A stretch of 64,000 nt of DNA, from the NCBI GenBank assembly GCA_947383005.1, contig CANDBT010000012.1:1-64000 (forward strand), given 5' to 3'. The DNA comes from an uncultured bacterium. Its GTDB lineage: Bacteria; Bacillota; Clostridia; Lachnospirales; Lachnospiraceae. Under the pieces are notes generated by a model that saw nothing but the letters and a program-made list of their open reading frames with translations, was not told where the DNA came from and did not search any database. Below, in pieces: positions 1 through 64,000 of this stretch. The translations under genes were made by a program, and so were the position numbers. Position 1 is the first letter of the stretch, and the number at the start of each line of letters is the position of its first letter.

Positions 1-83
1 AAAGTATTGATTTTTCAAGGTTCAACACACCATGCGATGTGGGAAGTTTGAGTTAACTTACTTTTATCGATGTTTTTGCGGTT

Positions 84-386
84 TTATAGTTTTCTGTCTA
101 AAAAGTCCCAAAGTCGGTACATGAGAACTCCCCAGACGAAAAACAGGATAATGAGGATTCCCAGAGGGACAGGATTGTCATAGTGATTGGGCAGAAAATA
201 TTTTTGCCAGCCGGGGATGTCGGTATAGTAATATTGCCCCGGGCCAAAGTCAATACCTGGCGCCTGTCCCATATTATTGGCCATCATATAAATGGCAATG
301 ATTACCGCAGCAATAAAAATAATTATGCCGGCGGTGCAGATGACCCGCATGGGAGTCCATGGTGCAGAAGATTTCTTTTTGCTCAT
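84..386 (-). CDS. Small two-TM membrane protein next to YeiH exporter
   Basis: A 100-residue protein of no family I can name. It has a basic N-terminus, a hydrophobic segment at about residues 13-35, a polar Pro/Tyr-rich loop at about 40-70, and a second hydrophobic segment at about 73-92 ending in charged residues, so two membrane spans are likely. The ATG at 386 is preceded by AAAGGA at 7 nt. It follows the putative sulfate exporter on the same strand with about 100 bp between them, so it may be an accessory subunit of that transporter; this is inferred from position only. Confidence 0.7.
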   Translation of the reverse strand: MSKKKSSAPWTPMRVICTAGIIIFIAAVIIAIYMMANNMGQAPGIDFGPGQYYYTDIPGWQKYFLPNHYDNPVPLGILIILFFVWGVLMYRLWDFLDRKL

Positions 387-467
387 GGATATATCCTTTC
401 ATAGGTATAATGTCGCACAGTTCGCATAGGAATTTGTCCTCTCTCTGGTCGGACGCGAACTGGCGCG

Positions 468-493
468 GGTATAATCTCTGACGAGATTATACC
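468..493. terminator. Hairpin overlapping exporter stop codon
   Basis: GGTATAATCTC and its exact complement GAGATTATACC are separated by the 4-nt loop TGAC, giving an 11-bp perfect stem. The TAA stop of the upstream minus-strand exporter gene (487-489) lies inside the stem. A related sequence lies at about 14018-14047, again next to a CGAACTGGCGC motif, so this is also a member of a dispersed repeat. There is no strong T tract, so termination is uncertain. Confidence 0.55.
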
Positions 494-1884
494 ATTATGT
501 TCGGAATCGGGAAAAACCGGCCGGACAAAAGAAGCCATGCGACGACAAAGGTTAATACCAGGTTGAATACTTGCCCTACGATATAGAGAACGAAGGGTTT
601 GCCGCCCTGGAATTGGGAGGCCATTTCTTTAAAATTAGTTTCCAGGCCAATACAGGTAAAAGCCAAAGCAAAACACCAGGTCTGGAATTCTTTAATGTCG
701 GATAAAATCTGGGCGGTTGCGTCGACACCAATGGTGTTTTGGAATACGAAAGAGAAGAACAGGGAAGCGCCCAAAAAGCCCAGGATGAATTTGGGGAAGC
801 GGTGCCAGATCTCGGAAGCGCCTACGGTCTGGTTGGCTCCTTTATCCACTTTGGTGGTGAAAAATACAGCTACGGCGAAAGCTACAAAGCCGATGAGGAT
901 GTTTTGGATCATTTTTACCAAGGCGGCTACTTGTCCAGCCACATCGCCCAGAGCGTTGCCAGCCAGCACTACCGCACCTGTGGAATCGACGGTGCCGCCA
1001 ATCCATGCGCCTCCGACTAAAGGGTCAATAGAAACGACTTTACAAAAAACAGGCATGCCTACCATCATTAAAACCGTAAAAATCAGGGAGATGCCGACGG
1101 CGAAGGTCAGGTCAGTCTTTTTTGCTTTACAGGCGGCTGCCGTAGCAATAGCTGCGGAGGTTCCGCAGACAGAAGTGGCGGCAGCAATAGTGATGACCAT
1201 TCGTTTGTTTTCCAGTTTTAGATATTTCGTCCCTAAAATCCACATGAAAATAATAACTATCGGAGTAACTGCCCAAGCGATGCCTAATCCGTAAAGGCCA
1301 AATTTCTGGATATTGGAAAAGAGGACGGAGGCGCCCATGAGCACGAGTCCGGTTTTTATGTAAAATTCTGTTTGGATAGCCGGTTTAAGCCATTCCGGTA
1401 CTTTTAGCAGGTTGGAAATAACCAGTCCTAAAATTAACGCCCAGAACGCATATTCCAAATATTTGCTGAAAATGACCTGAGAGGAAATCAGACGGACGAC
1501 GCAGGTCAGGATAAACAAAGCGAAAAAAGCAACAGCATATTTTCCGATATTTTTACCCATCATTTTATTAGAGACAGAAAAAATAACGATTAGCGCAACC
1601 AGAGCCAGCGTTATACCGCCCCAAGTGGTAAGGCAAGTTACGCTGCCATTGAAAAACTTCATGATGGAACCGCTTTCGGCATCGCCCCACTTGCCGAAAG
1701 TGCCGGCCTTAAATGCATAGGCTTTGGTGATTACGCCGATAGAAGCGATGATGATGATAATGAATGCCCCCCAGATGGACAGCCAATCTTCCTTGCTCAG
1801 CAAGTCCGCCAGATGGAATTTTTCAGCGACTACTACATCATCGTTGGCAGGGGATGGAGTGACAGGTTTGTTTTTTGTACTCAT
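487..1884 (-). CDS. YeiH-family putative sulfate exporter
   Basis: A 465-residue polytopic membrane protein of the YeiH / UPF0324 (PF03601) family, annotated as putative sulfate exporters. A short cytoplasmic N-terminus is followed by about ten or more hydrophobic segments. The Gly/Ala-rich stretch around CGTSAAIATAAACKAKK and the later GGTVDSTGAVVLAG motif are family-typical. The start at 1884 is chosen over the longer frame from 1941 because GAGGAGG lies 5 nt before this ATG. The upstream region is occupied from 1913 by a composite repeat, leaving only about 29 bp of unique sequence, so the promoter probably lies within or behind the repeat. Substrate is not evident from sequence. Confidence 0.9.
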   Translation of the reverse strand: MSTKNKPVTPSPANDDVVVAEKFHLADLLSKEDWLSIWGAFIIIIIASIGVITKAYAFKAGTFGKWGDAESGSIMKFFNGSVTCLTTWGGITLALVALIVIFSVSNKMMGKNIGKYAVAFFALFILTCVVRLISSQVIFSKYLEYAFWALILGLVISNLLKVPEWLKPAIQTEFYIKTGLVLMGASVLFSNIQKFGLYGLGIAWAVTPIVIIFMWILGTKYLKLENKRMVITIAAATSVCGTSAAIATAAACKAKKTDLTFAVGISLIFTVLMMVGMPVFCKVVSIDPLVGGAWIGGTVDSTGAVVLAGNALGDVAGQVAALVKMIQNILIGFVAFAVAVFFTTKVDKGANQTVGASEIWHRFPKFILGFLGASLFFSFVFQNTIGVDATAQILSDIKEFQTWCFALAFTCIGLETNFKEMASQFQGGKPFVLYIVGQVFNLVLTFVVAWLLLSGRFFPIPNIMV

Positions 1885-1912
1885 AATACCTCCTCTTAGT
1901 ATAGGGAATATG

Positions 1913-2306
1913 CTGTTGCTGTTCACACCATGGCTAATCAATTCGCTGATTAACTACAGGACAGGTAAATATAACTTAGCAGAATTTGCAAAGCAAATTA
2001 TGATAAAAGACGCGTTCTTAGCGCCGTAAATCCGATTACAGGGTTCGCGGAGCGGTTCCTGTAATATAACTTATCAGAATTTGCGAAGCAAATTATGATA
2101 AAAGGCGCGTTCTTAGCGCCGTAAATCCGATTACAGGGTTCGCGGAGCGGTTCCTGTAATATGGTTTATGGCAACAAAGTGTATGCCCCTGTCTACATTC
2201 CGTTCCGGTCGGTTCTAAACAAGCGCCGCTGGCGATTAGAAACCCGCAGGCAATTGCAAACGGGCATATGCGGTTACATTTACAGGGTGGCGGTGAACAG
2301 CAACAG
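1913..2306. repeat. Composite palindromic element with terminal inverted repeats (R1)
   Basis: The element is bounded by CTGTTGCTGTTCAC (1913-1926) and its exact complement (2293-2306). Inside are two tandem three-hairpin units (1970-2159) and a right half with modules also found at 6.9 and 30.8 kb, including GTTCTAAACAAGCGCC and GGGCATATGCGGTTAC. No clear target duplication flanks it (4/8 matches), so it may be a recombinant of two elements. It fills most of the 500-bp gap between the exporter start and the next possible gene. Confidence 0.75.
1970..2159. repeat. Two tandem three-hairpin units, 95-bp period
   Basis: Each unit has three hairpins: AATTTGC-GAA-GCAAATT (or a close variant) inside TTATCA...TGATAA, then GGCGC-GTTCTTA-GCGCC, then TACAGG...CCTGTA. 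Units start at about 1970 and 2065. The same unit is duplicated at 9341-9494, and degenerate forms occur near 44.7, 48.7 and 56.7 kb. Confidence 0.85.
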
Positions 2307-2388
2307 TGTATTATTGTCAATGAAATAACAGAGCCGTTAAAACACTAACAATGTTTTTTTATTATATATAGAGAAAACAAAAAAATCT

Positions 2389-2583
2389 ATGGAAATATTA
2401 ACTAAATTTGATGAAAAATCGACGATAAACGCAATATGTATGACGAAAGATAGTTATTTTTTTAACAAAAACATTCTAAATGAAATGAATTTTGAAACCG
2501 ATATAAAGAATTTTTACGCAAATTGGAGAAAATGCAAGGTATGCCATGAAAAGGCATCTGGTGTTGAAAAATTTTCTCAATAA
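2389..2583 (+). CDS. Doubtful small ORF upstream of feo operon
   Basis: A 64-codon open frame, AT-rich, encoding a polar protein with a C-terminal WRKCKVCHEKA stretch holding one CxxC pair. I do not recognise it. No convincing ribosome site precedes the ATG, and base composition differs from neighbouring genes. It could be a short orphan gene, a decayed gene or chance. Confidence 0.25.
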   Translation: MEILTKFDEKSTINAICMTKDSYFFNKNILNEMNFETDIKNFYANWRKCKVCHEKASGVEKFSQ

Positions 2584-2589
2584 GCATGA

Positions 2590-2618
2590 TTGACTTTTTT
2601 TATTTATTCACGTATACT
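2590..2618 (+). promoter_or_regulatory. Promoter of feo operon
   Basis: TTGACT (2590-2595) and TATACT (2613-2618) are separated by exactly 17 bp, a good vegetative-type promoter about 70 nt before the first feoA ribosome site. A Fur-box-like sequence lies just downstream. Confidence 0.75.
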
Positions 2619-2629
2619 TGTTACGAAAA

Positions 2630-2644
2630 TGATAATCAATTTCA
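2630..2644 (+). promoter_or_regulatory. Fur-box-like operator
   Basis: TGATAATCAATTTCA matches the 7-1-7 Fur consensus (TGATAATnATTATCA) at 12 of 14 defined positions. It sits 11 bp after the -10 hexamer, around the expected transcription start, so a bound iron-loaded repressor would block the feo promoter. The site is seen in sequence; the regulator is inferred. Confidence 0.7.
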
Positions 2645-2688
2645 AAACTAAAATAAATACGCATGCGAATGCAGAAAGGATATGGAAT

Positions 2689-2904
2689 ATGCCGTTATCA
2701 ATGGTGGAGCAAGGAGATATCAGGGAAATTACGGAATTTCGGGGGCAAGAGGAGATGAAACGACATCTGCAGGATTTGGGATTTATCAAAGGCGAGAAGG
2801 TTCGTGTTGTAGGAGAGAACCCCAGTGGCATGATCTTGCTGGTTAAGGGGGTGAAGATTGCCTTGAACCGGGCTTTGGCCAACAGGATTATGGTAGCGGA
2901 TTAA
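2689..2904 (+). CDS. feoA: FeoA-domain protein (first copy)
   Basis: A 71-residue SH3-like FeoA protein, a small cytoplasmic partner of the FeoB ferrous iron transporter. Core family features are visible: M(K/R)RHLQDLGFIKGEKVRVVGE, then GMILLVKGVKIALNRALA. The frame is open back to 2590, but that upstream part overlaps the promoter and Fur box, so the start is placed at 2689, where AGAAAGG lies 9 nt upstream. It is the first gene of feoA-feoA-feoB and probably derepressed when iron is low. Confidence 0.9.
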   Translation: MPLSMVEQGDIREITEFRGQEEMKRHLQDLGFIKGEKVRVVGENPSGMILLVKGVKIALNRALANRIMVAD

Positions 2905-2928
2905 GCGTATGTTAAGGGAGGATGAACG

Positions 2929-3147
2929 ATGACACTGAAAGATTTAAGACCAGGTCAGGAAGGAACGGTGCTTTCTGTCGCCGCTGTCGGTCCGATGAAA
3001 AGAAGGATTATGGATATGGGAATCACACCGGGGGTGGGAATTAAAGTAATTAAGGTGGCGCCATTAGGAGATCCGATAGAAATAAATGTGCGGGGGTATG
3101 AGTTGAGCCTTCGTAAGGAGGAAGCGCAGCAGATACAAATAGAATAA
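2929..3147 (+). CDS. feoA: FeoA-domain protein (second copy)
   Basis: A second FeoA protein of 72 residues, with MKRRIMDMGITPGVGIKVIKVAPLG followed by a C-terminal YELSLRKEEA stretch, typical of FeoA. GGGAGG precedes the ATG. It lies 24 nt after the first copy. Paired FeoA genes before FeoB are common in Clostridia; the two copies are divergent, so they probably have separate roles rather than being a recent duplication. Confidence 0.92.
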   Translation: MTLKDLRPGQEGTVLSVAAVGPMKRRIMDMGITPGVGIKVIKVAPLGDPIEINVRGYELSLRKEEAQQIQIE

Positions 3148-3185
3148 GGAATACTTGGTTATTTGGCTGTATTCCTTTCTTTTTT
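3148..3185 (+). terminator. Hairpin plus T-rich run between feoA and feoB
   Basis: GGAATAC and GTATTCC form a 7-bp stem around a 14-nt loop, followed by TTTCTTTTTT. This is an intrinsic-terminator shape right after the feoA stop. Because feoB follows on the same strand, it may act as an attenuator giving more feoA than feoB message. Confidence 0.6.
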
Positions 3186-3291
3186 GACATTAAGTTAGCA
3201 AGTGCTAATTCGGTTACGGAAAAGCAGAGGGGCAAACCCGACGGCCTGACAGAAATACGATAAAAATGACAGAAGCAAGAGGAGAAAAACG

Positions 3292-5340
3292 ATGAGTATA
3301 ACAATTGCGCTGGCAGGGAATCCAAATTGCGGCAAGACAACATTATTTAACGAATTGACTGGTTCCAAACAACATGTGGGGAACTGGCCAGGTGTTACGG
3401 TAGATAAAAAAGATGGCGTATATAAAAAGAACAGAGAAGTAACGATTTTAGACTTGCCAGGTATTTATTCTTTATCTCCTTATTCAGCAGAAGAGATTGT
3501 AGCCAGAGATTATTTGGTAAAAGATAAGCCGGATGCGGTAATCGATATTGTAGACGGAACCAGTATTGAGCGGAATTTGTATTTGTCTTTGCAAATTATG
3601 GAAACAGGAATTCCCATGGTTATTGCCTTGAATATGATGGATGAAGTGGAAACCAAAGGGGATAAGATTGACTGTCAAAAGCTTTCGGAAACGTTGGGCG
3701 TGCCGGTAGTGCCTGTAGTAGCCCGGAGCGGAAAAGGGCTGAAGGATTTGATGGATACGGCGATTGAGACGGCTCAGAGCCATAAGAAACCGGAGAAATT
3801 AAATCTTTTCGATCAGGATTTACAAAATGCCATTGCCGGGATTGCGGATGTATTGGGGGGTAATAATGAGGATGAGAGCCAGTGGAAGGCGATCAAGCTG
3901 ATAGAAAATGACGTGGTGGTGGAAAAGGCTGTAGATCCGGCAAAATTGGCAGCCATAAAAATTTTGGTGGAGAAAGCCAATAAAAACGCCAGGGGCGATG
4001 CGGAGGCGAAGATTGCCGATACCCGTTATCAGTACATAAGCCAACTGGTCAAAGAATGTGTAAAAAAGGCTCATCGGGGGCATGTGGAAACGAAGTCGGA
4101 TAAATTGGATAAAATCCTTACCAGCCGTATTTTGGCTCTGCCTATATTTGCCGTGGTCATGTATATTATGTTTGCCTGTACTTTCAGTGAAAATTTCCTT
4201 TTCATTGAAGGGCTGCCAAGCCCGGGCGTGTGGCTGGCCGGAATTGTGGAAACCATGTGGGGAATGATCGCGGAAGGCGTGGTTGGCGTAATAGAAGGCT
4301 TAGGAGCTTCTGAGTGGGCGGTCGGCCTGGTGGCAAGCTGCCTGGATGGTATTGGAGCCGTTGCCGGGTTCCTGCCCTTAGTACTGGTTCTGTTTTTGCT
4401 GCTGTCATTTCTGGAGGATAGCGGATATATGGCGCGTGTGGCTTTTGTCATGGACAGGATCTTCCGCCATTTTGGCTTGAGCGGACGTTCGTTTATCCCT
4501 ATGCTCATGGGTTTTGGCTGTTCTGTACCGGCACTGATGGCTTCCAGGACTTTGGAAAGCGATAAAGACAGGAAAATTACGATGATGATTACTCCGTTTA
4601 TGTCCTGTGGGGCGAAGCTGCCGATTTATGCTATGTTTGCAGCGACGCTGTTTGCGGAAGGAAATCAGACAATGATTGTCTTTTCCGTATATATGCTGGG
4701 GATTATTGTGGCGGTAATCGGCGCCTTGATTTTAAACAAATTCGCATTTAAAAGTGATGCATCCAGCTTTATTATGGAGCTGCCGCAGTACCGTGTTCCC
4801 ACGATAAAGAGTGTGCTGATCCATGCATGGGAGAAGGTAAAAGGATTTGCCGTTAAGGCAGGTACGGTGATTTTTGCTTCCACTGTGTTGATTTGGTTTT
4901 TATCTAACTTTAATTTTAGTGGCATGTGCGATATGGAAGAAAGCTTTTTGGCGACAATTGGTAACGGAATCAAATGGATTTTTGCTCCTTTAGGATGGGC
5001 TGATTGGCGCGCATCTGTGGGAGTTGTGACCGGATGGATTGCAAAGGAAAATATTGTAGCCACTTTCGGGCAACTGTTTGGCAATGTCAGTGAAGAAGTC
5101 GTCGAAGCGGTGATGGCAGGTGAGGAAGGTTTGCCGGCTATAGGCCAGGTATTTGATCAGGTTTCCGCGTATTCTTATATGGCGTTTAATTTGCTGTGCA
5201 TGCCTTGCTTCGCGGCGGTCGGAGCAATCAAGCGGGAGATGGGTTCATGGAAATGGACTTTGCGGGCGGTAGGATTCCAAATGGTGACGGCTTATGTAGT
5301 GGCATTATTGATTAATGTAATAGGGCATTTGATTTTTTAG
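3292..5340 (+). CDS. feoB: Ferrous iron transporter FeoB
   Basis: A 682-residue FeoB: an N-terminal G-protein domain with G1 motif GNPNCGKTT (residues 9-17), switch region GNWPGVTVD, G3 DLPG and G4 NMMD, then a helical spacer and a C-terminal membrane domain of about 8 or more helices from about residue 280. Gate-type motifs characteristic of FeoB are present (GFGCSVPALMASRT and SCGAKLPIYAMF). It imports Fe2+ across the inner membrane with GTP hydrolysis. It is the last gene of the feo operon. Confidence 0.97.
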   Translation: MSITIALAGNPNCGKTTLFNELTGSKQHVGNWPGVTVDKKDGVYKKNREVTILDLPGIYSLSPYSAEEIVARDYLVKDKPDAVIDIVDGTSIERNLYLSLQIMETGIPMVIALNMMDEVETKGDKIDCQKLSETLGVPVVPVVARSGKGLKDLMDTAIETAQSHKKPEKLNLFDQDLQNAIAGIADVLGGNNEDESQWKAIKLIENDVVVEKAVDPAKLAAIKILVEKANKNARGDAEAKIADTRYQYISQLVKECVKKAHRGHVETKSDKLDKILTSRILALPIFAVVMYIMFACTFSENFLFIEGLPSPGVWLAGIVETMWGMIAEGVVGVIEGLGASEWAVGLVASCLDGIGAVAGFLPLVLVLFLLLSFLEDSGYMARVAFVMDRIFRHFGLSGRSFIPMLMGFGCSVPALMASRTLESDKDRKITMMITPFMSCGAKLPIYAMFAATLFAEGNQTMIVFSVYMLGIIVAVIGALILNKFAFKSDASSFIMELPQYRVPTIKSVLIHAWEKVKGFAVKAGTVIFASTVLIWFLSNFNFSGMCDMEESFLATIGNGIKWIFAPLGWADWRASVGVVTGWIAKENIVATFGQLFGNVSEEVVEAVMAGEEGLPAIGQVFDQVSAYSYMAFNLLCMPCFAAVGAIKREMGSWKWTLRAVGFQMVTAYVVALLINVIGHLIF

Positions 5341-5410
5341 AAAACGGTAAAAGTGAATAATTTAGATTGCAGGAAACATTGAGAGAGGCGGTAAAAGGAG
5401 AATAACAGGG

Positions 5411-5680
5411 ATGTCAGTAGAGGCTCAGCAACGTTATATTATGGATGAATTAAGAAAAAACGGCTGCCGCATTACCAGCCAGAGGATGGTGCTAATTAAT
5501 ATTATTTTACAGGATGAGTGCAGTAGCTGCAAAGAGATTTATTACCGCGCCAATAAAGTGGATCCGACTATTGGAATGGCGACGGTATACCGATTGGTGA
5601 AAATTCTGGAAGATGCAGGGCTGATTCATCGGAAAAATATGTATCAGATCGATTATGAGGCTGCGGCCACCAGTGCATGA
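5411..5680 (+). CDS. Short Fur-family protein, DNA-binding domain only
   Basis: An 89-residue protein matching the N-terminal winged-helix domain of Fur/PerR regulators: RITSQRMVLINIIL, CSSCKEIYYRANK, and IGMATVYRLVKILEDAGLIHR. The frame stops right after the hinge, so the C-terminal dimerisation domain with the HHHH/CxxC metal ligands is absent (typical Fur is about 140-150 residues). The DNA after the TGA does not encode such a domain in another frame. It follows feoB by 70 bp and precedes a terminator, so it is probably part of the feo transcript. It may be a natural short form or a truncated gene. Confidence 0.8.
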   Translation: MSVEAQQRYIMDELRKNGCRITSQRMVLINIILQDECSSCKEIYYRANKVDPTIGMATVYRLVKILEDAGLIHRKNMYQIDYEAAATSA

Positions 5681-5713
5681 GGGAAAGTCTTGTATCATCA
5701 GCAGAGCGGGGTG

Positions 5714-5751
5714 GCTTTAGAGACAGAAAGGTTTCTAAAGCTGCTCTTTTT
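5714..5751 (+). terminator. Intrinsic terminator after Fur-like gene
   Basis: GCTTTAGA and TCTAAAGC form an 8-bp perfect stem with a 12-nt loop, extended by AGCAG/CTGCT-type pairing and followed by CTCTTTTTG. It probably ends the feo transcript. Confidence 0.8.
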
Positions 5752-5764
5752 GTGATGTATACCC

Positions 5765-6075
5765 CATTGCTGTAGACACTTGAAAATGGGCATATGCGGT
5801 TGCGCTCACAGATAACCATGGGTTACTGTCCAGATAGGTCTGCGCAGAGTCTGCCCCAGCGAAGCGAGGGTACTTGCTGCGCTGATCGTACGACGTCGTG
5901 CCCTTTGGGTATAACTTGGGCCGGCGAGCAAAAATCACTCTACACTCTTTTTCGGTTCGTCCTAAACAAGCGCCACTGGCGCTTAGGACCGCCGCAGGCG
6001 ATTTTCATGGATTTTTGCCAGTTGCTGCGAACGCACGTGAACAATAATAACCATGGATTGCGTGCATGAAGAAAA
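5765..6075. repeat. Mosaic of palindromic repeat modules
   Basis: No gene is supported in the 5681-6456 gap. This part is a patchwork of modules seen elsewhere in the window: GGGCATATGCGGTTGCG, GGTTACTGTCCAGATAGG (as in the jetC-jetD element), AAACAAGCGCCACTGGCGCTT (nested hairpin) and CGCCGCAGGCGATTTT. Ends and target duplications are not clear, so it may be an old or nested insertion. Confidence 0.65.
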
Positions 6076-6117
6076 TGGTGGACGGAATAAAAAAAATCGT
6101 ATATGATGATACCAGGG

Positions 6118-6168
6118 TCAAAAGGTCAAAAAATCCGATGCATGCTTGCAAGAGGATTTTTGAACTTA
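6118..6168. repeat. Short inverted repeat shared with 28.03-28.09 kb
   Basis: AAAAAATCCGATGC, GCTTGCAAGAGGATTTTT and GAACTT occur here and, in the opposite orientation, at about 28035-28085. The AAAATCC/GGATTTT arms can pair. Function unknown. Confidence 0.6.
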
Positions 6169-6234
6169 GGATCTGCAAAAACACCGAAAAGCAGCAGTCC
6201 TCAACATTATGTGATGCAGAAAGGTGATTTTTAC

Positions 6235-6386
6235 GTAACAGTTCAGACGGCGGGGAATTTAACATGAATTTTGGGCGTCAAGCTTGCTTGTAAGCCAAAA
6301 TTCATGTTAAATTCCCCATCGGATGGACATCCGATGCTTCTTGTCCGGTGTAGACGGGCAAGAAGATACCCGTCTGAACTGTTACA
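6235..6386. mobile_element. MITE-like element with 8-bp target duplication (R2)
   Basis: A 152-bp element with 16-bp perfect terminal inverted repeats GTAACAGTTCAGACGG (6235-6250) and CCGTCTGAACTGTTAC (6371-6386). It is flanked by the perfect 8-bp direct repeat ATTTTTAC (6227-6234 and 6387-6394), the mark of a transposition event. Inside is a second, larger palindrome with 21-bp perfect arms starting GGAATTTAACATG (6253-6316) and the module CATCGGATGGACATCCGATG. It encodes no protein. It lies about 70 bp before the DtxR-like gene, and one copy of its target duplication is close to that gene's putative -35. Confidence 0.88.
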
Positions 6387-6389
6387 TTT

Positions 6390-6420
6390 TTACAGCAGAT
6401 AACGGAGGACGGTTATAATC
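6390..6420 (+). promoter_or_regulatory. Possible promoter of DtxR-like gene
   Basis: TTTACA (6390-6395) and TATAAT (6415-6420) lie 19 bp apart, wider than ideal. The -35 overlaps the right target-duplication copy of the adjacent mobile element. Confidence 0.4.
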
Positions 6421-6456
6421 TTTGGCATGTGGGAGCAGCAATTAGCAGGAGGGTAT

Positions 6457-6840
6457 ATGCACGAATCTGGTGAAAATTATTTAGAAACAATACTTATGAT
6501 TAAGGAAAGAAAAGGAACCGTGCGTTCTATTGACATTGCACGGGAACTGAATTTCAGCAAACCCAGTGTAAGCAGAGCCATGGGTATTTTGAAGGAAAAC
6601 GGTTATATTGTGATGGAGCCTTCAGGGGAGATTTTTTTGACCGAAAGCGGGAAAAAAAAGGCGGCAGATATCTATGGACGTCATCGCCTGCTCACGGCTT
6701 TTTTGAAAAATGTAGCAGGAGTGTCTGATTTGGTGGCAGAAGAAAATGCCTGCCGTATGGAACATATCCTGGATCAGGAGGTGGTGGACGGAATTACCCG
6801 TTTTCTGGAGGAGAGAGGTGTGCGGGTGGCACAGGAATAG
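6457..6840 (+). CDS. DtxR/MntR-family metal-dependent regulator
   Basis: A 127-residue transcriptional regulator. The N-terminus has the winged helix (YLETILMIKERKGTVRSIDIARELNFSKPSVSRAM), followed by the dimerisation/metal-binding region with DIYGRHRLLTAFL, AEENACRMEH and a final LEE helix. The His/Glu/Cys pattern fits the manganese/iron-binding domain of MntR or IdeR. It lacks the C-terminal SH3-like domain, as MntR does. The ATG at 6457 has AGGAGGG 3 nt upstream; the longer frame from 6427 has no such site. Its TAG stop lies inside the target duplication of the following mobile element. It probably senses Fe2+ or Mn2+; target genes are not shown. Confidence 0.88.
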   Translation: MHESGENYLETILMIKERKGTVRSIDIARELNFSKPSVSRAMGILKENGYIVMEPSGEIFLTESGKKKAADIYGRHRLLTAFLKNVAGVSDLVAEENACRMEHILDQEVVDGITRFLEERGVRVAQE

Positions 6841-6844
6841 TTCC

Positions 6845-7037
6845 GTTACTGTTCACAGGTACCCTGTGAACGTAACCGCATGTGCCCATGTTAAATTGCC
6901 TTCGGGTTCTAAGCGCCAGTGGCGCTTGTTTAGAACCGACCGGAACGGAGTGTAGACGGGGGCATATGCTTTGCTCCTATAATGATATCTGTCCATGGCT
7001 AATCAGCGGAGTGATTAGCCATGGTGTGAACAGTAAC
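6845..7037. mobile_element. MITE-like element at regulator stop codon (R3)
   Basis: A 193-bp element with 12-bp perfect terminal inverted repeats GTTACTGTTCAC (6845-6856) and GTGAACAGTAAC (7026-7037). It is flanked by ATAGTTCC (6837-6844) and ATAGCTCC (7038-7045), an 8-bp target duplication with one mismatch. Its interior has nested hairpins (AAGCGCCAGTGGCGCTT inside GGTTCTAA...TTAGAACC; GGTACCCTGTGAAC near the left end). A nearly identical copy in reverse orientation is at 30741-30933. Confidence 0.88.
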
Positions 7038-7048
7038 ATAGCTCCCGC

Positions 7049-7077
7049 TTGACTTTTTGAGAGTTTTGTGACAAAAT
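7049..7077 (+). promoter_or_regulatory. Possible promoter of COG0523 gene
   Basis: TTGACT (7049-7054) and CAAAAT (7072-7077) with a 17-bp spacer, 11 bp past the mobile element. A small hairpin, TGCAAC...GTTGCA (7122-7141), lies in the leader. Confidence 0.45.
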
Positions 7078-7169
7078 AGATTTCCAGACGATAATAAAGA
7101 TATTCTGATCAGGACGGCTGGTGCAACGCCAAAAGTTGCATGAATGTTTAGAAAAGAAGGTAAATGATA

Positions 7170-8357
7170 ATGACTAAGATTGATATTATTTCCGGGTTTC
7201 TTGGAGCAGGTAAGACTACATTTATCAAAAAGCTTTTGGAAGAGGCAATTGCCGGAGAGCAAGTAGTGCTGATTGAGAATGAATTTGGTGAGATTGGCAT
7301 TGACGGCGGGTTTCTAAAAGAATCCGGCATTGAAATCCGGGAGATGAACTCAGGATGTATTTGTTGTTCTTTGGTCGGAGATTTCGGCCAGTCTTTGGAG
7401 GAGGTGCTGACGAAGTACCAGCCCGACCGAGTGATTATTGAGCCTTCAGGTGTGGGAAAGCTGTCGGATGTAATGAATGCGGTGCGCAACGTTGCCAAAA
7501 ATCTGGAGGTAAAGCTTAATAGTGCAGTGACGGTGGTTGATGCCAATAAGTGCCGGATGTATATGAAAAATTTTGGTGAATTTTTTAACAATCAGGTAGA
7601 AAACGCAGGTACCGTTGTGCTGAGCCGCACGGATGTCACTGAGCCGAGGAAGGTGCAGGCAGCGGTAGATTTGCTGAGAGAACATAATGGGGCAGCGACG
7701 ATTGTGACTACGCCGATAAGCCAACTGAACGGAGGGCAGCTTTTGGAGCTGATCGAAAAGCCTGATACGATGATGGAGGAACTGCTGGCGCAGGCTAAAG
7801 AAGAATACGAGCGTCACCATCATCATGAAGGCTGCGGATGCGGCTGTCATGAACATGGCCATGAGGATCATGACCATGAAGGTCATGCCCACGGCCATAG
7901 TCATGAGGGTCATGAAGATCATGCTCACGGCCATGGTCATGAGGGCCATGAAGATCATGCTCACGGCCATGGTCATGAGGGCCATGAAGATCATGTTCAC
8001 GGCCATGGTGAGGAGGGCCATGAAGGCCATACTCACAGTCTCGATCATGAAGGCCACGATCATCATCACCATCATGCAGATGAGATATTTAGCAGTTGGG
8101 GGATAGAAACGATTGTACCTTGCAGCCGGGAAAAACTCAAGGAAATTTTGGAAGAGTTGGCTTATGGCAATCATTATGGAGATGTGCTTCGGGCGAAAGG
8201 AATGCTGCCTGGGGAAGAAGACGGACAGTGGTATTATTTTGACTTAGTACCGGAGGAGTATGAAATCCGTACAGGAGCTCCGGATTATGCAGGCCGGGTA
8301 TGTGTAATCGGCGCTCGTTTAAATGAGAAAGAGCTTAATCAGGCATTTGGAAAATAA
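7170..8357 (+). CDS. COG0523/CobW-family GTPase, His-rich metal chaperone
   Basis: A 395-residue G3E GTPase of the CobW/COG0523 family, which delivers or inserts metals (zinc, cobalt). Walker A GFLGAGKTT is at residues 9-17, followed by ENEFGEIGID and the signature metal-binding GCICC (about 63-66). The Walker B region is IIEPSGVG. A very His-rich segment with tandem repeats spans about residues 216-305, including a GCGCGCH cluster. The CobW C-terminal domain follows (ETIVPCSREKLKEIL to the end). The ATG at 7170 is preferred (AAGAAGG at 9 nt) over 7164 (3 nt). It is followed 32 bp later by a second, divergent family member. The His-rich insert suggests metal storage or buffering; zinc or nickel are both possible. 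Confidence 0.93.
   Translation: MTKIDIISGFLGAGKTTFIKKLLEEAIAGEQVVLIENEFGEIGIDGGFLKESGIEIREMNSGCICCSLVGDFGQSLEEVLTKYQPDRVIIEPSGVGKLSDVMNAVRNVAKNLEVKLNSAVTVVDANKCRMYMKNFGEFFNNQVENAGTVVLSRTDVTEPRKVQAAVDLLREHNGAATIVTTPISQLNGGQLLELIEKPDTMMEELLAQAKEEYERHHHHEGCGCGCHEHGHEDHDHEGHAHGHSHEGHEDHAHGHGHEGHEDHAHGHGHEGHEDHVHGHGEEGHEGHTHSLDHEGHDHHHHHADEIFSSWGIETIVPCSREKLKEILEELAYGNHYGDVLRAKGMLPGEEDGQWYYFDLVPEEYEIRTGAPDYAGRVCVIGARLNEKELNQAFGK
7902..8009 (+). repeat. Three 36-bp tandem repeats in His-rich region
   Basis: Three near-identical 36-bp copies (starting 7902, 7938, 7974) encode 12-residue HEGHEDHAHGHG units. More degenerate His-rich units surround them. The array is likely to vary in copy number between strains by slippage. 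Confidence 0.9.
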
Positions 8358-8389
8358 GCAGAAGAAAACGGGAAAGGTCGTGAAATCAT

Positions 8390-9340
8390 ATGGGACCGCA
8401 GATTGATGATGAGATTATGCCGGTATTCCTGATTAATGGATTTTTGGAAGCAGGAAAAACTGAATTTTTGTCTTTTACTATGGAACAGGAGTATTTTCAG
8501 ACAGACGGGAAAACTTTGTTGATTGTTTGTGAAGAGGGAGAGACGGAATTCGATTCAGAGCTTTTGGCTGATACACGGACCTCGGTAGTCTATGTGGAGG
8601 AATTGGAGCAGATATCTCCGGAACGATTGACGGAGTTGGAGCTTTTGTACAATCCGGAAAGAGTGTTGATTGAATGGAATGGCATGTGGGATCAGAAAGA
8701 GCTTAAACTGCCTTCTGACTGGATGATTTATCAACAAATAACCATAATTGATATGTCTACCTTTGAGGTTTATGCAAAAAATATGAAATCGCTTTTGTCT
8801 GCGATGGTACAAGGCTCAGAGTTGATTATCGGAAACCGCTGTGATGGGATTGAAGATTTGGAGCGATATAAGCGGATGCTGAAGTCTATGAATACAAAAT
8901 GCGATATTGTATTTGAGGATGAAAACGGGGAAATTGATGAATTGTCAGAAGAAGACCTTCCTTATGATTTAAATGCGGCGGTAATTGAAATACGCCCCGA
9001 AGCGTATGGAATATGGTACATTGATTGCATGGATAAGCCTCAGCGCTATGTGGGGAAAACGGTGGAATTTACTGCCATGGTGTTAAAATCTCCAAACTTT
9101 CCTAAAAATTATTTTGTGCCAGGCCGAATGGCGATGACCTGCTGTGCGGATGATATGACCTTTTTGGGCTATATCTGTAAAGCCAGGGAAGCGCGCAGGC
9201 TGGAAACCGGCCAATGGGTGAAGGTTCAGGCCAAGATTGCTCTGGAATACTGGCAGGACTATCAAGGCGAGGGACCTGTACTTTATGCGGAAAATATAGC
9301 CCTGGCCCAGCCGATTGAAGAGGTGGTTCAGTTTGGATAA
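8390..9340 (+). CDS. Degenerate COG0523-like GTPase fused to DUF1980/TIGR03943-like domain
   Basis: A 316-residue two-part protein. The N-terminal half resembles CobW GTPases (PVFLINGFLEAGKTEFL P-loop at about residues 10-26, later RVLIEWNGMW in the Walker B position), but the GCxCC metal-binding motif is missing. The C-terminal half, from about residue 200, has the pattern of the C-terminal domain of YcgQ/TIGR03943 proteins (GKTVEFTAMV, FPKNYFVPGRMAMTCCADDMTFLGY, GQWVKVQAKI). In other bacteria that domain belongs to a protein encoded beside COG0523 GTPases and YcgR-type permeases. It follows the His-rich GTPase and is probably co-transcribed. A role in metal handling is inferred. Three-hairpin repeats begin immediately after its stop. 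Confidence 0.8.
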   Translation: MGPQIDDEIMPVFLINGFLEAGKTEFLSFTMEQEYFQTDGKTLLIVCEEGETEFDSELLADTRTSVVYVEELEQISPERLTELELLYNPERVLIEWNGMWDQKELKLPSDWMIYQQITIIDMSTFEVYAKNMKSLLSAMVQGSELIIGNRCDGIEDLERYKRMLKSMNTKCDIVFEDENGEIDELSEEDLPYDLNAAVIEIRPEAYGIWYIDCMDKPQRYVGKTVEFTAMVLKSPNFPKNYFVPGRMAMTCCADDMTFLGYICKAREARRLETGQWVKVQAKIALEYWQDYQGEGPVLYAENIALAQPIEEVVQFG

Positions 9341-9494
9341 TATAACTTATCAGAATTTGCGAAGCAAATTTTGATAAAAGGCGCGTTCTTAGCGCCGTAA
9401 ATCGATTACAGGGTTCGCGGAGCGGTTCCTGTAATATAACTTATCAGAATTTGCGAAGCAAATTTTGATAAAAGGCGCGTTCTTAGCGCCGTAT
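9341..9494. repeat. Tandem three-hairpin units, 94-bp period
   Basis: Starts on the base after the stop codon of the preceding gene. The first full unit (9341-9434) and a second, partial unit (from 9435) carry the TTATCA...TGATAA palindrome with the GCGAAGC mini-hairpin, the GGCGC/GCGCC hairpin and the TTACAGG/CCTGTAA hairpin. Same family as 1970-2159. Confidence 0.85.
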
Positions 9495-9553
9495 ACGGAA
9501 GTTTGCTGTTGCAGAATACAGAGGGAGATAATCGGGTAGAGGTAAATTTCCCC

Positions 9554-10114
9554 CTACTCGATTATTTTTCGCCCGCATTCAAAACATAAAGACTGGCCTT
9601 CCGGTACTTTAGCGCCGCAGATGCACTCTCTGGGAGGTCTTATTTTTACCGGCTGTGTTTCACTGGTGGCAGTTTCCAGGCTTCTGCCGCAAAATCCGCA
9701 AAATTTGGAATTTTTTACAATTTCAGCCCCACATATACAATAAGTTGCGGATTTAGAGACGGGTTCGCCACAATTCGGGCAGAAACGGTCCTGGGGATTT
9801 AATTTGTATCCGCAGGAACAAAGGTTTTTTCCGACATTTTTTGCTTCCAGTTCTGCTTTTTGCTGTTCCAATTCCTGGATTTCTTCTTCTAATGACTGGA
9901 TTTTATCCAGATAATGTTTAATTTGAACGATTTCGATTTTATTTTCTTTGGATAAATCATAAACTTCCATGCCTATAAATCCGTAAAGTTTTATCTTTTC
10001 ATTGGTTTTATCTTCCAAAAGTCTGCTTATGGTTTTCCGGTTTTTTTTATCCGATGATTGTCCAAGTGCATCAGGTAGTTTTACTTTTTTGATTAATCCT
10101 TTAATGTTGTCCAT
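9554..10114 (-). CDS. Zinc-ribbon protein with coiled coil
   Basis: A 186-residue soluble protein. Residues about 60-95 form a Glu/Gln-rich coiled coil (IQSLEEEIQELEQQKAELEAK). From about residue 98 there are three tandem CxC/CxxC zinc-ribbon units: CSCGYKL...FCPNCGEP, YCICGAEI...FCGFCGRS and CICGAKV...CFECGRK. It is the last gene of a minus-strand cluster behind a two-TM coiled-coil protein (43 bp away) and a dynamin-like GTPase. Multi-ribbon proteins of this type usually bind protein or nucleic acid; the function here is unknown. Confidence 0.85.
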   Translation of the reverse strand: MDNIKGLIKKVKLPDALGQSSDKKNRKTISRLLEDKTNEKIKLYGFIGMEVYDLSKENKIEIVQIKHYLDKIQSLEEEIQELEQQKAELEAKNVGKNLCSCGYKLNPQDRFCPNCGEPVSKSATYCICGAEIVKNSKFCGFCGRSLETATSETQPVKIRPPRECICGAKVPEGQSLCFECGRKIIE

Positions 10115-10157
10115 TTTCTCTCCTTTGTCCTGTTTATTGGCTATTAAATGGTAACAG

Positions 10158-11339
10158 TTATTTTAAGTTCATCCATTCTTCCCAAAGAGACTGAAAGGTG
10201 GCGTTATTTTCCTGCTTTTCCTGATCATACCGTGTCCCTTTGAGAATACGGTTTAATATTGTCAGATATTGACGTTCATATTCGATTACAATATCTTGTA
10301 CTGTATTATCTGCTATTTGATTCATCTCATCATTCTGTTTAAATTGTTCCAGTTCTGATTTCAGATAAAGTTCGCATTTCTCACAGATTTGATGGCGGCA
10401 CCAGGTTTGCAGCCTATGGATATAATACGTATAAGCGACAACAAAAAGCAGCAGCAAAAAGGCAAGTAAAATCCCCAGGCCAGCGGAAAGCCCCCCGAAA
10501 AAGTAAGCAGATGATGCGAATATTCCCGGGGTAATCAATTTGCCTGCGACTTGATTTTTTATCGGATCAATCAGTGAGTATTCCTTATTTTCATCGTGTC
10601 CGCTGTTTTCGTTGGCGGATTCATTAGCAGAAACCGTTTGTGTTTTTGCTGCCGTTTTTTGAGAAGAATATTGCAGCGACGTTGCGCCGGCTATGGTTAT
10701 GAACATGATGAACAATAAAAGTACAGGCATCCAAAGAAAAAACCTTTTTTTTCGTTGGTACTTTTTGGCGATGTGCCGGACGCCGTTTTTTGTTTTGTGA
10801 GCAAAAGACATGACAGCGCTGCTGCCAAAATCGGCAGTCATTACTTCTCCCATAATTTTGTTTTCTAAAGTATCTCGCTGAGTTTCGTACTCTTTATAAA
10901 ATTTCTCATGTCCGATACCTTCTGAATAAGCGCCGATATGGTGAAACATACTGTGCATATGATCCATCATATGACTGCAGTTTTCACCTACGTCTTTCAC
11001 CAATTGGCGGGAAGTCTGCAGCATATCTTCCTCATAGGATTGTTGAATTTGCTGAAAAAAGCTAAGGTACATCCCCTCATTGGATATTGTGTCCAGATGG
11101 GCTTTGGTAAAGGCGATTTCATCCATTTTTCGAAGGCACTCCTTAATGGACAAAATCTTTCGCTGTTCAATATTTGTCAGCGAAGATAAATTTTTCTTAT
11201 GGCATTGTTCGGCGATGGTTTTTATTTGAGTTTCTACTTCGGTTGTTGGTACAGATTGGGAATCTGAAATTTTCAGACGTATGCTTTCCAGGATATTTTC
11301 TATGGATTGGCGGGTTTCCGGCCATTGACGGTTATCCAA
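10158..11339 (-). CDS. Two-TM coiled-coil protein of dynamin-like cluster
   Basis: An unrecognised 393-residue protein. The N-terminal about 190 residues are helical and polar with a His/Met-rich patch (CSHMMDHMHSMFHH). A hydrophobic segment lies at about 203-224, a low-complexity Ser/Asn/Glu linker at about 225-255, a second hydrophobic segment at about 275-305, and a cytoplasmic helical tail follows. The annotated start at 11339 is a TTG with AGAGG 9 nt upstream. The same frame stays open upstream for about 35 codons with protein-like sequence but no ATG; an ATG at 11452 followed by eight A residues is one base out of phase (see findings). It is encoded between the GTPase and zinc-ribbon genes, so a membrane-remodelling complex is plausible but unproven. 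Confidence 0.75.
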   Translation of the reverse strand: MDNRQWPETRQSIENILESIRLKISDSQSVPTTEVETQIKTIAEQCHKKNLSSLTNIEQRKILSIKECLRKMDEIAFTKAHLDTISNEGMYLSFFQQIQQSYEEDMLQTSRQLVKDVGENCSHMMDHMHSMFHHIGAYSEGIGHEKFYKEYETQRDTLENKIMGEVMTADFGSSAVMSFAHKTKNGVRHIAKKYQRKKRFFLWMPVLLLFIMFITIAGATSLQYSSQKTAAKTQTVSANESANENSGHDENKEYSLIDPIKNQVAGKLITPGIFASSAYFFGGLSAGLGILLAFLLLLFVVAYTYYIHRLQTWCRHQICEKCELYLKSELEQFKQNDEMNQIADNTVQDIVIEYERQYLTILNRILKGTRYDQEKQENNATFQSLWEEWMNLK

Positions 11340-11480
11340 GCGAATATGCCTCTGGCAGTTTTCTATGCTGTCGAGAATTCGCGTGGGAAGGTTTTGTTCT
11401 TTGGCATAGCTTTTAGCCTTTCCGTCCAGCTTAGTAATGTGTTTTTTTTCATTTGTTTGTCAAGTTCCTTTCTGTATGTT

Positions 11481-11780
11481 GTTTGCGGTTATTGTTCATT
11501 CCCATGTCAAGCACCACGCTGCTTGGCATGGGGGATGCACGTAATGGCAGCGAACCAGGCCGCCCATCGCCGCAGGCGATTTTAAATGGCGGCCTGAGTT
11601 GCTGTTCGCTGGGTACCAGTGAACAGTAACGTTTGCGGTTATTGTTCATTCCCATGTCAAGCACCACGCTGCTTGGCATGGGGGATGCACGTAATGGCAG
11701 CGAACCAGGCCGCCCATCGCCGCAGGCGATTTTAAATGGCGGCCTGAGTTGCTGTTCGCTGGGTACCAGTGAACAGCAAC
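11481..11780. mobile_element. Tandem pair of 150-bp MITE-like elements (R5)
   Basis: Two copies, 11481-11630 and 11631-11780, are almost identical (one visible difference, CAGTAAC versus CAGCAAC). Each has a left end GTTATTGTTCAT and a right end GTGAACAGYAAC. GTTTGCGG occurs three times, at 11481, 11631 and 11781, before, between and after them, as expected for a 7-8 bp target duplication amplified with the element. The interior holds CGCCGCAGGCG inside GGCCGCCCAT...ATGGCGGCC. The pair separates the dynamin-like GTPase gene from the rest of its cluster. Confidence 0.85.
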
Positions 11781-11786
11781 GTTTGC

Positions 11787-11816
11787 GGTAATGGTTCAGA
11801 CGGTCTGACCAGTTAT
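11787..11816. repeat. Minimal element: two fused repeat ends
   Basis: GGTAATGGTTCAGACGG runs directly into TCTGACCAGTTAT, like the two ends of the R2-type element joined without an interior. It lies between the tandem pair and the GTPase stop codon. Confidence 0.5.
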
Positions 11817-11819
11817 ATT

Positions 11820-13700
11820 TTATTCTATAAGAGATTCTTTGTTCTTGGACATTGTTTCAATATGATGAAGCAATTCTTCTGTGTGCAGGAGTTTTTTTTC
11901 GAGATTCGGAAGCTTTTGCTCTTCCAGGTTTACGGATAAACGAAATTCATTGAAGCAGCCATCCACGGAAGAAAGTTCCTTTTCGAACAACTCGGTAATT
12001 TGTGAAGAAATTTGTAAATTTATCGTTTCTCTTGCTTTTTCCACTTCGCATTTGAATTGCCGGATACATTCTTGAGAAGCCTTTTCCATTTTTCCGGCAG
12101 CCTTGGGGTCATAGAGTTTTTTGGCAAGAGAATTGACGACGAAAGCACCGGCAATTACCCCGATGCCAATCAGGCCGGCGGCTGCGATACTTCCCACAAA
12201 TACCCCCGCCAAAGCGCTGGCAGCATTGGCGGCGGCGCTGCTGCCCAGAGCGTTGCCAATGCCGGCACTCGTCCAGGCGGCCAGGCTTCCGGCTCCTGCG
12301 GCGCCGGTCATACTGCCGGCTCCAGCGCCCCCTGCCAGAGAGAGTGCTTTTCTTATCCCTACTTTTGATTCATATTTTTTTCGCTCATTCCAGATTTTGA
12401 GAAATAAATCTTCAGAAGAATCCGTCATGAGCTGATAAAATTCCCCGGCAAGGAAAGCAGAATTTTTGGTTTCCGCCACGATTTGCCGTCTGCTTTGGGA
12501 TAAAGAGCCATAAAAGCGGTCGTTGAGAGCCAGGATATTTTCCCGTTGATTGAAATAGCCGACTGCTTCCTGAAAAAGGATTTCCAGGTCATGAAGGCAA
12601 TTTTTCATTGCTTCGATAGTTTTTCGGTTAATGGAATCATTCATCATGATTTTATAATTTTCATTGACCAGGTTCAGATAAGCGATGAAATCTTCTTTAG
12701 TTTGAAAACGTTCTTTGATTTTGTAAGGGTCCATCTTGGCGATAATTTCCTGCTGGTAGTTGTCAATGGATTGATGAATGTCTTCCGTCAGTTTGCAGAT
12801 AAAGTCCGAAAGTGTTTTTTTATAGCAGCCGATGTAGTTGTCCAAAGAAGTATTGATTTTATGTAAAATTTCCCTGTCGGATTCATATTGTTTTTTTCGC
12901 AGGGAAAAGGAACGCTGCAATTGTGTGAGCGTAGTTTGGATTTCTTCGATATTGTTTTGCTGCATATGGATGAGAGGGTTTTCTCCTATGATTTGCTCGC
13001 GGATGTACGAGCGGACAGCCGCCCAATCGGCTATCCCCTCAATCTTCTTTTGTGACATGTTTCCATGCCTGACGGTTACAACAGGAAATACAGGCCCGGT
13101 GATATGGCTTTCCTGCATGTAGGTTTTGAGCTTATTGACCGATTCTGTCAATTTTGTGCGAGAAATGGTATCGCATTTTGTGAGAAAACACAGGATGTTA
13201 TGATGAGGCAGGCATTCCAGTAAATCCCATAGCTTTGGGCTTTGGATATTGCCGACATCAAAAACAGCCAACAGGATATGGGAATCAGAGGCCAGTTCTT
13301 TTGCTTTAGCCAAAGAAGCTGTTTCCATTTGATCAATGCCTTTGGTGTCAATGATGGATATGCCTTTCATGGCGTCAGAAGCCAGAAAGCTTTTTTGCAT
13401 TCCGTCGGATACGGGAGTTTGAACGTTTTGCTGGCCCCATCGGTATTCGCAAATATCTCCAGTCATATGATCTTGAGGGGGGAGGATATCCTGAAAAAGA
13501 AGATGCAGCAGGCTTGTTTTTCCGGATTGACATTCTCCCAAAACGATATAGGAAGTCTGATTGTTTGAATTTTTCAAGGCTTTTTGAAGTTTTTCCTTTT
13601 CTTGCCGGTCATCGCTGCCCTGAAGCAAGGAAAAAAGCTGTTCAAATAAATCGCTTAAAGCAGCGGATTCTTTATTTTCGCATAAAATATTTGTTCCCAT
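11820..13700 (-). CDS. Dynamin-like GTPase
   Basis: A 626-residue large GTPase with dynamin-family layout. The G domain shows G1 GECQSGKTS (about residues 57-65), G3 DTKG (about 118-121) and G4 LTKCD (about 168-172). A long helical stalk follows (about 240-450), then a Gly/Ala-rich hydrophobic segment at about 455-545 that fits a membrane-inserting paddle, and a C-terminal helical arm. Its ATG has AGGAGA 7 nt upstream. Bacterial dynamin-like proteins bind and fuse or protect membranes; several act in phage or antibiotic stress. Its specific role here is unknown. The two genes downstream are probably its partners, although a tandem repeat pair now lies between them. Confidence 0.85.
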   Translation of the reverse strand: MGTNILCENKESAALSDLFEQLFSLLQGSDDRQEKEKLQKALKNSNNQTSYIVLGECQSGKTSLLHLLFQDILPPQDHMTGDICEYRWGQQNVQTPVSDGMQKSFLASDAMKGISIIDTKGIDQMETASLAKAKELASDSHILLAVFDVGNIQSPKLWDLLECLPHHNILCFLTKCDTISRTKLTESVNKLKTYMQESHITGPVFPVVTVRHGNMSQKKIEGIADWAAVRSYIREQIIGENPLIHMQQNNIEEIQTTLTQLQRSFSLRKKQYESDREILHKINTSLDNYIGCYKKTLSDFICKLTEDIHQSIDNYQQEIIAKMDPYKIKERFQTKEDFIAYLNLVNENYKIMMNDSINRKTIEAMKNCLHDLEILFQEAVGYFNQRENILALNDRFYGSLSQSRRQIVAETKNSAFLAGEFYQLMTDSSEDLFLKIWNERKKYESKVGIRKALSLAGGAGAGSMTGAAGAGSLAAWTSAGIGNALGSSAAANAASALAGVFVGSIAAAGLIGIGVIAGAFVVNSLAKKLYDPKAAGKMEKASQECIRQFKCEVEKARETINLQISSQITELFEKELSSVDGCFNEFRLSVNLEEQKLPNLEKKLLHTEELLHHIETMSKNKESLIE

Positions 13701-13739
13701 TTTTATCTCCTATGGGTAAATGATATCATGTCTTTTGGA

Positions 13740-14050
13740 CATATTTTTTTGTATCATAGGAAAGTGCGTCCTATGATACAAAACGCTCCGCTTAGGTTGC
13801 TGAGTGCCAGTGGTACTCGTTTAGCAATGACCGGAGTGGGACGTAGACGCACTGCAGCGGAGAGGAATCATGTCACTGAAGCGACCCGCCGCAGGCGGAG
13901 AATCCTGCAAAGCAGGATTCTTTGTTCTTATAACATGTGCTCCGCACATGCTTCCTCCAGGGGATACGCACAGTTTGGCTTGGCGTTTTGCCGCGCTTTG
14001 CACAGCACCGAACTGGCGCTGATATAATTTCTGACGACATTATACCATAA
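13740..14050. repeat. Mosaic palindromic repeat region before sigK
   Basis: No gene is supported between 13701 and 14184. A 13-bp perfect inverted repeat TTGTATCATAGGA...TCCTATGATACAA (13749-13781) could terminate transcription. It is followed by hairpin modules (CGCCGCAGGCG, AATCCTGCAAAGCAGGATT, CATGTGCTCCGCACATG) and by GATATAATTTCTGACGACAT at about 14018, a relative of the hairpin at 468-493. It appears to be a cluster of nested or decayed repeats. Confidence 0.65.
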
Positions 14051-14184
14051 TTTGTTTTTTTTTACCAACAGGAAAACCATAGGGGGCGGCAAAATCTGAG
14101 CGGAGTGTCAGAAGTACATTATACGGCACGAGGCAAGCTGCAACAGCATACATTAGTAATAAGTAAGCTTGAAGGTGGCTTTCT

Positions 14185-14811
14185 TTGAAGACATTTCCAA
14201 AGCCTTTGTCACCCGGGGAAGAAAGAACATATCTGGAACGATACAGGGAGGGTGATCGGGAAGCACGCAATATTCTAATTGAGCGAAATATGAGGCTGGT
14301 GGCTCATGTGGCCAAAAAATATCAAAATACGGATTATGATATGGAAGATTTGCTGTCAGTGGGAACGATCGGGCTGATCAAGGCAGTCAACAATTTCCAC
14401 GCAGACCGCGGTTCCCGGCTGGCCACTTACGCTGCTAAGTGTATTGAAAATGAAATTTTGATGCTTTTGCGGGCCAGCAAAAAGTATACCAGGGAAGTAT
14501 CCCTGTATGAACCTATCGGAGTAGACAAGGATGGGGAAGCAGTAAGCTTGGTTGATGTGATTGAGACAGAAAATAAGGAGGTTTTGGCAGATTTAATCCT
14601 GGGACAGGACATCCAGGAGCTTTATGAGGCATATCAGTCCTGCCTTAAAGAACAAGAGCGGGCAGTAATCGGCATGCGGTATGGTTTGTTCGGAAAGCAG
14701 CCGCGCACTCAGCGGGAGATTGCGGCGACGTTGGGGATTTCCCGGTCGTATGTGAGCCGGATTGAGAAGAAGGCTCTGGGGAAGCTGCGGGAGAAGTTTG
14801 AGCAGGGATAA
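14185..14811 (+). CDS. sigK: Sporulation sigma factor SigK, no pro-sequence
   Basis: A 208-residue sigma-70 family protein closely matching mother-cell SigK: FPKPLSPGEERTYLERYREGD, NMRLVAHVAKKY (region 2.1), DLLSVGTIGLIKAV (region 2.2-2.3), KCIENEILMLLRASKK, VSLYEPIGVDKDGE, and TQREIAATLGISRSYVSRIEKKALGKL (region 4.2). The start is a TTG at 14185 with AAGG 9 nt upstream; an in-frame TGA at 14170-14172 rules out an N-terminal pro-sequence, unlike B. subtilis but as known for C. difficile. The gene is not interrupted. It directs late mother-cell genes during sporulation. Confidence 0.93.
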   Translation: MKTFPKPLSPGEERTYLERYREGDREARNILIERNMRLVAHVAKKYQNTDYDMEDLLSVGTIGLIKAVNNFHADRGSRLATYAAKCIENEILMLLRASKKYTREVSLYEPIGVDKDGEAVSLVDVIETENKEVLADLILGQDIQELYEAYQSCLKEQERAVIGMRYGLFGKQPRTQREIAATLGISRSYVSRIEKKALGKLREKFEQG

Positions 14812-14817
14812 ATCGTA

Positions 14818-14873
14818 AGGAGTAATAGGGGCAGCTTATAGCAAGCAGCCCCCTGTGTTGCTCCTATTTTTTT
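14818..14873 (+). terminator. sigK terminator
   Basis: A nested hairpin: AGGAG...CTCCT outside, GGGGC-GC...GC-GCCCC inside, followed by ATTTTTTTG. A strong intrinsic terminator directly after sigK. Confidence 0.85.
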
Positions 14874-14874
14874 G

Positions 14875-14903
14875 TTGTAAAGGGTAATGGAATCCGGTAT
14901 AAT
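14875..14903 (+). promoter_or_regulatory. Promoter of DUF262-like gene
   Basis: TTGTAA (14875-14880) and TATAAT (14898-14903) with a 17-bp spacer. The same TTGTAA-17-TATAAT layout recurs at 16397-16425 after the sigK-like remnant, as part of a duplicated segment. Confidence 0.65.
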
Positions 14904-15031
14904 AATAGTAATATCAGCAAAGTGGATACCGAATTGTGCAGAAAGCAGACTAAGAGGTCTATATGGAGAGATTTTCCGGCAATTATATTGACAGTTATGA
15001 AAAGAAAATACCTGTCTGACAGATATACCAG

Positions 15032-15817
15032 ATGTATCAGGAAAAAAAGATTGTGTTTCCGGCGGCTACCTCGATGAAAAGGGTGACGAAGATAGAACGT
15101 ATTTCCGAAATAGTGGAAATCATTTTATTGGGATTGGCCCTGCCGACTGTCTATGTATCGGAGAGGCAGAACGGGAGCCTGCTGGTTTTGGAGGCAGATG
15201 ACAGGCTGCGGTGCCTTATTGAGTTCCTGAAAGGATACTATCCGGTCAGGAGGCTCGAATTCTATCCGGAATTGGACGAGCGTGGGATAGAACAACTGGA
15301 ACAGGAGTTTCCCAGAATGACATCCTGGTTATACGATTATAGATTTTCCTTTCAGATTATTGAATATACGACACCACGTTATATGCATATGCAAATGGGA
15401 AACTATATTGAGAGATGGAACTTTACCAGGGAACAGGGTATCAGGAACGAATTATATGGAGAAGATTTGGAAGGACGTTTGGCCAAGTTAGAGCAAATGC
15501 TTTGGGGATTTTCGGAATTTTTAAGCAAAGTTTCCCTGAATCGGCAATATATGGTACTGCGGATTCTGATGTGCCGTTTTGTGCGAATGGGAGAAATCCA
15601 GGAGGGATGGGGAGAAATCCTGAATTTGCAACAGCTGTTGGATCGGACGGCAATACTTGTGCTGCAAAAGAACAGCCAGTGGATAAGTGAGACAGCGGAG
15701 GCGTTTGGAGAAGTAACGAGAGAGCTTTTGAGCTGGGAGCGGAGGGTGCACTATGGTTTGGAGAGAGATAAGGGGAAGGAACGGCAGGCCAAGGTACTCA
15801 GCTATTATATAATGTAG
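15032..15817 (+). CDS. DUF262-like protein, degenerate
   Basis: A 261-residue protein. Its first about 90 residues follow the DUF262 (GmrSD/ParB-like) pattern: ISEIVEIILLGLALPTVYVSE, then LLVLEADDRLRCLIEFLKGYY in the position of the family's DGQQR motif, then LEFYPELDERG. The key DGQQR residues are changed (EADDR), so nuclease/NTPase activity is doubtful. The C-terminal half is helical with no known motif. It lies between sigK and a remnant of a sigK 3' end, with its own promoter. A defence or regulatory role is possible but unproven. Confidence 0.7.
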   Translation: MYQEKKIVFPAATSMKRVTKIERISEIVEIILLGLALPTVYVSERQNGSLLVLEADDRLRCLIEFLKGYYPVRRLEFYPELDERGIEQLEQEFPRMTSWLYDYRFSFQIIEYTTPRYMHMQMGNYIERWNFTREQGIRNELYGEDLEGRLAKLEQMLWGFSEFLSKVSLNRQYMVLRILMCRFVRMGEIQEGWGEILNLQQLLDRTAILVLQKNSQWISETAEAFGEVTRELLSWERRVHYGLERDKGKERQAKVLSYYIM

Positions 15818-15822
15818 TATGG

Positions 15823-16230
15823 ATGTGCCGGGAAAAAAGATGTGAGGTACAGTGGGGATTGGAGAGGATTGCCTCGCTGTATGGGCAGTTTCGAAGCGTG
15901 GATGAATTTTTGAAAAGTCTGGAGGCTAATCTGCAGTGCTTCAAGCTGGTGAGAAGCCAGAAAGAAGAATATCTTTTGCTTCTGGGAACCCTGGACAAAT
16001 TTGAGAGACATGAATCCTGGGAGAGTATTGGTCTGGACGATGGGTTGGAATATAAAAAGTATACGCCGGCCTCGGACGAGGAAGATTGGTTTCGCAATTC
16101 GGTTTATAGCAACCAGACTATGATGAAATTTAGGTTCAGCAGAAGAATGAGATGTTTCGGATATCGGAAAGGAAATCGCTTTCGGTTATTACGGATTGAA
16201 CGGGATCATAAAAAGAGTAATAAAGGATAA
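15823..16230 (+). CDS. Small hypothetical protein after DUF262-like gene
   Basis: A 135-codon frame starting 5 nt after the DUF262-like stop. The product is charged and Trp/Tyr/Arg-rich with a very basic C-terminus (RFSRRMRCFGYRKGNRFRLLRIERDHKK). I recognise no domain. The ATG has no strong ribosome site but could be translationally coupled. It might be the C-terminal part of the preceding protein separated by a stop, or an independent small gene. Confidence 0.5.
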   Translation: MCREKRCEVQWGLERIASLYGQFRSVDEFLKSLEANLQCFKLVRSQKEEYLLLLGTLDKFERHESWESIGLDDGLEYKKYTPASDEEDWFRNSVYSNQTMMKFRFSRRMRCFGYRKGNRFRLLRIERDHKKSNKG

Positions 16231-16253
16231 TATACATAAATTTTGGCCTTAAC

Positions 16254-16331
16254 TTGACAGGGGAATATGTGTCGAGGATTGAGAAGAAGGCGGTGGAGAA
16301 ATTGCGGGTGGAGATGGAGTGTTCTGGGTAG
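16254..16331 (+). pseudogene. Remnant of a second sigK 3' end
   Basis: The frame LTGEYVSRIEKKAVEKLRVE followed by MECSG-stop matches the last residues of SigK (SYVSRIEKKALGKLREKFEQG-stop). It covers only the end of region 4.2. It is followed, like sigK, by a terminator hairpin and a TTGTAA/TATAAT promoter, so about 170 bp of the sigK 3' side appears to be duplicated and diverged. Confidence 0.8.
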
Positions 16332-16372
16332 GTATAATTGATAGAGTACAGAATGAGGCGAGGATAAAGCAA

Positions 16373-16394
16373 GGACTTGGTTTGTCCCTTTTTT
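16373..16394 (+). terminator. Terminator after sigK-like remnant
   Basis: GGAC-TTGGTTT-GTCC followed by CTTTTTT; short stem but a good T run, in the same relative position as the sigK terminator. Confidence 0.55.
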
Positions 16395-16396
16395 AG

Positions 16397-16425
16397 TTGT
16401 AAAGAGATAGAAAATCAATTATAAT
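16397..16425 (+). promoter_or_regulatory. Promoter of AAA-ATPase/nuclease gene
   Basis: TTGTAA (16397-16402) and TATAAT (16420-16425) with a 17-bp spacer, the same hexamers and spacing as at 14875-14903. Confidence 0.7.
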
Positions 16426-16534
16426 CTTAATAAAGAAATCATTGGCCCAATAAATAGTTATAGAAGCTTTGCAAAATAGAGAAAATATATTAAAGAATGA
16501 CTGGCGTAATATAGGATATAGGGGAGAGGGTATA

Positions 16535-18223
16535 ATGGCAAGAGTAGTAGGGATTGGAATCCAGAGCTTTGAGAAATTGATAGCAGAGTCTTGCTTTTAT
16601 ATTGATAAGACGGATTTTATTAGAGAATGGTGGGAAAATAAAGACGATGTAACATTGATTACACGTCCCAGACGTTTTGGGAAAACTCTAAATATGAATA
16701 TGCTGGAGAGATTCTTTTCTATAGAATATGAAGATAAGGGAGAGATATTCGAAGGATTATCTATATGGAGTGATGAAAAATATCAAAAGCTTCAGGGAAC
16801 ATATCCGGTGATTTTTTTAAGTTTTGCAGATATTAAAGCGAGTGATTTTTCTTTAGCAAGAGAAAAAATCTGTATGGCTATACAAAAATTGTACAGCAGA
16901 TTTGATTTTTTGTTAGATACCAATATACTAAAGGAAGAGGAAAGAAAATTTTATAATAAGATATTTTCGGAAATCACAGATTCTGTAGCTTCCTGTTCCT
17001 TGCGAGAACTTGCCAATTACCTTTCCAGGTATTATGAAAAAAAAGTGATAATTCTGCTGGATGAATATGATACCCCCCTTCAAGAAGCCTGGGTTTATGG
17101 TTATTGGGAGAAAATGGCAGAGTTTATCAGAGGATTATTTAACTCGACATTTAAGACAAATCCTTATCTGGAACGGGCGGTTATGACGGGGATCACCAGA
17201 GTCAGCAAAGAGTCTATTTTTTCTGATTTGAACAATCTGGAAGTAGTGACCACTACTTCAGAGAAATATGAGAGTAGCTTTGGGTTCACACAGGAGGAAG
17301 TGTGGGAGGCATTAAAAGAGTATGGAGCGTATGATAAGAGACAGAAGGTAAAAGATTGGTATGATGGTTTTACTTTTGGAAAAAGGCAGGATATCTACAA
17401 TCCATGGTCTATCTTAAATTTTCTGGATAAGAAACGGCTTTCCATGTACTGGGTCAATACCAGCAGCAATGGTCTTATTAACCGATTAATTAAAAGAGGT
17501 AATCGGGATATAAAGATGGGGCTGGAGAGTCTTTTAAAAGGAGGAATTCTTAAAACCAGGATTGATGAACAGATCATATTTAGTCAATTAGACGGTAGAA
17601 CGGATGCAGTATGGAGTCTTTTGCTGGCAAGTGGCTATCTAAGGGTGAATAGTTATTTTATTGATGAAGAGTGGGGACGGAATATCTATGAACTGACATT
17701 AACGAACAGGGAAGTTTGTTTTATGTTTGGCCATATGATAGATGGGTGGTTCAGGGATTGTGTTCCAGAATATAATGATTTTGTGAAAGCTATGCTTCTG
17801 GGAGACATAAAAGCCATGAATGCATACATGAATAAAGTGGCACTGGTTACATTTAGCTATTTTGACAGTGGGACGAAACCATCCGAGGAGTCGGAACCGG
17901 AACGATTTTATCATGGATTTGTGCTGGGATTGACAGTGGATCTGTCAGATAGGTATGTGATCACATCAAACAGGGAAAGCGGTTATGGAAGATATGATGT
18001 GGTGCTGGAACCTAAGGGGCAGGAGGATTGTGCTGTTATTATGGAGTTTAAAGTGCGGGATCCTATGGAAGAAAAAAGCTTGGAAGAGACGGCATCAGAG
18101 GCTTTGCTACAGATTGAAAGAAAGAAGTATGCGGTAGCATTAGAAAGCAGAGGAATTGCATCAGAACGGATTCATAAATATGGTTTTGCGTTTGAAGGGA
18201 AAGAAGTTTTGATAAAAAGTTAA
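16535..18223 (+). CDS. AAA-ATPase-like protein with PD-(D/E)XK nuclease domain
   Basis: A 562-residue protein of the large AAA-ATPase_like/PDDEXK_9 family (PF09820 plus PF08011) that is abundant in gut anaerobes. Near the N-terminus are SFEKLIAESCFYIDKT and the P-loop variant RPRRFGKT (residues 44-51); Walker B is LLDEYDTP (D176-E177). The C-terminus holds the nuclease-like core YDVVLEP...AVIMEFKV. GAGAGGG lies 4 nt before this ATG; a longer frame begins at 16469. Members are often multicopy and mobile-associated; their biological role is unknown. Here it has its own promoter downstream of the sigK-like remnant. Confidence 0.88.
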   Translation: MARVVGIGIQSFEKLIAESCFYIDKTDFIREWWENKDDVTLITRPRRFGKTLNMNMLERFFSIEYEDKGEIFEGLSIWSDEKYQKLQGTYPVIFLSFADIKASDFSLAREKICMAIQKLYSRFDFLLDTNILKEEERKFYNKIFSEITDSVASCSLRELANYLSRYYEKKVIILLDEYDTPLQEAWVYGYWEKMAEFIRGLFNSTFKTNPYLERAVMTGITRVSKESIFSDLNNLEVVTTTSEKYESSFGFTQEEVWEALKEYGAYDKRQKVKDWYDGFTFGKRQDIYNPWSILNFLDKKRLSMYWVNTSSNGLINRLIKRGNRDIKMGLESLLKGGILKTRIDEQIIFSQLDGRTDAVWSLLLASGYLRVNSYFIDEEWGRNIYELTLTNREVCFMFGHMIDGWFRDCVPEYNDFVKAMLLGDIKAMNAYMNKVALVTFSYFDSGTKPSEESEPERFYHGFVLGLTVDLSDRYVITSNRESGYGRYDVVLEPKGQEDCAVIMEFKVRDPMEEKSLEETASEALLQIERKKYAVALESRGIASERIHKYGFAFEGKEVLIKS

Positions 18224-18249
18224 TATGATATCCAGGAAGGAGAACAGCA

Positions 18250-19497
18250 ATGACAGCAGAACAGTTATTGGAGGAAGCCCGGCAGCTTAAGGAAACTCTT
18301 GTTTTCAACAGGAGGTATTTACATTCCCATCCAGGGACAGGCTTTGATTTAAATGATACCGTTGCTTTTGTAAAAAAAGAATTGGCCGATATGGGGTATG
18401 AACCCAGAGAGTGCGGAAGATCGGGTATTGTGGCTTTAGCCGGCGGGAAAAAGGAGGGAAAAGTTTTTCTGATCCGGGCGGATATGGATGCGCTGCCCAT
18501 AAAAGAAGAGGCGGAAGTGGAGTTTTCTTCTGCCAACGGATGTATGCACGCATGCGGGCATGATATGCATACGTCCATGATGCTTGGGGCCGCAAAGCTA
18601 CTGAAGATGCATGAAGAGGAGATTGAGGGGACGGTAAAGCTTATGTTTCAGCCCGCGGAGGAAATTTTTGAAGGCGCCCGTGATATGATTGAAGCTGGAT
18701 TATTAAGAGATGTGGATGCCGCGCTCATGGTTCATGTTATGGCCGCAATGCCTTTTGAGGTTGGGACCGCTATTGTCTCGGCTCCGGGAACCAGCGCTCC
18801 AGCCGCGGATTATTTTGAGATCCGGGTGGAGGGGACAGGGTGCCATGGGTCTATGCCCAACATGGGGGTGGATCCGCTTAATGCGGCAGCCCACATTTTG
18901 ATTGCCCTTCAGGAGATCAACGCCAGAGAACTGGCAATGGATGACAGGGCTATCCTGACCGTGGGGACCATGAATGCAGGATTTGCTGCTAATGCGATAC
19001 CCAATATAGCGGTCATGGGAGGAAGTGTCAGGACTTTTGATGAGGAGGTACGGTCATTTATAAAAGAAAGGATGACTCAGATTGCGGAAGGAATTGCAAA
19101 GTCTTTTCGGGCAAAGGCAAAAGTGATCTGGGGAAGCGGGTGCCCGGCTTTAGTAAATGATAAAAATTTATGCGCATGTATAAAAACGTATGTCAAAGAA
19201 TTGTTAAGCGAGGGCAAAGCATTTTCGGCAGAGGAACTGAATGGCATGGGAGGGAAACAGAAGGCTTCGAAATCATCAGGATCGGAAGATTTTGCGTATG
19301 TCAGCCGGGAAGTACCTTCTGTTATGATAGCGCTGGCCGCCGGACAGCCAGAAAAGGGGTATTGTTATCCACAACATCATCCCATGGTGACATTTGATGA
19401 AGAGGCTCTTGTAAATGGCAGCGCGGTATATGCGTACACGGCGATGCGCTGGCTGGAAGCGCAGAAAAATGGCGGAGAAATCTATGATACGCATTAA
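18250..19497 (+). CDS. M20-family amidohydrolase/peptidase
   Basis: A 415-residue zinc-dependent amidohydrolase of the M20 (hippurate/IAA-amino-acid hydrolase-like) group, which cleaves N-acyl amino acids or small peptides. Metal and catalytic motifs visible: RADMDALPIKEE, ACGHDMHTSMMLGAA, FQPAEEIFEGA and SEDFAYV; a lid domain occupies about residues 185-300. AAGGAG precedes the ATG. Its 3' end overlaps the start of the lacI-type regulator by 14 nt, so the two are translationally coupled. Substrate unknown. Confidence 0.9.
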   Translation: MTAEQLLEEARQLKETLVFNRRYLHSHPGTGFDLNDTVAFVKKELADMGYEPRECGRSGIVALAGGKKEGKVFLIRADMDALPIKEEAEVEFSSANGCMHACGHDMHTSMMLGAAKLLKMHEEEIEGTVKLMFQPAEEIFEGARDMIEAGLLRDVDAALMVHVMAAMPFEVGTAIVSAPGTSAPAADYFEIRVEGTGCHGSMPNMGVDPLNAAAHILIALQEINARELAMDDRAILTVGTMNAGFAANAIPNIAVMGGSVRTFDEEVRSFIKERMTQIAEGIAKSFRAKAKVIWGSGCPALVNDKNLCACIKTYVKELLSEGKAFSAEELNGMGGKQKASKSSGSEDFAYVSREVPSVMIALAAGQPEKGYCYPQHHPMVTFDEEALVNGSAVYAYTAMRWLEAQKNGGEIYDTH

Positions 19498-20488
19498 AGA
19501 CATTGCCGACCAGGTAGGGGTAAGCGCCACAACCGTATCCAATGTACTTCACGGGAAGCAGCAGCGGGTATCGCCGGAGACCAGGAGAAAGATTGAGGCG
19601 GCTATCCGGGAGATGGGATACGTTCCCAATATGGGGGCGCTGATGCTGGCCAAGGAACAATCCAGCATAATCGGGGTTATTTTGTTTGATAAGGGCAGCA
19701 GGAATGAGCCGACCCTGACGGACCCTTACTATGGCTCTCTGGTAGGATATCTGGAACAGTACATCAGGGACAAAAAGCATTATATGCTGATGCTGACGGT
19801 GTCCAATGTGGAGGAGATCATTCGCCAGGCGAAGGCGTGGAATCTGGATGGCTTAATCGCCTGCAATCTGCAGCCGGATGTTATCCGGCACCTTTATGCA
19901 CTTTATCCGAATCCTCTGGTGTCTCTGGACGCTTATCTGGAAAATAAGGAATCCTATATCAATATAGCGGTTGATGATTTTGGAGGGGGATATCAGATGG
20001 GACGGTATCTGGCAGCCATGGGACACCGCAATGTTTTAATGATATCGGATAATGATCAGGGGGTGGACCATCAGCGGTGGCTGGGTTTTAAAAAGGGGCT
20101 GGGGGAAGCGAAGGTTCCGGTTTCGGATAAACAGCATTTGCTTGTTTCCAATATATCCGGGGAACGGATGGTTCAGTATAAACGGTATAAGGAACTGTTC
20201 CGCAAGCAGACGGCTCTTTTCTTCTCGTCCGATTATTACGCCCTTGAGGCCTGCTCTGCCTTACGGGAGACAGGGTTTCGGATACCGGAAGAATTGTCTC
20301 TGGCTGGATTTGATGATCTGTTTTGTTCCGGGCTTATGACTCCGAAGCTGACAACCATCCGGCAGGATATTGAGCAGAAGGCAAGAATGACGGTGGATGC
20401 TTTGTTTTGTCTGATGGAGGGAGGCGAGAAGAGAGACTGGGTTCTCCCGGTGGAACTGATTGAGAGGGAGTCTGTGAGACGGGTGTGA
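19484..20488 (+). CDS. LacI-family repressor of the GH13/ABC operon
   Basis: A 334-residue LacI/GalR-type regulator. The N-terminal helix-turn-helix IKDIADQVGVSATTVSNVLHGK is followed by the hinge and a periplasmic-binding-like effector domain (IGVILFDKG, DGLIACNL, FDDLFCSGLMTPKLTTI). The start at 19484 is chosen for GGCGGAG 6 nt upstream and the direct run into the HTH; the frame is open back to 19415. Two candidate operators lie just downstream around the promoter of the sugar operon, which it probably represses in the absence of malto- or isomalto-oligosaccharide. Confidence 0.92.
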   Translation: MIRIKDIADQVGVSATTVSNVLHGKQQRVSPETRRKIEAAIREMGYVPNMGALMLAKEQSSIIGVILFDKGSRNEPTLTDPYYGSLVGYLEQYIRDKKHYMLMLTVSNVEEIIRQAKAWNLDGLIACNLQPDVIRHLYALYPNPLVSLDAYLENKESYINIAVDDFGGGYQMGRYLAAMGHRNVLMISDNDQGVDHQRWLGFKKGLGEAKVPVSDKQHLLVSNISGERMVQYKRYKELFRKQTALFFSSDYYALEACSALRETGFRIPEELSLAGFDDLFCSGLMTPKLTTIRQDIEQKARMTVDALFCLMEGGEKRDWVLPVELIERESVRRV

Positions 20489-20616
20489 CAAATGGATGAC
20501 AGTTTGTAGCATTTCTTATTCAGCAGAGCCGGGTAAAAGAATGTCCCATGGACATCCAGAGCGTCCCCCCAAACCCCGCCTTGTAAAAAGCAATGAATCC
20601 CTTGTTAGAATTGATG

Positions 20617-20630
20617 GTTTTGTGCAAAAC
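20617..20630. promoter_or_regulatory. LacI-type operator O1
   Basis: GTTTTGTGCAAAAC, a near-perfect 14-bp palindrome centred just upstream of the -35 hexamer. Closely similar to O2, 56 bp downstream. Confidence 0.65.
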
Positions 20631-20633
20631 TAA

Positions 20634-20662
20634 TTGACACAGGCACTTGCCTGTGTTATTTT
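20634..20662 (+). promoter_or_regulatory. Promoter of GH13/ABC operon
   Basis: TTGACA (20634-20639) and TATTTT (20657-20662) with a 17-bp spacer. A 9-bp perfect palindrome, ACACAGGCA-CT-TGCCTGTGT, fills the spacer and is followed by a T run, so it might also end transcription from the lacI-type gene. Confidence 0.55.
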
Positions 20663-20672
20663 TTTGATATAA

Positions 20673-20686
20673 GTTTTGCGCGAAAC
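20673..20686. promoter_or_regulatory. LacI-type operator O2
   Basis: GTTTTGCGCGAAAC, with the CG centre typical of LacI-family sites, placed just after the -10. Together with O1 it flanks the promoter. Confidence 0.7.
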
Positions 20687-20797
20687 TGATATAAAGAAAG
20701 CAGAATTAAAAGACGGTTTGCTTCATCTTCCTGCCTGGCGCAGGAGGGAAAAAGATACTCTGTCTTAACTGCTACGAATTCAACAAGGAGGCTAACC

Positions 20798-22504
20798 ATG
20801 AAACGTGATTGGTGGAAAAAAGCCGTTGTCTACCAGATCTACCCACGCAGCTTTATGGATTCCAACGGGGACGGGATCGGAGATATCGGGGGAATTATAG
20901 AAAAGCTGGAATATTTACAGGATCTGGGCATTGATGTGATCTGGCTTTCACCGGTTTATCGTTCTCCCAATGTGGATAATGGCTATGATATCAGTGATTA
21001 TCAGGCAATCATGGAGGATTTCGGCACCATGGAGGAGTTTGAACGGATGCTGGAAAAGGCTCATGGCCTGGGAATTAAGATCATGATGGATCTGGCTGTG
21101 AACCACACATCGGATGAGCACCCCTGGTTTATAGAAAGTCAGAAAAGCGGGAATCCGGGGAATCCTTACCGGGATTATTATATCTGGCGGGATCCGAAGG
21201 AGGACGGTGGCGCCCCCAATAACTGGGGCTCTTCATTTGGCGGCAGTGCCTGGACATACCATGAGGGCCGCGGGCAATATTATCTGCATTTGTTTGCTTC
21301 GGGACAGCCGGATTTAAACTGGGAAAATCCGGCTGTCCGCGGGGAGGTTTTTCAGATGATGAACTGGTGGTGTGAGAAAGGGGTCGATGGATTCCGGCTG
21401 GACGTCATCAGCATGATCTCAAAGGTTCCTGGCCTGCCTGACGGGAAAATGAATGGGGGATTGTATGGGGACGGCGGCCCATTCTATATCAATGGTCCCA
21501 GGGTCCATGAATATCTGCAAAAGATGAATGAGCAGGTGTTTTCCGGATATCCGCTGATAACGGTTGGGGAGACGCCGGGAGCATCGGTGGAGGACGCAGT
21601 ACGGTATACCGGGGAAAATGCCCATGAGTTGAATATGATTTTTCAATTTGAACATATGGAAGGGGATCCGGATCATCCTGGCAAGTACGGAAAGTGGGAC
21701 GCAAAGGAAATGTCCCTGCCTCAGTGGAAGAGGTGCTTATCCAAATGGCAGACCGGCCTGGAGGGAAAAGGATGGAACAGCCTGTATCTGTCCAATCATG
21801 ACCGGCCAAGACCCGTTTCCCGATTTGGAAACGACAGCCCCGGGTATCGGGCCTGTTCGGCCAAAATGCTGGCCACCTGCCTGCATATGATGAAGGGAAC
21901 GCCTTACATTTATCAGGGCGAGGAGCTGGGCATGACCAATGCATATTTTGAGAAGCTGGAGGATTACCGGGATGTGGAAACGCTCAATGCCTTTGAAGAG
22001 CTGACGAATAAACGGGGGGAGACGCCGGAGACGGTTCTGGGCTATTTGAAACGGATCGGAAGGGATAATGCCAGGACTCCAATGCAGTGGGATAACAGTT
22101 CCAATGCCGGCTTTACCACAGGGACGCCCTGGATTGGGGTGAATCCCAATTTTACCGAAATCAATGCCAGGCAGCAGAGGGAGGATCCGGATTCGGTTTT
22201 TCAGTATTATAAAAGGCTGATTCACCTCCGGCATACCATGGATGTGGTGGTCCATGGCAGGTATGAGCTGTTAGAGCCGGAGGATGAGAATCTGTTTGTG
22301 TACAGCAGGACATGGAAGGATGAGAAGCTTCTGGTAATCTGCAATTTTACCAAGAGAGAGCTGCCTGTGCCGCAGCAATTATCGGACCGGATCTTTCCGG
22401 ATACGGATGTGGTCATCAGCAACTACTTAACGAGGCAGGATGACAGGATACGTCCATATGAAGCAACGGTTTATCTCATAAAAGGAACGGGGGAACAGGG
22501 ATGA
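20798..22504 (+). CDS. GH13 alpha-glucosidase (oligo-1,6-glucosidase type)
   Basis: A 568-residue cytoplasmic glycoside hydrolase of the GH13_31 type, hydrolysing alpha-1,6 and/or alpha-1,4 glucosidic bonds from the non-reducing end. Features: WWKKAVVYQIYPRSF, GDGIGDI, LAVNHTS, nucleophile D202 in GFRLDVI, acid/base E258 in TVGE, and D335 in NHDRPR. AAGGAGG lies before the ATG. First gene of a five-gene operon; its stop overlaps the next start by 4 nt. The exact linkage specificity cannot be told from sequence. Confidence 0.94.
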   Translation: MKRDWWKKAVVYQIYPRSFMDSNGDGIGDIGGIIEKLEYLQDLGIDVIWLSPVYRSPNVDNGYDISDYQAIMEDFGTMEEFERMLEKAHGLGIKIMMDLAVNHTSDEHPWFIESQKSGNPGNPYRDYYIWRDPKEDGGAPNNWGSSFGGSAWTYHEGRGQYYLHLFASGQPDLNWENPAVRGEVFQMMNWWCEKGVDGFRLDVISMISKVPGLPDGKMNGGLYGDGGPFYINGPRVHEYLQKMNEQVFSGYPLITVGETPGASVEDAVRYTGENAHELNMIFQFEHMEGDPDHPGKYGKWDAKEMSLPQWKRCLSKWQTGLEGKGWNSLYLSNHDRPRPVSRFGNDSPGYRACSAKMLATCLHMMKGTPYIYQGEELGMTNAYFEKLEDYRDVETLNAFEELTNKRGETPETVLGYLKRIGRDNARTPMQWDNSSNAGFTTGTPWIGVNPNFTEINARQQREDPDSVFQYYKRLIHLRHTMDVVVHGRYELLEPEDENLFVYSRTWKDEKLLVICNFTKRELPVPQQLSDRIFPDTDVVISNYLTRQDDRIRPYEATVYLIKGTGEQG

Positions 22505-23787
22505 AGAATAAGAAGAGAAGGATGTGCTTATTTTTATCAGGCCTTATGGCATCGGTAATGATGATGTCCGGATGCGGGGGAACTGGCTCAAAGGACGGAA
22601 AGATTGAAATTGAACTGGTTCAGTACAAGCCGGAGGCTGTGGAAATATTTGAGCGGCTGGAGGAAGAGTTTAACCGGACCCATGACAAGATTCATCTGAC
22701 GATTGAATCGCCCAATGATGCGATGACGATCTTAAAGACCCGGCTGATTCGGGAGGATTATCCCGATATCATCGGAATCGGAGGGGAAATAAATTATTCC
22801 TATTTTGTTCAGTCAGATATTCTGGCAGATGTGTCGGATTATCCGGGGCTGGCTTCCATAAAGCCTGCTTATGTGGAGATTCTGGAAGGGTTGGAGTTTG
22901 TGCCCACGGAAGGAACCTTCGGGGTGCCATATGTTGCCAATGCCGCAGGAGTTTTGTACAACCGGGAAATGTTCAAGGAGCATGGCTGGGAGATTCCTGT
23001 CACCTGGGATGAGTTGATTGCTCTGTGCGAGGAAATAAAAGGAGCCGGAATCCAGCCTCTGTACTTTGGATTTAAGGATACCTGGACCTGCCTGGCGCCC
23101 TGGAATGCCCTTGCCGTTGATCTGGCGCCTGCGGATGTGTGCCGTCAGGTAAACAGGGGAGAGACGAACTTTACCAAAGAGTACAGGGAGATTGCGGTCA
23201 AGACACTTAAGCTTTTGCAGTACGGGCAGGAGGGACCCTTTGCCTATGGATATAATGACGCCTGCACGGCGTTTGCCAATGGGGAGGCGGCCATGTTTAC
23301 CATCGGAAGCTATGCGGTTCCTCAGATTAAGTCTGTGAACCCGGATATGGATATTGATTCTTTCGTTATGCCGGGCAATGATGTGGCGGAGAAAAATATC
23401 CTCAATTCCGGTGTTGACCTGCAGTTCTGTGTGATGAAGGAATGTGAGAACAAAGAGGCGGCTTATGAGGTCCTTGACTTTTTGCTTGCCCATGACAGTG
23501 TGCAGATGTATCTGGACGATCAGAACGCGGTTCCCTGTAAGGATGAGGAGTTTGAGCTGGCTCCGATTCTGGACGGCATGAAAAGCTATATTACGGAGGG
23601 AAAAATGGCGGACTACCAGGATCATTACTATCCTTCGGAAATGTCCGTGGACGCGCAGATTCAGACATTTTTGATCAACCAGGATGTAGACGCATTCCTG
23701 GAAAAGTTTGATAAGGACTGGCTGCGCTACAACCGTGACATTATCCGGATGGTAGAGGATTACCAGAAACGGCACGGCTCGGATTGA
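22501..23787 (+). CDS. ABC sugar-binding lipoprotein
   Basis: A 428-residue extracytoplasmic solute-binding protein (family 1, MalE-like). It has a lipoprotein signal peptide: a basic start KNKKRR, a hydrophobic core and lipobox MSGC at about residues 22-25, so the mature protein is anchored at Cys25. The binding-protein core shows EIELVQYKPEAVEIFERLEEEF and VPYVANAAGVLYN. It overlaps the upstream GH13 gene (ATGA) and precedes two permease genes. Likely ligand: malto- or isomalto-oligosaccharides. Confidence 0.93.
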   Translation: MKNKKRRMCLFLSGLMASVMMMSGCGGTGSKDGKIEIELVQYKPEAVEIFERLEEEFNRTHDKIHLTIESPNDAMTILKTRLIREDYPDIIGIGGEINYSYFVQSDILADVSDYPGLASIKPAYVEILEGLEFVPTEGTFGVPYVANAAGVLYNREMFKEHGWEIPVTWDELIALCEEIKGAGIQPLYFGFKDTWTCLAPWNALAVDLAPADVCRQVNRGETNFTKEYREIAVKTLKLLQYGQEGPFAYGYNDACTAFANGEAAMFTIGSYAVPQIKSVNPDMDIDSFVMPGNDVAEKNILNSGVDLQFCVMKECENKEAAYEVLDFLLAHDSVQMYLDDQNAVPCKDEEFELAPILDGMKSYITEGKMADYQDHYYPSEMSVDAQIQTFLINQDVDAFLEKFDKDWLRYNRDIIRMVEDYQKRHGSD

Positions 23788-23831
23788 TACCGTCCGTTGC
23801 GGATGGTCTACTTGGAAAGGAGAAAATTGTG

Positions 23832-24698
23832 ATGAAAAAGATGAATGACAGGGAACGTACTTATTTGGTCATGACTCTCCCGATTCTGGCGCTGTTTTTC
23901 TGCTTTAACACGCTGCCTTTGATCAAGGGTTTTGTTTACAGCTTTACAAATTTTAAGGGATATGGCTCTTATGACTGGGTGGGGCTGCGCAATTATGTGG
24001 ATTTGTTCCAGGATGTCCGCGTGGGCAAGTCTTATCTTTTTACCATCAAGATGGCGGTGGTTTCCACGCTGGTGGTGAATGTGCTGAGCCTGGTTCTGGC
24101 TCTGGGACTGAACAGCAAGATTAAATTCAAGAGCACGCTCAGGGGCCTTTACTTTATTCCCAATATTTTGGGCGCATTGGTAGTAGGCTACATTTTCAAC
24201 TACTTTTTTACCTATATTCTTCCTGCCGTCTTTAAGATGATGGGCGGTCCGGGAACCAGTATGCTGGCAAGCACAAGGTGGGCCTGGGTGGCGATTGTGG
24301 CAGTTTGCGCCTGGCAGTCGGTTGCCATGAACACCATCATCTACATATCCGGTATCCAGACGGTTCCGGCGGATGTGTACGAGGCGGGGGCTATCGATGG
24401 CGCTACCGGGTGGTTCAAGTTCAGAACCTTGACATTTCCCCTGATTCTGCCGTTTTTCAGCATTAATATGGTGCTGTGCATGAAGAATTTCCTGATGGTG
24501 TTTGATCAGATCGTGGCATTGACCAAGGGCGGCCCGGCTCAGAGTACGGAGTCGATCTCTTACCTGATTTATAATAACGGCATGTCAGGAGGCCAGTTTG
24601 GCTTCCAGAGCGCCAACGCGGTGGTGTTCTTTGTGCTGATTGTGATACTTTCCGTAGCCCAGATGACCTTCAGTGGGAAAAAGGAGGAGCAGTTATAA
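23832..24698 (+). CDS. ABC sugar permease, MalF type
   Basis: A 288-residue inner-membrane permease with six hydrophobic segments and the EAA loop EAGAIDGATGWFKFRTLTFPLILP, which docks the ATPase. GGAAAGGAG precedes the ATG at 23832, which is preferred over the longer frame from 23784. Its stop overlaps the next start (TAATG). The operon has no ATP-binding subunit, so a shared MsmX/MsiK-type ATPase encoded elsewhere is expected. Confidence 0.92.
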   Translation: MKKMNDRERTYLVMTLPILALFFCFNTLPLIKGFVYSFTNFKGYGSYDWVGLRNYVDLFQDVRVGKSYLFTIKMAVVSTLVVNVLSLVLALGLNSKIKFKSTLRGLYFIPNILGALVVGYIFNYFFTYILPAVFKMMGGPGTSMLASTRWAWVAIVAVCAWQSVAMNTIIYISGIQTVPADVYEAGAIDGATGWFKFRTLTFPLILPFFSINMVLCMKNFLMVFDQIVALTKGGPAQSTESISYLIYNNGMSGGQFGFQSANAVVFFVLIVILSVAQMTFSGKKEEQL

Positions 24699-25546
24699 TG
24701 AAAGAGAATGGAAAAGTGAAGGAAAAAGTGAACTGGCCCATAACGATTCTTTTGATGATGGGACTGATTACTATTGTGTTTCCCCTTTATATGGCCATTG
24801 TAATTGCGTTTAAGCAGCCGAGCGATATGACCAACAGCATATCCGGCATTCTCTCCCTGCCCAAAAGCTGGAGCCTGGCCAATTTTGCAGAGGCAATGCG
24901 GGTGACGGATTTCTGGCGCTCTCTGTTTAACAGTTTTCTTATTACGATAGTGAACCTTGTCATTTCCATTGCGGTTCATTCGGTGATCGGCTATGCGGTG
25001 GGAAGAAACAAGGCCGGAAGCAAATTTTATAATTTTGTGTACTTGTACATTGTAAGCGGTATGTTCGTGCCCTTTGCCATCCTGATGATGCCTCTGGTGA
25101 AGCAGACAGCTCAGCTGGGAATCGCAAATGTGGCTGGCGTTATTATCTGTTATGTGGTATTCTATATGCCGATGAACATGCTTTTGTATTCGGGATATCT
25201 GGTCAATATTCCGGTGGCACTGGAGGAGGCGGCCCGGGTGGACGGGGCCAGCACCTGGAGAACCTACTGGAGCATTATTTTCCCGATTATGAAGCCCATG
25301 CATGCGACCGTGGCTGTTTTGACGGCCCTTGGGACCTGGAATGATGTGATGACTCCGCTTGTCATCATGTCCGGCGGCGGCATGAACACCCTGCCTCTGG
25401 CGCAGATGACGTTCCAGACGCAGTTCGGCACCAATTACAATCTTGCCTTTGCGTCTTATCTGCTGGCGCTGATTCCGATTCTGATTTTCTATCTGTTCTG
25501 TCAGAAGCAGATTCTAAACGGGGTTGTAAACGGCGCGGTGAAGTGA
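24698..25546 (+). CDS. ABC sugar permease, MalG type
   Basis: A 282-residue permease with six predicted membrane helices and the EAA motif EEAARVDGASTWRTYWSIIFPIMKP. Pairs with the upstream MalF-type permease to form the transmembrane channel. The start codon overlaps the stop of the upstream gene. Confidence 0.92.
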   Translation: MKENGKVKEKVNWPITILLMMGLITIVFPLYMAIVIAFKQPSDMTNSISGILSLPKSWSLANFAEAMRVTDFWRSLFNSFLITIVNLVISIAVHSVIGYAVGRNKAGSKFYNFVYLYIVSGMFVPFAILMMPLVKQTAQLGIANVAGVIICYVVFYMPMNMLLYSGYLVNIPVALEEAARVDGASTWRTYWSIIFPIMKPMHATVAVLTALGTWNDVMTPLVIMSGGGMNTLPLAQMTFQTQFGTNYNLAFASYLLALIPILIFYLFCQKQILNGVVNGAVK

Positions 25547-25631
25547 CTGTTACAGGAAGCGACAAATAGCTTTGTCATTTCCTGTCGTTTAAAAAGTAAG
25601 AGGCATATTTTTGTGAAGGAGATAATTTTCA

Positions 25632-27305
25632 ATGGAGAGACAATGGTGGCATAACAAGGTTGCGTATCAGATTTATCCGAAAAGCTTTTATGATTCTAAT
25701 GGGGACGGGATTGGGGATATTCCCGGCATTATGGAAAAATTAGATTATTTAAAGGATCTGGGAGTGGATATTCTCTGGATTTCTCCGGTGTACCAGTCGC
25801 CGTTGGCGGACCAGGGATATGATATCTCCGATTACTATGAGATTGATCCTCGCTTTGGCACCATGAAGGATATGGAAGCATTGATTGCGGAGGCAAAAAA
25901 GCGCCAGATGTATATACTGATGGATCTGGTGATCAACCATTGTTCGGATGAACATGTGTGGTTTCAGAAGGCCATGGCGGATCCGGAGGGGGAGTACGGG
26001 AACTTCTTTTACCTGGCGGATCAGAAGGCCGGGAGGCCGTGCAACTGGCGTTCCTATTTTGGAGGCTCTGTGTGGGAACCGCTGCCGGGTACGGATAAAC
26101 AGTACCTTCATATGTTTCACAAAAAGCAGCCGGATTTGAACTGGGAAAATCCCAGGGTGCGGCAGGAAATCTATAAGATGATCAACTGGTGGTTGGAAAA
26201 GGGCGTGGCCGGATTCCGCCTGGACGCTATCATCAATATCAAAAAGGCCTTGCCGGTAAAGGACTATCCGGCAGACCGGCCGGACGGCTTAGCGGACGCG
26301 TCAGTGATGCTGGCCCATGCGGAGGGAATCGGCGCGTTTTTGAAGGAAATGAAAGAGGAAACCTTCAAGAAGCACCATGCCTTCACAGTGGGAGAGGTAT
26401 TTAATGAGAAACCGGAGGAGCTGGCGGCTTTTATCGGGGACGAAGGATATTTCTCCAGCATGTTTGATTTTCGCGAGACGGTCATGGGCAGCAGCCCGAA
26501 GGGATGGTATGACAACCGGCCGGTGACGGGGGAGGAGTATAAGGCAGCATGCTTTGAGTCTCAGGAGAGAAGCGCCGGGATAGGATTCTACTCTAATATC
26601 ATTGAGAATCATGACGAACCCAGGGGAGTCAGCCATTATCTGCCAGAGGGACAGGTGTGCGAGGCGTCAAAGAAAATGCTGGCCGGACTGTATTTTATGC
26701 TGCGGGGCATTCCTTTTATCTATCAGGGGCAGGAAATCGGCATGGAGAATGTGGATTTTACCTCCATTGACCAGGTGGATGACATATCCTCAAAAGCAGA
26801 ATACAAGGCGGCCTTGGAGGCAGGGGTTTCAGAGGAAAAGGCGATGGAGGCGGTGAAGCGCTACAGCCGTGACAATGCCAGAACGCCTATGCAGTGGAGC
26901 GGGCAAAGCCACGGAGGATTTACAAAAGGGACGCCGTGGATTAGGGAAAATCCCAACTATCTTCAGATTAATGTGGAGGAGCAGCGGGGACGGGAGGATT
27001 CTGTCTTTCAGTTCTACCGCGGCCTGATTGCCCTGCGCAAGAACCCGGAGTATGAGGACAGCCTGATTTATGGGGCCTGCATTCCCTGGCTGAGGGAGCA
27101 GAAGAATCTGATGGCGTATCTGCGCAAAGGCGATTCGCAGACCCTGCTGGTGATGGGGAATTTTCAGGAAACGCCCCAGAGGGTGAAGCTTCCGGGTGCG
27201 TATGAAAAGGTGCTGATCAATAATCTGGATTGCCTGGATGGGGAGGCAGACGGCGAGGTTTGCCTGGGGGGATGGCAGTTTGTGGTTTTGGAGATGAGGA
27301 TGTAA
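25632..27305 (+). CDS. GH13 alpha-glucosidase / dextran glucosidase, second copy
   Basis: A 557-residue GH13_31-type enzyme related to but clearly diverged from the one at 20798. Nucleophile D198 (GFRLDAI), acid/base E255 (TVGEVFN) and D328 (NHDEPR) are present, with WWHNKVAYQIYPKSF and LVINHCSDEH. Having two such enzymes with different active-site loops (NHDRPR versus NHDEPR) suggests different linkage or chain-length preference. AAGGAG precedes the ATG. Last gene of the operon. Confidence 0.94.
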   Translation: MERQWWHNKVAYQIYPKSFYDSNGDGIGDIPGIMEKLDYLKDLGVDILWISPVYQSPLADQGYDISDYYEIDPRFGTMKDMEALIAEAKKRQMYILMDLVINHCSDEHVWFQKAMADPEGEYGNFFYLADQKAGRPCNWRSYFGGSVWEPLPGTDKQYLHMFHKKQPDLNWENPRVRQEIYKMINWWLEKGVAGFRLDAIINIKKALPVKDYPADRPDGLADASVMLAHAEGIGAFLKEMKEETFKKHHAFTVGEVFNEKPEELAAFIGDEGYFSSMFDFRETVMGSSPKGWYDNRPVTGEEYKAACFESQERSAGIGFYSNIIENHDEPRGVSHYLPEGQVCEASKKMLAGLYFMLRGIPFIYQGQEIGMENVDFTSIDQVDDISSKAEYKAALEAGVSEEKAMEAVKRYSRDNARTPMQWSGQSHGGFTKGTPWIRENPNYLQINVEEQRGREDSVFQFYRGLIALRKNPEYEDSLIYGACIPWLREQKNLMAYLRKGDSQTLLVMGNFQETPQRVKLPGAYEKVLINNLDCLDGEADGEVCLGGWQFVVLEMRM

Positions 27306-27343
27306 TTAAAGAGGTGCTGTGGCTTTGAGAAAATAGCAGAAAA

Positions 27344-27385
27344 TCCGGCAGAATGCGCCAATGACGTATTTTGCCGGACTTTTTC
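27344..27385 (+). terminator. Terminator of GH13/ABC operon
   Basis: TCCGGCA.AAT.CG pairs with CG.ATT.TGCCGGA around a 7-nt loop, followed by CTTTTTC. A strong intrinsic terminator 40 bp after the last gene. Confidence 0.88.
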
Positions 27386-27399
27386 AATCTCTATAGGAA

Positions 27400-27730
27400 T
27401 GCTCGTCTCATGAAACAAAAACACTTTGCTTAAGACACATATTCTAAGATAAAGAATTTCTGCTTGACTATATGGTCAAAGTGACAACTTATGTCTGACA
27501 AAAGACATAAAACAACTGACATCACTATTTTTGTCAAGACATTAATCGCTTTGCTAATTAACCATGAATAAGCATAGTTGTCAGACCAAAGGATATGTCC
27601 TGTCTGAATCGCTATAAGGATAAATAAAATCACAATAAACTTATGGTAAAGCATCGAAAAATATGGTAAACTTATACAGAAACTCTCTCTGTAAAGTCTT
27701 TTAAAGCCGTTAATCGATTAGAGGGGAATT
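27400..27730. other. AT-rich gap without supported gene
   Basis: No gene is supported here. TTAATCGCTTTGCTAATTAACCATG looks like a decayed copy of the ACTAATCGCTTCGCTGATTA module found at repeat ends, and GACAAC...GTTGTC and GACATA.../TATGTC arms are present, so this is probably an old palindromic element. A 74-codon hydrophobic minus-strand frame lies inside but has no ribosome site. Confidence 0.4.
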
Positions 27731-27732
27731 GT

Positions 27733-27972
27733 TCAGCCGTTTTTTATTAGTTCCTGAAACAGATGGATGGTATCCATATCTTCTCGGGACAGCTTTATGT
27801 TAGAGCTGATTGTTTTTCCTTCCGGAGTAGTAATTTTGAATTCAACAATGCTTCCCTCCGCCAGCCCATGAGAATAGGCTGCTTTTAAAAATTGAGGGAA
27901 TTTGGGATGATTTTGGACGAAACGGTTCCAGGAAGTTTTGAGCTGCATAAATAACATTGGATTGATTGCCAT
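27733..27972 (-). CDS. Small conserved-type cytoplasmic protein
   Basis: A 79-residue protein of unknown function. The N-terminal half is aromatic and basic (QLKTSWNRFVQNHPKFPQFLKAA), the C-terminal half looks like a small beta-rich domain (GSIVEFKITTPEGKTISSNIKL) ending in an acidic helix. AAGGAG lies 8 nt before the ATG, so it is a real gene. It is transcribed alone, away from its neighbours. Confidence 0.75.
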   Translation of the reverse strand: MAINPMLFMQLKTSWNRFVQNHPKFPQFLKAAYSHGLAEGSIVEFKITTPEGKTISSNIKLSREDMDTIHLFQELIKNG

Positions 27973-28029
27973 GAGGAGTCTCCTTTTATTGGGGGTATTT
28001 GGAAAAACGTGCCGGCGAGGCGTTTTGTC

Positions 28030-28085
28030 GGTTTCAAGTTCAAAAATCCTCTTGCAAGCAAGCTCGCATCGGATTTTTGACTCTA
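28030..28085. repeat. Inverted copy of the 6.12-kb repeat
   Basis: GTTCAAAAATCCTCTTGCAAG and GCATCGGATTTTTG are the reverse complement of the modules at 6118-6168. The AAAATCC and GGATTTT arms can form a hairpin. Confidence 0.6.
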
Positions 28086-28095
28086 GTACAACCCG

Positions 28096-28235
28096 ATTTA
28101 AATAACCTTATGTTTCGCTGGTCTGCTTTTCCGATAGCATATAGGAAAAATGCTTAGCATAGCACCACTACGCCTCTGCTTTTTCCTGTGTATTCTCGAA
28201 AAAGCATCCTCAGCGAAACAGCAAGGTATTTAAAT
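28096..28235. repeat. 140-bp imperfect palindrome
   Basis: ATTTAAATAACCTTATG-TTTCGCTG at 28096-28120 pairs with CAGCGAAAC-AGCAAGGTATT at 28211-28235, a 25-bp arm with few mismatches. Between the arms CTGCTTTTCC / GGAAAAA and GAAAAAGCA modules recur. It could be a decayed mobile element or a structured transcript; no gene is present. Confidence 0.65.
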
Positions 28236-28321
28236 TGGCTTATACTGGTATCATATCATATTTTTAACAAAGTGCAAACAGCAGTATCTCAATATGTTTT
28301 GACCCCATAGCTATAGTGTTA

Positions 28322-28366
28322 CTGTTCACAGATACCCTGTGAACGTAACCGCATATGCCCATTAGA
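28322..28366. repeat. Solo left end of R3-type element
   Basis: GTTACTGTTCACAGATACCC, TGTGAACGTAACCGCATATG match the left 45 bp of the element at 6845. The rest is absent, so this is a truncated copy upstream of the EIIB-ROK gene. Confidence 0.7.
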
Positions 28367-28481
28367 AATCGCCCCGTGAAACGTAATCTATATCCTTATA
28401 TGACTGTTTGGCGGAGAGCAATATTTGGATATGAGCAGTAATCACTAAGATTACCATAAAAGAAAGGAAAATCGTGCACAG

Positions 28482-29942
28482 ATGGAAAAGATAGAAAGAG
28501 AACAAAATCTGGATTTGTTTCGTCAGTGGGTTTGGAAGCAGGAAAGTGAAGATTATCAAATGCACCCGTCGGGATTGGAAAAACAGAAAATTGCTCTCGA
28601 AGCTGAATATTGCCGGGGAGAAGTGGCATTTTATCCTGAGGAAATCGTCGAGTTGTGTGTTGTCAGTAAACTGAATGAGCAGAATATTTTTTATCTGCAT
28701 TTTCAAATGGGAAGTTTGGAATACGCCAAAGAGCGGTTCCAGGAGATGCGGGAGGCCATAGAGAGCCTTAGGGTAAAGCCGCCGACAAAAATTTTGTTAA
28801 GCTGCTCCTGTGGGATTACTACCTATTATTTTGTGGATAAATTGAATCAGACTTCCGACTTGTTAAATTTGGATTATGAGTTTTCGGCGGCGTCTTATAC
28901 GAATCTGTACAGTGAGGGCAGCCAGTATGATGCCATTTTTCTTGCGCCGCAGATTGCTTACATGTGTGATTCTGTGAAAAAGACTTTGCCTAATGTGTGC
29001 GTGGAGACAATACCGCCTAAGCTGTTTGCGGCATATGACGTTCGGCAGTTTTATGAATTGGTGGAGAATACGTTAAATAAAGAAAAGATAACCAGGAATT
29101 TTCCCAAGCCGGCAGCAGAGCATCAGGAACCAGTATGCCATAATTGCCGCTTGGCCTGTCAGGTGCTTGCGATTGCCCTGCTTCGGCGCGATTATGCGAA
29201 ATATCATGCGCTGGTCCGGATTTATGGGAAAAACGGTGAGGTGGTTTACAATAAAGATATTATTAAAGACAAATTTTCCATAAATGATATCTATGATATC
29301 TGTGATACGGTTTTTGCCAGGCATCCGAAAATAAAAAAAGTGTGCATGGCCATGCCCGGGATTATTAATGAACAGGGAGTTACGTTAAAGCCGCTTGAAT
29401 TGGATCATCTGGATATGGTCGGCATTCTTTCCCGGAAATACAAGGCAGAGGTAACGATTGAGAATGATGTCAATTGCGTTGCGTTGGGGTATTATGCCTG
29501 TCATAAAGAGTACAGCTCGATCAGCGTATTGTTTCAGCCGATTATCGGGCGGGTAGGCGGTATGGGAAGCCTTCACGAGGGAAAGCTGATCAAAGGGCTG
29601 CGCAATGTGGCCGGCGAGATTCAGTATATGCCTATTGTCCATGATTCTTTGACCAATCCTCTGTGGAAGACTCCGGAGGGCGCCAGGAAGCTGGCCAGCC
29701 AATATTTGTCTTCGGTTATCAGTATTCTTGGGCCAGAGATGATTTTGCTGTATGGCAGATTATTTTGGGATGTGGAAGAGCTTCGGATGGAGCTGGCCAA
29801 GATTATTCCCGAAAGTTATATTCCCGAGTTCCGTCATCTTGACCATGTGAAGGAGTATATGCTGCTGGGGGCTATGGTTGCTTGCGGAAGTATAGAAGAG
29901 GTCTGGGAATCCATGAGGAAAGGGAGTTTTTGGTGGCGGTAA
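28482..29942 (+). CDS. PTS EIIB-like domain fused to ROK domain
   Basis: A 486-residue unusual fusion. Residues 1-100 form a helical N-terminal region without a recognisable HTH. Residues about 103-195 look like a lactose/cellobiose-type PTS EIIB domain, with the phosphocysteine P-loop position KILLSCSCGITTYYFVDKL and YDAIFLAPQIAYM. From about 225 a ROK (repressor/ORF/sugar kinase) domain follows: VCMAMPGIINEQG, VTIENDVNCVALGYY, and GEIQYMP. The ROK zinc motif CxCGxxGC is not seen; CHNCRLAC at about 212 is a different Cys cluster. It may sense PTS phosphorylation state. It is followed 60 bp later by a phosphatase gene. Confidence 0.78.
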   Translation: MEKIEREQNLDLFRQWVWKQESEDYQMHPSGLEKQKIALEAEYCRGEVAFYPEEIVELCVVSKLNEQNIFYLHFQMGSLEYAKERFQEMREAIESLRVKPPTKILLSCSCGITTYYFVDKLNQTSDLLNLDYEFSAASYTNLYSEGSQYDAIFLAPQIAYMCDSVKKTLPNVCVETIPPKLFAAYDVRQFYELVENTLNKEKITRNFPKPAAEHQEPVCHNCRLACQVLAIALLRRDYAKYHALVRIYGKNGEVVYNKDIIKDKFSINDIYDICDTVFARHPKIKKVCMAMPGIINEQGVTLKPLELDHLDMVGILSRKYKAEVTIENDVNCVALGYYACHKEYSSISVLFQPIIGRVGGMGSLHEGKLIKGLRNVAGEIQYMPIVHDSLTNPLWKTPEGARKLASQYLSSVISILGPEMILLYGRLFWDVEELRMELAKIIPESYIPEFRHLDHVKEYMLLGAMVACGSIEEVWESMRKGSFWWR

Positions 29943-30002
29943 TGTTTATGGGAGGATGGCAAAGGTTCCAGGAGTATATTCTGATGAAAGGTGGGGAAGC
30001 TC

Positions 30003-30758
30003 ATGGCTAATAAGGTTTATGCGATATCTGACCTTCACGGCCATTACGAGATTTTTTTGGCTATGCTGAAAAAAATTCATTTTGACAGTAGCGACCGGCT
30101 GTATATTTTGGGGGATTGCAATGACAGGGGCGAGAAAGCCATGGAGATTTATCATTTTATCCGGCAGAATCCGGATAACATCATTTTGCTGAAGGGTAAT
30201 CATGAGCTGATGATGCGGGATTTTTTGCTGAAAAATGACAGGGAATGTCTTTGCGGAAGTCTCTGGCAGTCTGACGGCGGGGCAAAAACCATGGAAAATA
30301 TGGAACGTTTCTTGCGGGAAGGGTGTGAAAACGAACGGGATTTCTGTGATAAAAGGAAAAGCTTCCAGCGCTGGCTGATTGACTATGTGGATTCTTTGCC
30401 GGCGTGCCTGGAAATCAATGTGGGCGGGCAGAGCGTGGTGCTGGTCCACGGAGGAGTAAATCCGGAAGTCCCCCTTGATAAGCAGGACGAGGAACTCTGT
30501 ACCTGGCTGCGGGACTGGTTTTATCTGGCGCCGGGCATAAAAGGGAAAACGGTTGTTTTCGGGCATACCCCGCTGTGCTATGTCAACAGCGACCGGTCGT
30601 TTGATGTGTGGTTTGATCCGGTTCATGAGGATAAAATCGGTATCGACGGCGGTGTCGGTTTTTTTGACGACGGCCAGCTTAACTGCCTTTGCCTTAATGA
30701 TATGTCGGTGACGGTAATTCATAAAAAACATAACGGGACAGATTGTTGTTCACGTTAG
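30003..30758 (+). CDS. PP1-like Ser/Thr protein phosphatase / metallophosphoesterase
   Basis: A 251-residue calcineurin-type metallophosphoesterase. Metal-binding motifs are complete: DLHGH (GDxHG position), GDCNDRG, GNHE, VHGG and FGHTP. It hydrolyses phosphate esters, possibly phosphoproteins or diadenosine polyphosphate. The ATG at 30003 (GGTGGGGAAG upstream) is preferred to the GTG at 29991. The last residues (DCCSR) and stop codon are supplied by the repeat element that begins at about 30741. Confidence 0.87.
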   Translation: MANKVYAISDLHGHYEIFLAMLKKIHFDSSDRLYILGDCNDRGEKAMEIYHFIRQNPDNIILLKGNHELMMRDFLLKNDRECLCGSLWQSDGGAKTMENMERFLREGCENERDFCDKRKSFQRWLIDYVDSLPACLEINVGGQSVVLVHGGVNPEVPLDKQDEELCTWLRDWFYLAPGIKGKTVVFGHTPLCYVNSDRSFDVWFDPVHEDKIGIDGGVGFFDDGQLNCLCLNDMSVTVIHKKHNGTDCCSR

Positions 30759-30933
30759 GATTAATCACTCCGCTGATTAGCCATGGGCAGATATCATTAT
30801 GGGGTAAAGCATATGCCCCCGTCTACACTCCGTTCCGGTCGGTTCTAAACAAGCGCCACTGGCGCTTAGAACCCGAAGGCAATTTAACATGGGCATATGC
30901 GGTTACGTTCACAGGGTACCTGTGAACAGTAAC
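30741..30933. mobile_element. R3-type element, reverse orientation (R4)
   Basis: Nearly identical to the reverse complement of 6845-7037, including the nested AAGCGCCACTGGCGCTT hairpin and the GTGAACAGTAAC end (30922-30933). The left end is degenerate (GATTGTTGTTCAC) and no target duplication is clear. It overlaps the 3' end of the phosphatase gene and lies upstream of galE. Confidence 0.82.
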
Positions 30934-31022
30934 ATAAAAATACCTTCTGCCCGGTCAAAAGGCTTGCATTATTGAGGGCAATGGGCTATAATCCTTTTAT
31001 GCAGAATAAGGAGGGATGCCAT

Positions 31023-32045
31023 ATGGCTACTATTTTGGTTACAGGGGGCGCCGGATATATCGGCAGCCATACCTGTGTGGAGCTTTTGCAGGCAGATTAT
31101 GATGTGGTTGTGGTGGACAACTTGTGTAATTCCAGCAAAGAATCATTAAAGAGAGTAGAAGAGATTACCGGGAAGCCCGTGACTTTCTATGAGGTGGATT
31201 TGCTGGACGAGCCGGCTTTGACCCATGTGTTTGACAATGAAAACATTGACGGGGTGATTCATTTTGCCGGTTTGAAAGCGGTTGGCGAGTCGGTATATAA
31301 ACCGTTGGAATATTACCACAACAATATTACGGGAACCCTGATTTTGTGTGATGTGATGCGCAAGCATGGGGTGAAGAGCATTGTATTCAGCTCTTCCGCT
31401 ACGGTGTATGGAGATCCGGCATTTGTTCCTATTACAGAAGAGTGTCCCAAAGGGGATATCACCAATCCTTATGGAAGAACAAAAGGTATGTTGGAGCAAA
31501 TTCTTACCGATTTGCATACTGCGGATCCGGAATGGAAGGTTATGCTGCTGCGCTATTTCAATCCGATCGGCGCCCATAAGTCAGGAAGGATCGGCGAGAA
31601 TCCAAGAGGCATTCCTAACAATTTATTGCCTTATATTACCCAGGTGGCGGTGGGAAAGCTGGTGTGTTTGGGAGTTTTTGGCAATGATTATGATACGCCG
31701 GACGGAACTTGCATTCGCGATTATATCCATGTGGTAGATTTGGCAGATGGCCATGTGAAAGCGTTAAATAAGATGGCCGGTGAGAAGGGCGGTGTTTGGA
31801 TTTATAATCTGGGCACGGGTACCGGCTACAGTGTGTTGGACGTAATCAATGCGTTTGAAGAGGCCAATGATCTGAAGATCAATTATGTATTTAAGGATCG
31901 CCGTGCGGGAGATATCCCTGCCTGCTATGCAAATCCGGCCAAGGCGGAGAAGGAGCTGGGCTGGAAAGCTCAGAACGGTATCCGGGAGATGTGTGAGGAT
32001 TCCTGGAGATGGCAAAAGAACAACCCCAATGGATATGAGGAATAG
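31023..32045 (+). CDS. galE: UDP-glucose 4-epimerase
   Basis: A 340-residue short-chain dehydrogenase-type epimerase interconverting UDP-glucose and UDP-galactose (Leloir pathway, cell-surface sugar supply). The NAD-binding motif [11 protein letters not shown] is near the N-terminus, with the catalytic S-x-Y-x3-K set in SSSATVYGD and [11 protein letters not shown]. The ATG at 31023 follows AAGGAGGG; an upstream frame to 30972 is not needed. Confidence 0.96.
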
Positions 32046-32070
32046 GAAACAGAGGTGATTGTGCGCCTGA

Positions 32071-32116
32071 GAATGGGGCTGTCGCAAAATTCTTTTTGCA
32101 ACAGCCCTATTCTTCC
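32071..32116 (+). terminator. galE terminator
   Basis: AATGGGGCTGT and ACAGCCCTATT, with a second GCAAAA/TTTTTGC step, form a long stem. T-rich sequence follows. Because DUF4364 converges on this region it may work in both directions. Confidence 0.75.
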
Positions 32117-32138
32117 GCATTTTGGTGGGAGATATTAT

Positions 32139-32176
32139 GTTACTGCCCACCTCATGACTAATCGCTTCGCTGATTA
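32139..32176. repeat. Solo repeat end overlapping DUF4364 stop
   Basis: GTTACTGCCCAC followed by CATGACTAATCGCTTCGCTG matches the right end of R3/R4-type elements. It ends on the stop codon (32174-32176) of the convergent DUF4364 gene. Confidence 0.65.
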
Positions 32177-32701
32177 TTCGTCGTCTCTCATTAATGTTTT
32201 CATGATAAAAGCATAGATTTCCTGGCTTCGCTCTTCCCATCGGGAGCACATCCATTCGGCCTGCTCTTTGTCTGGAACGGAAAGTTCCAGGTTAATTAAA
32301 GTACTGCGTCCTTCACGTACTTCGCAGTGGATTATGTAGTCTTGCGTGGTGGATTTATAATAATCGGAGAGAGTACCTGCCTCGTTGCGCATACGGAACC
32401 GGTTCTCTTTTAAATATTGATCCATATCCTCGATGATAGCGGGGGCAATGTTTTTGCCAAAGAACCCCAGGGTTTCTTCCCCTTCCCGCGTGATTTCATA
32501 GCGGGTGCTGTTGTGAGAAGACTCGGCGCGGATCAGCCCGGATTCCTCCAGTTCATTTAAAGCCTGCTGGAGGGTGAAGTAGCTGGCATACTCATGCTGG
32601 AGAAAAAAGTCTGACAATTGAGCATTTGTCAGCGGGAAATTCACCTGCTTTAGCATATAGAGGTTCATCAATTTATAAAGAGTCATAGGTTCCGATAACA
32701 T
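32174..32701 (-). CDS. DUF4364 winged-helix protein
   Basis: A 175-residue protein of the DUF4364 family, found mainly in Clostridia. An N-terminal winged helix (LYKLMNLYMLKQVNFPLTNAQLSDFFLQ, ALNELEESGLIRAE, YEITREGEETLGFF) is followed by a mixed alpha/beta domain. Probably a transcriptional regulator; ligand and targets unknown. AGAGG precedes the ATG. Its stop codon is the outer edge of a repeat end. Confidence 0.87.
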   Translation of the reverse strand: MLSEPMTLYKLMNLYMLKQVNFPLTNAQLSDFFLQHEYASYFTLQQALNELEESGLIRAESSHNSTRYEITREGEETLGFFGKNIAPAIIEDMDQYLKENRFRMRNEAGTLSDYYKSTTQDYIIHCEVREGRSTLINLELSVPDKEQAEWMCSRWEERSQEIYAFIMKTLMRDDE

Positions 32702-32799
32702 TAGTGGTACCTCTTTTCCAAACTTTTTCTATATCATACCAATTTAAATCTTTTAAATCAAGTGAAAATATGCTAAGATAGATGAAATGGCAAGAAATG

Positions 32800-32919
32800 G
32801 TCACTGTTCATGCCGTGGCTGTCACTTTGCTGGTCAGCTATGGGCTAATAGATTTTGGAGTCAAAATATATGTTCCATTGCGCAGGCAATTGAAAATGGG
32901 CAAACCGGCAAACAGTAAC
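32800..32919. repeat. Degenerate MITE-like element before DUF5717 gene
   Basis: GTCACTGTTCAT at the left and GGCAAACAGTAAC at the right are diverged forms of the terminal repeats, 120 bp apart. The interior contains TTGCGCAGGCAATTGAAAAT modules. No clear target duplication; an old copy. Confidence 0.55.
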
Positions 32920-32983
32920 AGGACAAATTGCTATTCAGAGACAAACCCATAAGCGGTAACGAGAAATGTAAACAGGTGGTACT

Positions 32984-35900
32984 ATGAGAGAAAGGATCAA
33001 CCAGCTGGCGCAGGGGATTATAGATAAGGAAGTCCGGAAGTTGGTTATTGAGCCGACATCGTTTACACAATCGGTGCCGGCTGGTGAAGTGACGAGAGAG
33101 ATAGTAAATGTATCGGATGAATGCGGCCGTTCGCTCAAAGGTCTGGCGTATTCTTCCCATATGCGAGTTCGCGTACTCAACAGCGCATTTGGCGGCCTCC
33201 GCAATCGCATTGCATTCGAGATCGACAGTACGTATCTGACCCAGGAGGATGTGATTACGGGGGCTCTTTATCTTGTAACCAGTGCCGGAGAGCAGAAAAT
33301 ACCTTATTCTTTTTCTATAGAAGCAGAAGATTCCGATAAAACCCTGGGAAGCTTAAAGACAGCGGCGGATTTTGCTGCCATTGCCAGGAAAGACCAGGAG
33401 ACGGCATTGCGGTTATTTGAATATCAGGATTTCGTGGAAGCGCCGTTTATGCAGAATATCCATGTTCGCGCGCTGTATGATGGCCTTAAGGGCAGGGGAA
33501 ACCGTCAGAATTCGATGGAGGAATTCCTGGTGGCGTTAAGGTCAAAAAAAGCGGTGAAACTTGAGCTGGAAAAACGGTATCTCACATATGAGAAACTGGA
33601 TCAGCCAGTGAGAGAATTTTTGGAAGTACATGCCAGCACCTGGGGATATATACAATTTCAGGTTGTGGCAGATGGGGATTTTATTGAGCTTCCCAGAAAA
33701 TTTTTTAGCCTGCAGGATTTTAAAGACGGTTTATGCCGGGTGCCTTATGTGATAAATCCGTCGCGGCTGCATGGAGGACGCAATATGGGGACGCTGACGA
33801 TTTCTGCCGTGAGGGAATCCTTAACGGTGCAAGTGACAGCCAGCGGGGACGACCAGGAGTTTGCCTTGCCTCATGACAAGAGCCGGGAGAACTTAGGACG
33901 TTATTTAAAATTGCGTTTGAATTATGAGATTGTTTTTGGAAAGGATCAGCAGATGCTTGGCCAGATGCGCCAGGAACTTGATTTTCTGCGAAGGAAAAGC
34001 GGTGAAACGGAGCTGAATGTGCTTCTGCAGGCAGAGCTTAGCATTCTGGAAGGGCAGAAAGACCGCGCAGGCACTCTTTTGGATAACCATGCCGGCCGGC
34101 TGTTGGCTTTGCGTCAGGACAGTCAGGATCAGTATTGTTTTTACTTGTATCTCCTGCAGCTTTTGCAGAGAAAAGAGGGGCAAAGAGATATTCTGGTGCG
34201 TATGGTGAGAAAATGCCTGATGGATGACCGGGGCCATCCTTATCTGCTTTTGCTTTGGATAAAGATGGATTCTCAATTGGGGGATAGTCCTTCGGAACTG
34301 CTGGATTTAATCCGGCGTCTTTTTGACCGGGGATGCCGCAGCCCTTTTTTGTATCTGCAGGCAGTAAGAATTTACAAACAGATTCCTGTCCTGATGCAGA
34401 AGATGGGGAAGCTTGAACTGCAGGTGCTCAGTTTTTCCGCTAAATACGGACTCTTGGATCGGGAATTGGTTTTACGGGCAGCGGAGTTGGCTGATACGGT
34501 TAAAAGCAGCCATAAGCTGTATTACCGGCTGCTGACAGGGGTATACAGGAAGTATCCGGAAAAGGGGATTTTGTGTGCGATATGTACGGTACTTCTCAAT
34601 GGGGATTGCCGGGGTACAAAATATTTTCCCTGGTATCAGAAGGCATTGAAAGCGGCGATAAGTTTAAACCGGTTGTACGAGCATTTTTTGTATTCCCTCC
34701 CCGAAGATTATAAAGAGCTGCTCCCCAGGGAGGTGCTGTTGTATTTTTCCTATGAAAAAGTGATGGATGAACATATTCGTCTGCGGTTGTATACCAATAT
34801 ATTGACTTATATGAACCCGGAGGAGGAGCTTTATAAACATTATATTCGCGATATTGAGCAGTTTACCATGGAACAGCTTTTGAATGCCAGGGTCAACCGC
34901 CGGTTGGTAGTATTGTACCGGCATATGATTTATAAAGAAATGGTGGATCAGCGGGTGGCCCGGGTACTGCCGTCGATTTTGAAGACTTACCGGGTGCGTC
35001 TGGATAATGCAAATATAAAGCAAGTAGCTGTCAGCTACGGAGAATTGGATGAGGAGGATGTTTTCCCGGTTGTGGACGGAACGGCATATGTACCGCTTTT
35101 TCTGGAAGACTCGGTAATGCTTTTTCAGGACGGTTACGGCAACCGCTATGCCAATATTCCCTGCAGGAAACAGCCTGTTATGGAGAATAAGGATATTTTG
35201 GAGTTGGAGGCACAGTGTTATGCCGTCTATCCCGGACATGAAATGCTGCGGCTGAGAGAATGCAGCCAGATTATGGACAGGGGGATTTCCGGGGAGGAGG
35301 ATGTGCTGTTGCTTGAGCGTTTTTCCTCCGTTTTGAAGTTCAGCCCTCTTTATCAGAAGCAAATTCTTGCACGGATGATTCAATATTATCAGAACAGCAA
35401 GGAGGAAGAGGAAAGCAGCGGATCGGCTGTCGATTACCTGATAGGTTTGGACATGGAGCAGATGGACAGACAAGAGCGGGCAGGGGTTTGTGAGATCCTT
35501 ATTCGTAAAGGATACATGCGTGAGGCTTGGGAACGGATACGCCGATATGGCTGTGAGGGCGTGGGGAATACCATGCTTCATAAGATGTGCAGCAGGATGC
35601 TTTCCCAAAGGCAGGAAAATGAGGATGAGAAGTTGCTTCTTTTGGTCTGCCGGCTGTTTTCCGAAGGAAAATATGACAGTGTATCGCTGAACTATTTATG
35701 CCGGAATTTTAACGGTTCGGGAAAGCAGATGTTTCGGATTTTGAATCAGGGAATACGGGAACATGGGAAGGTTTATGATTTGCCGGAACGCTTGCTCGCA
35801 CAGATGCTTTTTACCGGTGGGACAGACCGGATAGACCAGGTTTTTGATTGGTATATGGCAGGAAAGGATATTCTGCAGGAATTGGTCAAAGCTTATTTTA

Positions 35901-36553
35901 CGATGAAGTCCGTGGATTATTTCCTAAAGGGGAAAGCAACCGGGGACAGGGTTTTTGTTTATCTGGAGGGGGTTGTCCGAGAATTCAGAGACTGGGAGAG
36001 AATGCCGGAAATCTATCTTCTGGCGTTATCCCGGTATTATGCGGAGCTGCCGGCGCTGGATGATAAGCAGAAAAGCCTTTGCGGGACGATGGCCAGTCAT
36101 CTGTTGAAGAAGAAGCAGATTTTTTCCTGGCTTCGAAACTTGGGCAAGTGGGTTCCCCTGCCGGATTGGATAATGAATCAGGTGACTGTGGAGTATCATG
36201 GGAGATGGGACTCCAAGCCTGAACTGCAGATTCGTGTTTTGCCGGATGAGGAAGAGTATCATTGGGAGGAATTGCATCCGGTTTGTATGGGGATATTCAT
36301 AAGGCAGAAGGTATTGTTTGAAGGAGAGATTTTAGAGTATCAGGTTTTTGAACGGAAAGATGAAGGGCTTGTATTGGCTGAGGAAGGAAGCTTAAGCTGG
36401 GAGCCGGGACCGGCAAAGGATAAGGGAAGCCGTTTTGCGGCGCTGAATGAGATGGGGCTTTGTCTGTCTTTAAAAGAAGAAGCGGCGTTGAGGGAAAAAA
36501 TGAAAAATTATGTGGTTGACAATGCCATGATGGAAGAATTGTTTACCTTATAA
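32984..36553 (+). CDS. DUF5717 family large protein
   Basis: A 1189-residue protein of the DUF5717 family, typical of Lachnospiraceae. The N-terminal about 280 residues look beta-rich (VIEPTSFTQSVPAGE, GGLRNRIAFEIDSTYL), like an immunoglobulin-type domain. The long middle part is helical and repeat-like, resembling a TPR/HEAT solenoid (LLLLWIKMDSQLGD, LYLQAVRIYKQIPVL). The C-terminal about 100 residues are beta-rich again (VEYHGRWDSKPELQIRVLPDEEEYHWEEL). No signal peptide or membrane span is visible. It is the first gene of a three-gene operon with an actin/Hsp70-like protein and a TPR protein. Function unknown. Confidence 0.85.
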   Translation: MRERINQLAQGIIDKEVRKLVIEPTSFTQSVPAGEVTREIVNVSDECGRSLKGLAYSSHMRVRVLNSAFGGLRNRIAFEIDSTYLTQEDVITGALYLVTSAGEQKIPYSFSIEAEDSDKTLGSLKTAADFAAIARKDQETALRLFEYQDFVEAPFMQNIHVRALYDGLKGRGNRQNSMEEFLVALRSKKAVKLELEKRYLTYEKLDQPVREFLEVHASTWGYIQFQVVADGDFIELPRKFFSLQDFKDGLCRVPYVINPSRLHGGRNMGTLTISAVRESLTVQVTASGDDQEFALPHDKSRENLGRYLKLRLNYEIVFGKDQQMLGQMRQELDFLRRKSGETELNVLLQAELSILEGQKDRAGTLLDNHAGRLLALRQDSQDQYCFYLYLLQLLQRKEGQRDILVRMVRKCLMDDRGHPYLLLLWIKMDSQLGDSPSELLDLIRRLFDRGCRSPFLYLQAVRIYKQIPVLMQKMGKLELQVLSFSAKYGLLDRELVLRAAELADTVKSSHKLYYRLLTGVYRKYPEKGILCAICTVLLNGDCRGTKYFPWYQKALKAAISLNRLYEHFLYSLPEDYKELLPREVLLYFSYEKVMDEHIRLRLYTNILTYMNPEEELYKHYIRDIEQFTMEQLLNARVNRRLVVLYRHMIYKEMVDQRVARVLPSILKTYRVRLDNANIKQVAVSYGELDEEDVFPVVDGTAYVPLFLEDSVMLFQDGYGNRYANIPCRKQPVMENKDILELEAQCYAVYPGHEMLRLRECSQIMDRGISGEEDVLLLERFSSVLKFSPLYQKQILARMIQYYQNSKEEEESSGSAVDYLIGLDMEQMDRQERAGVCEILIRKGYMREAWERIRRYGCEGVGNTMLHKMCSRMLSQRQENEDEKLLLLVCRLFSEGKYDSVSLNYLCRNFNGSGKQMFRILNQGIREHGKVYDLPERLLAQMLFTGGTDRIDQVFDWYMAGKDILQELVKAYFTMKSVDYFLKGKATGDRVFVYLEGVVREFRDWERMPEIYLLALSRYYAELPALDDKQKSLCGTMASHLLKKKQIFSWLRNLGKWVPLPDWIMNQVTVEYHGRWDSKPELQIRVLPDEEEYHWEELHPVCMGIFIRQKVLFEGEILEYQVFERKDEGLVLAEEGSLSWEPGPAKDKGSRFAALNEMGLCLSLKEEAALREKMKNYVVDNAMMEELFTL

Positions 36554-36594
36554 GCGGTGTTTTGAATTGTTGTATACAAGAAAGAGGAAGAATT

Positions 36595-37818
36595 ATGGAT
36601 GGACTTGTGGTAGGGATCGACCTGTGTGACGAGTATACGCAGGTTAGTTGTCCGGATAAAGAAGAAGTCTGGACGATTCCCACAGTGATCTGCCGGAATA
36701 AAAATACGGACGAATGGTATGTGGGAGAGGAGGCTTACGGACACACATTAAAAGGCGATGGAATTATCGTGGACAAGTTGGTGAATTTGGCGCTGAGGGA
36801 TGGAACCGCCACCTTAGGTGACGTGCGATATGAGGGGAAAGAGCTTTTGCTGCTGTTTTTAAAACAGGCATTATGTTTCCCTCAACAGAAGTATGAGGAG
36901 AAGAATATCCGGCAGGCGGTATTTGCCGTAAAAAAGATGGAGCCGAAGCTGAATGCCCTGCTGCGGGAATGCGCCGTGAAATTGGGAATTTCCGAGAAAC
37001 GGGTTCAGATTGTCAGCCATTCGGAAGCATATATTTATTATACGCTTAATCAGAAAAGAGAGATTTGGAACAATACCATAGGTATGTTTGATTTGTCGGA
37101 GGCCGGTCTCAGATATTATGAGATGAAGGTTCAACTGGGAATGAAAAAGACTATGGTAGTGGCCGAGTATGAGGAATTGGAAGAGGGATTTAATCTGGAT
37201 ATATTGGATACATCATCGGGGAGCCGGCTGGCAGATAAGATCCTTTGTTCCTGCGCAGAGCGGCTGATGGCGCGCAAGTCTTATTCGGCGGTGTTTTTGA
37301 CAGGCAAGGGTTTTCAAAAATGGGAATGGGCAGCAGAATTTATGAAGCTTTTATGCACAAAACGCCGGGTATATATGGAGCAGGGGCTGTTTGCGAAAGG
37401 GGCCGCCAGCAAAGCGGCGGATTGCCTTCAGGAGGGCGCTTCCGCACCGTTTACCTGTATCTGCGAAGGAAGGCTGAGGACCACAATTTCGATGAATGTA
37501 CTTCATCGGGGGCAGGAAAATCCGGTAGTTGTGGCTTCGGCAGGAGATAATTGGTATGGCAGGGTATCGGTGATTGATGTTATTCCGGATCACCAGAATC
37601 GGGTGGATTTTGTGATGACACCTGTCGATACAAAAAAGAAAAAGATAGTCTCTATTCCTTTAGAAGGATTTCCCAAGCGGTTTGACCGTACCATGAAGGT
37701 ACAAATCCAGATAGCATTTTTGGACGAGAAAACTATGGAGGTTACGTTAAAGGACAGGGGCTTTGGTGAATTGTTTCCGGCAACTAACGTGGAGATTAAA
37801 CAAGAGGTTATGTTATGA
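36595..37818 (+). CDS. DUF5716 protein, actin/Hsp70-like ATPase fold
   Basis: A 407-residue protein of the DUF5716 family. The start GLVVGIDLCDEYTQVS resembles the phosphate-1 loop of the Hsp70/actin ATPase fold, and GMFDLSEAGLRYYEMK and AVFLTGKGFQKWEWA could be the phosphate-2 and adenosine motifs; an ATP-binding role is inferred from these. The C-terminal 90 residues (RTTISMNVLHRGQENPVVVASAGDNWYG to the end) form a separate beta domain. AAGAGGAAG precedes the ATG at 36595. It overlaps the next gene by 4 nt (ATGA). Probably works with the DUF5717 protein. Confidence 0.83.
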   Translation: MDGLVVGIDLCDEYTQVSCPDKEEVWTIPTVICRNKNTDEWYVGEEAYGHTLKGDGIIVDKLVNLALRDGTATLGDVRYEGKELLLLFLKQALCFPQQKYEEKNIRQAVFAVKKMEPKLNALLRECAVKLGISEKRVQIVSHSEAYIYYTLNQKREIWNNTIGMFDLSEAGLRYYEMKVQLGMKKTMVVAEYEELEEGFNLDILDTSSGSRLADKILCSCAERLMARKSYSAVFLTGKGFQKWEWAAEFMKLLCTKRRVYMEQGLFAKGAASKAADCLQEGASAPFTCICEGRLRTTISMNVLHRGQENPVVVASAGDNWYGRVSVIDVIPDHQNRVDFVMTPVDTKKKKIVSIPLEGFPKRFDRTMKVQIQIAFLDEKTMEVTLKDRGFGELFPATNVEIKQEVML

Positions 37819-38627
37819 GCTTATTATTATGCAGGCAGGAGCATGTAAAGCGTCCGTATTTTATGGAAGCCTTGGGAATTCACTTATATTCTTCCCAGGA
37901 GTTGTCTTATGTGATTTTTAACCATCCGCTGCTGGTGATGGATGGTTTTGTAGATGAGATGCTGCTTAAGTTCCTCCGTGAAGAGCTGGAACAGGAAGTT
38001 TTGGTGACAAAGTTGGAACGCTGTTTGAAAACCAGGGACAATACCGATGATGCGTTGACGATTATCCTACAGGAATGCGACTATTACACGGCAGCAGAGA
38101 TTAGCCGCTACCGGAAAATGATTGCCATGCTTCGCAAGAAAAATCCGCTGGAGTATAAGCGGATGAAGGCCGATGAGCTGTTTTCTCTGCGTCAGTATGG
38201 CCGGGCGGTAGCATTATATAAGGAAATTGTGGAGTCCCCTTCACCAGTCAGGGGCGATGCCGCATTTTTAGGGCGGGTGCAGAACAACCTGGCCTCCTGT
38301 TATGCCAGGATGTTCCAGCTTGACAAGGCATTTGAGGCTTATGAAGCGGTATATGAGACTACCGGCCAGGAGCAGGCGCTGAGGCAGTTGTACAGTTTGA
38401 GCCGCCTGGACAGCCGTTTGGTGTTAAAAGATAAATTCAGCGGACGGATTACGGACGAGATGAAACAAAATTGGGATGAAGGGCTGGCAAAAGCCAGAGA
38501 AAAGGCGGCTCAGTCCGAGGCGGTACGACAATTGGAGGAATTGTTTAAGAAAGATGCCGTAAAACGAAGGGCGGGGGAAGCGGCACTGCTCCATAAATGG
38601 AAACAGGAATACCGAAATATGACATAA
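37815..38627 (+). CDS. TPR-like protein of the DUF5717/5716 operon
   Basis: A 270-residue helical cytoplasmic protein. Residues about 125-205 show tetratricopeptide-like pairs (KADELFSLRQYGRAVALYKEIVE, NNLASCYARMFQLDKAFEAYEAV); the C-terminus is charged and coiled-coil-like. It begins inside the stop of the DUF5716 gene, so the two are made together. The protein probably acts as an adaptor for the ATPase-like partner. Function unknown. Confidence 0.8.
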   Translation: MSLLLCRQEHVKRPYFMEALGIHLYSSQELSYVIFNHPLLVMDGFVDEMLLKFLREELEQEVLVTKLERCLKTRDNTDDALTIILQECDYYTAAEISRYRKMIAMLRKKNPLEYKRMKADELFSLRQYGRAVALYKEIVESPSPVRGDAAFLGRVQNNLASCYARMFQLDKAFEAYEAVYETTGQEQALRQLYSLSRLDSRLVLKDKFSGRITDEMKQNWDEGLAKAREKAAQSEAVRQLEELFKKDAVKRRAGEAALLHKWKQEYRNMT

Positions 38628-38633
38628 TTGGTC

Positions 38634-38687
38634 ATAACCGTTCAGACGGTGCAGACGGTCAGGAAAGATATCCGTCTGACCGGTTAC
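38634..38687. repeat. Minimal MITE-like element
   Basis: ATAACCGTTCAGACGG and CCGTCTGACCGGTTAC form imperfect 16-bp terminal repeats only 54 bp apart. The flanks AATTGGTC and AATTAACC match at 5 of 8 positions. It begins 7 bp after the TPR gene. Confidence 0.65.
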
Positions 38688-38713
38688 AATTAACCGGTGT
38701 AAAAAGAACAGTG

Positions 38714-38750
38714 CCCAAGACTGTGCGGGTTTGGAGGAGGCAGTCTTGGG
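38714..38750 (+). terminator. Hairpin, probable terminator of DUF5717 operon
   Basis: CCCAAGACTG and CAGTCTTGGG form a 10-bp perfect stem around a 17-nt loop, followed by TGTTGTTGTT, a weak T-rich tail. Confidence 0.5.
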
Positions 38751-38765
38751 TGTTGTTGTTCTATT

Positions 38766-38845
38766 GTGACAGTTCAGTCGGGGCATTTGCTTGCCCGTCT
38801 ACACCGGGCAAAAGCTCGGATGTCCATCCGATGCGGACTTTTGAA
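38766..38845. repeat. Solo repeat end with shared modules
   Basis: GTGACAGTTCAGTCGG resembles the R2 end (GTAACAGTTCAGACGG). CCCGTCTACACCGGGC and CGGATGTCCATCCGATG modules are shared with 6330-6370. No second end is present. Confidence 0.6.
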
Positions 38846-38867
38846 GGTTGGGACTTTGAGTTATACC

Positions 38868-38957
38868 CACGGGCATACTGATTTGCCAAATGATTGGGTA
38901 GTTCTACAGAAATAGGGGAGCTGCATTGGCAAATCATTTGGCTCACGGGTATAGGAA
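38868..38957. repeat. Palindrome with two exclusive pairings upstream of valS
   Basis: An outer TATACCC/GGGTATA stem encloses GATTTGCCAAATGATT on the left and TTGGCAAATCATTTGGC on the right. The left arm can pair either as GATTTGCCAA with TTGGCAAATC or as GCCAAATGATT with AATCATTTGGC, but not both. Located 37 bp before valS. It has no T-box signature. Confidence 0.6.
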
Positions 38958-38993
38958 TCAGACTGCAATGGATATAATGGGAAAGGAGATTAC

Positions 38994-41657
38994 ATGAAGG
39001 AATTAGAAAAGAATTACAATCCGTCTCAGATTGAGGAGAAACTATATCAAAAGTGGCTGGATCATAAATATTTTCACGCAGATGCCGCAAGGGGCAAAAA
39101 AGAGGGACGTAAGCCGTTTACGGTAATGATGCCGCCGCCTAACGTTACCGGGCAGCTTCATATGGGGCATGCGGTAGACAATACGATGCAGGATATTTTG
39201 ATTCGTTACAAGCGGATGCAGGGATACGAAGCTTTGTGGCAGCCGGGGACAGATCATGCAGCAATTTCTACGGAAGTTAAGGTTATCGATAAATTGAAAT
39301 CCGAAGGGATTGATAAGCAGGATTTAGGCCGGGACGGTTTTTTGGAGAGATGCTGGGACTGGAAAAGAGAATACGAAAACAGGATTGTAAAGCAGCTTTA
39401 TAAATTAGGTTCTTCTGCCGACTGGGACAGGATGCGCTTTACCATGGATGAAGGCTGTTCGGATGCCGTGCTGGAGGTTTTCGTCAAGCTGTATGAAAAG
39501 GGGTATATTTATAAAGGTTCGCGCATTATTAACTGGTGTCCGGTATGCCGGACGTCCATTTCCGATGCGGAAGTGGTGCATGAGGAGCAAAACGGATTTT
39601 TTTGGCATATCAATTATCCGGTCGTTGGTGAAGAAGGATGTTTTGTGGAGATTGCTACCACCCGTCCGGAGACTATGCTTGGGGACACGGCGGTAGCCGT
39701 AAACCCGGAAGATCCCCGTTATCAGAAACTGATAGGAAAGACGCTTGAATTGCCTCTCACCGGCCGTCAGATTCCGGTGATAGCCGATGAATATGTGGAC
39801 AAGGAGTTTGGAACAGGCTGTGTAAAAATTACTCCGGCGCACGACCCGAATGATTTCGAGGTGGGCCGGCGCCATGGCTTGGAAGAAATCTGCATTATGC
39901 ATGATGATGCCCGGATTGATTGTCCAGGCAGCAAATATGACGGTATGGAGCGATATGAGGCCAGGAAAGCCATAGTGGAGGATTTAGAGAAGATGGGGCT
40001 TTTGGTAAAAGTGGTGCCTCATGCTCATAATGTGGGAATCCATGATCGGTGTAAAACTACTGTGGAACCAATGATAAAGCCTCAATGGTTTGTAAAAATG
40101 GAGGAGATGGCCCAGCCGGCCATTCAGGCATTACAGAGCGGCGAGCTGAAATTCGTGCCGGAGAGTTTCGGAAAAACCTATCTACATTGGCTGGAGGGAA
40201 TACGTGACTGGTGCATTTCCCGGCAGCTTTGGTGGGGACACAGAATTCCTGCCTATTACTGTCAGGACTGTGGGGAAATATTGGTTGCCAAGAATATGCC
40301 GGATACGTGTACGAAGTGTGGAGGAAGTCATTTTAGGAGAGATGAGGATACTTTGGATACCTGGTTTTCTTCTGCCTTGTGGCCGTTTTCTACTTTGGGA
40401 TGGCCGGAAAACACGAAGGAACTCGAATATTTTTATCCGACAGACGTGCTGGTGACAGGGTATGATATTATTTTCTTCTGGGTAGTCCGTATGGTATTTT
40501 CCGGTTTGGAGCAGACAGGCAAAACTCCTTTCCATACTGTGTTGATTCATGGACTGGTGAGGGACAGCCAGGGGCGGAAGATGAGCAAGTCCTTGGGAAA
40601 TGGTATCGATCCTTTGGAGGTTATTGATAAATACGGCGCGGATGCTTTGCGCATGACGTTGATGACGGGCAATGCGCCGGGCAATGATATGCGCTTTTAC
40701 TGGGAACGGGTGGAAAACAGCCGGAATTTTGCCAATAAGATTTGGAATGCGTCACGGTTTATTATGATGAATATGGGGAATGGGCCTGTGGAAGAGGCTC
40801 CCCTGAATCGATTGACTATGGCGGATAAGTGGATTTTGTCCAAGGTCAACAGCCTGGCCAAGGATATGACGGAAAATATGGACAAATATGAGCTGGGCAT
40901 TGGGTTGCAGAAGGTCTATGATTTCGTTTGGGAAGAGTTTTGCGACTGGTATATCGAGATGGTGAAGGCCCGGCTGTGGGATGAAAAGAATGAGACAAGA
41001 AAAGCGGCTTTGTGGACACTAAAAACGGTTTTGATCCAGGCGCTGAAGCTTCTTCATCCATATATGCCTTTTATCACCGAGGAGATTTTCTGCAATCTGC
41101 AGGATGAAGAAGAATCCATTATGGTATCTTCCTGGCCGGTGTTCAAACAGGAGTGGAGTTTTGCCCGTGAGGAACGGGAAGTGGAGACAATCAAAGAAGC
41201 CGTGCGGGCGATCCGAAATGTACGTACAGCGATGAATGTCCCACCCAGCAGAAAAGCTAAAGTGTATGTAGTGTCAGAAGATCAAAAAATGCTGGATATA
41301 TTTGCTCATAGTAAAGTGTTTTTTGCCATGTTGGGTTTTGCCAGCCAGGTGTGCTTGCAGCAAGATAAAGCCGGAATTGATGATGATGCCGTATCCGCGG
41401 TAATTTCCGGCGCAACCCTGTACATGCCTTTTGCGGAATTGGTAGATATAGCCAAAGAGCGGGATAGGCTGGTTAAGGAAAAAGAACGTTTGGAAAAAGA
41501 ACTGGCCAGGGCCAGCGGCATGCTCTCTAATGAACGTTTTGTCGCTAAGGCGCCGGAATCCAAGATTAATGAGGAAAAAGAAAAACAGGAGAAATACCGG
41601 CAGATGATGGCACAAGTGGAGGTAAGGCTGGCGCAGCTTGAGAGAAAACAGTCATAA
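38994..41657 (+). CDS. valS: Valyl-tRNA synthetase
   Basis: An 887-residue class I aminoacyl-tRNA synthetase charging tRNA-Val. PPPNVTGQLHMGHA contains the HIGH-equivalent motif, KMSKSLGN is the KMSKS loop, an editing domain lies at about residues 190-340 (CFVEIATTRPETMLGDTAVAV), and the C-terminal coiled coil typical of ValRS is present (AKERDRLVKEKERLEKELARA). GAAAGGAG lies before the ATG. folC follows 54 bp later in the same direction, as in many Firmicutes. Confidence 0.98.
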   Translation: MKELEKNYNPSQIEEKLYQKWLDHKYFHADAARGKKEGRKPFTVMMPPPNVTGQLHMGHAVDNTMQDILIRYKRMQGYEALWQPGTDHAAISTEVKVIDKLKSEGIDKQDLGRDGFLERCWDWKREYENRIVKQLYKLGSSADWDRMRFTMDEGCSDAVLEVFVKLYEKGYIYKGSRIINWCPVCRTSISDAEVVHEEQNGFFWHINYPVVGEEGCFVEIATTRPETMLGDTAVAVNPEDPRYQKLIGKTLELPLTGRQIPVIADEYVDKEFGTGCVKITPAHDPNDFEVGRRHGLEEICIMHDDARIDCPGSKYDGMERYEARKAIVEDLEKMGLLVKVVPHAHNVGIHDRCKTTVEPMIKPQWFVKMEEMAQPAIQALQSGELKFVPESFGKTYLHWLEGIRDWCISRQLWWGHRIPAYYCQDCGEILVAKNMPDTCTKCGGSHFRRDEDTLDTWFSSALWPFSTLGWPENTKELEYFYPTDVLVTGYDIIFFWVVRMVFSGLEQTGKTPFHTVLIHGLVRDSQGRKMSKSLGNGIDPLEVIDKYGADALRMTLMTGNAPGNDMRFYWERVENSRNFANKIWNASRFIMMNMGNGPVEEAPLNRLTMADKWILSKVNSLAKDMTENMDKYELGIGLQKVYDFVWEEFCDWYIEMVKARLWDEKNETRKAALWTLKTVLIQALKLLHPYMPFITEEIFCNLQDEEESIMVSSWPVFKQEWSFAREEREVETIKEAVRAIRNVRTAMNVPPSRKAKVYVVSEDQKMLDIFAHSKVFFAMLGFASQVCLQQDKAGIDDDAVSAVISGATLYMPFAELVDIAKERDRLVKEKERLEKELARASGMLSNERFVAKAPESKINEEKEKQEKYRQMMAQVEVRLAQLERKQS

Positions 41658-41711
41658 GAACAGAAAGAAAGCATATATTATAACGTGAAAGTGTTGTCTG
41701 GGAGTTTGATT

Positions 41712-42986
41712 ATGGAGGAAGAGGCAAAAGACTATCTTTTAACCATACCATTTTGGACGAAGAAAAAAAACAGCTTGGATCAGGTGAGGGATTTTTTAAA
41801 GGAATTGGGAGATCCGGAGCAGAACCTTTCCTTGATTCATGTAGCTGGCACCAACGGAAAAGGTTCGGTATGTGCGGATTTAACGGCTATTCTGAAAACA
41901 GCCGGATATCGTGTAGGGACATTCGTATCTCCTCATTTAATTGATATCCGGGAGAGATTTTTGCTGGATGGAAAGATGATTGGCTGCCAGGCTTTTGAAG
42001 ACTGTTTTCAAAAAGTGCTGGATGTGACGAAAAAAATGACAGCAAAAGGGTATTGTCATCCTTCGTTTTTTGAATTTGTTTTTTTGATGGCTATGGTCTG
42101 GTTTGATCGGGAACAAGTGAATTATGCGATTTTGGAAACCGGGCTTGGAGGAAGACAAGATGCTACCAATGCTATCCGTCACCCTCTTGCTTGTATTATC
42201 ACTTCTATCAGTTTTGACCATACCCAATATCTGGGCAGCACGATTTCGGAAATTGCCGGAGAAAAAGCGGGAATTATCAAAGCGGGAGCGCCGGTAATTT
42301 ACGACGATAATCTTCCGGCGGCTTCCAAGGTTATTCGCAAGCAAGCAGCGTATATGGGGGTACCGGCATATGGTGTAAAGGAGGAATATTTATTATCCAA
42401 GGATAGAAAGGAAAAGGCTGTCTGGATAGATGCTGCGGGGTTTGCCGCACCCTATCAGGCGATGAATGCCGCTTTGGCGGTGAAGGCTCTGGAAGTCCTT
42501 AAAGTGGACAAAGTAGATGAAAATATAGTGAAGGATGCCCTTTCCCAGGTACAATGGCCAGGAAGAATGGAGGAGATCGGGCCGGGGGTCTGGTTGGATG
42601 GCGCTCATAATCCTGGTGGAATTCAGGCTTTTATTCGGGCGGTAAAAGAGTATCAGGGACCGCTTCATCTTCTTTTTGCCGCCGTGTCGGACAAGGATTA
42701 TCCACAGATGATCCGTATGCTGTGCCAGTCGCTGACATTTTCCCATGTGACGGTGGTGCGTTTGGGAGATCAGCGGGGAGTGGCGGCAGAACAATTGGCT
42801 CAGGAATTTTGCCGGTGGGGTTGCAGCCAGGTACAAGCTTATGAAAATATCGGAGAAGCCCTGCCTGCCGCATTAAGTTACAGACGAAAAGGGGACAGGC
42901 TGTATGTTGTGGGTTCTTTGTATCTAATCGGGGAAATTAAGAAAGCAGAGCAGACAGCTAAGGTTTCTTATTTTCGTGATTATTGA
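41712..42986 (+). CDS. folC: Folylpolyglutamate synthase / dihydrofolate synthase
   Basis: A 424-residue Mur-ligase-type enzyme that adds glutamate to dihydropteroate or folates. The P-loop HVAGTNGKGSV is near residue 45, with FVSPHLIDIRERF, ETGLGGRQDATNA and WLDGAHNPGG further on. The ATG at 41712 has GGGAG 8 nt upstream and matches the usual family start; a GTG at 41685 would add nine residues. Downstream of valS. Confidence 0.95.
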   Translation: MEEEAKDYLLTIPFWTKKKNSLDQVRDFLKELGDPEQNLSLIHVAGTNGKGSVCADLTAILKTAGYRVGTFVSPHLIDIRERFLLDGKMIGCQAFEDCFQKVLDVTKKMTAKGYCHPSFFEFVFLMAMVWFDREQVNYAILETGLGGRQDATNAIRHPLACIITSISFDHTQYLGSTISEIAGEKAGIIKAGAPVIYDDNLPAASKVIRKQAAYMGVPAYGVKEEYLLSKDRKEKAVWIDAAGFAAPYQAMNAALAVKALEVLKVDKVDENIVKDALSQVQWPGRMEEIGPGVWLDGAHNPGGIQAFIRAVKEYQGPLHLLFAAVSDKDYPQMIRMLCQSLTFSHVTVVRLGDQRGVAAEQLAQEFCRWGCSQVQAYENIGEALPAALSYRRKGDRLYVVGSLYLIGEIKKAEQTAKVSYFRDY

Positions 42987-43020
42987 GAATACGAAGAACA
43001 TGGCTGGACAATTACGGAAA

Positions 43021-43183
43021 ATGTGCTCTCGGAGTCTCTCTGTGCCTAATTTTGTGAGATGATTTTTTGTCAGATGAGCATAAATTGATGAGGCGTACGT
43101 GGAACGTATGTTGATTGAATTTAGGTGCATATGACAGAAAATCAGCCACAAAGGCAGGTGCAGGAGAGATTCCGAGAGTACAT
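43021..43183. repeat. 163-bp long imperfect hairpin between folC and small ORF
   Basis: ATGTGCTCTCGGAGTCTCTC (43021-43040) pairs with GAGAGATTCCGAGAGTACAT (43164-43183) with two mismatches. Inside, TTTTGTG/CACAAAG, TGATTTTTTGTCA/TGACAGAAAATCA (12 of 13), GCATAAATT/AATTTAGGTGC and CGTACGT/ACGTATG continue the stem, so nearly the whole 163 bp can fold into one rod. It encodes no protein and ends 8 bp before the ribosome site of the next small gene. Confidence 0.75.
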
Positions 43184-43203
43184 GAAAAATATAAGGAGGG
43201 CAC

Positions 43204-43341
43204 ATGCTGAATTTTGAAGAAGAATTAAAACGTTTTCGCCCAAGCTTGGAAATCGGAAACGTGGAAGATGCCATCAGCAAAGAAGATTTGACCGACATGA
43301 CTGATTTGATGACGGAACTGTTGAAAGAGAAAAAAAGTTAG
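43204..43341 (+). CDS. Small acidic 45-residue protein
   Basis: A short gene with a strong AAGGAGG ribosome site 5 nt before the ATG. The product (MLNFEEELKRFRPSLEIGN to LLKEKKS) is charged and helical, ending MTELLKEKKS. It is 12 nt before the TPR membrane protein gene and probably co-transcribed. No family recognised, but the start signal and composition support a real gene. Confidence 0.72.
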   Translation: MLNFEEELKRFRPSLEIGNVEDAISKEDLTDMTDLMTELLKEKKS

Positions 43342-43353
43342 ACGGGGATAAAG

Positions 43354-44658
43354 ATGGATACAGCAATGAGAAATCACCGGCTTTCCAATGTGTATTATAA
43401 TATGGGGCTGGCTAAGGCTCAGGAGCGGGATTTAACCGGGGCGGTGGAAGTACTGAAAATGAGCCTTCGTTTTAATAAATACCAGACAGATGCAAGGAAT
43501 TTGCTGGGGTTGATTTATCACGAAATAGGCGAGGTGGGGGCAGCCCTGGCTCAATGGATTATTAGCCTTAATCTGCAGGAAAAGAATAATCTGGCGGAAG
43601 AATATCTGCAGATATTGCAAAACGAGAGCGGATATCTGGATATGGCTGATCAGGCGGCAAAGAAATACAATCAGTCATTGTCTTACGCCCACGGTGAGAA
43701 TGCGGATTTGGCGATATTGCTTTTGATGCGGATGGTGGAAGAAATGCCTAATTACCTGAAAGCTCAGCAACTCTTAGCTTTATTATATATCCAAAATGAG
43801 GACTATACTAAGGCTGGCCGCTGTTTGTACCAGGCATTAAAAATCGACCATTATAACCCATTGGCTCAGCGTTATATGACGGTGGTAAAACAGAACACAG
43901 GCCGGGCTGAGGTAGAACGGCGCAAATTAAAAAATGCCTTTTCTCACCGCCAAATGCAGGATGATGATATTATCCTGCCGCCTACATATAAAGAGAATAC
44001 CGGCTGGCAGTCAATTTTAAATATTTTAGCCGGGTTGATATTGGGAGTAGTAGTGGTTTTCTTTCTGGTGACTCCCACCGTCCGGGATTCCGTGGTCAGT
44101 AAATACGAAGGGGAAATCCGGCAGAACCTGGAATTAGTAAACCAGAAGAGTCTCCAGATCGATCAGTTGGAACGTCAAATGGAGGAAGCAAGTGCCGCTC
44201 AGGAAGAGGCAGAAAACAGCCTGGCAGATATGGTGAGCAGCAGCGGAGGGGTAATCAGCCAATATCAGCATCTGGTGCAAATTTTGCAGGCTTACCGGGC
44301 TGAAGATATGAGAACGGCTGTTCAGCTCTATTTAGACACGGATTTTACGGTTCTCAATGATGGGGTTCTCAATGACATTGCCGCTTGGGTACAGCAGGAT
44401 ATGGCAGCCAACGGTTTCCCGGTTTTGGAGCAAATGGGAGACGAAGCCATCGCCCAGTCGGATGCTGCTCAAGCCATAGACTATTATCAAAAGAGCCTGA
44501 CCATAAATCCAAATAACATTGGAGTCATCTATAAGATTGGATTGGCTTATAAAGGAACAGGGAATACCGATGAGGCTAACCAGTATTTTGGCGATATTAT
44601 CATGAATCATCCGGAATCCGAATACGCGGCCCAGGCCAAAGAACAGCGGGGATATTGA
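43354..44658 (+). CDS. TPR protein with single membrane anchor
   Basis: A 434-residue protein. Residues 1-200 hold cytoplasmic tetratricopeptide repeats (VYYNMGLAKAQERDLTGAVEVLKMSL, NLLGLIYHEIGEVGAALAQW, LLALLYIQNEDYTKAGRCLYQAL). One membrane helix lies at about 226-246 (ILNILAGLILGVVVVFFLV), followed by a coiled coil (about 255-295) and an outer region with two more TPR-like units (AIDYYQKSLTINPNN, IGLAYKGTGNTDEANQYF). It may scaffold an envelope or sporulation complex; position upstream of spoIIA is suggestive only. Confidence 0.85.
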   Translation: MDTAMRNHRLSNVYYNMGLAKAQERDLTGAVEVLKMSLRFNKYQTDARNLLGLIYHEIGEVGAALAQWIISLNLQEKNNLAEEYLQILQNESGYLDMADQAAKKYNQSLSYAHGENADLAILLLMRMVEEMPNYLKAQQLLALLYIQNEDYTKAGRCLYQALKIDHYNPLAQRYMTVVKQNTGRAEVERRKLKNAFSHRQMQDDDIILPPTYKENTGWQSILNILAGLILGVVVVFFLVTPTVRDSVVSKYEGEIRQNLELVNQKSLQIDQLERQMEEASAAQEEAENSLADMVSSSGGVISQYQHLVQILQAYRAEDMRTAVQLYLDTDFTVLNDGVLNDIAAWVQQDMAANGFPVLEQMGDEAIAQSDAAQAIDYYQKSLTINPNNIGVIYKIGLAYKGTGNTDEANQYFGDIIMNHPESEYAAQAKEQRGY

Positions 44659-44660
44659 TA

Positions 44661-44689
44661 TTATAGGAAGCAAAATCAGCTTCCTATAA
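44661..44689. terminator. Hairpin after TPR gene
   Basis: TTATAGGAAGC-AAAATCA-GCTTCCTATAA, an 11-bp perfect stem 2 bp after the stop, without a T run. It could stabilise the 3' end or terminate weakly. Confidence 0.5.
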
Positions 44690-44691
44690 TC

Positions 44692-44735
44692 GGATTTACG
44701 GCACGAAAAGCATGTGCCTTTTATCATCGATCAAG
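44692..44735. repeat. Diverged three-hairpin module, reverse orientation
   Basis: CGGATTTACGGCAC...GTGCCTTTTATCATCG is a diverged reverse copy of the TGATAAAAGGCGC...GCGCCGTAAATCCG module. Confidence 0.6.
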
Positions 44736-44767
44736 GAGATGCAGTAAGAGGAAAGAAGTATTTAGCG

Positions 44768-44810
44768 AAAAGATACAGTAGACAAAACAATGCCTGTTGT
44801 ATCTTTTTTT
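44768..44810 (+). terminator. Intrinsic terminator before spoIIAA
   Basis: AAAGATACA and TGTATCTTT form a 9-bp stem with the T run TTTTTTT on its 3' side. It separates the TPR gene from the spoIIA operon. Between here and spoIIAA lie GC-rich hairpins (GCCAGCTAAAGCTGGC). Confidence 0.7.
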
Positions 44811-44980
44811 ATGCACACGGGCGCCCAAAGGAAGATGCCAGCTAAAGCTGGCGGGCGCTCGGCGCGGCGAGTAGGGGAGCGAGTAGGGAAAGTGGCCTCC
44901 TCTACTCGATTGCCGGAATTTTGAAAAAGATTTTTAATCTATCGCTATACCGTTGTTCAGAAAGGAAAGGAGAGGTTACT

Positions 44981-45319
44981 ATGGAACAATCATTTACTTA
45001 CGAAGCCAGAGGGCATATGCTGGTGATTCATCTTCCCAAAGAGCTTGATCATCACAATTGCCGTAACTTGAAATATGAAACCGACCTGCTTTTATCAGAA
45101 AATTATATCAGTAAAATCGTATTTGATTTTTCTCAAACCGAATTTATGGATTCTTCCGGAATTGGCGTTCTCTTAAACCGCTATAAACAGATGACTGCCA
45201 ACGGAGGAAAAGTAGCCCTTTGTGGGGTGAACAGGCAGATCGGACGCGTCCTGTCTATTGGCGGTATCGGCAAATTAATTGACAGTTATGAGACAAAAGA
45301 GGCGGCTATAGCCGGATAA
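44981..45319 (+). CDS. spoIIAA: Anti-sigma F factor antagonist SpoIIAA
   Basis: A 112-residue STAS-domain protein. The phosphorylation site is S58 in FMDSSGIGVLL. Unphosphorylated SpoIIAA binds SpoIIAB and releases SigF in the forespore. AAAGGAGAG precedes the ATG at 44981; the frame to 44921 is not needed. First gene of the spoIIA operon. Confidence 0.97.
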   Translation: MEQSFTYEARGHMLVIHLPKELDHHNCRNLKYETDLLLSENYISKIVFDFSQTEFMDSSGIGVLLNRYKQMTANGGKVALCGVNRQIGRVLSIGGIGKLIDSYETKEAAIAG

Positions 45320-45332
45320 TAGAATAAACTGA

Positions 45333-45474
45333 GGGTGAACCTTATGTTTCAGCGAAAGCTGAAGCCCCTGCTGTGAAGCAGCGTGAATTAAGGGGTACCC
45401 GAAGGGTATACCTTATGCTTCAGCGAAAGCTGAAGCCCCCTGCTGTGAAGCAGCGTGAGTTAAGGGAGATAGGG
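45333..45474. repeat. Two tandem 71-bp GNRA-hairpin units between spoIIAA and spoIIAB
   Basis: Two copies (hairpins at 45348-45363 and 45419-45434) of TTCAGC-GAAA-GCTGAA, each followed by CTGCT-GTGA-AGCAG, GTGARTTAAGGG and GGGTAYCCC-type pairing. A third copy is at 46671-46750. The units lengthen the spoIIAA-spoIIAB gap to 200 bp, where these genes normally overlap or abut. Confidence 0.85.
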
Positions 45475-45519
45475 TGCTTGATAGAATACGTTTAGAGATT
45501 GCACAGAAAAGGAGAAAAA

Positions 45520-45936
45520 ATGGAACGTTTTCGGATGGAAATAGAAAGTTTATCAAAAAATGAAGAGTTTGCCCGGGTAGTGACGGCTGTTTTTATGAGT
45601 CGTTTAAATCCCACATTGGAAGAGTTGGATGATGTGAAAACCGCCGTTTCGGAAGCAGTAACCAATGCGGAAATCCATGGATACCAAGGGAAGGAAGGCA
45701 TTATTTATATGGAATTGCAGGCAGAGGATCAACAACTGACGGTTATGGTGCGTGATAAAGGAGTAGGGATTCCTGATGTGAAACGTGCGATGGAACCAAT
45801 GTATACTACAGATAAGACAGGTGAACGATCCGGCATGGGATTTTCGTTTATGGAGGCGTTTATGGATCAGGTGCAGGTGGAATCAGAACCAGGCAAGGGA
45901 ACCTTGGTAACGATGAAAAAGAAAATCGGCAGGTGA
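45520..45936 (+). CDS. spoIIAB: Anti-sigma F factor / serine kinase SpoIIAB
   Basis: A 138-residue GHKL-type kinase that binds SigF and phosphorylates SpoIIAA. Motifs: EAVTNAEIHGY (N box), DKGVGIPD (G1) and GMGFSFMEAF (G2). AAAGGAG precedes the ATG. It is 6 nt upstream of sigF. Confidence 0.97.
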   Translation: MERFRMEIESLSKNEEFARVVTAVFMSRLNPTLEELDDVKTAVSEAVTNAEIHGYQGKEGIIYMELQAEDQQLTVMVRDKGVGIPDVKRAMEPMYTTDKTGERSGMGFSFMEAFMDQVQVESEPGKGTLVTMKKKIGR

Positions 45937-45942
45937 CAAAGC

Positions 45943-46662
45943 ATGGAGGAAACCATAAAATTGATCAAGCTGGCTCATGATGGAGATCAACAGGCTCGGG
46001 AACAGCTTGTGTTAGGCAATGTGGGGTTAGTTTGGAGCATTGTGCGCCGCTTTGCCGGTCGGGGCCATGAACTGGACGATCTTTATCAGATAGGCTGCAT
46101 CGGACTGATTAAAGCAATTGACAAGTTCAATTTGGAATTTGATGTAAAATTTTCTACGTATGCAGTTCCGATGATTACGGGAGAAATAAAAAGATTTCTG
46201 CGGGATGATGGAATGATAAAAGTAAGCCGCTCTTTGAAAGAATTAGGCATTCGTGTCAACAGCGTTCGGGAACAGATGCTTTGGGAATTGGGGCGTGAGC
46301 CGGGGTTGGACGAGCTGGCCAAACGGGTAGGAGCCAGCCGGGAAGAAGTTGCTGCATCCATGGAAGCCGCAACAGAGGTAGAGTCGATTTATAAAAATGT
46401 GGGAGCTGGTGAGGAGCAGAATTTGCGGCTTTTGGACAGACTGCCTGATGAGCGGGAAGAGCAGGAAGAGCTTTTAAACCGTATGGTATTAAATCAGCTT
46501 TTAAATCAACTGGAATCAAAAGAACGGGAAATCATTATGCGACGGTATTTCGAAAATCAGACACAAAGCCAGATTGCCGCCGATCTGCATATTTCCCAAG
46601 TTCAGGTATCGCGATTGGAAAAAAAGATTCTCCGTAAAATGAGAGAATATCTGAATCCATAA
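45943..46662 (+). CDS. sigF: Forespore sigma factor SigF
   Basis: A 239-residue sigma-70 family factor of the SigF/SigG group: DLYQIGCIGLIKAIDKF (region 2), YAVPMITGEIKRFLRDDGMIKVSRSLKE (region 3), and QSQIAADLHISQVQVSRLEKKIL (region 4.2). Active in the early forespore and held by SpoIIAB. Gene order AA-AB-F identifies it as SigF. Confidence 0.96.
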   Translation: MEETIKLIKLAHDGDQQAREQLVLGNVGLVWSIVRRFAGRGHELDDLYQIGCIGLIKAIDKFNLEFDVKFSTYAVPMITGEIKRFLRDDGMIKVSRSLKELGIRVNSVREQMLWELGREPGLDELAKRVGASREEVAASMEAATEVESIYKNVGAGEEQNLRLLDRLPDEREEQEELLNRMVLNQLLNQLESKEREIIMRRYFENQTQSQIAADLHISQVQVSRLEKKILRKMREYLNP

Positions 46663-46670
46663 TTTCACAT

Positions 46671-46750
46671 ACTATACCATATGGTTCAGCGAAAGCTGAA
46701 CCGCCCCGCTGCGAAGCAGCATGAGTTAAGGGGTGCCCGAGGGGTATAGG
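46671..46750. repeat. Third GNRA-hairpin unit between sigF and spoVA genes
   Basis: GTTCAGC-GAAA-GCTGAAC (46683-46700), then GCTGC-GAA-GCAGC, enclosed by ACTATACC at 46671 and GGTATAG at the right, so the whole unit closes as a three-way structure. Same family as 45333-45474. Confidence 0.82.
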
Positions 46751-46798
46751 ACAACGGTACAAGAATCTGAATTTCAAGAGAGAAAAGGATGTGAGAGT

Positions 46799-46951
46799 AT
46801 GGATGGATTAAAATTTTTAGCAGGCATTGTAACTGTGCTATTGTGTATGGTTGTAGCATTTTTGATCATTTGGTTTTGTTTGTTTGCCCCTGCAAGGCAA
46901 ACCCGGATGGGCGGTACTTTAGTAAATCAGGCATGGGAGGTGGCGCTGTGA
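46799..46951 (+). CDS. Short single-TM protein before spoVAA
   Basis: A 50-residue protein with one hydrophobic helix at about residues 6-30 and a short polar tail. AAAAGGA lies upstream of the ATG. It overlaps the spoVAA start by 4 nt (GTGA), so it is translationally coupled with it. I do not know a name; it may be a small SpoVA accessory or part of a split SpoVAA. Confidence 0.6.
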   Translation: MDGLKFLAGIVTVLLCMVVAFLIIWFCLFAPARQTRMGGTLVNQAWEVAL

Positions 46952-47583
46952 GCGGCCAGTCAAAAACCGTCTATCTGAATTTAAGCGAGATTACCGAAGT
47001 ACATGAAAAAGACGTATTCGTTAAAGATGTGGGAAAAGTTTACTGCAGTGACACAAATATTCAAAGCAAATGTGAATGTATAAAAGTAAAGCATATCCAG
47101 GAGGACAAAAGCAAGCGATATGTGGAAAATGTATTGGATGTAATAAAAAAAATGGAAATGCTTGATCCGGTTATACAAGTAAATAACGTGGGAAAAGTGG
47201 ATTATATTATTGATTACCAGCCGCCTAAGCCGTCAAATTTACCATGGCAATGGACAAAAACACTATTTGTTTCCGTTGTCTGTTTTTGCGGAGCCGCTTT
47301 TGCCATTATGACATTTAATAATGATGCCAGTGTACGGGATGTATTCCAGGAATTTTATGGATTGATTGTCGGAAAGGAACCGGAAGGTTTTACCATATTG
47401 GAGCTTACTTATTCTATTGGTCTGGCCTTAGGTATTACTCTCTTTTTTAATCATTTTTCTTCTTGGAAAATTAATACTGATCCTACTCCCTTAGAAGTAG
47501 AAATGCGGCTGTACGAGGATAATATCAGCAAAACCTTAATCCAAAATCAGGGAAGAAAGGAGCAGGATGTGGATGTTCAATGA
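46948..47583 (+). CDS. spoVAA: Stage V sporulation protein AA
   Basis: A 211-residue SpoVAA-type protein of the spore dipicolinic-acid channel complex. The N-terminal soluble part (KTVYLNLSEITEVHEKDVFVKDV...) is followed by two membrane helices at about residues 95-120 and 150-175. A GTG start at 46948 has GGAGG 7 nt upstream. It overlaps spoVAB by 17 nt. Confidence 0.88.
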   Translation: MSGQSKTVYLNLSEITEVHEKDVFVKDVGKVYCSDTNIQSKCECIKVKHIQEDKSKRYVENVLDVIKKMEMLDPVIQVNNVGKVDYIIDYQPPKPSNLPWQWTKTLFVSVVCFCGAAFAIMTFNNDASVRDVFQEFYGLIVGKEPEGFTILELTYSIGLALGITLFFNHFSSWKINTDPTPLEVEMRLYEDNISKTLIQNQGRKEQDVDVQ

Positions 47584-48019
47584 CCTTTTATCCCTCCCTT
47601 TTTGGCAGATTGCTCTTTTAAGTCTTTTTGGCCTGAGCGCCGGAGGAATTGTGGCTGCAGGAATATTCGCCTTTTTGGCTATAATTGGTGTATTTCCCCG
47701 TCTTATGGGAAAATCAAAGACGAAAAGGATTTTGCTCTATGAAACGGTAATTATTGTAGGGGGCGTATTGGGGAATATATCAGATATTTATGAAATTCCT
47801 ATCCGTTTTGGCGGGAATCTGGCAATGGGCGTGTTTGGGCTGGCTTCAGGAATATTTGTCGGATGTTTGGTAATGTCCTTGGCAGAAACGCTAAAATCCC
47901 TTCCGGTTATCAGTCGGAGAATACATTTGGCAGTAGGGCTGCAATACTTGATTTTGGCTATTGCATTGGGGAAATTAGGAGGATCACTGGTTTATTTTGT
48001 GCAGGGATTGTGTATGTAG
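47567..48019 (+). CDS. spoVAB: Stage V sporulation protein AB
   Basis: A 150-residue membrane protein with about four to five hydrophobic segments, matching SpoVAB (GLSAGGIVAAGIFAFLAIIGVFPRL, FGLASGIFVGCLVMSLAETLKSLP). AAAGGAG lies 4 nt before the ATG at 47567 and 10 nt before a second in-frame ATG at 47573, so the exact start is uncertain by two residues. Confidence 0.9.
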   Translation: MWMFNDLLSLPFWQIALLSLFGLSAGGIVAAGIFAFLAIIGVFPRLMGKSKTKRILLYETVIIVGGVLGNISDIYEIPIRFGGNLAMGVFGLASGIFVGCLVMSLAETLKSLPVISRRIHLAVGLQYLILAIALGKLGGSLVYFVQGLCM

Positions 48020-48070
48020 ACGGAAAAAGAACAATAAAACGGAAGTAAAGGAATACGGAGGGAATTACTT

Positions 48071-48526
48071 ATGGAACTGAATAAACAAGAGTATGATAAA
48101 TATGTAAAAAAGGTTACGCCTACCCATCCGCTGGGAGCGGATATGATCAGGGCTTTTCTGGTTGGCGGCGGAATATGCCTGTTGGGACAGATATCAACAA
48201 TGGGAATGATGAGCTTTTGGGGAATGGAAAAAGAAACGGCGATGACCTGGACTCAGTTGGAGCTGATATTATTGAGTATTGTGCTGACGGGGTTTAATGT
48301 GTATCCCAAGATTGTGAAGTGGGGTGGCGCCGGGGCTTTGGTGCCGATTACCGGGTTTGCCAACTCGGTGGTGGCGCCGGCGATTGAGTATAAGGCCGAG
48401 GGGCAGGTATTTGGGATTGGGTGTAAAATCTTTACGATTGCGGGGCCGGTGATTTTGTATGGGATATTGGCAAGCTGGGTGCTTGGGGTAATTTATTGGG
48501 TTGGAGGGGTGATGGGGGTTATTTAA
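48071..48526 (+). CDS. spoVAC: Stage V sporulation protein AC
   Basis: A 151-residue membrane protein matching SpoVAC, the mechanosensitive-type channel subunit for dipicolinic acid (YVKKVTPTHPLGADMIRAFLVGGGICLLGQ, GGAGALVPITGFANSVVAPAIEYKAEG, VFGIGCKIFTIAGPVILYG). ACGGAGG precedes the ATG. The operon ends here with a terminator; spoVAD and spoVAE, which normally follow, are absent from the window. Confidence 0.95.
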   Translation: MELNKQEYDKYVKKVTPTHPLGADMIRAFLVGGGICLLGQISTMGMMSFWGMEKETAMTWTQLELILLSIVLTGFNVYPKIVKWGGAGALVPITGFANSVVAPAIEYKAEGQVFGIGCKIFTIAGPVILYGILASWVLGVIYWVGGVMGVI

Positions 48527-48557
48527 TTAGCGGATAGGAATGGTAATTCGTTTTATG

Positions 48558-48599
48558 AGCAGGATGACGGATGTAAAAATTCATTAGCCTGCTTTTTTA
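48558..48599 (+). terminator. Terminator after spoVAC
   Basis: AGCAGG and CCTGCT form the stem around a 24-nt loop, followed by TTTTTTAT. Ends the spoIIA-spoVA transcript and marks the border with the defence island. Confidence 0.7.
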
Positions 48600-48714
48600 T
48601 GTCCGGGGATACGGAAGGATTGCCAATAGAGCCTTTGCTTTATTCTAAGTTTTCGCATTGCATGAAGAAATAGAATGACGAATGGAGCATTATGGGTTAT
48701 AATAAAGCTTATCC

Positions 48715-48806
48715 GGAATTGCGCAGTAATTTTGAATAAAAGGTGCGCATTTTGCGCCGTAAATCAATTATAGCAAGCTTTTTTTGCTTCCGATAATTGA
48801 TTTACA
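48715..48806. repeat. Diverged three-hairpin repeat before jetA
   Basis: TTTTGAATAAAAGGTGCGCATTTTGCGCC followed by GTAAATCAATTATAGC and GATAATTGATTTAC; the last two arms form a 14-bp stem around GCAAG-CTTTTTTT-GCTT. A relative of the 94-95 bp units; it may also act as a terminator. Confidence 0.6.
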
Positions 48807-48877
48807 AAAGCGAGATCCAGCAGGCAGTTTCTGTTTTTGGAGCATCTGCCGGCGAACAAGAAAGAGGAAACGGTATT

Positions 48878-50293
48878 ATGCCATTTTTTGAAAATGTCAA
48901 CGATAAATTTTTTAACCCCTTCTGCTGCAGGAACCGGGAAATCTATTTTGAGTGCATCAGCCTTCTGATTGAGAAATCAAAGGAAATTCCGGTCCTTTAT
49001 GAAACGGATGCGAGGAGCTGTCTGATTCTGTATCTGCAGAACTGCCGGTATTCCATTGAGACGGAGAATATCGGGGAGGAGGTGAGCTGCGTGCGCTCGC
49101 CGCAGGAGAATGCTTCCTCTATTCTCCGCTATTTCCGGATGTGCGGGTGGATTACGCCCCAGGAAATCGGGCGGAGTGGTGATAATATCGCTTCCGTGTC
49201 CGCCTACTGCCGGCGTCTGATTGATGCGGTACACAAAATTTTTGATACGGATGTCAACAGCGCGATCACAAATCATATTTTTTCGATCTATGAGATCTTG
49301 AAAGCGGCCCTTGCCAGGGACAGCGCCCGTGCCATCCGTCCCTATTCCAATATTCTGGTGCCGTTAATTGAAAATGAATGTGACTTAAAAAATGAGCTCC
49401 TGGTTTTGAAGGACAGCATCCGAGAGATTATGCGGACAGTGATAAAAATAGACAGTGCCAACAGTTTTGGACAGTTTTTGATTAAGGATGAGCTGCTGAA
49501 CCGGTTTTTCAGCGACTATTTTTTTATCAAAAAAAGCGGCCTGATCCCCTCCTACATTGCCAATATTGACCGGATGCTGATAAAGCTGAGAAATTCAGAC
49601 CTGTATGGCCAGATGATTAAGGAATACAGGGAAATAAAAAATGCGGATGAAGCACAGGCCAGGGAGAGGATCAACCGGCAGTTTGACGAGCTGGACAGCT
49701 TTATTAATCTGGAATATGACCAGGAGATCGGCTATATTGACCGGAAAATCAACACTTACTATAATCTGTATTCCACCCGCATGCTGATGGTGCTGAGCAA
49801 TGGGACGAACCTGGAAAGTGAACTGAACCGTCTGCTTTTGCTGTTAAAAGATATGGATGAGGAAGACCGGGAACTGGCGCTGAGGGAGATTGGGCAGTCC
49901 CACCGTCTGCAGTCTGTTGGTTATATTGGCCGGAAATCCATAGAGCGGCGTCAGCGGCCAAATCCCAACATGGAACATACAGGCCTGCCTGCCGGAACCC
50001 TATCAGAGGAGGAAAAACGGCGGCTGACGGAGGAACTGCTGACGGAAATTCCAGACCGGTACAGCATGGACCATGTAAAAGAATATTTTGACCAGATGAC
50101 GTTTGATAAGGGCAGGCTGTCGGTGGAGGAATGCAAAGTACATACGAGAGACGATGCGATGATGATTGCCGCCAGCATGATTTATTCCGGCACGGCTGGA
50201 TTTCCCTATGAGGTGGAGTTTGAAAGCGGAATGGTGGAGACAGAGGTGGCCGCCATCAGCAGAATACAGATAAAGAGGAAACAGCATGAGTGA
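48878..50293 (+). CDS. jetA: Wadjet system protein JetA
   Basis: A 471-residue kleisin-like subunit of the Wadjet plasmid-defence condensin, of the shorter JetA family found in Firmicutes (MPFFENVNDKFFNPFCCRNREIYFECISLL start, helical body, and a C-terminal winged-helix-like region with YSMDHVKEYFDQMTFDKGRLSVEE). AAGAGGAAA lies upstream of the ATG at 48878; an upstream frame to 48797 overlaps a repeat. Wadjet recognises small circular DNA by loop extrusion and cleaves it. The identification rests on the four-gene order. It overlaps jetB by 8 nt. Confidence 0.88.
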   Translation: MPFFENVNDKFFNPFCCRNREIYFECISLLIEKSKEIPVLYETDARSCLILYLQNCRYSIETENIGEEVSCVRSPQENASSILRYFRMCGWITPQEIGRSGDNIASVSAYCRRLIDAVHKIFDTDVNSAITNHIFSIYEILKAALARDSARAIRPYSNILVPLIENECDLKNELLVLKDSIREIMRTVIKIDSANSFGQFLIKDELLNRFFSDYFFIKKSGLIPSYIANIDRMLIKLRNSDLYGQMIKEYREIKNADEAQARERINRQFDELDSFINLEYDQEIGYIDRKINTYYNLYSTRMLMVLSNGTNLESELNRLLLLLKDMDEEDRELALREIGQSHRLQSVGYIGRKSIERRQRPNPNMEHTGLPAGTLSEEEKRRLTEELLTEIPDRYSMDHVKEYFDQMTFDKGRLSVEECKVHTRDDAMMIAASMIYSGTAGFPYEVEFESGMVETEVAAISRIQIKRKQHE

Positions 50294-50951
50294 TATCAGT
50301 TTGCAGCTTACAATCAAAGAAGAAAGCGGTCATTTGTTTAAGCGGTGCATCCGGAAGCTTCTGGAGGCTACCTTTATTTTGCGGGATCGGGATGAAAAGC
50401 TGTTTGCATTTATATCCCGGGAATCAAACCGGCAGGATATTTCCGAATATCTGCGGATGATCGGGTTTGATATTCTGGTGGATGAAAAGATCGGTGTGGG
50501 GATGCTGATTGCCAGCGAGGAGGACTCGGAGACTGTGGGATTAAAGCGTGCCAATGTGGTTACCTTTACAACGCTTCAGTACCATTTGCTGCTGGCACTT
50601 TGGAAAGTATATTTGGAAGGTCTGGGTTACAATGAGGGGAATTTTGTTACCAAAGGAGATTTGATTGACAAGATCAAGTCCTACGGACTGATGCCGGTGC
50701 GCACGGAGCTGAACGCTGCGTTTAAGCTTTTTAAGAAGTACAGTCTCATCAATTATGCTGAGGATGAGGACGGGGAGGATATGAAAATCAAGCTCTATCC
50801 ATCTCTACAGTTTGGCTGGGATCTGCCCCAGTTTCAGACGGTTGCGCGGGAGTATTTAAAGGAAGACGCCGAGGCGGTTCCGGAAACGGAAACAAGGCAG
50901 GAGTCGGACATTGCTGAGAATTTGGCGGAGTTTGAGGAGGAAGAATTATGA
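50286..50951 (+). CDS. jetB: Wadjet system protein JetB (DUF4194)
   Basis: A 221-residue KITE-type winged-helix subunit (DUF4194). HLFKRCIRKLLEATFILRD, FTTLQYHLLLALWKVYLEG and a C-terminal winged helix (KGDLIDKIKSYGLMPVRTELNAAFKLFKKYSLI) are visible, with an acidic tail. It bridges the kleisin and the SMC-like subunit. Overlaps jetA and jetC (ATGA). Confidence 0.92.
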   Translation: MSDISLQLTIKEESGHLFKRCIRKLLEATFILRDRDEKLFAFISRESNRQDISEYLRMIGFDILVDEKIGVGMLIASEEDSETVGLKRANVVTFTTLQYHLLLALWKVYLEGLGYNEGNFVTKGDLIDKIKSYGLMPVRTELNAAFKLFKKYSLINYAEDEDGEDMKIKLYPSLQFGWDLPQFQTVAREYLKEDAEAVPETETRQESDIAENLAEFEEEEL

Positions 50952-53900
50952 TTTTGCTGAAAAAGCTCCGATTGATCAACTGGTATGGCTTTGCCAATGA
51001 AACAGCCCCCATCGGCTTTTTTACCTTGATTGCCGGAAAGAATGGAAACGGAAAATCGGTCATGCTGGATGCCATCAAATACGCGGCTTATGGTGATACG
51101 GTGTTCAATAAATCCTCGGAAAGTAAGGGAAGCCGGACGCTTTCCTCATACACCCGGGGACTTCTTGATGCCACGGCGGGGACTTATATGCGCCCGGCAG
51201 GTAAGGTGCCTAATGTATACAGTCATATTGTGCTGGAATTTTATGACAAGGCGGAGGAGAAATCCTTTATCCTTGGGACAGCGATCGAGACTAATGCGGC
51301 CAATAACTGCCAGTCCTACCGTTATGTGATGGACCGGAAAAGTCTGGAGGAGGTGGAGCATGTCTGTGTGGAAAATGGGATCGTCAGGCCCTATACGGCT
51401 TCACAGCTGCAGAAACGGTATCGGCTGACTCTTTTGAACCGGGAACAAGGGCTTCCCCGGTTTATGCAGATGACGGGCCTGAAGCTGACCATCGACCAGC
51501 TTCCCACCTATTTGAGAAAGCTGCGGGGAATCATGTCCTATGACCCCAATGCGAAAATTGACCGTTTTATTAGGGAAAGTGTTCTGGAAGAAAAGAATGT
51601 GGACTTTTCCAAACTGATTGAGGCAAGGGAAAACATTGAACGGTTAAACGGTATGTTTTCCAATATTCAGAATGAGATTGGAGAGCTGGAGGAAATTCTT
51701 GCGGAGTATGACGACTGCGAAAGTGAGAAAAATCGTCTTTTGACGGATGACATTAAAATCAGTTATAAGAAGATCAAGGGGTTCAACGGGGAAATCGAGA
51801 GGCTGACCCGGGAGCAGGTGCTGGCAAGGCAGAAAAAGGAAGAGACAGACCAGGTGCTGGCGGTGCTAAATGACCGCATGGGAAGCCTGGATGACCGGCT
51901 GATGGATGCGAGAGTCAGCCTGAATCAACTGGACAGTGCCAAAATGATCGAGGAGGAGAAACGGCGTCTGGCAGATCTGGAAGGGAAGAAAAAGGAACTG
52001 GCATTACAATGCAGGGAACTGGAGGATTTCCAGATAAAAATCAGTGAGATTCTTCATGATTTTTTGAAGGAGGGCGGCGAATCAGTCGGGGATAAAGAGG
52101 TTCTGGCTTCTCTGTGCAACAGCGGGTATCCGGCGGCGGAGAAGCGCCATGCAGTTGAGGAATTGAAAAAGCTTGTGGATGCAGCCCATGAGAAACAAAT
52201 CGGGGTCCTTGTCCGCCTGGACCAGGGGCTGGGAGAGCTTGGCAGAAAGCTGAACGCACAACTGGCAATTGTGGAAGAGTGTAAAAAGCATAGGAATGCC
52301 TACGGACAGATTCCCGAATATGTGGGACTGCGGGATGAAATCAACAAGGAATTTGCAAAACGGGGTATTCCGGAAAAGGCGCAGTTCGCCTGTGAATATG
52401 TGATCGGGATTTCTGATGAGAGCTGGCGGGATGCCATTGAGGCGTTTTTGGGCCCACGGCGCTACAGTATTCTGGTAGAACCACAATATTACGATATTGC
52501 GGATGATGTGCTGAACCGTTCCCAGTATAAGTACGCCCATCTGTTCAATACAAAGCTGCTGATGCGAAAAGAGATGAAACCGGAGAAGGATTCGGTGGTA
52601 CATATGCTGGAGATCAAAAATCCCGTGGCAAAGAAATATTTTGATTTCCAATTGGGACGTATGCATGGGGTGAAGCTGAATGAGGTCCGGAATTTCGAGA
52701 ATGCCATTTCCAGAGAGGGGCGTGTGTCTGTGGCCATGGACAGCTTTTTCCTGCGGTTTGAGAAAATCAGGGCTTACTACCTGGGGCAGAAGACCTTTGA
52801 GCTTAACCGGAACCGGGCCGAAAAAGAGATGCAGCTCCTGAATGAAGAAAAGAAGCAGTACCTGGAAGAAAAGAAAAAGGCAGAGGGACGGAAAAACCAG
52901 CTGAAAATGAACCGGGAGGCATTTAAGGAATACCAGTATGATGTACACCGGCAGTATCAGGAGACGGTAGCGGCGGCAAAAGAGTCAGAAACTCAACTGA
53001 AACGGTTGGAGAAGGCCCAGCAGAATAACCGGGAGTATCTGGAACTGAGCCAGACGGTGGCGAGGCTCCAGTCAGAGAAGGAGGCCGTAAAGAAGGAGCA
53101 GGAGAAAAAGCTTCAGGAAAGCAGCGATCTGGAAACCACGATCCAGGTCTGCGAAAAGGACATTGACCAAAAGGCGGCAGGGCTTAAGAGCGAGGAGGCT
53201 GTCTTTGGGGAGTTTGAGATTACGGCCTATTCTGTAGTACAGAAAGCGGTGGAGACCTATGAGAAGTATCTGGAGAATGGGAAAAATGGTTCCGGCGGAC
53301 TTCTTGCGACCGAGACAAGAGGGCGTATCCAGCGAAGCATTGAGCAGCATAGAAAAGCACTTTTTGGACTGCAGGCGGCCTATAACGCAAAGCACGCGGA
53401 CTTGGAACTTCCCACCAGCGAGGAGGGCCGGGAAATCTTCGCGGCCAGGAAAGACCGCATCTGGATGGATAATCTGCAGGAGGTGCGCAAGAAGCTGGAG
53501 GAGCAGACAAGACGGTATGAGGATATTTTCAAAAACGAATTTGTGCTGACAATTCTGAAGTATTGCAGAAAGGCGCGGGAAGATTTAAAACAGATGAATT
53601 CAGAGCTTTCCCGGCTGAATTTCTCTGCCAGGTACGAGTTTGATGTCCACTATGTAAAGGACAGCTCCGAATATGCCAGAATCATTGAGTTTGCGGAATA
53701 TTTGGATGAGCGGGAAAAGCTGGGCACCGCGGACGGACAGATGACCTTTGGGATGTTTACCTCGGTTACTGATGAGGCGGGAGAGGAGCTGGAAAAGGAT
53801 TTAAAACAGATTATTAACCGGATTATTGAAAAAAATAGCGAAGAAACTATCGCCCGGTTTGCCGATTACCGGAATTATATGACCTATGAAATTTTAATCA

Positions 53901-54280
53901 GCAACCAGATTTTAGACCGGGCGAAGCTTTCCCGGCAGACCGGCTTCAATTCCGGAGCGGAAGTACAGATTCCCTATCTTCTGATCCTGTCATCGGCGCT
54001 TTTGATGATTTATAATCAGAGGGTTAATTCTACACGCCTTGTTTTTATTGATGAGCCCTTTGCCAAGATGGATCCGGGAAATGTAAAGCTGATGCTGGAT
54101 TTCATGAAGAAACAGAACATGCAGGTGATTTTCTGTTCGCCGGACAAGACGGAATCCATCGGAAATGAATGTGAGGTCATTCTTCCGGTGCTGCGTGTGC
54201 GGGCGGACAGTATGCTGCTTGGAATTGTGCAGTTCCATAAGGAGAACAGTTCAGATAGGTCTGCGCGTTCACCGCGCTGA
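50948..54280 (+). CDS. jetC: Wadjet SMC-like ATPase JetC, C-terminus altered by element
   Basis: A 1110-residue SMC/MukB-like motor. Walker A AGKNGNGKS at residues 29-37, two long coiled-coil arms (about 220-430 and 600-800) around a hinge-like globular region, and Walker B RLVFIDEPFAKMD (D1035, E1036) followed by a D-loop and switch His-equivalent region. It hydrolyses ATP to extrude DNA. The last twelve residues (ENSSDRSARSPR) and stop come from a mobile element inserted at 54243; removing it would give the ending EKANESV and a 14-nt overlap with jetD. Whether the altered tail harms function is unknown. Confidence 0.95.
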   Translation: MILLKKLRLINWYGFANETAPIGFFTLIAGKNGNGKSVMLDAIKYAAYGDTVFNKSSESKGSRTLSSYTRGLLDATAGTYMRPAGKVPNVYSHIVLEFYDKAEEKSFILGTAIETNAANNCQSYRYVMDRKSLEEVEHVCVENGIVRPYTASQLQKRYRLTLLNREQGLPRFMQMTGLKLTIDQLPTYLRKLRGIMSYDPNAKIDRFIRESVLEEKNVDFSKLIEARENIERLNGMFSNIQNEIGELEEILAEYDDCESEKNRLLTDDIKISYKKIKGFNGEIERLTREQVLARQKKEETDQVLAVLNDRMGSLDDRLMDARVSLNQLDSAKMIEEEKRRLADLEGKKKELALQCRELEDFQIKISEILHDFLKEGGESVGDKEVLASLCNSGYPAAEKRHAVEELKKLVDAAHEKQIGVLVRLDQGLGELGRKLNAQLAIVEECKKHRNAYGQIPEYVGLRDEINKEFAKRGIPEKAQFACEYVIGISDESWRDAIEAFLGPRRYSILVEPQYYDIADDVLNRSQYKYAHLFNTKLLMRKEMKPEKDSVVHMLEIKNPVAKKYFDFQLGRMHGVKLNEVRNFENAISREGRVSVAMDSFFLRFEKIRAYYLGQKTFELNRNRAEKEMQLLNEEKKQYLEEKKKAEGRKNQLKMNREAFKEYQYDVHRQYQETVAAAKESETQLKRLEKAQQNNREYLELSQTVARLQSEKEAVKKEQEKKLQESSDLETTIQVCEKDIDQKAAGLKSEEAVFGEFEITAYSVVQKAVETYEKYLENGKNGSGGLLATETRGRIQRSIEQHRKALFGLQAAYNAKHADLELPTSEEGREIFAARKDRIWMDNLQEVRKKLEEQTRRYEDIFKNEFVLTILKYCRKAREDLKQMNSELSRLNFSARYEFDVHYVKDSSEYARIIEFAEYLDEREKLGTADGQMTFGMFTSVTDEAGEELEKDLKQIINRIIEKNSEETIARFADYRNYMTYEILISNQILDRAKLSRQTGFNSGAEVQIPYLLILSSALLMIYNQRVNSTRLVFIDEPFAKMDPGNVKLMLDFMKKQNMQVIFCSPDKTESIGNECEVILPVLRVRADSMLLGIVQFHKENSSDRSARSPR

Positions 54281-54379
54281 CCGTACGAAAACGTAGCGGT
54301 CGCGGGCATACGGCCCATCGCCTCGGCGATTCTAAATGGCCGTATGCCGTAACAGTTCAAGGGGTATCTGAACTGTTAC
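54243..54379. mobile_element. MITE-like element between jetC and jetD (R8), perfect 8-bp duplication
   Basis: A 137-bp element. The right end TATCTGAACTGTTAC (54365-54379) is complementary to the left end AGAACAGTTCAGATA (54243-54257) except for two terminal bases. CCATAAGG occurs on both sides (54235-54242 and 54380-54387), a perfect 8-bp target duplication. Interior: GGTCTGCGCG, CGTACG...CGTAGCG and GGCATACGGCCCAT with ATGGCCGTATGCC around the hairpin ATCGCC-TC-GGCGAT. The duplication preserves the AAGGAG ribosome site of jetD. Confidence 0.93.
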
Positions 54380-54396
54380 CCATAAGGAGAAAGCAA

Positions 54397-55656
54397 ATGA
54401 ATCAGTATGAAGAAAAACTGTTGGTTTTGCTGGCGGAAAAATACAGGAAAAGTAAAAAGGACAACAAAACCGGCATGATTTCCAGGCGAACCCAGGCAAA
54501 GCCATCGGAGCTTTATAAAAATTATAATCGAAATGACGCGGATTTGGAACAGATCGAGGCGGTCAACCAGGCGGCAGAAGAATGCAGAAAAAAAGGCTTT
54601 CTTACCTATGAGATGAATGGATTCAGCAGTGAAATCCTGAAAATCTATCTGGTGGATGAGAAAATCAGTGAAGTGGAGCAGTATCTGGCAGAGCATTATC
54701 AGTACGAACCCAAATATGTGAAACGGCAATATGTGGAACGGATGATTGAAACCTACGGTGGGAAATCCCCGGTGGCCGGCAAAGAGTGTGAGAAACTTAA
54801 ACGGATACTAGATCGGAACGGAGTGCCCAAAGATTATCTTCAGACGGAGGAGATCCTAAAAGCGCTGGTGTTTATTGAGAACAATGAACGGGATTTGTAT
54901 CTGCGGGAGGCTTCCATGTTGATTTATGGAAGTTCCAAATATCTGGAGGAGCATACTCTGGAAAGCGTGTGCCGTCTTTTACGTGCACATTGGAACCGGC
55001 CGTGTGGAGAAGAGGAATTTTTCGATGAGATTTTGGAGGAATACCATATCACCAGAGAAAAGCAGAAAATATGTCTGAAAGGGGACATCACGATCCAAAT
55101 CGCCGGAAAGGTGCTGGAGGTCGGCGCGCTGGAAGACGGGATCGAATTTTTTGTTGACGGGCTTGAAAAGCTGGAATCTGTCAGAGTGCGCACAACTGAT
55201 TTTGTGACAGTGGAAAACCGGACCGCTTACTTCCGATGTGGAAGATCAGGTGTCTCATTCTTTTATCTGGGCGGCTATGCCACCCGGTTTCAGAGGGATT
55301 TTTTGAAAAAGGTTTACCAGGACAATCCCCATGTCCGGTATCTGCATTTTGGTGATATTGACGCGGGGGGATTCTATATTCATGAGCATTTGTGCCGGGT
55401 GACAGAGATTCCCTTTGGGCTGGATCGAATGTCGGTGAGGGAACTTAAGGATGAACGGTTCTCTGGCTGTCTACAGGAGTTGACGGAAAATGACAAAAAG
55501 AGGCTTGGGATGCTTCTTGACAGGGCAGAGTACCGGGAGACGGCCCGGTATATGCTGGAGAAGAATGTGAAGCTGGAACAGGAGATTGTGAGTTTGGGTG
55601 GGGAGAGTAGCCAGTGCCAGCTCTGTTCTTCCCAAGGGATCGGCGGTATTGGCTGA
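54397..55656 (+). CDS. jetD: Wadjet nuclease JetD (DUF3322/DUF2220)
   Basis: A 419-residue topoisomerase VI-like nuclease subunit of Wadjet. The N-terminal part is DUF3322-like, the C-terminal part (from about residue 290) the Toprim-containing DUF2220, with VRYLHFGDIDAGGFYIHEHL carrying the acidic DxD metal site. It cuts the extruded plasmid. ATAAGGAG precedes the ATG. Before the insertion of the upstream element it overlapped jetC by 14 nt. Confidence 0.94.
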   Translation: MNQYEEKLLVLLAEKYRKSKKDNKTGMISRRTQAKPSELYKNYNRNDADLEQIEAVNQAAEECRKKGFLTYEMNGFSSEILKIYLVDEKISEVEQYLAEHYQYEPKYVKRQYVERMIETYGGKSPVAGKECEKLKRILDRNGVPKDYLQTEEILKALVFIENNERDLYLREASMLIYGSSKYLEEHTLESVCRLLRAHWNRPCGEEEFFDEILEEYHITREKQKICLKGDITIQIAGKVLEVGALEDGIEFFVDGLEKLESVRVRTTDFVTVENRTAYFRCGRSGVSFFYLGGYATRFQRDFLKKVYQDNPHVRYLHFGDIDAGGFYIHEHLCRVTEIPFGLDRMSVRELKDERFSGCLQELTENDKKRLGMLLDRAEYRETARYMLEKNVKLEQEIVSLGGESSQCQLCSSQGIGGIG

Positions 55657-55746
55657 TGATGTCCCTGGCCTATCTCCTATGCTGCGTAGGGACTGGTGGA
55701 AAAACAACATTTGAAACAGCGTATACTACAAAGAGAGGTGATAAAT

Positions 55747-55998
55747 ATGATGGTGAATACAGACACGCTTGTTTCTATGACAGAGGCGAATCAGAATTTT
55801 TCTAAGGTAGCTCACATGGTAGACGAGAAAGGTATGGCTGTTATTTTAAAGAATAACAAATCATTTTATATCGTGGTAGATTTTAAAGAGTATGAGGAAA
55901 TAAAAACGATTCAAGAATCCAGGAAAAAAAGAATTGCAGAAATGACAGAGCAATTAATAGAAGATAATAAAGAGGCATTTTTGGAGTTAGCTAAATGA
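55747..55998 (+). CDS. Phd/YefM-family antitoxin, apparently without toxin
   Basis: An 83-residue antitoxin with the Phd/YefM DNA-binding fold: VSMTEANQNFSKVAHMVDEKGMAVILKNNKSFYIVVDFKEYEEI. AGAGGTGA lies before the ATG at 55747. No toxin gene follows; the downstream frame is a fragment of unknown type. It lies within the defence island and may be a leftover or act on a toxin elsewhere. Confidence 0.85.
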   Translation: MMVNTDTLVSMTEANQNFSKVAHMVDEKGMAVILKNNKSFYIVVDFKEYEEIKTIQESRKKRIAEMTEQLIEDNKEAFLELAK

Positions 55999-56009
55999 TA
56001 ATATTGGCA

Positions 56010-56233
56010 AAGGTTTCCATAAATCGCCCCCAATCAAAAAATCTTTACCGGATGCGCCGGAACGAATTACCTTGTTAAATTTCAGAGAACTTACAGATAA
56101 AAAACATGGTAAAAAACCATCATTTGGCAAAACTTATATAGGGCAGGGACTATCCGAATTAACGCCTATGGAGATAGTAGGTTGCGAGGGTGCTGTGCGC
56201 CAGTGGCATAGTTCACGCATGTGGTCGTTCTAA
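56010..56233 (+). pseudogene. Unidentified open remnant after antitoxin gene
   Basis: One frame stays open from before 56010 to a TAA at about 56231, reading KSLPDAPERITLLNFRELTD and GQGLSELTPMEIVGCEGAVRQ, which looks protein-like. There is no start codon with a ribosome site. I do not recognise the family. Probably a decayed gene fragment. Confidence 0.35.
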
Positions 56234-56362
56234 AGGTAAGGAAAGACTACAATAATACTGAATCGAAATATTTATATGTGTAGTTTAAAGTGAAATGTTA
56301 GCTATAGAAAGGTAAGATGGATTTTATGTCGGAAAAAAGGCTGAATAGTACAATATTTTTAA

Positions 56363-56722
56363 TTGATAGATATTGGTGAACATGCAGGAAGCGGAGTACC
56401 TAATATTTTTAATGTATGGGAAGATGAGGGATGGGAAGAACCTGTGATAGAGGAGAATTTCGATCCAGACAGAACATCATTAATATTAAGATTTGTTAAA
56501 AAACAAGCGATAAAAACAAGCGATAAAAAACAAGCGAATAAAACAAACAAAAATGTGGAAAAGATCAGACAGTATCTGAAAGAACAAGAGGTAGCGAAAA
56601 CAAGAGATATTGCCAAATTGCTTGGTTTGAGTGTAGCGAGAACCAGAGTGATACTTTCAGAGATGGATGATGTTGAAGCGCTTGGAACCAATAGAAATAG
56701 AATATATCGACTAAATATGTAA
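56363..56722 (+). pseudogene. C-terminal fragment of AlbA-type ATP-binding regulator
   Basis: About 119 codons matching the C-terminal part of the AlbA_2/ATP-binding transcriptional regulator family: IGEHAGSGVPNIFNVWEDEGW, then FDPDRTSLILRF, a Lys/Thr-rich linker, and a final winged helix (TRDIAKLLGLSVARTRVILSEM). The first about 350 residues of the normal protein, including the AlbA_2 domain, are missing and the start here is a TTG without a ribosome site. Confidence 0.75.
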
Positions 56723-56737
56723 TGATGGTGGCTGATA

Positions 56738-56776
56738 TGATAAAAGGCGTGTCCTTTGCGCTGTAAACCCGATTTA
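56738..56776. repeat. Diverged three-hairpin fragment
   Basis: TGATAAAAGGCGTGTCCTTTGCGCTGTAAACCCGATTTA is a diverged single module of the 94-95 bp family, just after the regulator remnant. Confidence 0.55.
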
Positions 56777-56847
56777 TCTTTCTGCTTGTATGATAACACA
56801 AAAAAGTATATAATTAAATCGGCAAACGAAATTTATGGAGGTTATGT

Positions 56848-57081
56848 ATGAGGTTGGACGGATAAGGGTTAAATGGCCATTTTGAAATTGCGCTTTATGT
56901 TGATACATTTGAAGATGTGGATGCCGCATTTAGACGTACAGTGGAAAATGGCGCCACGCCAGTATTGGAACCCACAACGGAACCATGGGGACAGCGAACC
57001 TGCTACATTGCTGATCCAGAAGGCAATCTGATTGAAATTGGCTCATGCAATAAGCCATATGCGGAGAAGGATTTACTTTAA
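56848..57081 (+). pseudogene. Internally deleted VOC/glyoxalase-family gene
   Basis: GGAGG and an ATG at 56848 start a frame that stops after MRLDG (TAA at 56863). From 56875 a 68-codon frame reads GHFEIALYVDTFEDVDAAF, then EPWGQRTCYIADPEGNLIEIG, the C-terminal half of a VOC (glyoxalase/bleomycin-resistance-like) protein. The N-terminal half has been lost. The original ribosome site and the terminator remain. Confidence 0.85.
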
Positions 57082-57085
57082 AAGT

Positions 57086-57109
57086 ACAGGCTTTATAGAG
57101 CCTGTTTTC
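57086..57109 (+). terminator. Terminator after VOC remnant
   Basis: ACAGGCT-TTATAG-AGCCTGT followed by TTTC. Compact intrinsic terminator. Confidence 0.7.
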
Positions 57110-58620
57110 AAAATGGCTGTTGATAAAAATATCACTCTATAGTTTTATTCAGTTGTCATGGATAGCACGAGTAGCAAAGTCCGTATTACCCCGGGCAAAT
57201 CTCCTGCCCATTCTATTGCAAAGGAGATGCTCTGTATGAAAGACCTTCTGGAAATTTCCTGTGGGCTGGATGTCCATAAAGATAAAATTGTTGCCTGTAT
57301 CCTGACTAGCCCTTTGGGTAAGCCGATAAACTCTGAAATCCGGGAGTTTACCACCTTAATCCCGGATATGATCGCTTTACAGGACGGGATCGTTTCTCAA
57401 AACTGCCATCATGTTGCTATGGAAAGCACAGGTATTTACTGGATGCCTATTTATGAAATACTCGAAGAAGCGTTTGGCGGCGATATTACTTTGCTGGTTG
57501 TAAACGCACGCCATATGAAAAACGTCCCTGGCAAGAAAACAGACATGCGGGATTCTGAATGGATTTCCACCCTGTTACGTGCCGGGCTATTGAATGGCAG
57601 CTTTATTCCGGAAAAAAGAATCCGGAAGTTCCGTGATTTAAACCGTTACCGTAAGAGCGTCATCCGTGACATCACATCCCAGAAAAACAGAGTTGAGAAG
57701 TTCCTGCAAAGCTCTGGCTTTCGCCTTTCCTCTTTTATTTCTGATATTTTTGGCGCTTCTGGCAGGAACATCATCCGGCATCTCACTGAGCATGGACAGA
57801 TTGATCGGTCTGCTTTGGATTCCTGCTTAAAAACAAAGACAAGAAACCGTATAGATGAAATCCTCATGTCCGTAAATGGAACCCTGTCAGAACATCAAAA
57901 AGCCTTCTTGAAGATTCTTATGGACCATTATGACTCCTTAAAAGAACATCTTGCCGAAATCGAAAAGAGCCTTGAGGCGGACATGGCCCCATTTGCTTTG
58001 CAGGTGGAGCAGTTAAGCAGCATTTATGGAATCAGCACAACGGCTTCCTGTGCAATCATTGCTGAGATCGACATTGATAGGAAGCCGTTCAAAACCGCGG
58101 AGCATATCTGCTCATGGGCAGGTCTGTGCCCCGGCAATAAAGAAAGCGCCGGGAAACGGAAAAGTACATCTGTCACGAAAGGCAATCCTTACATAAAAAG
58201 TATGCTTTGCGAAATTGCCTGGGTAATCGCCGGAAAACGCAATACCTATCTGTCCGCCTGGTATTGGAGAATCAAACAGAAGAAGGGGGCTAAAAAAGCT
58301 ATTATTGCCCTTGCAGGAAAACTTCTTGTAATAATTTACACCATGCTAAAGCAAGGAACTCTTTTCGATGAATCCTGTTTTGAAGCCAGACGTAAAAGCC
58401 GCGAACAAAAACAGCTTTCCCGATACATACGTGAATTAGAGAAGCATGGCTACCATGTGGAAGCGCAAGCCTGATTTTTTTGTAATACCAATATTTCACT
58501 GAAGCAGCCAATTTATGACTGTTTTATCGTGATGCTTCCATGATTGTTGAAAACATTTGTTGTCAAGGTTCAGTTCTTGGCTACGAGTTTTATTTTCGTA
58601 GCAAAGGACAAAAGTAATGG
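57110..58620 (+). mobile_element. IS110-family insertion sequence (approximate ends)
   Basis: One transposase gene with non-coding flanks. IS110 elements lack clear inverted repeats, so the ends cannot be fixed from one copy; the left end lies after the VOC terminator and the right end before about 58620. The non-coding flank on the left (57110-57235) is where IS110-group elements encode their bridge RNA. Confidence 0.75.
57236..58474 (+). CDS. IS110-family transposase (recombinase)
   Basis: A 412-residue IS110/IS116/IS902 recombinase. The N-terminal DEDD RuvC-like domain shows SCGLDVHKDKIV, AMESTGIYWMP and KTDMRDSEW; the C-terminal Tnp domain has IYGISTTASCAIIAEI, CSWAGLCPGN and the region GKRKSTSVTKGNPYIKS with the likely catalytic Ser. 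AAGGAG lies before the ATG at 57236. The frame appears intact, so the element may be active. Confidence 0.95.
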   Translation: MKDLLEISCGLDVHKDKIVACILTSPLGKPINSEIREFTTLIPDMIALQDGIVSQNCHHVAMESTGIYWMPIYEILEEAFGGDITLLVVNARHMKNVPGKKTDMRDSEWISTLLRAGLLNGSFIPEKRIRKFRDLNRYRKSVIRDITSQKNRVEKFLQSSGFRLSSFISDIFGASGRNIIRHLTEHGQIDRSALDSCLKTKTRNRIDEILMSVNGTLSEHQKAFLKILMDHYDSLKEHLAEIEKSLEADMAPFALQVEQLSSIYGISTTASCAIIAEIDIDRKPFKTAEHICSWAGLCPGNKESAGKRKSTSVTKGNPYIKSMLCEIAWVIAGKRNTYLSAWYWRIKQKKGAKKAIIALAGKLLVIIYTMLKQGTLFDESCFEARRKSREQKQLSRYIRELEKHGYHVEAQA

Positions 58621-58626
58621 TATGTG

Positions 58627-58660
58627 TATCAAAAGTCGTCAGAAAAACTGACTTTTGATA
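58627..58660. terminator. Hairpin upstream of cas3
   Basis: TATCAAAAGTC pairs with GACTTTTGATA, with CAG/CTG inside. It lies between the IS110 right flank and cas3 and could end transcription from the insertion sequence. The rest of 58475-58737 is AT-rich without genes or repeats. Confidence 0.5.
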
Positions 58661-58737
58661 TCTATATTATAAGATAATATAATAAATTAAATTTACAATC
58701 AAATAGTTGAAAAATTAACTAAGAATGGAAAAATCGC

Positions 58738-61182
58738 ATGGAAATAAAGCGTATAGAAGACGATCCTTATCTTGCACACTGCAAGGATGATTTGCATAAG
58801 ACTCAATCTGTCTCTACACATAATAAGGAAACCGCGCAGCTGGCTCAGGCTTATTGCACGATGGAAGAGCTGACTGCCATCAGCTATCTGGCAGCGTTGC
58901 TTCATGACTGCGGTAAATACAGCGACCGTTTTCAAGAATATATTCGTCAGGGAGAGATGTCTGTTTTTCGGAGGGGTGAAGTAAATCATTCAACGGCGGG
59001 CGGGATACTCATGGAAGAGCTGGCACCGAGGACCAGTCTTTCGGAGATAATTCAAATAGCGGTTTATTCGCATCATGGGCTCCGGGATGCAGTTGATTTG
59101 GAGACAGGCGGTTTGTTGATTGAAAGGCGTCAGAGTAAGGAGTATCAGGAACATGAAAAAATTGAAATAGATCACGTAAGAAAGCGGTTTTATCAGTATA
59201 CGGATAAGAATCTCTTGAATGCAGTGTGCGGTACGGCGTGTGAGTCCATGAAAACGCTGATGCGGCAAATTAAAACATTTATGGAACAGACTCCGGCAGG
59301 CGTTTATGGGAGCAGGGACTTTTATATGGGTATGCATGAACGGATGCTATTGTCTCTTTTGATTGATGCGGACCGCAGCAATACATCGGAGTTTATGAAC
59401 GGTACGCCTAAGAAAGAACAGCAAACGGAGGAAACCATAACTCAGTTTTGGCAGCAGTGTATTATTCATTTTGAACACTACATAACAGGATTTCAGGTTA
59501 AAACAAAAATTGATGTTTTTCGAAAAGAAATATCTGACTCATGTCTTCGTGCCGCATTTGAGAAGACTCGGCTTTATCGTTTAACATTGCCTACAGGTTC
59601 GGGAAAGACGCTGAGCGGTCTGCGCTTTGCTCTTCATCATGCGAAAAAATTTTGTAAACAGCGGATTATCTATGTGGCTCCCTTCACGAGTATTTTGGAG
59701 CAAAATTCGGAAATTATCCGCCAGGCTGTTGGACAGGCGGAGCTTGTTTTGGAACATCACTGTAATGTGATTCCTGACACAGAAGAAGCACAGGAACGAT
59801 ATGGGCGTTTGACAGAAAACTGGATGAGTCCTGTGATTGCGACGACAGCGGTGCAGCTTCTGAATACTTTATTTTCAGCGAAGACAGGTAGTGTTCGTCG
59901 TATGCACAGTTTATGCGGCAGCATTATTATTTTTGATGAGATACAGGCACTTCCTGTTCGCACCATTTGCCTGTTTAATTTGGCGGTAAATTATCTTACG
60001 ACGTTTTGTGATACAACCGTTGTTTTATGTTCCGCTACCCAGCCGGTATTTGATAAACTTCCGAAGAATCGGCTGCTTCCTCCTAAGGAACTGGTAGAAG
60101 ATTATGTTCGTTATGATAAAGAGTTCCGGCGGGTGACGCTGATTGATCGGACAGAGATAACCTCAGGCGGCCTGACAGTAGAAGAATTGGGGAATTTTGT
60201 CCTGGAGCAGTTTGCTGTGGAAAAACAGATTCTGGTAATTGTAAATACCAAGGCATGTGCCAGGAATCTTTATCTTTACTTGAAAGAGCATTCTGACCGG
60301 GAGGGAGAGCTGTTCCATTTAAGCACAAATATGTGTGCATTGAATCGTAAGGAAGTCCTGGACAGTCTTAAGCTGTGTCTGGAGACAGAGAATCCTGCAA
60401 AGCCGGTGATTTGTGTCAGTACACAGTTGATCGAGGCAGGGGTGGATTTATCGTTTCGATGTGTGATCCGTTCCCTTGCCGGCCTGGACAATATAATACA
60501 AGCCGCTGGACGGTGCAACCGTCATGGAAAATGGGCAAATGGAAATGTTTATATTGTAAAAATGTCAGGTGAGGCAGAACACGTTTCCCGTCTTACAGAG
60601 ATTAAAACCGCACAAACTGCCATGGAGGAAATTTTACGCTGCTATAGAGAGGCGCCGGAGACGGTTGGAAATGATTTGCTGTCGGCAAAAGCAAAAGAGC
60701 AGTACTATCTCAGATATCTGCGCGATCAGACGAGGCAGGCGGAGTTTTGCGTAAATGTACATGGTGCGGATACAACTCTGGTGGAATTACTTTCAGAGAA
60801 TGAAACGGCGAGGCACCAGTACAGGCGTCATATGGGGAAACCTTTGAAATGCATGATGAAACAGTCCTTTAAGACTGCCGGTGAAAAGTTTGAGGTGATT
60901 TCCGAAGAAGGGAAAATGAATGTGGTGGTTGAGTATAACCATGATGTTGTTTCCATGCTGGAAGAACTTCAAGATCCCTATATTTTTTACGGAAGGCAAA
61001 AGGAAATTCTGCGCAGTCTGCAGTTGGCATCAGTTGGAATTTCTGAACAGATGAGAAATGAATTAGGCAGGGCGATTACTTCTATGTGCGGAGGACTTGT
61101 CAATGTTTTGAGCATGAACTATTACAGCAAGGAAACCGGCGTCAGCACAGAACCGGTTGGTATGGAGCTGTTGAGTATGTAA
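58738..61182 (+). CDS. cas3: Type I-C Cas3 helicase-nuclease
   Basis: An 814-residue Cas3: N-terminal HD nuclease (H28 in STHNKET, HD at residues 56-57 in LLHDCGKY, later SHHGL) and a C-terminal SF2 helicase (Walker A LPTGSGKT at about 284-291, DEIQALP with D400, then CSATQ and QAAGRCNRHG motif VI). It degrades DNA marked by Cascade. No strong ribosome site is seen before this ATG. Order cas3-cas5-cas8c-cas7 identifies subtype I-C. Confidence 0.95.
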   Translation: MEIKRIEDDPYLAHCKDDLHKTQSVSTHNKETAQLAQAYCTMEELTAISYLAALLHDCGKYSDRFQEYIRQGEMSVFRRGEVNHSTAGGILMEELAPRTSLSEIIQIAVYSHHGLRDAVDLETGGLLIERRQSKEYQEHEKIEIDHVRKRFYQYTDKNLLNAVCGTACESMKTLMRQIKTFMEQTPAGVYGSRDFYMGMHERMLLSLLIDADRSNTSEFMNGTPKKEQQTEETITQFWQQCIIHFEHYITGFQVKTKIDVFRKEISDSCLRAAFEKTRLYRLTLPTGSGKTLSGLRFALHHAKKFCKQRIIYVAPFTSILEQNSEIIRQAVGQAELVLEHHCNVIPDTEEAQERYGRLTENWMSPVIATTAVQLLNTLFSAKTGSVRRMHSLCGSIIIFDEIQALPVRTICLFNLAVNYLTTFCDTTVVLCSATQPVFDKLPKNRLLPPKELVEDYVRYDKEFRRVTLIDRTEITSGGLTVEELGNFVLEQFAVEKQILVIVNTKACARNLYLYLKEHSDREGELFHLSTNMCALNRKEVLDSLKLCLETENPAKPVICVSTQLIEAGVDLSFRCVIRSLAGLDNIIQAAGRCNRHGKWANGNVYIVKMSGEAEHVSRLTEIKTAQTAMEEILRCYREAPETVGNDLLSAKAKEQYYLRYLRDQTRQAEFCVNVHGADTTLVELLSENETARHQYRRHMGKPLKCMMKQSFKTAGEKFEVISEEGKMNVVVEYNHDVVSMLEELQDPYIFYGRQKEILRSLQLASVGISEQMRNELGRAITSMCGGLVNVLSMNYYSKETGVSTEPVGMELLSM

Positions 61183-61203
61183 TATATGGGGAGGTGAATT
61201 AAT

Positions 61204-61938
61204 TTGAAGTATCGGAATACAGTCGAGTTTCAGGTGAGCGGGGATTACGCACTGTTTTCTGATCCTGTCACCAGAGTGGGGGGTGAAAAATGTTCCTACC
61301 ATATTCCTACTTATGAGGCACTGAAGGGAATTTTGCAGAGCGTTTACTGGAAGCCCACATTTGTATGGATCATTGATGCTGTGCGTGTTATGAATCCGAT
61401 TCGGACAGAGACGAAAGGAATCCGGCCGATTTGCTATAATGGGGGAAATGAGCTGGCATATTATACGTATTTGAAAAATGTCTGTTATCAGGTATGCGCT
61501 CATTTCGAATGGAATGAAAACCGGCCGGAGTTGAGACAGGACAGGAATGAGCATAAGCATCATAATATTGCCAGACGGATGATTGCCCGCGGAGGAAGGC
61601 GGGATGTGTTTCTCGGGACCAGGGAATGTCAGGGATATGTGGAGCCATGTGTGTTCGGTGAAGGAGAAAGTGCTTATGACGATCTGGATGGAGAGATTGC
61701 TTACGGATTTATGTATCATGGAATTACCTATGCAGATGAAGCTGTTTTGCCGGAGGATACGGGGAAGATGACCGTGCGTTTTTGGCGTCCCAAGATGACA
61801 AGGGGAGGAATGATTGAATTTTTACGTCCGGAACAGTGCATGGAAAAGCGACACATTAAAGAAATGGAAATAAAAATATTCCACCAGGAAAATTTTTGTG
61901 GCGCAGAAGAGTTTGGTGACGAGGAGGCGGGGCTGTGA
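61204..61938 (+). CDS. cas5c: Type I-C Cas5 (Cas5c/d)
   Basis: A 244-residue RAMP protein, the crRNA-processing nuclease of I-C systems. FQVSGDYALFSDPVTRVGGEK and YEALKGILQSVYWKPTFVWIIDAV at the N-terminus, HHNIARRMIARGGRRDVFLGTREC in the middle. A TTG start at 61204 has GGGGAGGTG upstream. Overlaps cas8c by 4 nt (GTGA). Confidence 0.95.
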   Translation: MKYRNTVEFQVSGDYALFSDPVTRVGGEKCSYHIPTYEALKGILQSVYWKPTFVWIIDAVRVMNPIRTETKGIRPICYNGGNELAYYTYLKNVCYQVCAHFEWNENRPELRQDRNEHKHHNIARRMIARGGRRDVFLGTRECQGYVEPCVFGEGESAYDDLDGEIAYGFMYHGITYADEAVLPEDTGKMTVRFWRPKMTRGGMIEFLRPEQCMEKRHIKEMEIKIFHQENFCGAEEFGDEEAGL

Positions 61939-63980
61939 ATTGGCTGAATGAGCTTTATGATCTGTATGAAAAAAATCAGTATCTTGCCGGTGAAATCGAA
62001 CTTGTTGACAAAAAGGCCAAGAATGGGAGTGTAAAAACAAGTCTGGTGCTGCTTCCCATTTCTCATACGACAGTAACGGCGCAGATTACCGTTACTATTG
62101 ATACCGATGGCAATTTTATCTCCGCGGAGCCTGTGGCGGAAGAGGATAAATTGACAATCATTCCGGTCACAGAGGAATCTGGGAGCCGCACGGCAGGCAA
62201 AGCGCCTCATCCGCTGTGTGATAATCTAAAGTATCTGGCCGGGGATTACATGGATTACTATGGCGGCGGCAAAAATGGAAAAGAGAAGAATTTTTCAGAG
62301 AATTATCAGATGTATATAAAAGCGCTGCAGTGCTGGAGCGAATCGGAATACAGCCATGAGAAGGTAAACAGCATATACCGGTATTTGAGAAAAGGGAGAC
62401 TGATTCAGGATCTGGTTGGCACCGGAGTGATCCGCCTGGATGAGCAGGGAAAGATTGCACAGAAAGAAAAAATACAGGCGGTTGCACAGGAAGACGCTTT
62501 TGTGAGATTTCGGGTTTGGGATCTTGGGGAACTGGATGAAGGGGCGCTGGCGGACAGGTCTGGAAATAGCCGCGCGGAATGCTGGAAAGACAAGACGCTT
62601 CAGAAATGCTTTATAGAATATTACCGTTCTCTTGAGACTAAAAAGGGTTTGTCTTATTTGTCCGGAAATGTGGAAGCGTTGTCATTTCTTCAGCCGAAAA
62701 AAATTCGGAATGAAGGAGACGGGGCAAAATTAATTTCGTCTAATGATGAGCAGAACTTTACGTTTCGCGGCCGGTTTTCAGATAAATCCCAGGCGTTTTC
62801 CATAGGATATGAAGACTCCCAAAAGGCACATAACGCTTTGAAGTGGATTATCCGCAAGCAGGGGTATAGTTGGGACAGCCTGTATGTGGTGATCTGGGAA
62901 TCCGATATGAAACCTCTGCCGTGTTTGCACGCAGACACAGACGAGATAGGGGAGGACTATGAAGGGTTGTGCGAAGCGGAACTTATCGCAGACGGGGACG
63001 CAGACATGGACGAGATACGGGAAGACTATGAAGGCTGGGGAGATGAAGAGGAACAAACAGAATATCTGGGAACGGATGAGATAGGGGCTTCCAGGTTTGC
63101 GGCGGCAATGCGAGGATATGGAAAGTGTCTGGGCCAATCATCCAGAACCGTACTGCTGGCCTTCGATTCCGCAACGCCTGGGCGCCTGGCGATGACGGAA
63201 TGCAAACAGTTTGAGTCAAGTACGTATCTGCAAAATATTTTTTACTGGCACATGAGTTGTGAATGGCAGCATGTAAAATATAAAAAGGGCGGGCCGTTTA
63301 TCTTTCAGGGGATGGTTGGGGTTGATGAAATTGCAGAAGCTTTGTATGCTACAGAGGAAAAAGGCAGGCTGACGATTACCGGAAAAAATAATCAGAACCT
63401 GTATAAAGAGGTGTTAAAAAGGCTTTTGCCATGCATTTCAGAGCGGCGGAAAATTCCGCTGGATCTGGTGAGGCTGGCTGTGCAGAGGGCTTCTTCGCCT
63501 ATGACTTTTAAAGAACGGTATAACTGGGAACGAATTTTGGCAGTGGCATGTTCATTTGTGAAGAAACAGCGATATGAGTACTCTGGGAAGGAGGTATGGA
63601 AGGTGGCTTTGGATACAAGATGTGATAAGCGGGATTATCTGTTTGGACGATTGCTGGCAGTGGCGGATCGGGTGGAGTACCGTACCTATGATAAGGATGA
63701 CTGGCGCGAGACAAATGCGCAGCGGTATATGGCGGTATTTGCTCAGAAACCTATGCGAACCTGGAAAGTGCTGGAAGAGAAACTGCAGCCTTACTGGGGG
63801 AAACTAAAACCTGGCGAGCGTATCGTCTACAAAAAATTAATTGACGAAATTTTTGATAAGTTTACCGTTGAGGCATATGAAAAAGACGAGAGTCTGAGCG
63901 GACTGTATTTATTGGGATTTCACAGTCAGGCAATTGCGCTGAAGCAGAAAGCGGTAAATGAACAGAAAGAAGAGGAGTAA
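61935..63980 (+). CDS. cas8c: Type I-C Cas8c (Csd1) with acidic repeat insert
   Basis: A 681-residue Cas8c, the large Cascade subunit that reads the PAM. Family features: NWLNELYDLYEKN start, GDGAKLISSNDEQNFTFRGRF, FAAAMRGYGK, FDSATPGRLAMT. It is longer than usual Csd1 (about 580-620). Residues about 333-381 hold an acidic insert with a tandem 23-residue repeat (TDEIGEDYEG, DEIREDYEG, then TDEIGASRF). A GTG start at 61935 has GAGGAGG upstream. Confidence 0.94.
   Translation: MNWLNELYDLYEKNQYLAGEIELVDKKAKNGSVKTSLVLLPISHTTVTAQITVTIDTDGNFISAEPVAEEDKLTIIPVTEESGSRTAGKAPHPLCDNLKYLAGDYMDYYGGGKNGKEKNFSENYQMYIKALQCWSESEYSHEKVNSIYRYLRKGRLIQDLVGTGVIRLDEQGKIAQKEKIQAVAQEDAFVRFRVWDLGELDEGALADRSGNSRAECWKDKTLQKCFIEYYRSLETKKGLSYLSGNVEALSFLQPKKIRNEGDGAKLISSNDEQNFTFRGRFSDKSQAFSIGYEDSQKAHNALKWIIRKQGYSWDSLYVVIWESDMKPLPCLHADTDEIGEDYEGLCEAELIADGDADMDEIREDYEGWGDEEEQTEYLGTDEIGASRFAAAMRGYGKCLGQSSRTVLLAFDSATPGRLAMTECKQFESSTYLQNIFYWHMSCEWQHVKYKKGGPFIFQGMVGVDEIAEALYATEEKGRLTITGKNNQNLYKEVLKRLLPCISERRKIPLDLVRLAVQRASSPMTFKERYNWERILAVACSFVKKQRYEYSGKEVWKVALDTRCDKRDYLFGRLLAVADRVEYRTYDKDDWRETNAQRYMAVFAQKPMRTWKVLEEKLQPYWGKLKPGERIVYKKLIDEIFDKFTVEAYEKDESLSGLYLLGFHSQAIALKQKAVNEQKEEE
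62931..63068 (+). repeat. 69-bp in-frame repeat inside cas8c
   Basis: GCAGACACAGACGAGATAGG at 62931 and GCAGACATGGACGAGATACGG at 63000 begin similar 69-bp units; a partial third (GGATGAGATAGGGGC) is at 63074. The insertion keeps the frame. Confidence 0.8.
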
Positions 63981-63984
63981 AAGT

Positions 63985-64000
63985 ATGACAAATTTAAAAG
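63985..64000 (+). CDS. cas7c: Start of type I-C Cas7 (Csd2), cut by window end
   Basis: An ATG at 63985, with AGAGGAG 7 nt upstream and 4 nt after cas8c stop, reads MTNLK before the window ends. By operon order this is cas7 (csd2); cas4-cas1-cas2 and the CRISPR array are expected beyond the window. The sequence itself is too short to prove it. Confidence 0.6.

Follow-up and report, generated by a model that had tools for sequence, protein, structure and literature searches.

Does a set of short palindromic repeats without genes, scattered over one stretch of a Lachnospiraceae genome, form a family of mobile elements, and if so, which enzyme moved them? The stretch examined here (i.e., the window) comprises 64,000 nucleotides, positions 1 to 64,000 of contig C12 of genome G000, a 4.99-Mb draft assembly of 136 contigs. 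A first-pass annotation of the window had called the repeats MITE-like and had guessed that an IS66-type transposase acts on them in trans. The label is right, since these are short gene-less elements with inverted ends and 8-bp duplications. The ends and the 8-bp duplications are common to the MITEs and to single-gene insertion sequences (IS) of the IS66 type; therefore, the elements in the window most likely spread by means of a borrowed IS66-type transposase.

Copies, duplications, and spread of the elements

The coordinates of the first-pass annotation proved accurate to within a few bases, and the duplications that it had described as perfect at 6.2 and 54.2 kb and as 7/8 at 6.8 kb were recovered as such (Table 1). 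All of the bounded copies that it listed are present; two degenerate bounded copies (those of 227 and 161 bp) had been missed. The pair with a duplication that it placed at 11.5 kb does exist and was resolved as two tandem copies. At this site, the left terminal G is common to the end and to the target sequence, and a solo GTAATGGTTCAGACGG end starts at 11788. The 137-bp element is intergenic (the upstream ORF terminates within it, at 54280), and its duplicated target sits just upstream of the next ATG, at 54397. The search of the window against Rfam at gathering scores returned 0 matches.

Table 1. Elements, solo ends, and terminal palindrome located in the 64-kb window
Feature	Position	Strand	Ends and flanking duplication
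193-bp type element, interrupted by two 95-bp repeats	1915..2304	-	Both ends GTTGC, one mismatch each; no target duplication
227-bp degenerate element	5822..6048		Duplication AACCATGG/AACCATGG, 8/8; ends with 1 and 2 mismatches
151-bp element	6235..6385		Ends GTAACAGTTCAGACGG; duplication ATTTTTAC, 8/8
193-bp element	6845..7037	+	Ends GTTACTGTTCACA; duplication ATAGTTCC/ATAGCTCC, 7/8
Two tandem 143-bp elements (11488-11630, 11638-11780)	11481..11788		GTTTGCGG three times
Solo end, truncated 193-bp type terminus	28318..28373	+	
193-bp type element, left end truncated	30747..30933	-	No duplication
161-bp degenerate element	32800..32960		AAGAAATG/GAGAAATG, 7/8; ends with 1 and 2 mismatches
Degenerate facing end pair, 54 bp	38634..38687		One mismatch per end; duplication only 5/8
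137-bp element	54243..54379		Duplication CCATAAGG, 8/8; left end with 2 mismatches to motif
31-bp terminal imperfect palindrome of the 137-bp element	54349..54379	-	

Other repeats were also observed. A 95-bp repeat (AATATAACTTATCAGAATTTGCG...) occurs at window positions 1966-2160, 9337-9510, 44683-44727, 48699-48773, and 56736-56774, as a tandem pair at two of these places and in pieces elsewhere, and it is this repeat that interrupts the 193-bp type MITE at 2 kb. Three copies of a hairpin repeat (TTCAGCGAAAGCTGAA...GCTGTGAAGCAGC) lie at 45335-45466 and 46673-46732, and 36-bp repeats (7847-8062) lie within the ORF at 7164-8357, in what appears by eye to be a His-rich coding stretch. Elsewhere in G000, TAGTACTRCMTTGCGGAAAT is common to the contig ends of C120, C128, and C132 (L048, L052, and L037), where it probably marks another collapsed insertion sequence.

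The genome-wide search for the ends that the first-pass annotation had proposed revealed a clear enrichment: motif GTTNCNGTTCA occurs 268 times, compared with 22 occurrences of the reversed motif (i.e., a ~12-fold excess), and motif GTAACNGTTCA occurs 212 times, compared with 11 (~19-fold). Target duplications were scored in the window together with 40 stretches (851,446 bases in total; the 851-kb set), in which densities are biased upward because the stretches were picked for containing end hits. Facing end pairs, with at most one mismatch to the motif in each end, carried duplications of at least 7/8 in 57 of the 113 cases with a spacing of 22 to 450 bp (40 perfect) and in none of the 115 cases with a spacing of 451 to 4,000 bp (best, 5/8). 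For comparison, chance alone gave 7/8 or better in 164 of 200,000 pairs of positions drawn at random from the window. The sequences duplicated perfectly (40 cases) are rich in AT and follow no strict consensus. BLAST detected 44 matches to the window's 193-bp element (6845-7037) in its own genome, and 23 of the 30 matches fetched have flanking 8-bp repeats of at least 7/8 (24 with one edge shifted by 1 base). End pairs 1.6 to 2.2 kb (L094 and L097) and 3.5 kb (L249) apart were dismissed as chance or recombined pairs; they are without duplications and enclose ordinary-looking ORFs, including one for an AMP-binding enzyme in L249. A 3.5-kb end pair similar to that of L249 was seen in L250.

Clustering of the 57 elements gave groups of 20 (GTAAC ends, 68 to 154 bp; this cluster includes the element at 6235-6385), 20 (GTTAC ends, 192 to 195 bp), 5 (138 to 144 bp), 5 (31 bp), 2 (158 bp), 2 (143 bp), 2 (28 and 209 bp), and 1 (44 bp). 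The first-pass annotation had described the interiors as drawn from a common stock of hairpin modules, and comparison of the 144-, 193-, and 209/227-bp elements bears this out: the 144- and 193-bp elements have the same backbone, to which the longer one adds a ~50-bp hairpin block, and the same hairpin recurs in the otherwise different 209/227-bp backbone.

The joined flanks of 56 of the 57 elements (the remaining one lies too near a stretch end) were searched against all of the sequence gathered, and two elements were found to have insert-free sites elsewhere. The 143-bp copy in L065 interrupts a dispersed ~165-bp repeat, of which eight uninterrupted copies were aligned; TAAATTTG is present twice in L065 and once in the closest uninterrupted copy (L067). 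In L085, a 144-bp element is nested in an element of the 151-bp type, with CATCCGAT duplicated; here the match is weaker (73 to 76%). The remaining junction-spanning matches either hit the query locus itself or, in the case of L075 (31-bp unit) against L092 and L029, were taken to reflect similarity between elements. Together with the clusters of 20, 20, 5, and 5 members, the one paralogous empty site indicates that the elements moved as units. The ~165-bp repeat that hosts the empty-site comparison is itself a second palindromic family (window positions 43021-43184) whose inverted ends resemble ATGTACTCTCGGARTCTCTC; it was seen at 11 loci of the 851-kb set, some of them partial, and it has no Rfam match in the window at the gathering score.

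Similar elements occur in relatives of the window's bacterium. Using the probe GTWACTGTTCA and counting a genome as enriched when it had 10 or more hits and these were at least threefold the reversed control, we found enrichment in 14 of 98 relatives: 6 of the 23 from the genus, 8 of the 37 from other genera of the family, and none of the 38 from other families of the order. All 14 are in the same family according to the tool's assignment. Genomes G048 and G025 each have MITE families of their own; the interiors differ, and the ends are of the same kind and come with 8-bp duplications.

IS66 elements with matching ends

A PF03050 search of the window's own genome and of the MITE-rich relatives identified 12 IS66 loci. 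The ends were checked in nine of these loci, and only two (L320 and L325) had matching ones. L325, from a genome of the same genus as the window (G022), is an IS66-family element of 1,812 bp with one 494-aa ORF (PF03050, 5.8e-18); both of its ends are GTAACAGTTCAGCC, its duplication is AATTTTTT (8/8), and its first 12 bases are identical to those of the window's 151-bp element. The L325 protein scores 136.7 on the NCBI IS66 model, below the curated cut-off of 180, and the L320 protein (from G012; 30% identical to that of L325) scores 271.3, above the cut-off. L320 is flanked by GTAACTGTTCAG and GTAACTATTCAG, with no matching duplication. On a viral contig, L353 has GTAACTATTCAG on both sides and an 8/8 duplication, CTATGGCA, and its best segment is 89% identical to L320; it was the one relative found when viral contigs were scanned with the L320 protein, while scans of these contigs with a two-row TnpC alignment and with the L325 protein found none. 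Phage records yielded one weak partial match.

Two Geobacillus plasmid elements labeled ISGst1 and ISGka4 have GTAACTATTCAG-type ends and 8/8 duplications. The label ISGka4 is used here only as in the plasmid record; an excerpt of PMC8024623 applies the name to an ISLre2 element and gives an IS66/ISBst12 copy on pHTA426 as a separate entry. For ISDge4, a one-ORF member of the ISBst12 group of IS66, an excerpt of PMC12898284 reports transposition, the ends GTGACTACTCAGCA/GTAACTGCTCAGCA, and the 8-bp repeat CCTCGATG. Judged from their one ORF and their ends, ISGst1 and ISGka4 would fall into the ISBst12 group, and so would the Lachnospiraceae-type IS66 elements, on the basis of one-ORF structure and ends and not of a tree.

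The sequence GTWACNGTTCA is matched at 11 of 11 positions by the window's 151- and 193-bp elements, both ends of L325, the left end of L320, and two stubs in G049, and at 9 to 10 of 11 by the right end of L320, L353, ISGst1, and ISGka4. The stubs came to light when a two-row TnpC profile was searched in 16 MITE-bearing genomes. G049, which belongs to another genus, has 15 matches, all of them C-terminal stubs at contig ends, and 15/15 run into GTAACTGTTCAG; this would be the picture of a high-copy IS66 collapsed in assembly. Strong matches were obtained in G012, G022, and G037, weak ones only (4e-4 to 1e-3) in the window's own genome, G026, and G048, and none in the other nine genomes. IS66 elements with the same ends and duplication are present in the genus and in the family of the window's bacterium. 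Not one of the IS66 copies seen has ends of the GTTAC type instead of the GTAAC type. The 8-bp length of the duplication agrees between the MITEs (57 of 113 close pairs) and IS66 (8/8 in four of six near-complete copies with such ends; absent in L320 and L328).

These data uphold the IS66 part of the first-pass guess (same-end IS66 elements with 8-bp duplications, i.e., L325, ISGst1, ISGka4, and ISDge4, together with the G049 ends) and change its gene content, which is a single ORF and not the tnpABC set expected. The full IS with matching ends that was also expected did not turn up in the window's own assembly, either with the TnpC profile, which gave just a weak match to C49 (9.4e-4), or among the assembly's own PF03050 loci, C42 and C49, which have no GT-starting end pair with a duplication. 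An autonomous copy with these ends was thus not found in G000, and the 136-contig draft may lack such a copy.

The elements are also short, palindromic, and dispersed, as are REP/REPIN sequences, which would implicate a RAYT (Y1) transposase. This is extremely improbable given the clear 8-bp duplications and the ends common with a DDE-type IS; moreover, neither GTAG nor CGTC, the tags given in the title of PMC3733652, stands at the start of the ends in the window. With duplications present, the window-type elements fall outside REP/REPIN.

As a whole, the observations are very probably best explained by MITEs whose GTWACNGTTCA ends are those of single-ORF IS66 elements (ISBst12-type) and whose mobilization is of the TnpC type. 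The parts common to all of the MITEs would be only these ~11-bp ends. The IS66 enzyme would recognize the outer ~11 bp and cut at GTWAC, and the ends would be joined to a staggered AT-rich target, giving the 8-bp duplication. The MITEs would be served in trans, and we infer that such movement took place, including in the past in the window's genome. Since the searches of the window's own assembly turned up no IS66 of this kind, a helper in the host is likewise what we infer; the TnpC-type transposase may have come from an IS66 formerly in the cell or from an element since lost or unassembled, and the helper would now be absent from the host because it was lost or is missing in the assembly. 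Such a helper would be an IS66 TnpC flanked by ends of the form GTTACTGTTCAC or GTAACAGTTCAG. The interiors would have become diverse through hairpin blocks and short deletions, and IS4-family elements would later have colonized the ends. This suggests that ~11 bp of common end may suffice for mobilization, and it connects a little-studied group of transposases with the large burden of short palindromes that a gut-type bacterium and its relatives carry (480 end motifs in 5 Mb).

IS4-family elements at the ends of the MITEs

The first candidate considered as the parent was an IS4-family element with the terminal inverted repeat CAATGTCATTWAGTTAA, of which the full ends would read GTWACWGTTCA-N4-CAATGTC and the MITEs would be derivatives. 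In G012, of the same genus, a 1,821-bp element with GTTACTGTTCA ends encodes an IS4-family transposase (PF01609, 2.8e-19; NF033592, 1.6e-42). The window's own genome has an IS4-family transposase between such compound ends, with a 7/8 8-bp duplication outside (C34:93-1829; 46% identity to the G012 element over the best piece, with the frame in pieces), and in L241 an IS4 between compound ends has an outer 8-bp duplication of 8/8. A pattern scan of genome contigs found the compound end in at least 119 stretches (about 75 of them from Lachnospiraceae among the matches listed, by hand count), and 9 of 14 two-ended compound elements have an outer 8-bp duplication of at least 7/8.

This candidate was overturned by the IS4 elements' own duplications of 9 to 12 bp and by their insertions into GTWAC ends. 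Across 51 IS4 rows, the conserved end is CAATGTCATTWAGTTAA, and in 24 of these rows (a few rows represent the same copy twice) a 9- to 12-bp duplication lies directly at CAATGTC. Similarly, in 24 of 146 compound junctions the IS4 sequence has simply inserted into a GTWAC end and duplicated the 9- to 10-bp target GTTCANNNN(N); the other junctions comprise 87 without a partner end within 2.6 kb, 28 that are two-ended (14 elements, both sides), and 7 others. The MITEs in the window have no CAATGTC core at their ends and have duplications of 8 bp rather than 9 to 12 bp, and PF01609 has no match in the MITE-rich genomes G048 and G049. The two-ended form could itself have arisen by recombination between IS4 copies as in L187, with the outer 8-bp duplication kept; L187 (111-559), a MITE both of whose ends hold a short IS4 derivative, is a likely intermediate on the way to the two-ended compound elements. 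Descent of the MITEs from an IS4-family parent is accordingly very unlikely.

Because the insertions into GTWAC ends carry duplications of their own, MITE ends serve as a landing site for the IS4 elements. The IS4-family element is therefore a second parasite, with a fixed insertion spot, GTWACN^GTTCANNNN, in MITE ends and a 9- to 10-bp duplication, so that a two-layer system is formed in which IS4-family elements land on the ends of IS66-type MITEs. Short IS4 derivatives insert in these GTWACN^GTTCANNNN ends in the same way as full IS4 elements (24 junctions and L293). Other IS4 copies, in G085 and G039, are inserted in terminator-like hairpins (by eye) and have 10- to 12-bp duplications. Among 20 DDE_Tnp_1 loci in seven genomes, no convincing facing pair was found besides the C34 copy and a nested 296-bp element in G008.

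Tiny units and comparison with known systems

Stand-alone units of 28 to 68 bp with duplications of at least 7/8 in the window's own genome comprise one of 28 bp, six of 31 bp, one of 33 bp, two of 44 bp, one of 64 bp, and one of 68 bp, and G025 has one of 35 bp. Among the facing pairs 22 to 70 bp apart in the 851-kb set, only 8 of 26 have duplications of at least 7/8. Of the other 18 pairs, some are terminal palindromes of longer elements, in which the lack of a duplication is expected, five reach 6/8, and others are simply without one (e.g., L059:2249-2292). C6:126232-126262 also has no duplication. These terminal palindromes consist of one MITE end with a second, inverted end motif, giving an imperfect palindrome of 31 to 34 bp (three own backbones and a G025 element). 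Their ungapped self-complementarity is 22/31, 26/33, 18/32, and 14/34, the last two needing a gap by eye. In sequence, the 31-bp and 33-bp units are similar to the palindromes found in the 137- and 143-bp elements.

The copies of 28 to 35 bp are probably immobile scars, left where the interior of a MITE was deleted between short direct repeats and the 8-bp duplication was kept. Every small unit can be written as such a deletion of a full-size parent. By eye, joining 15 nt from the left end of the 193-bp element to 13 nt from its right end at ACC reproduces the 28-bp copy; the 31- and 33-bp copies could be derived from the 137- and 143-bp elements by a deletion from the outer to the inner end motif, and the 44-bp copies are consistent with loss of the sequence between CCGTCT repeats in the 151-bp element. 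The "nearly precise excision" of Tn10 is a precedent for such scars. Against this reading, the 31-bp unit stands alone at 6 sites (duplications of at least 7/8), compared with 5 longer elements ending in that palindrome in the 851-kb set (one of which, L080, has diverged neighbor sequence), and it also occurs once in another species (L233). A less favored possibility is that the units of 28 to 35 bp are the smallest DDE-mobilized elements, on which the IS66 transposase would act directly, cutting and inserting them in this form. The terminal palindrome would then be a pair of outward-facing IS66 ends and form a complete minimal element within one end of a larger element. The choice between scars and mobile units makes the minimum length of a DDE-transposed element a testable question.

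Very small mobile-looking repeats of a few tens of bp were reportedly described in cyanobacteria by Elhai et al. in 2008. The tiny units described here have 8-bp duplications and known IS ends, in which they would differ from those repeats. The titles and abstract starts of the literature searched contained no description of IS66-served MITEs, which is not proof of absence. According to an excerpt of PMC3189936, MITEPsy1 is 100 nt long, with 18-nt repeats, a 4-nt duplication, and ISPsy2 as the presumed helper. Like MITEPsy1 as described there, the MITEs in the window are short and non-coding and have the terminal repeats of a presumed mobilizing IS; unlike it, they have ~11-bp ends, an 8-bp duplication, and several different interiors. 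The second parasite resembles the IS4 subgroup of the IS4 family, with ends of the form -AATR... and repeats of 10 to 13 bp (excerpt of PMC2266710) in the YREK motif of P0001 (by eye), its -AATR... end, its duplications of about one helix turn, and its target specificity, and it differs from the subgroup so described in having MITE ends as the target and 9-bp duplications just below the listed 10 to 13 bp. Finally, the IS66 elements of the ISBst12 group (ISDge4, ISGst1, and ISGka4) are like the window elements in having ends close to GTAACTGTTCAG and 8-bp duplications, whereas the latter are short, carry no transposase, and have only the outermost ~11 bp in common with them. The window elements are a real and very abundant further example of an already known element type.
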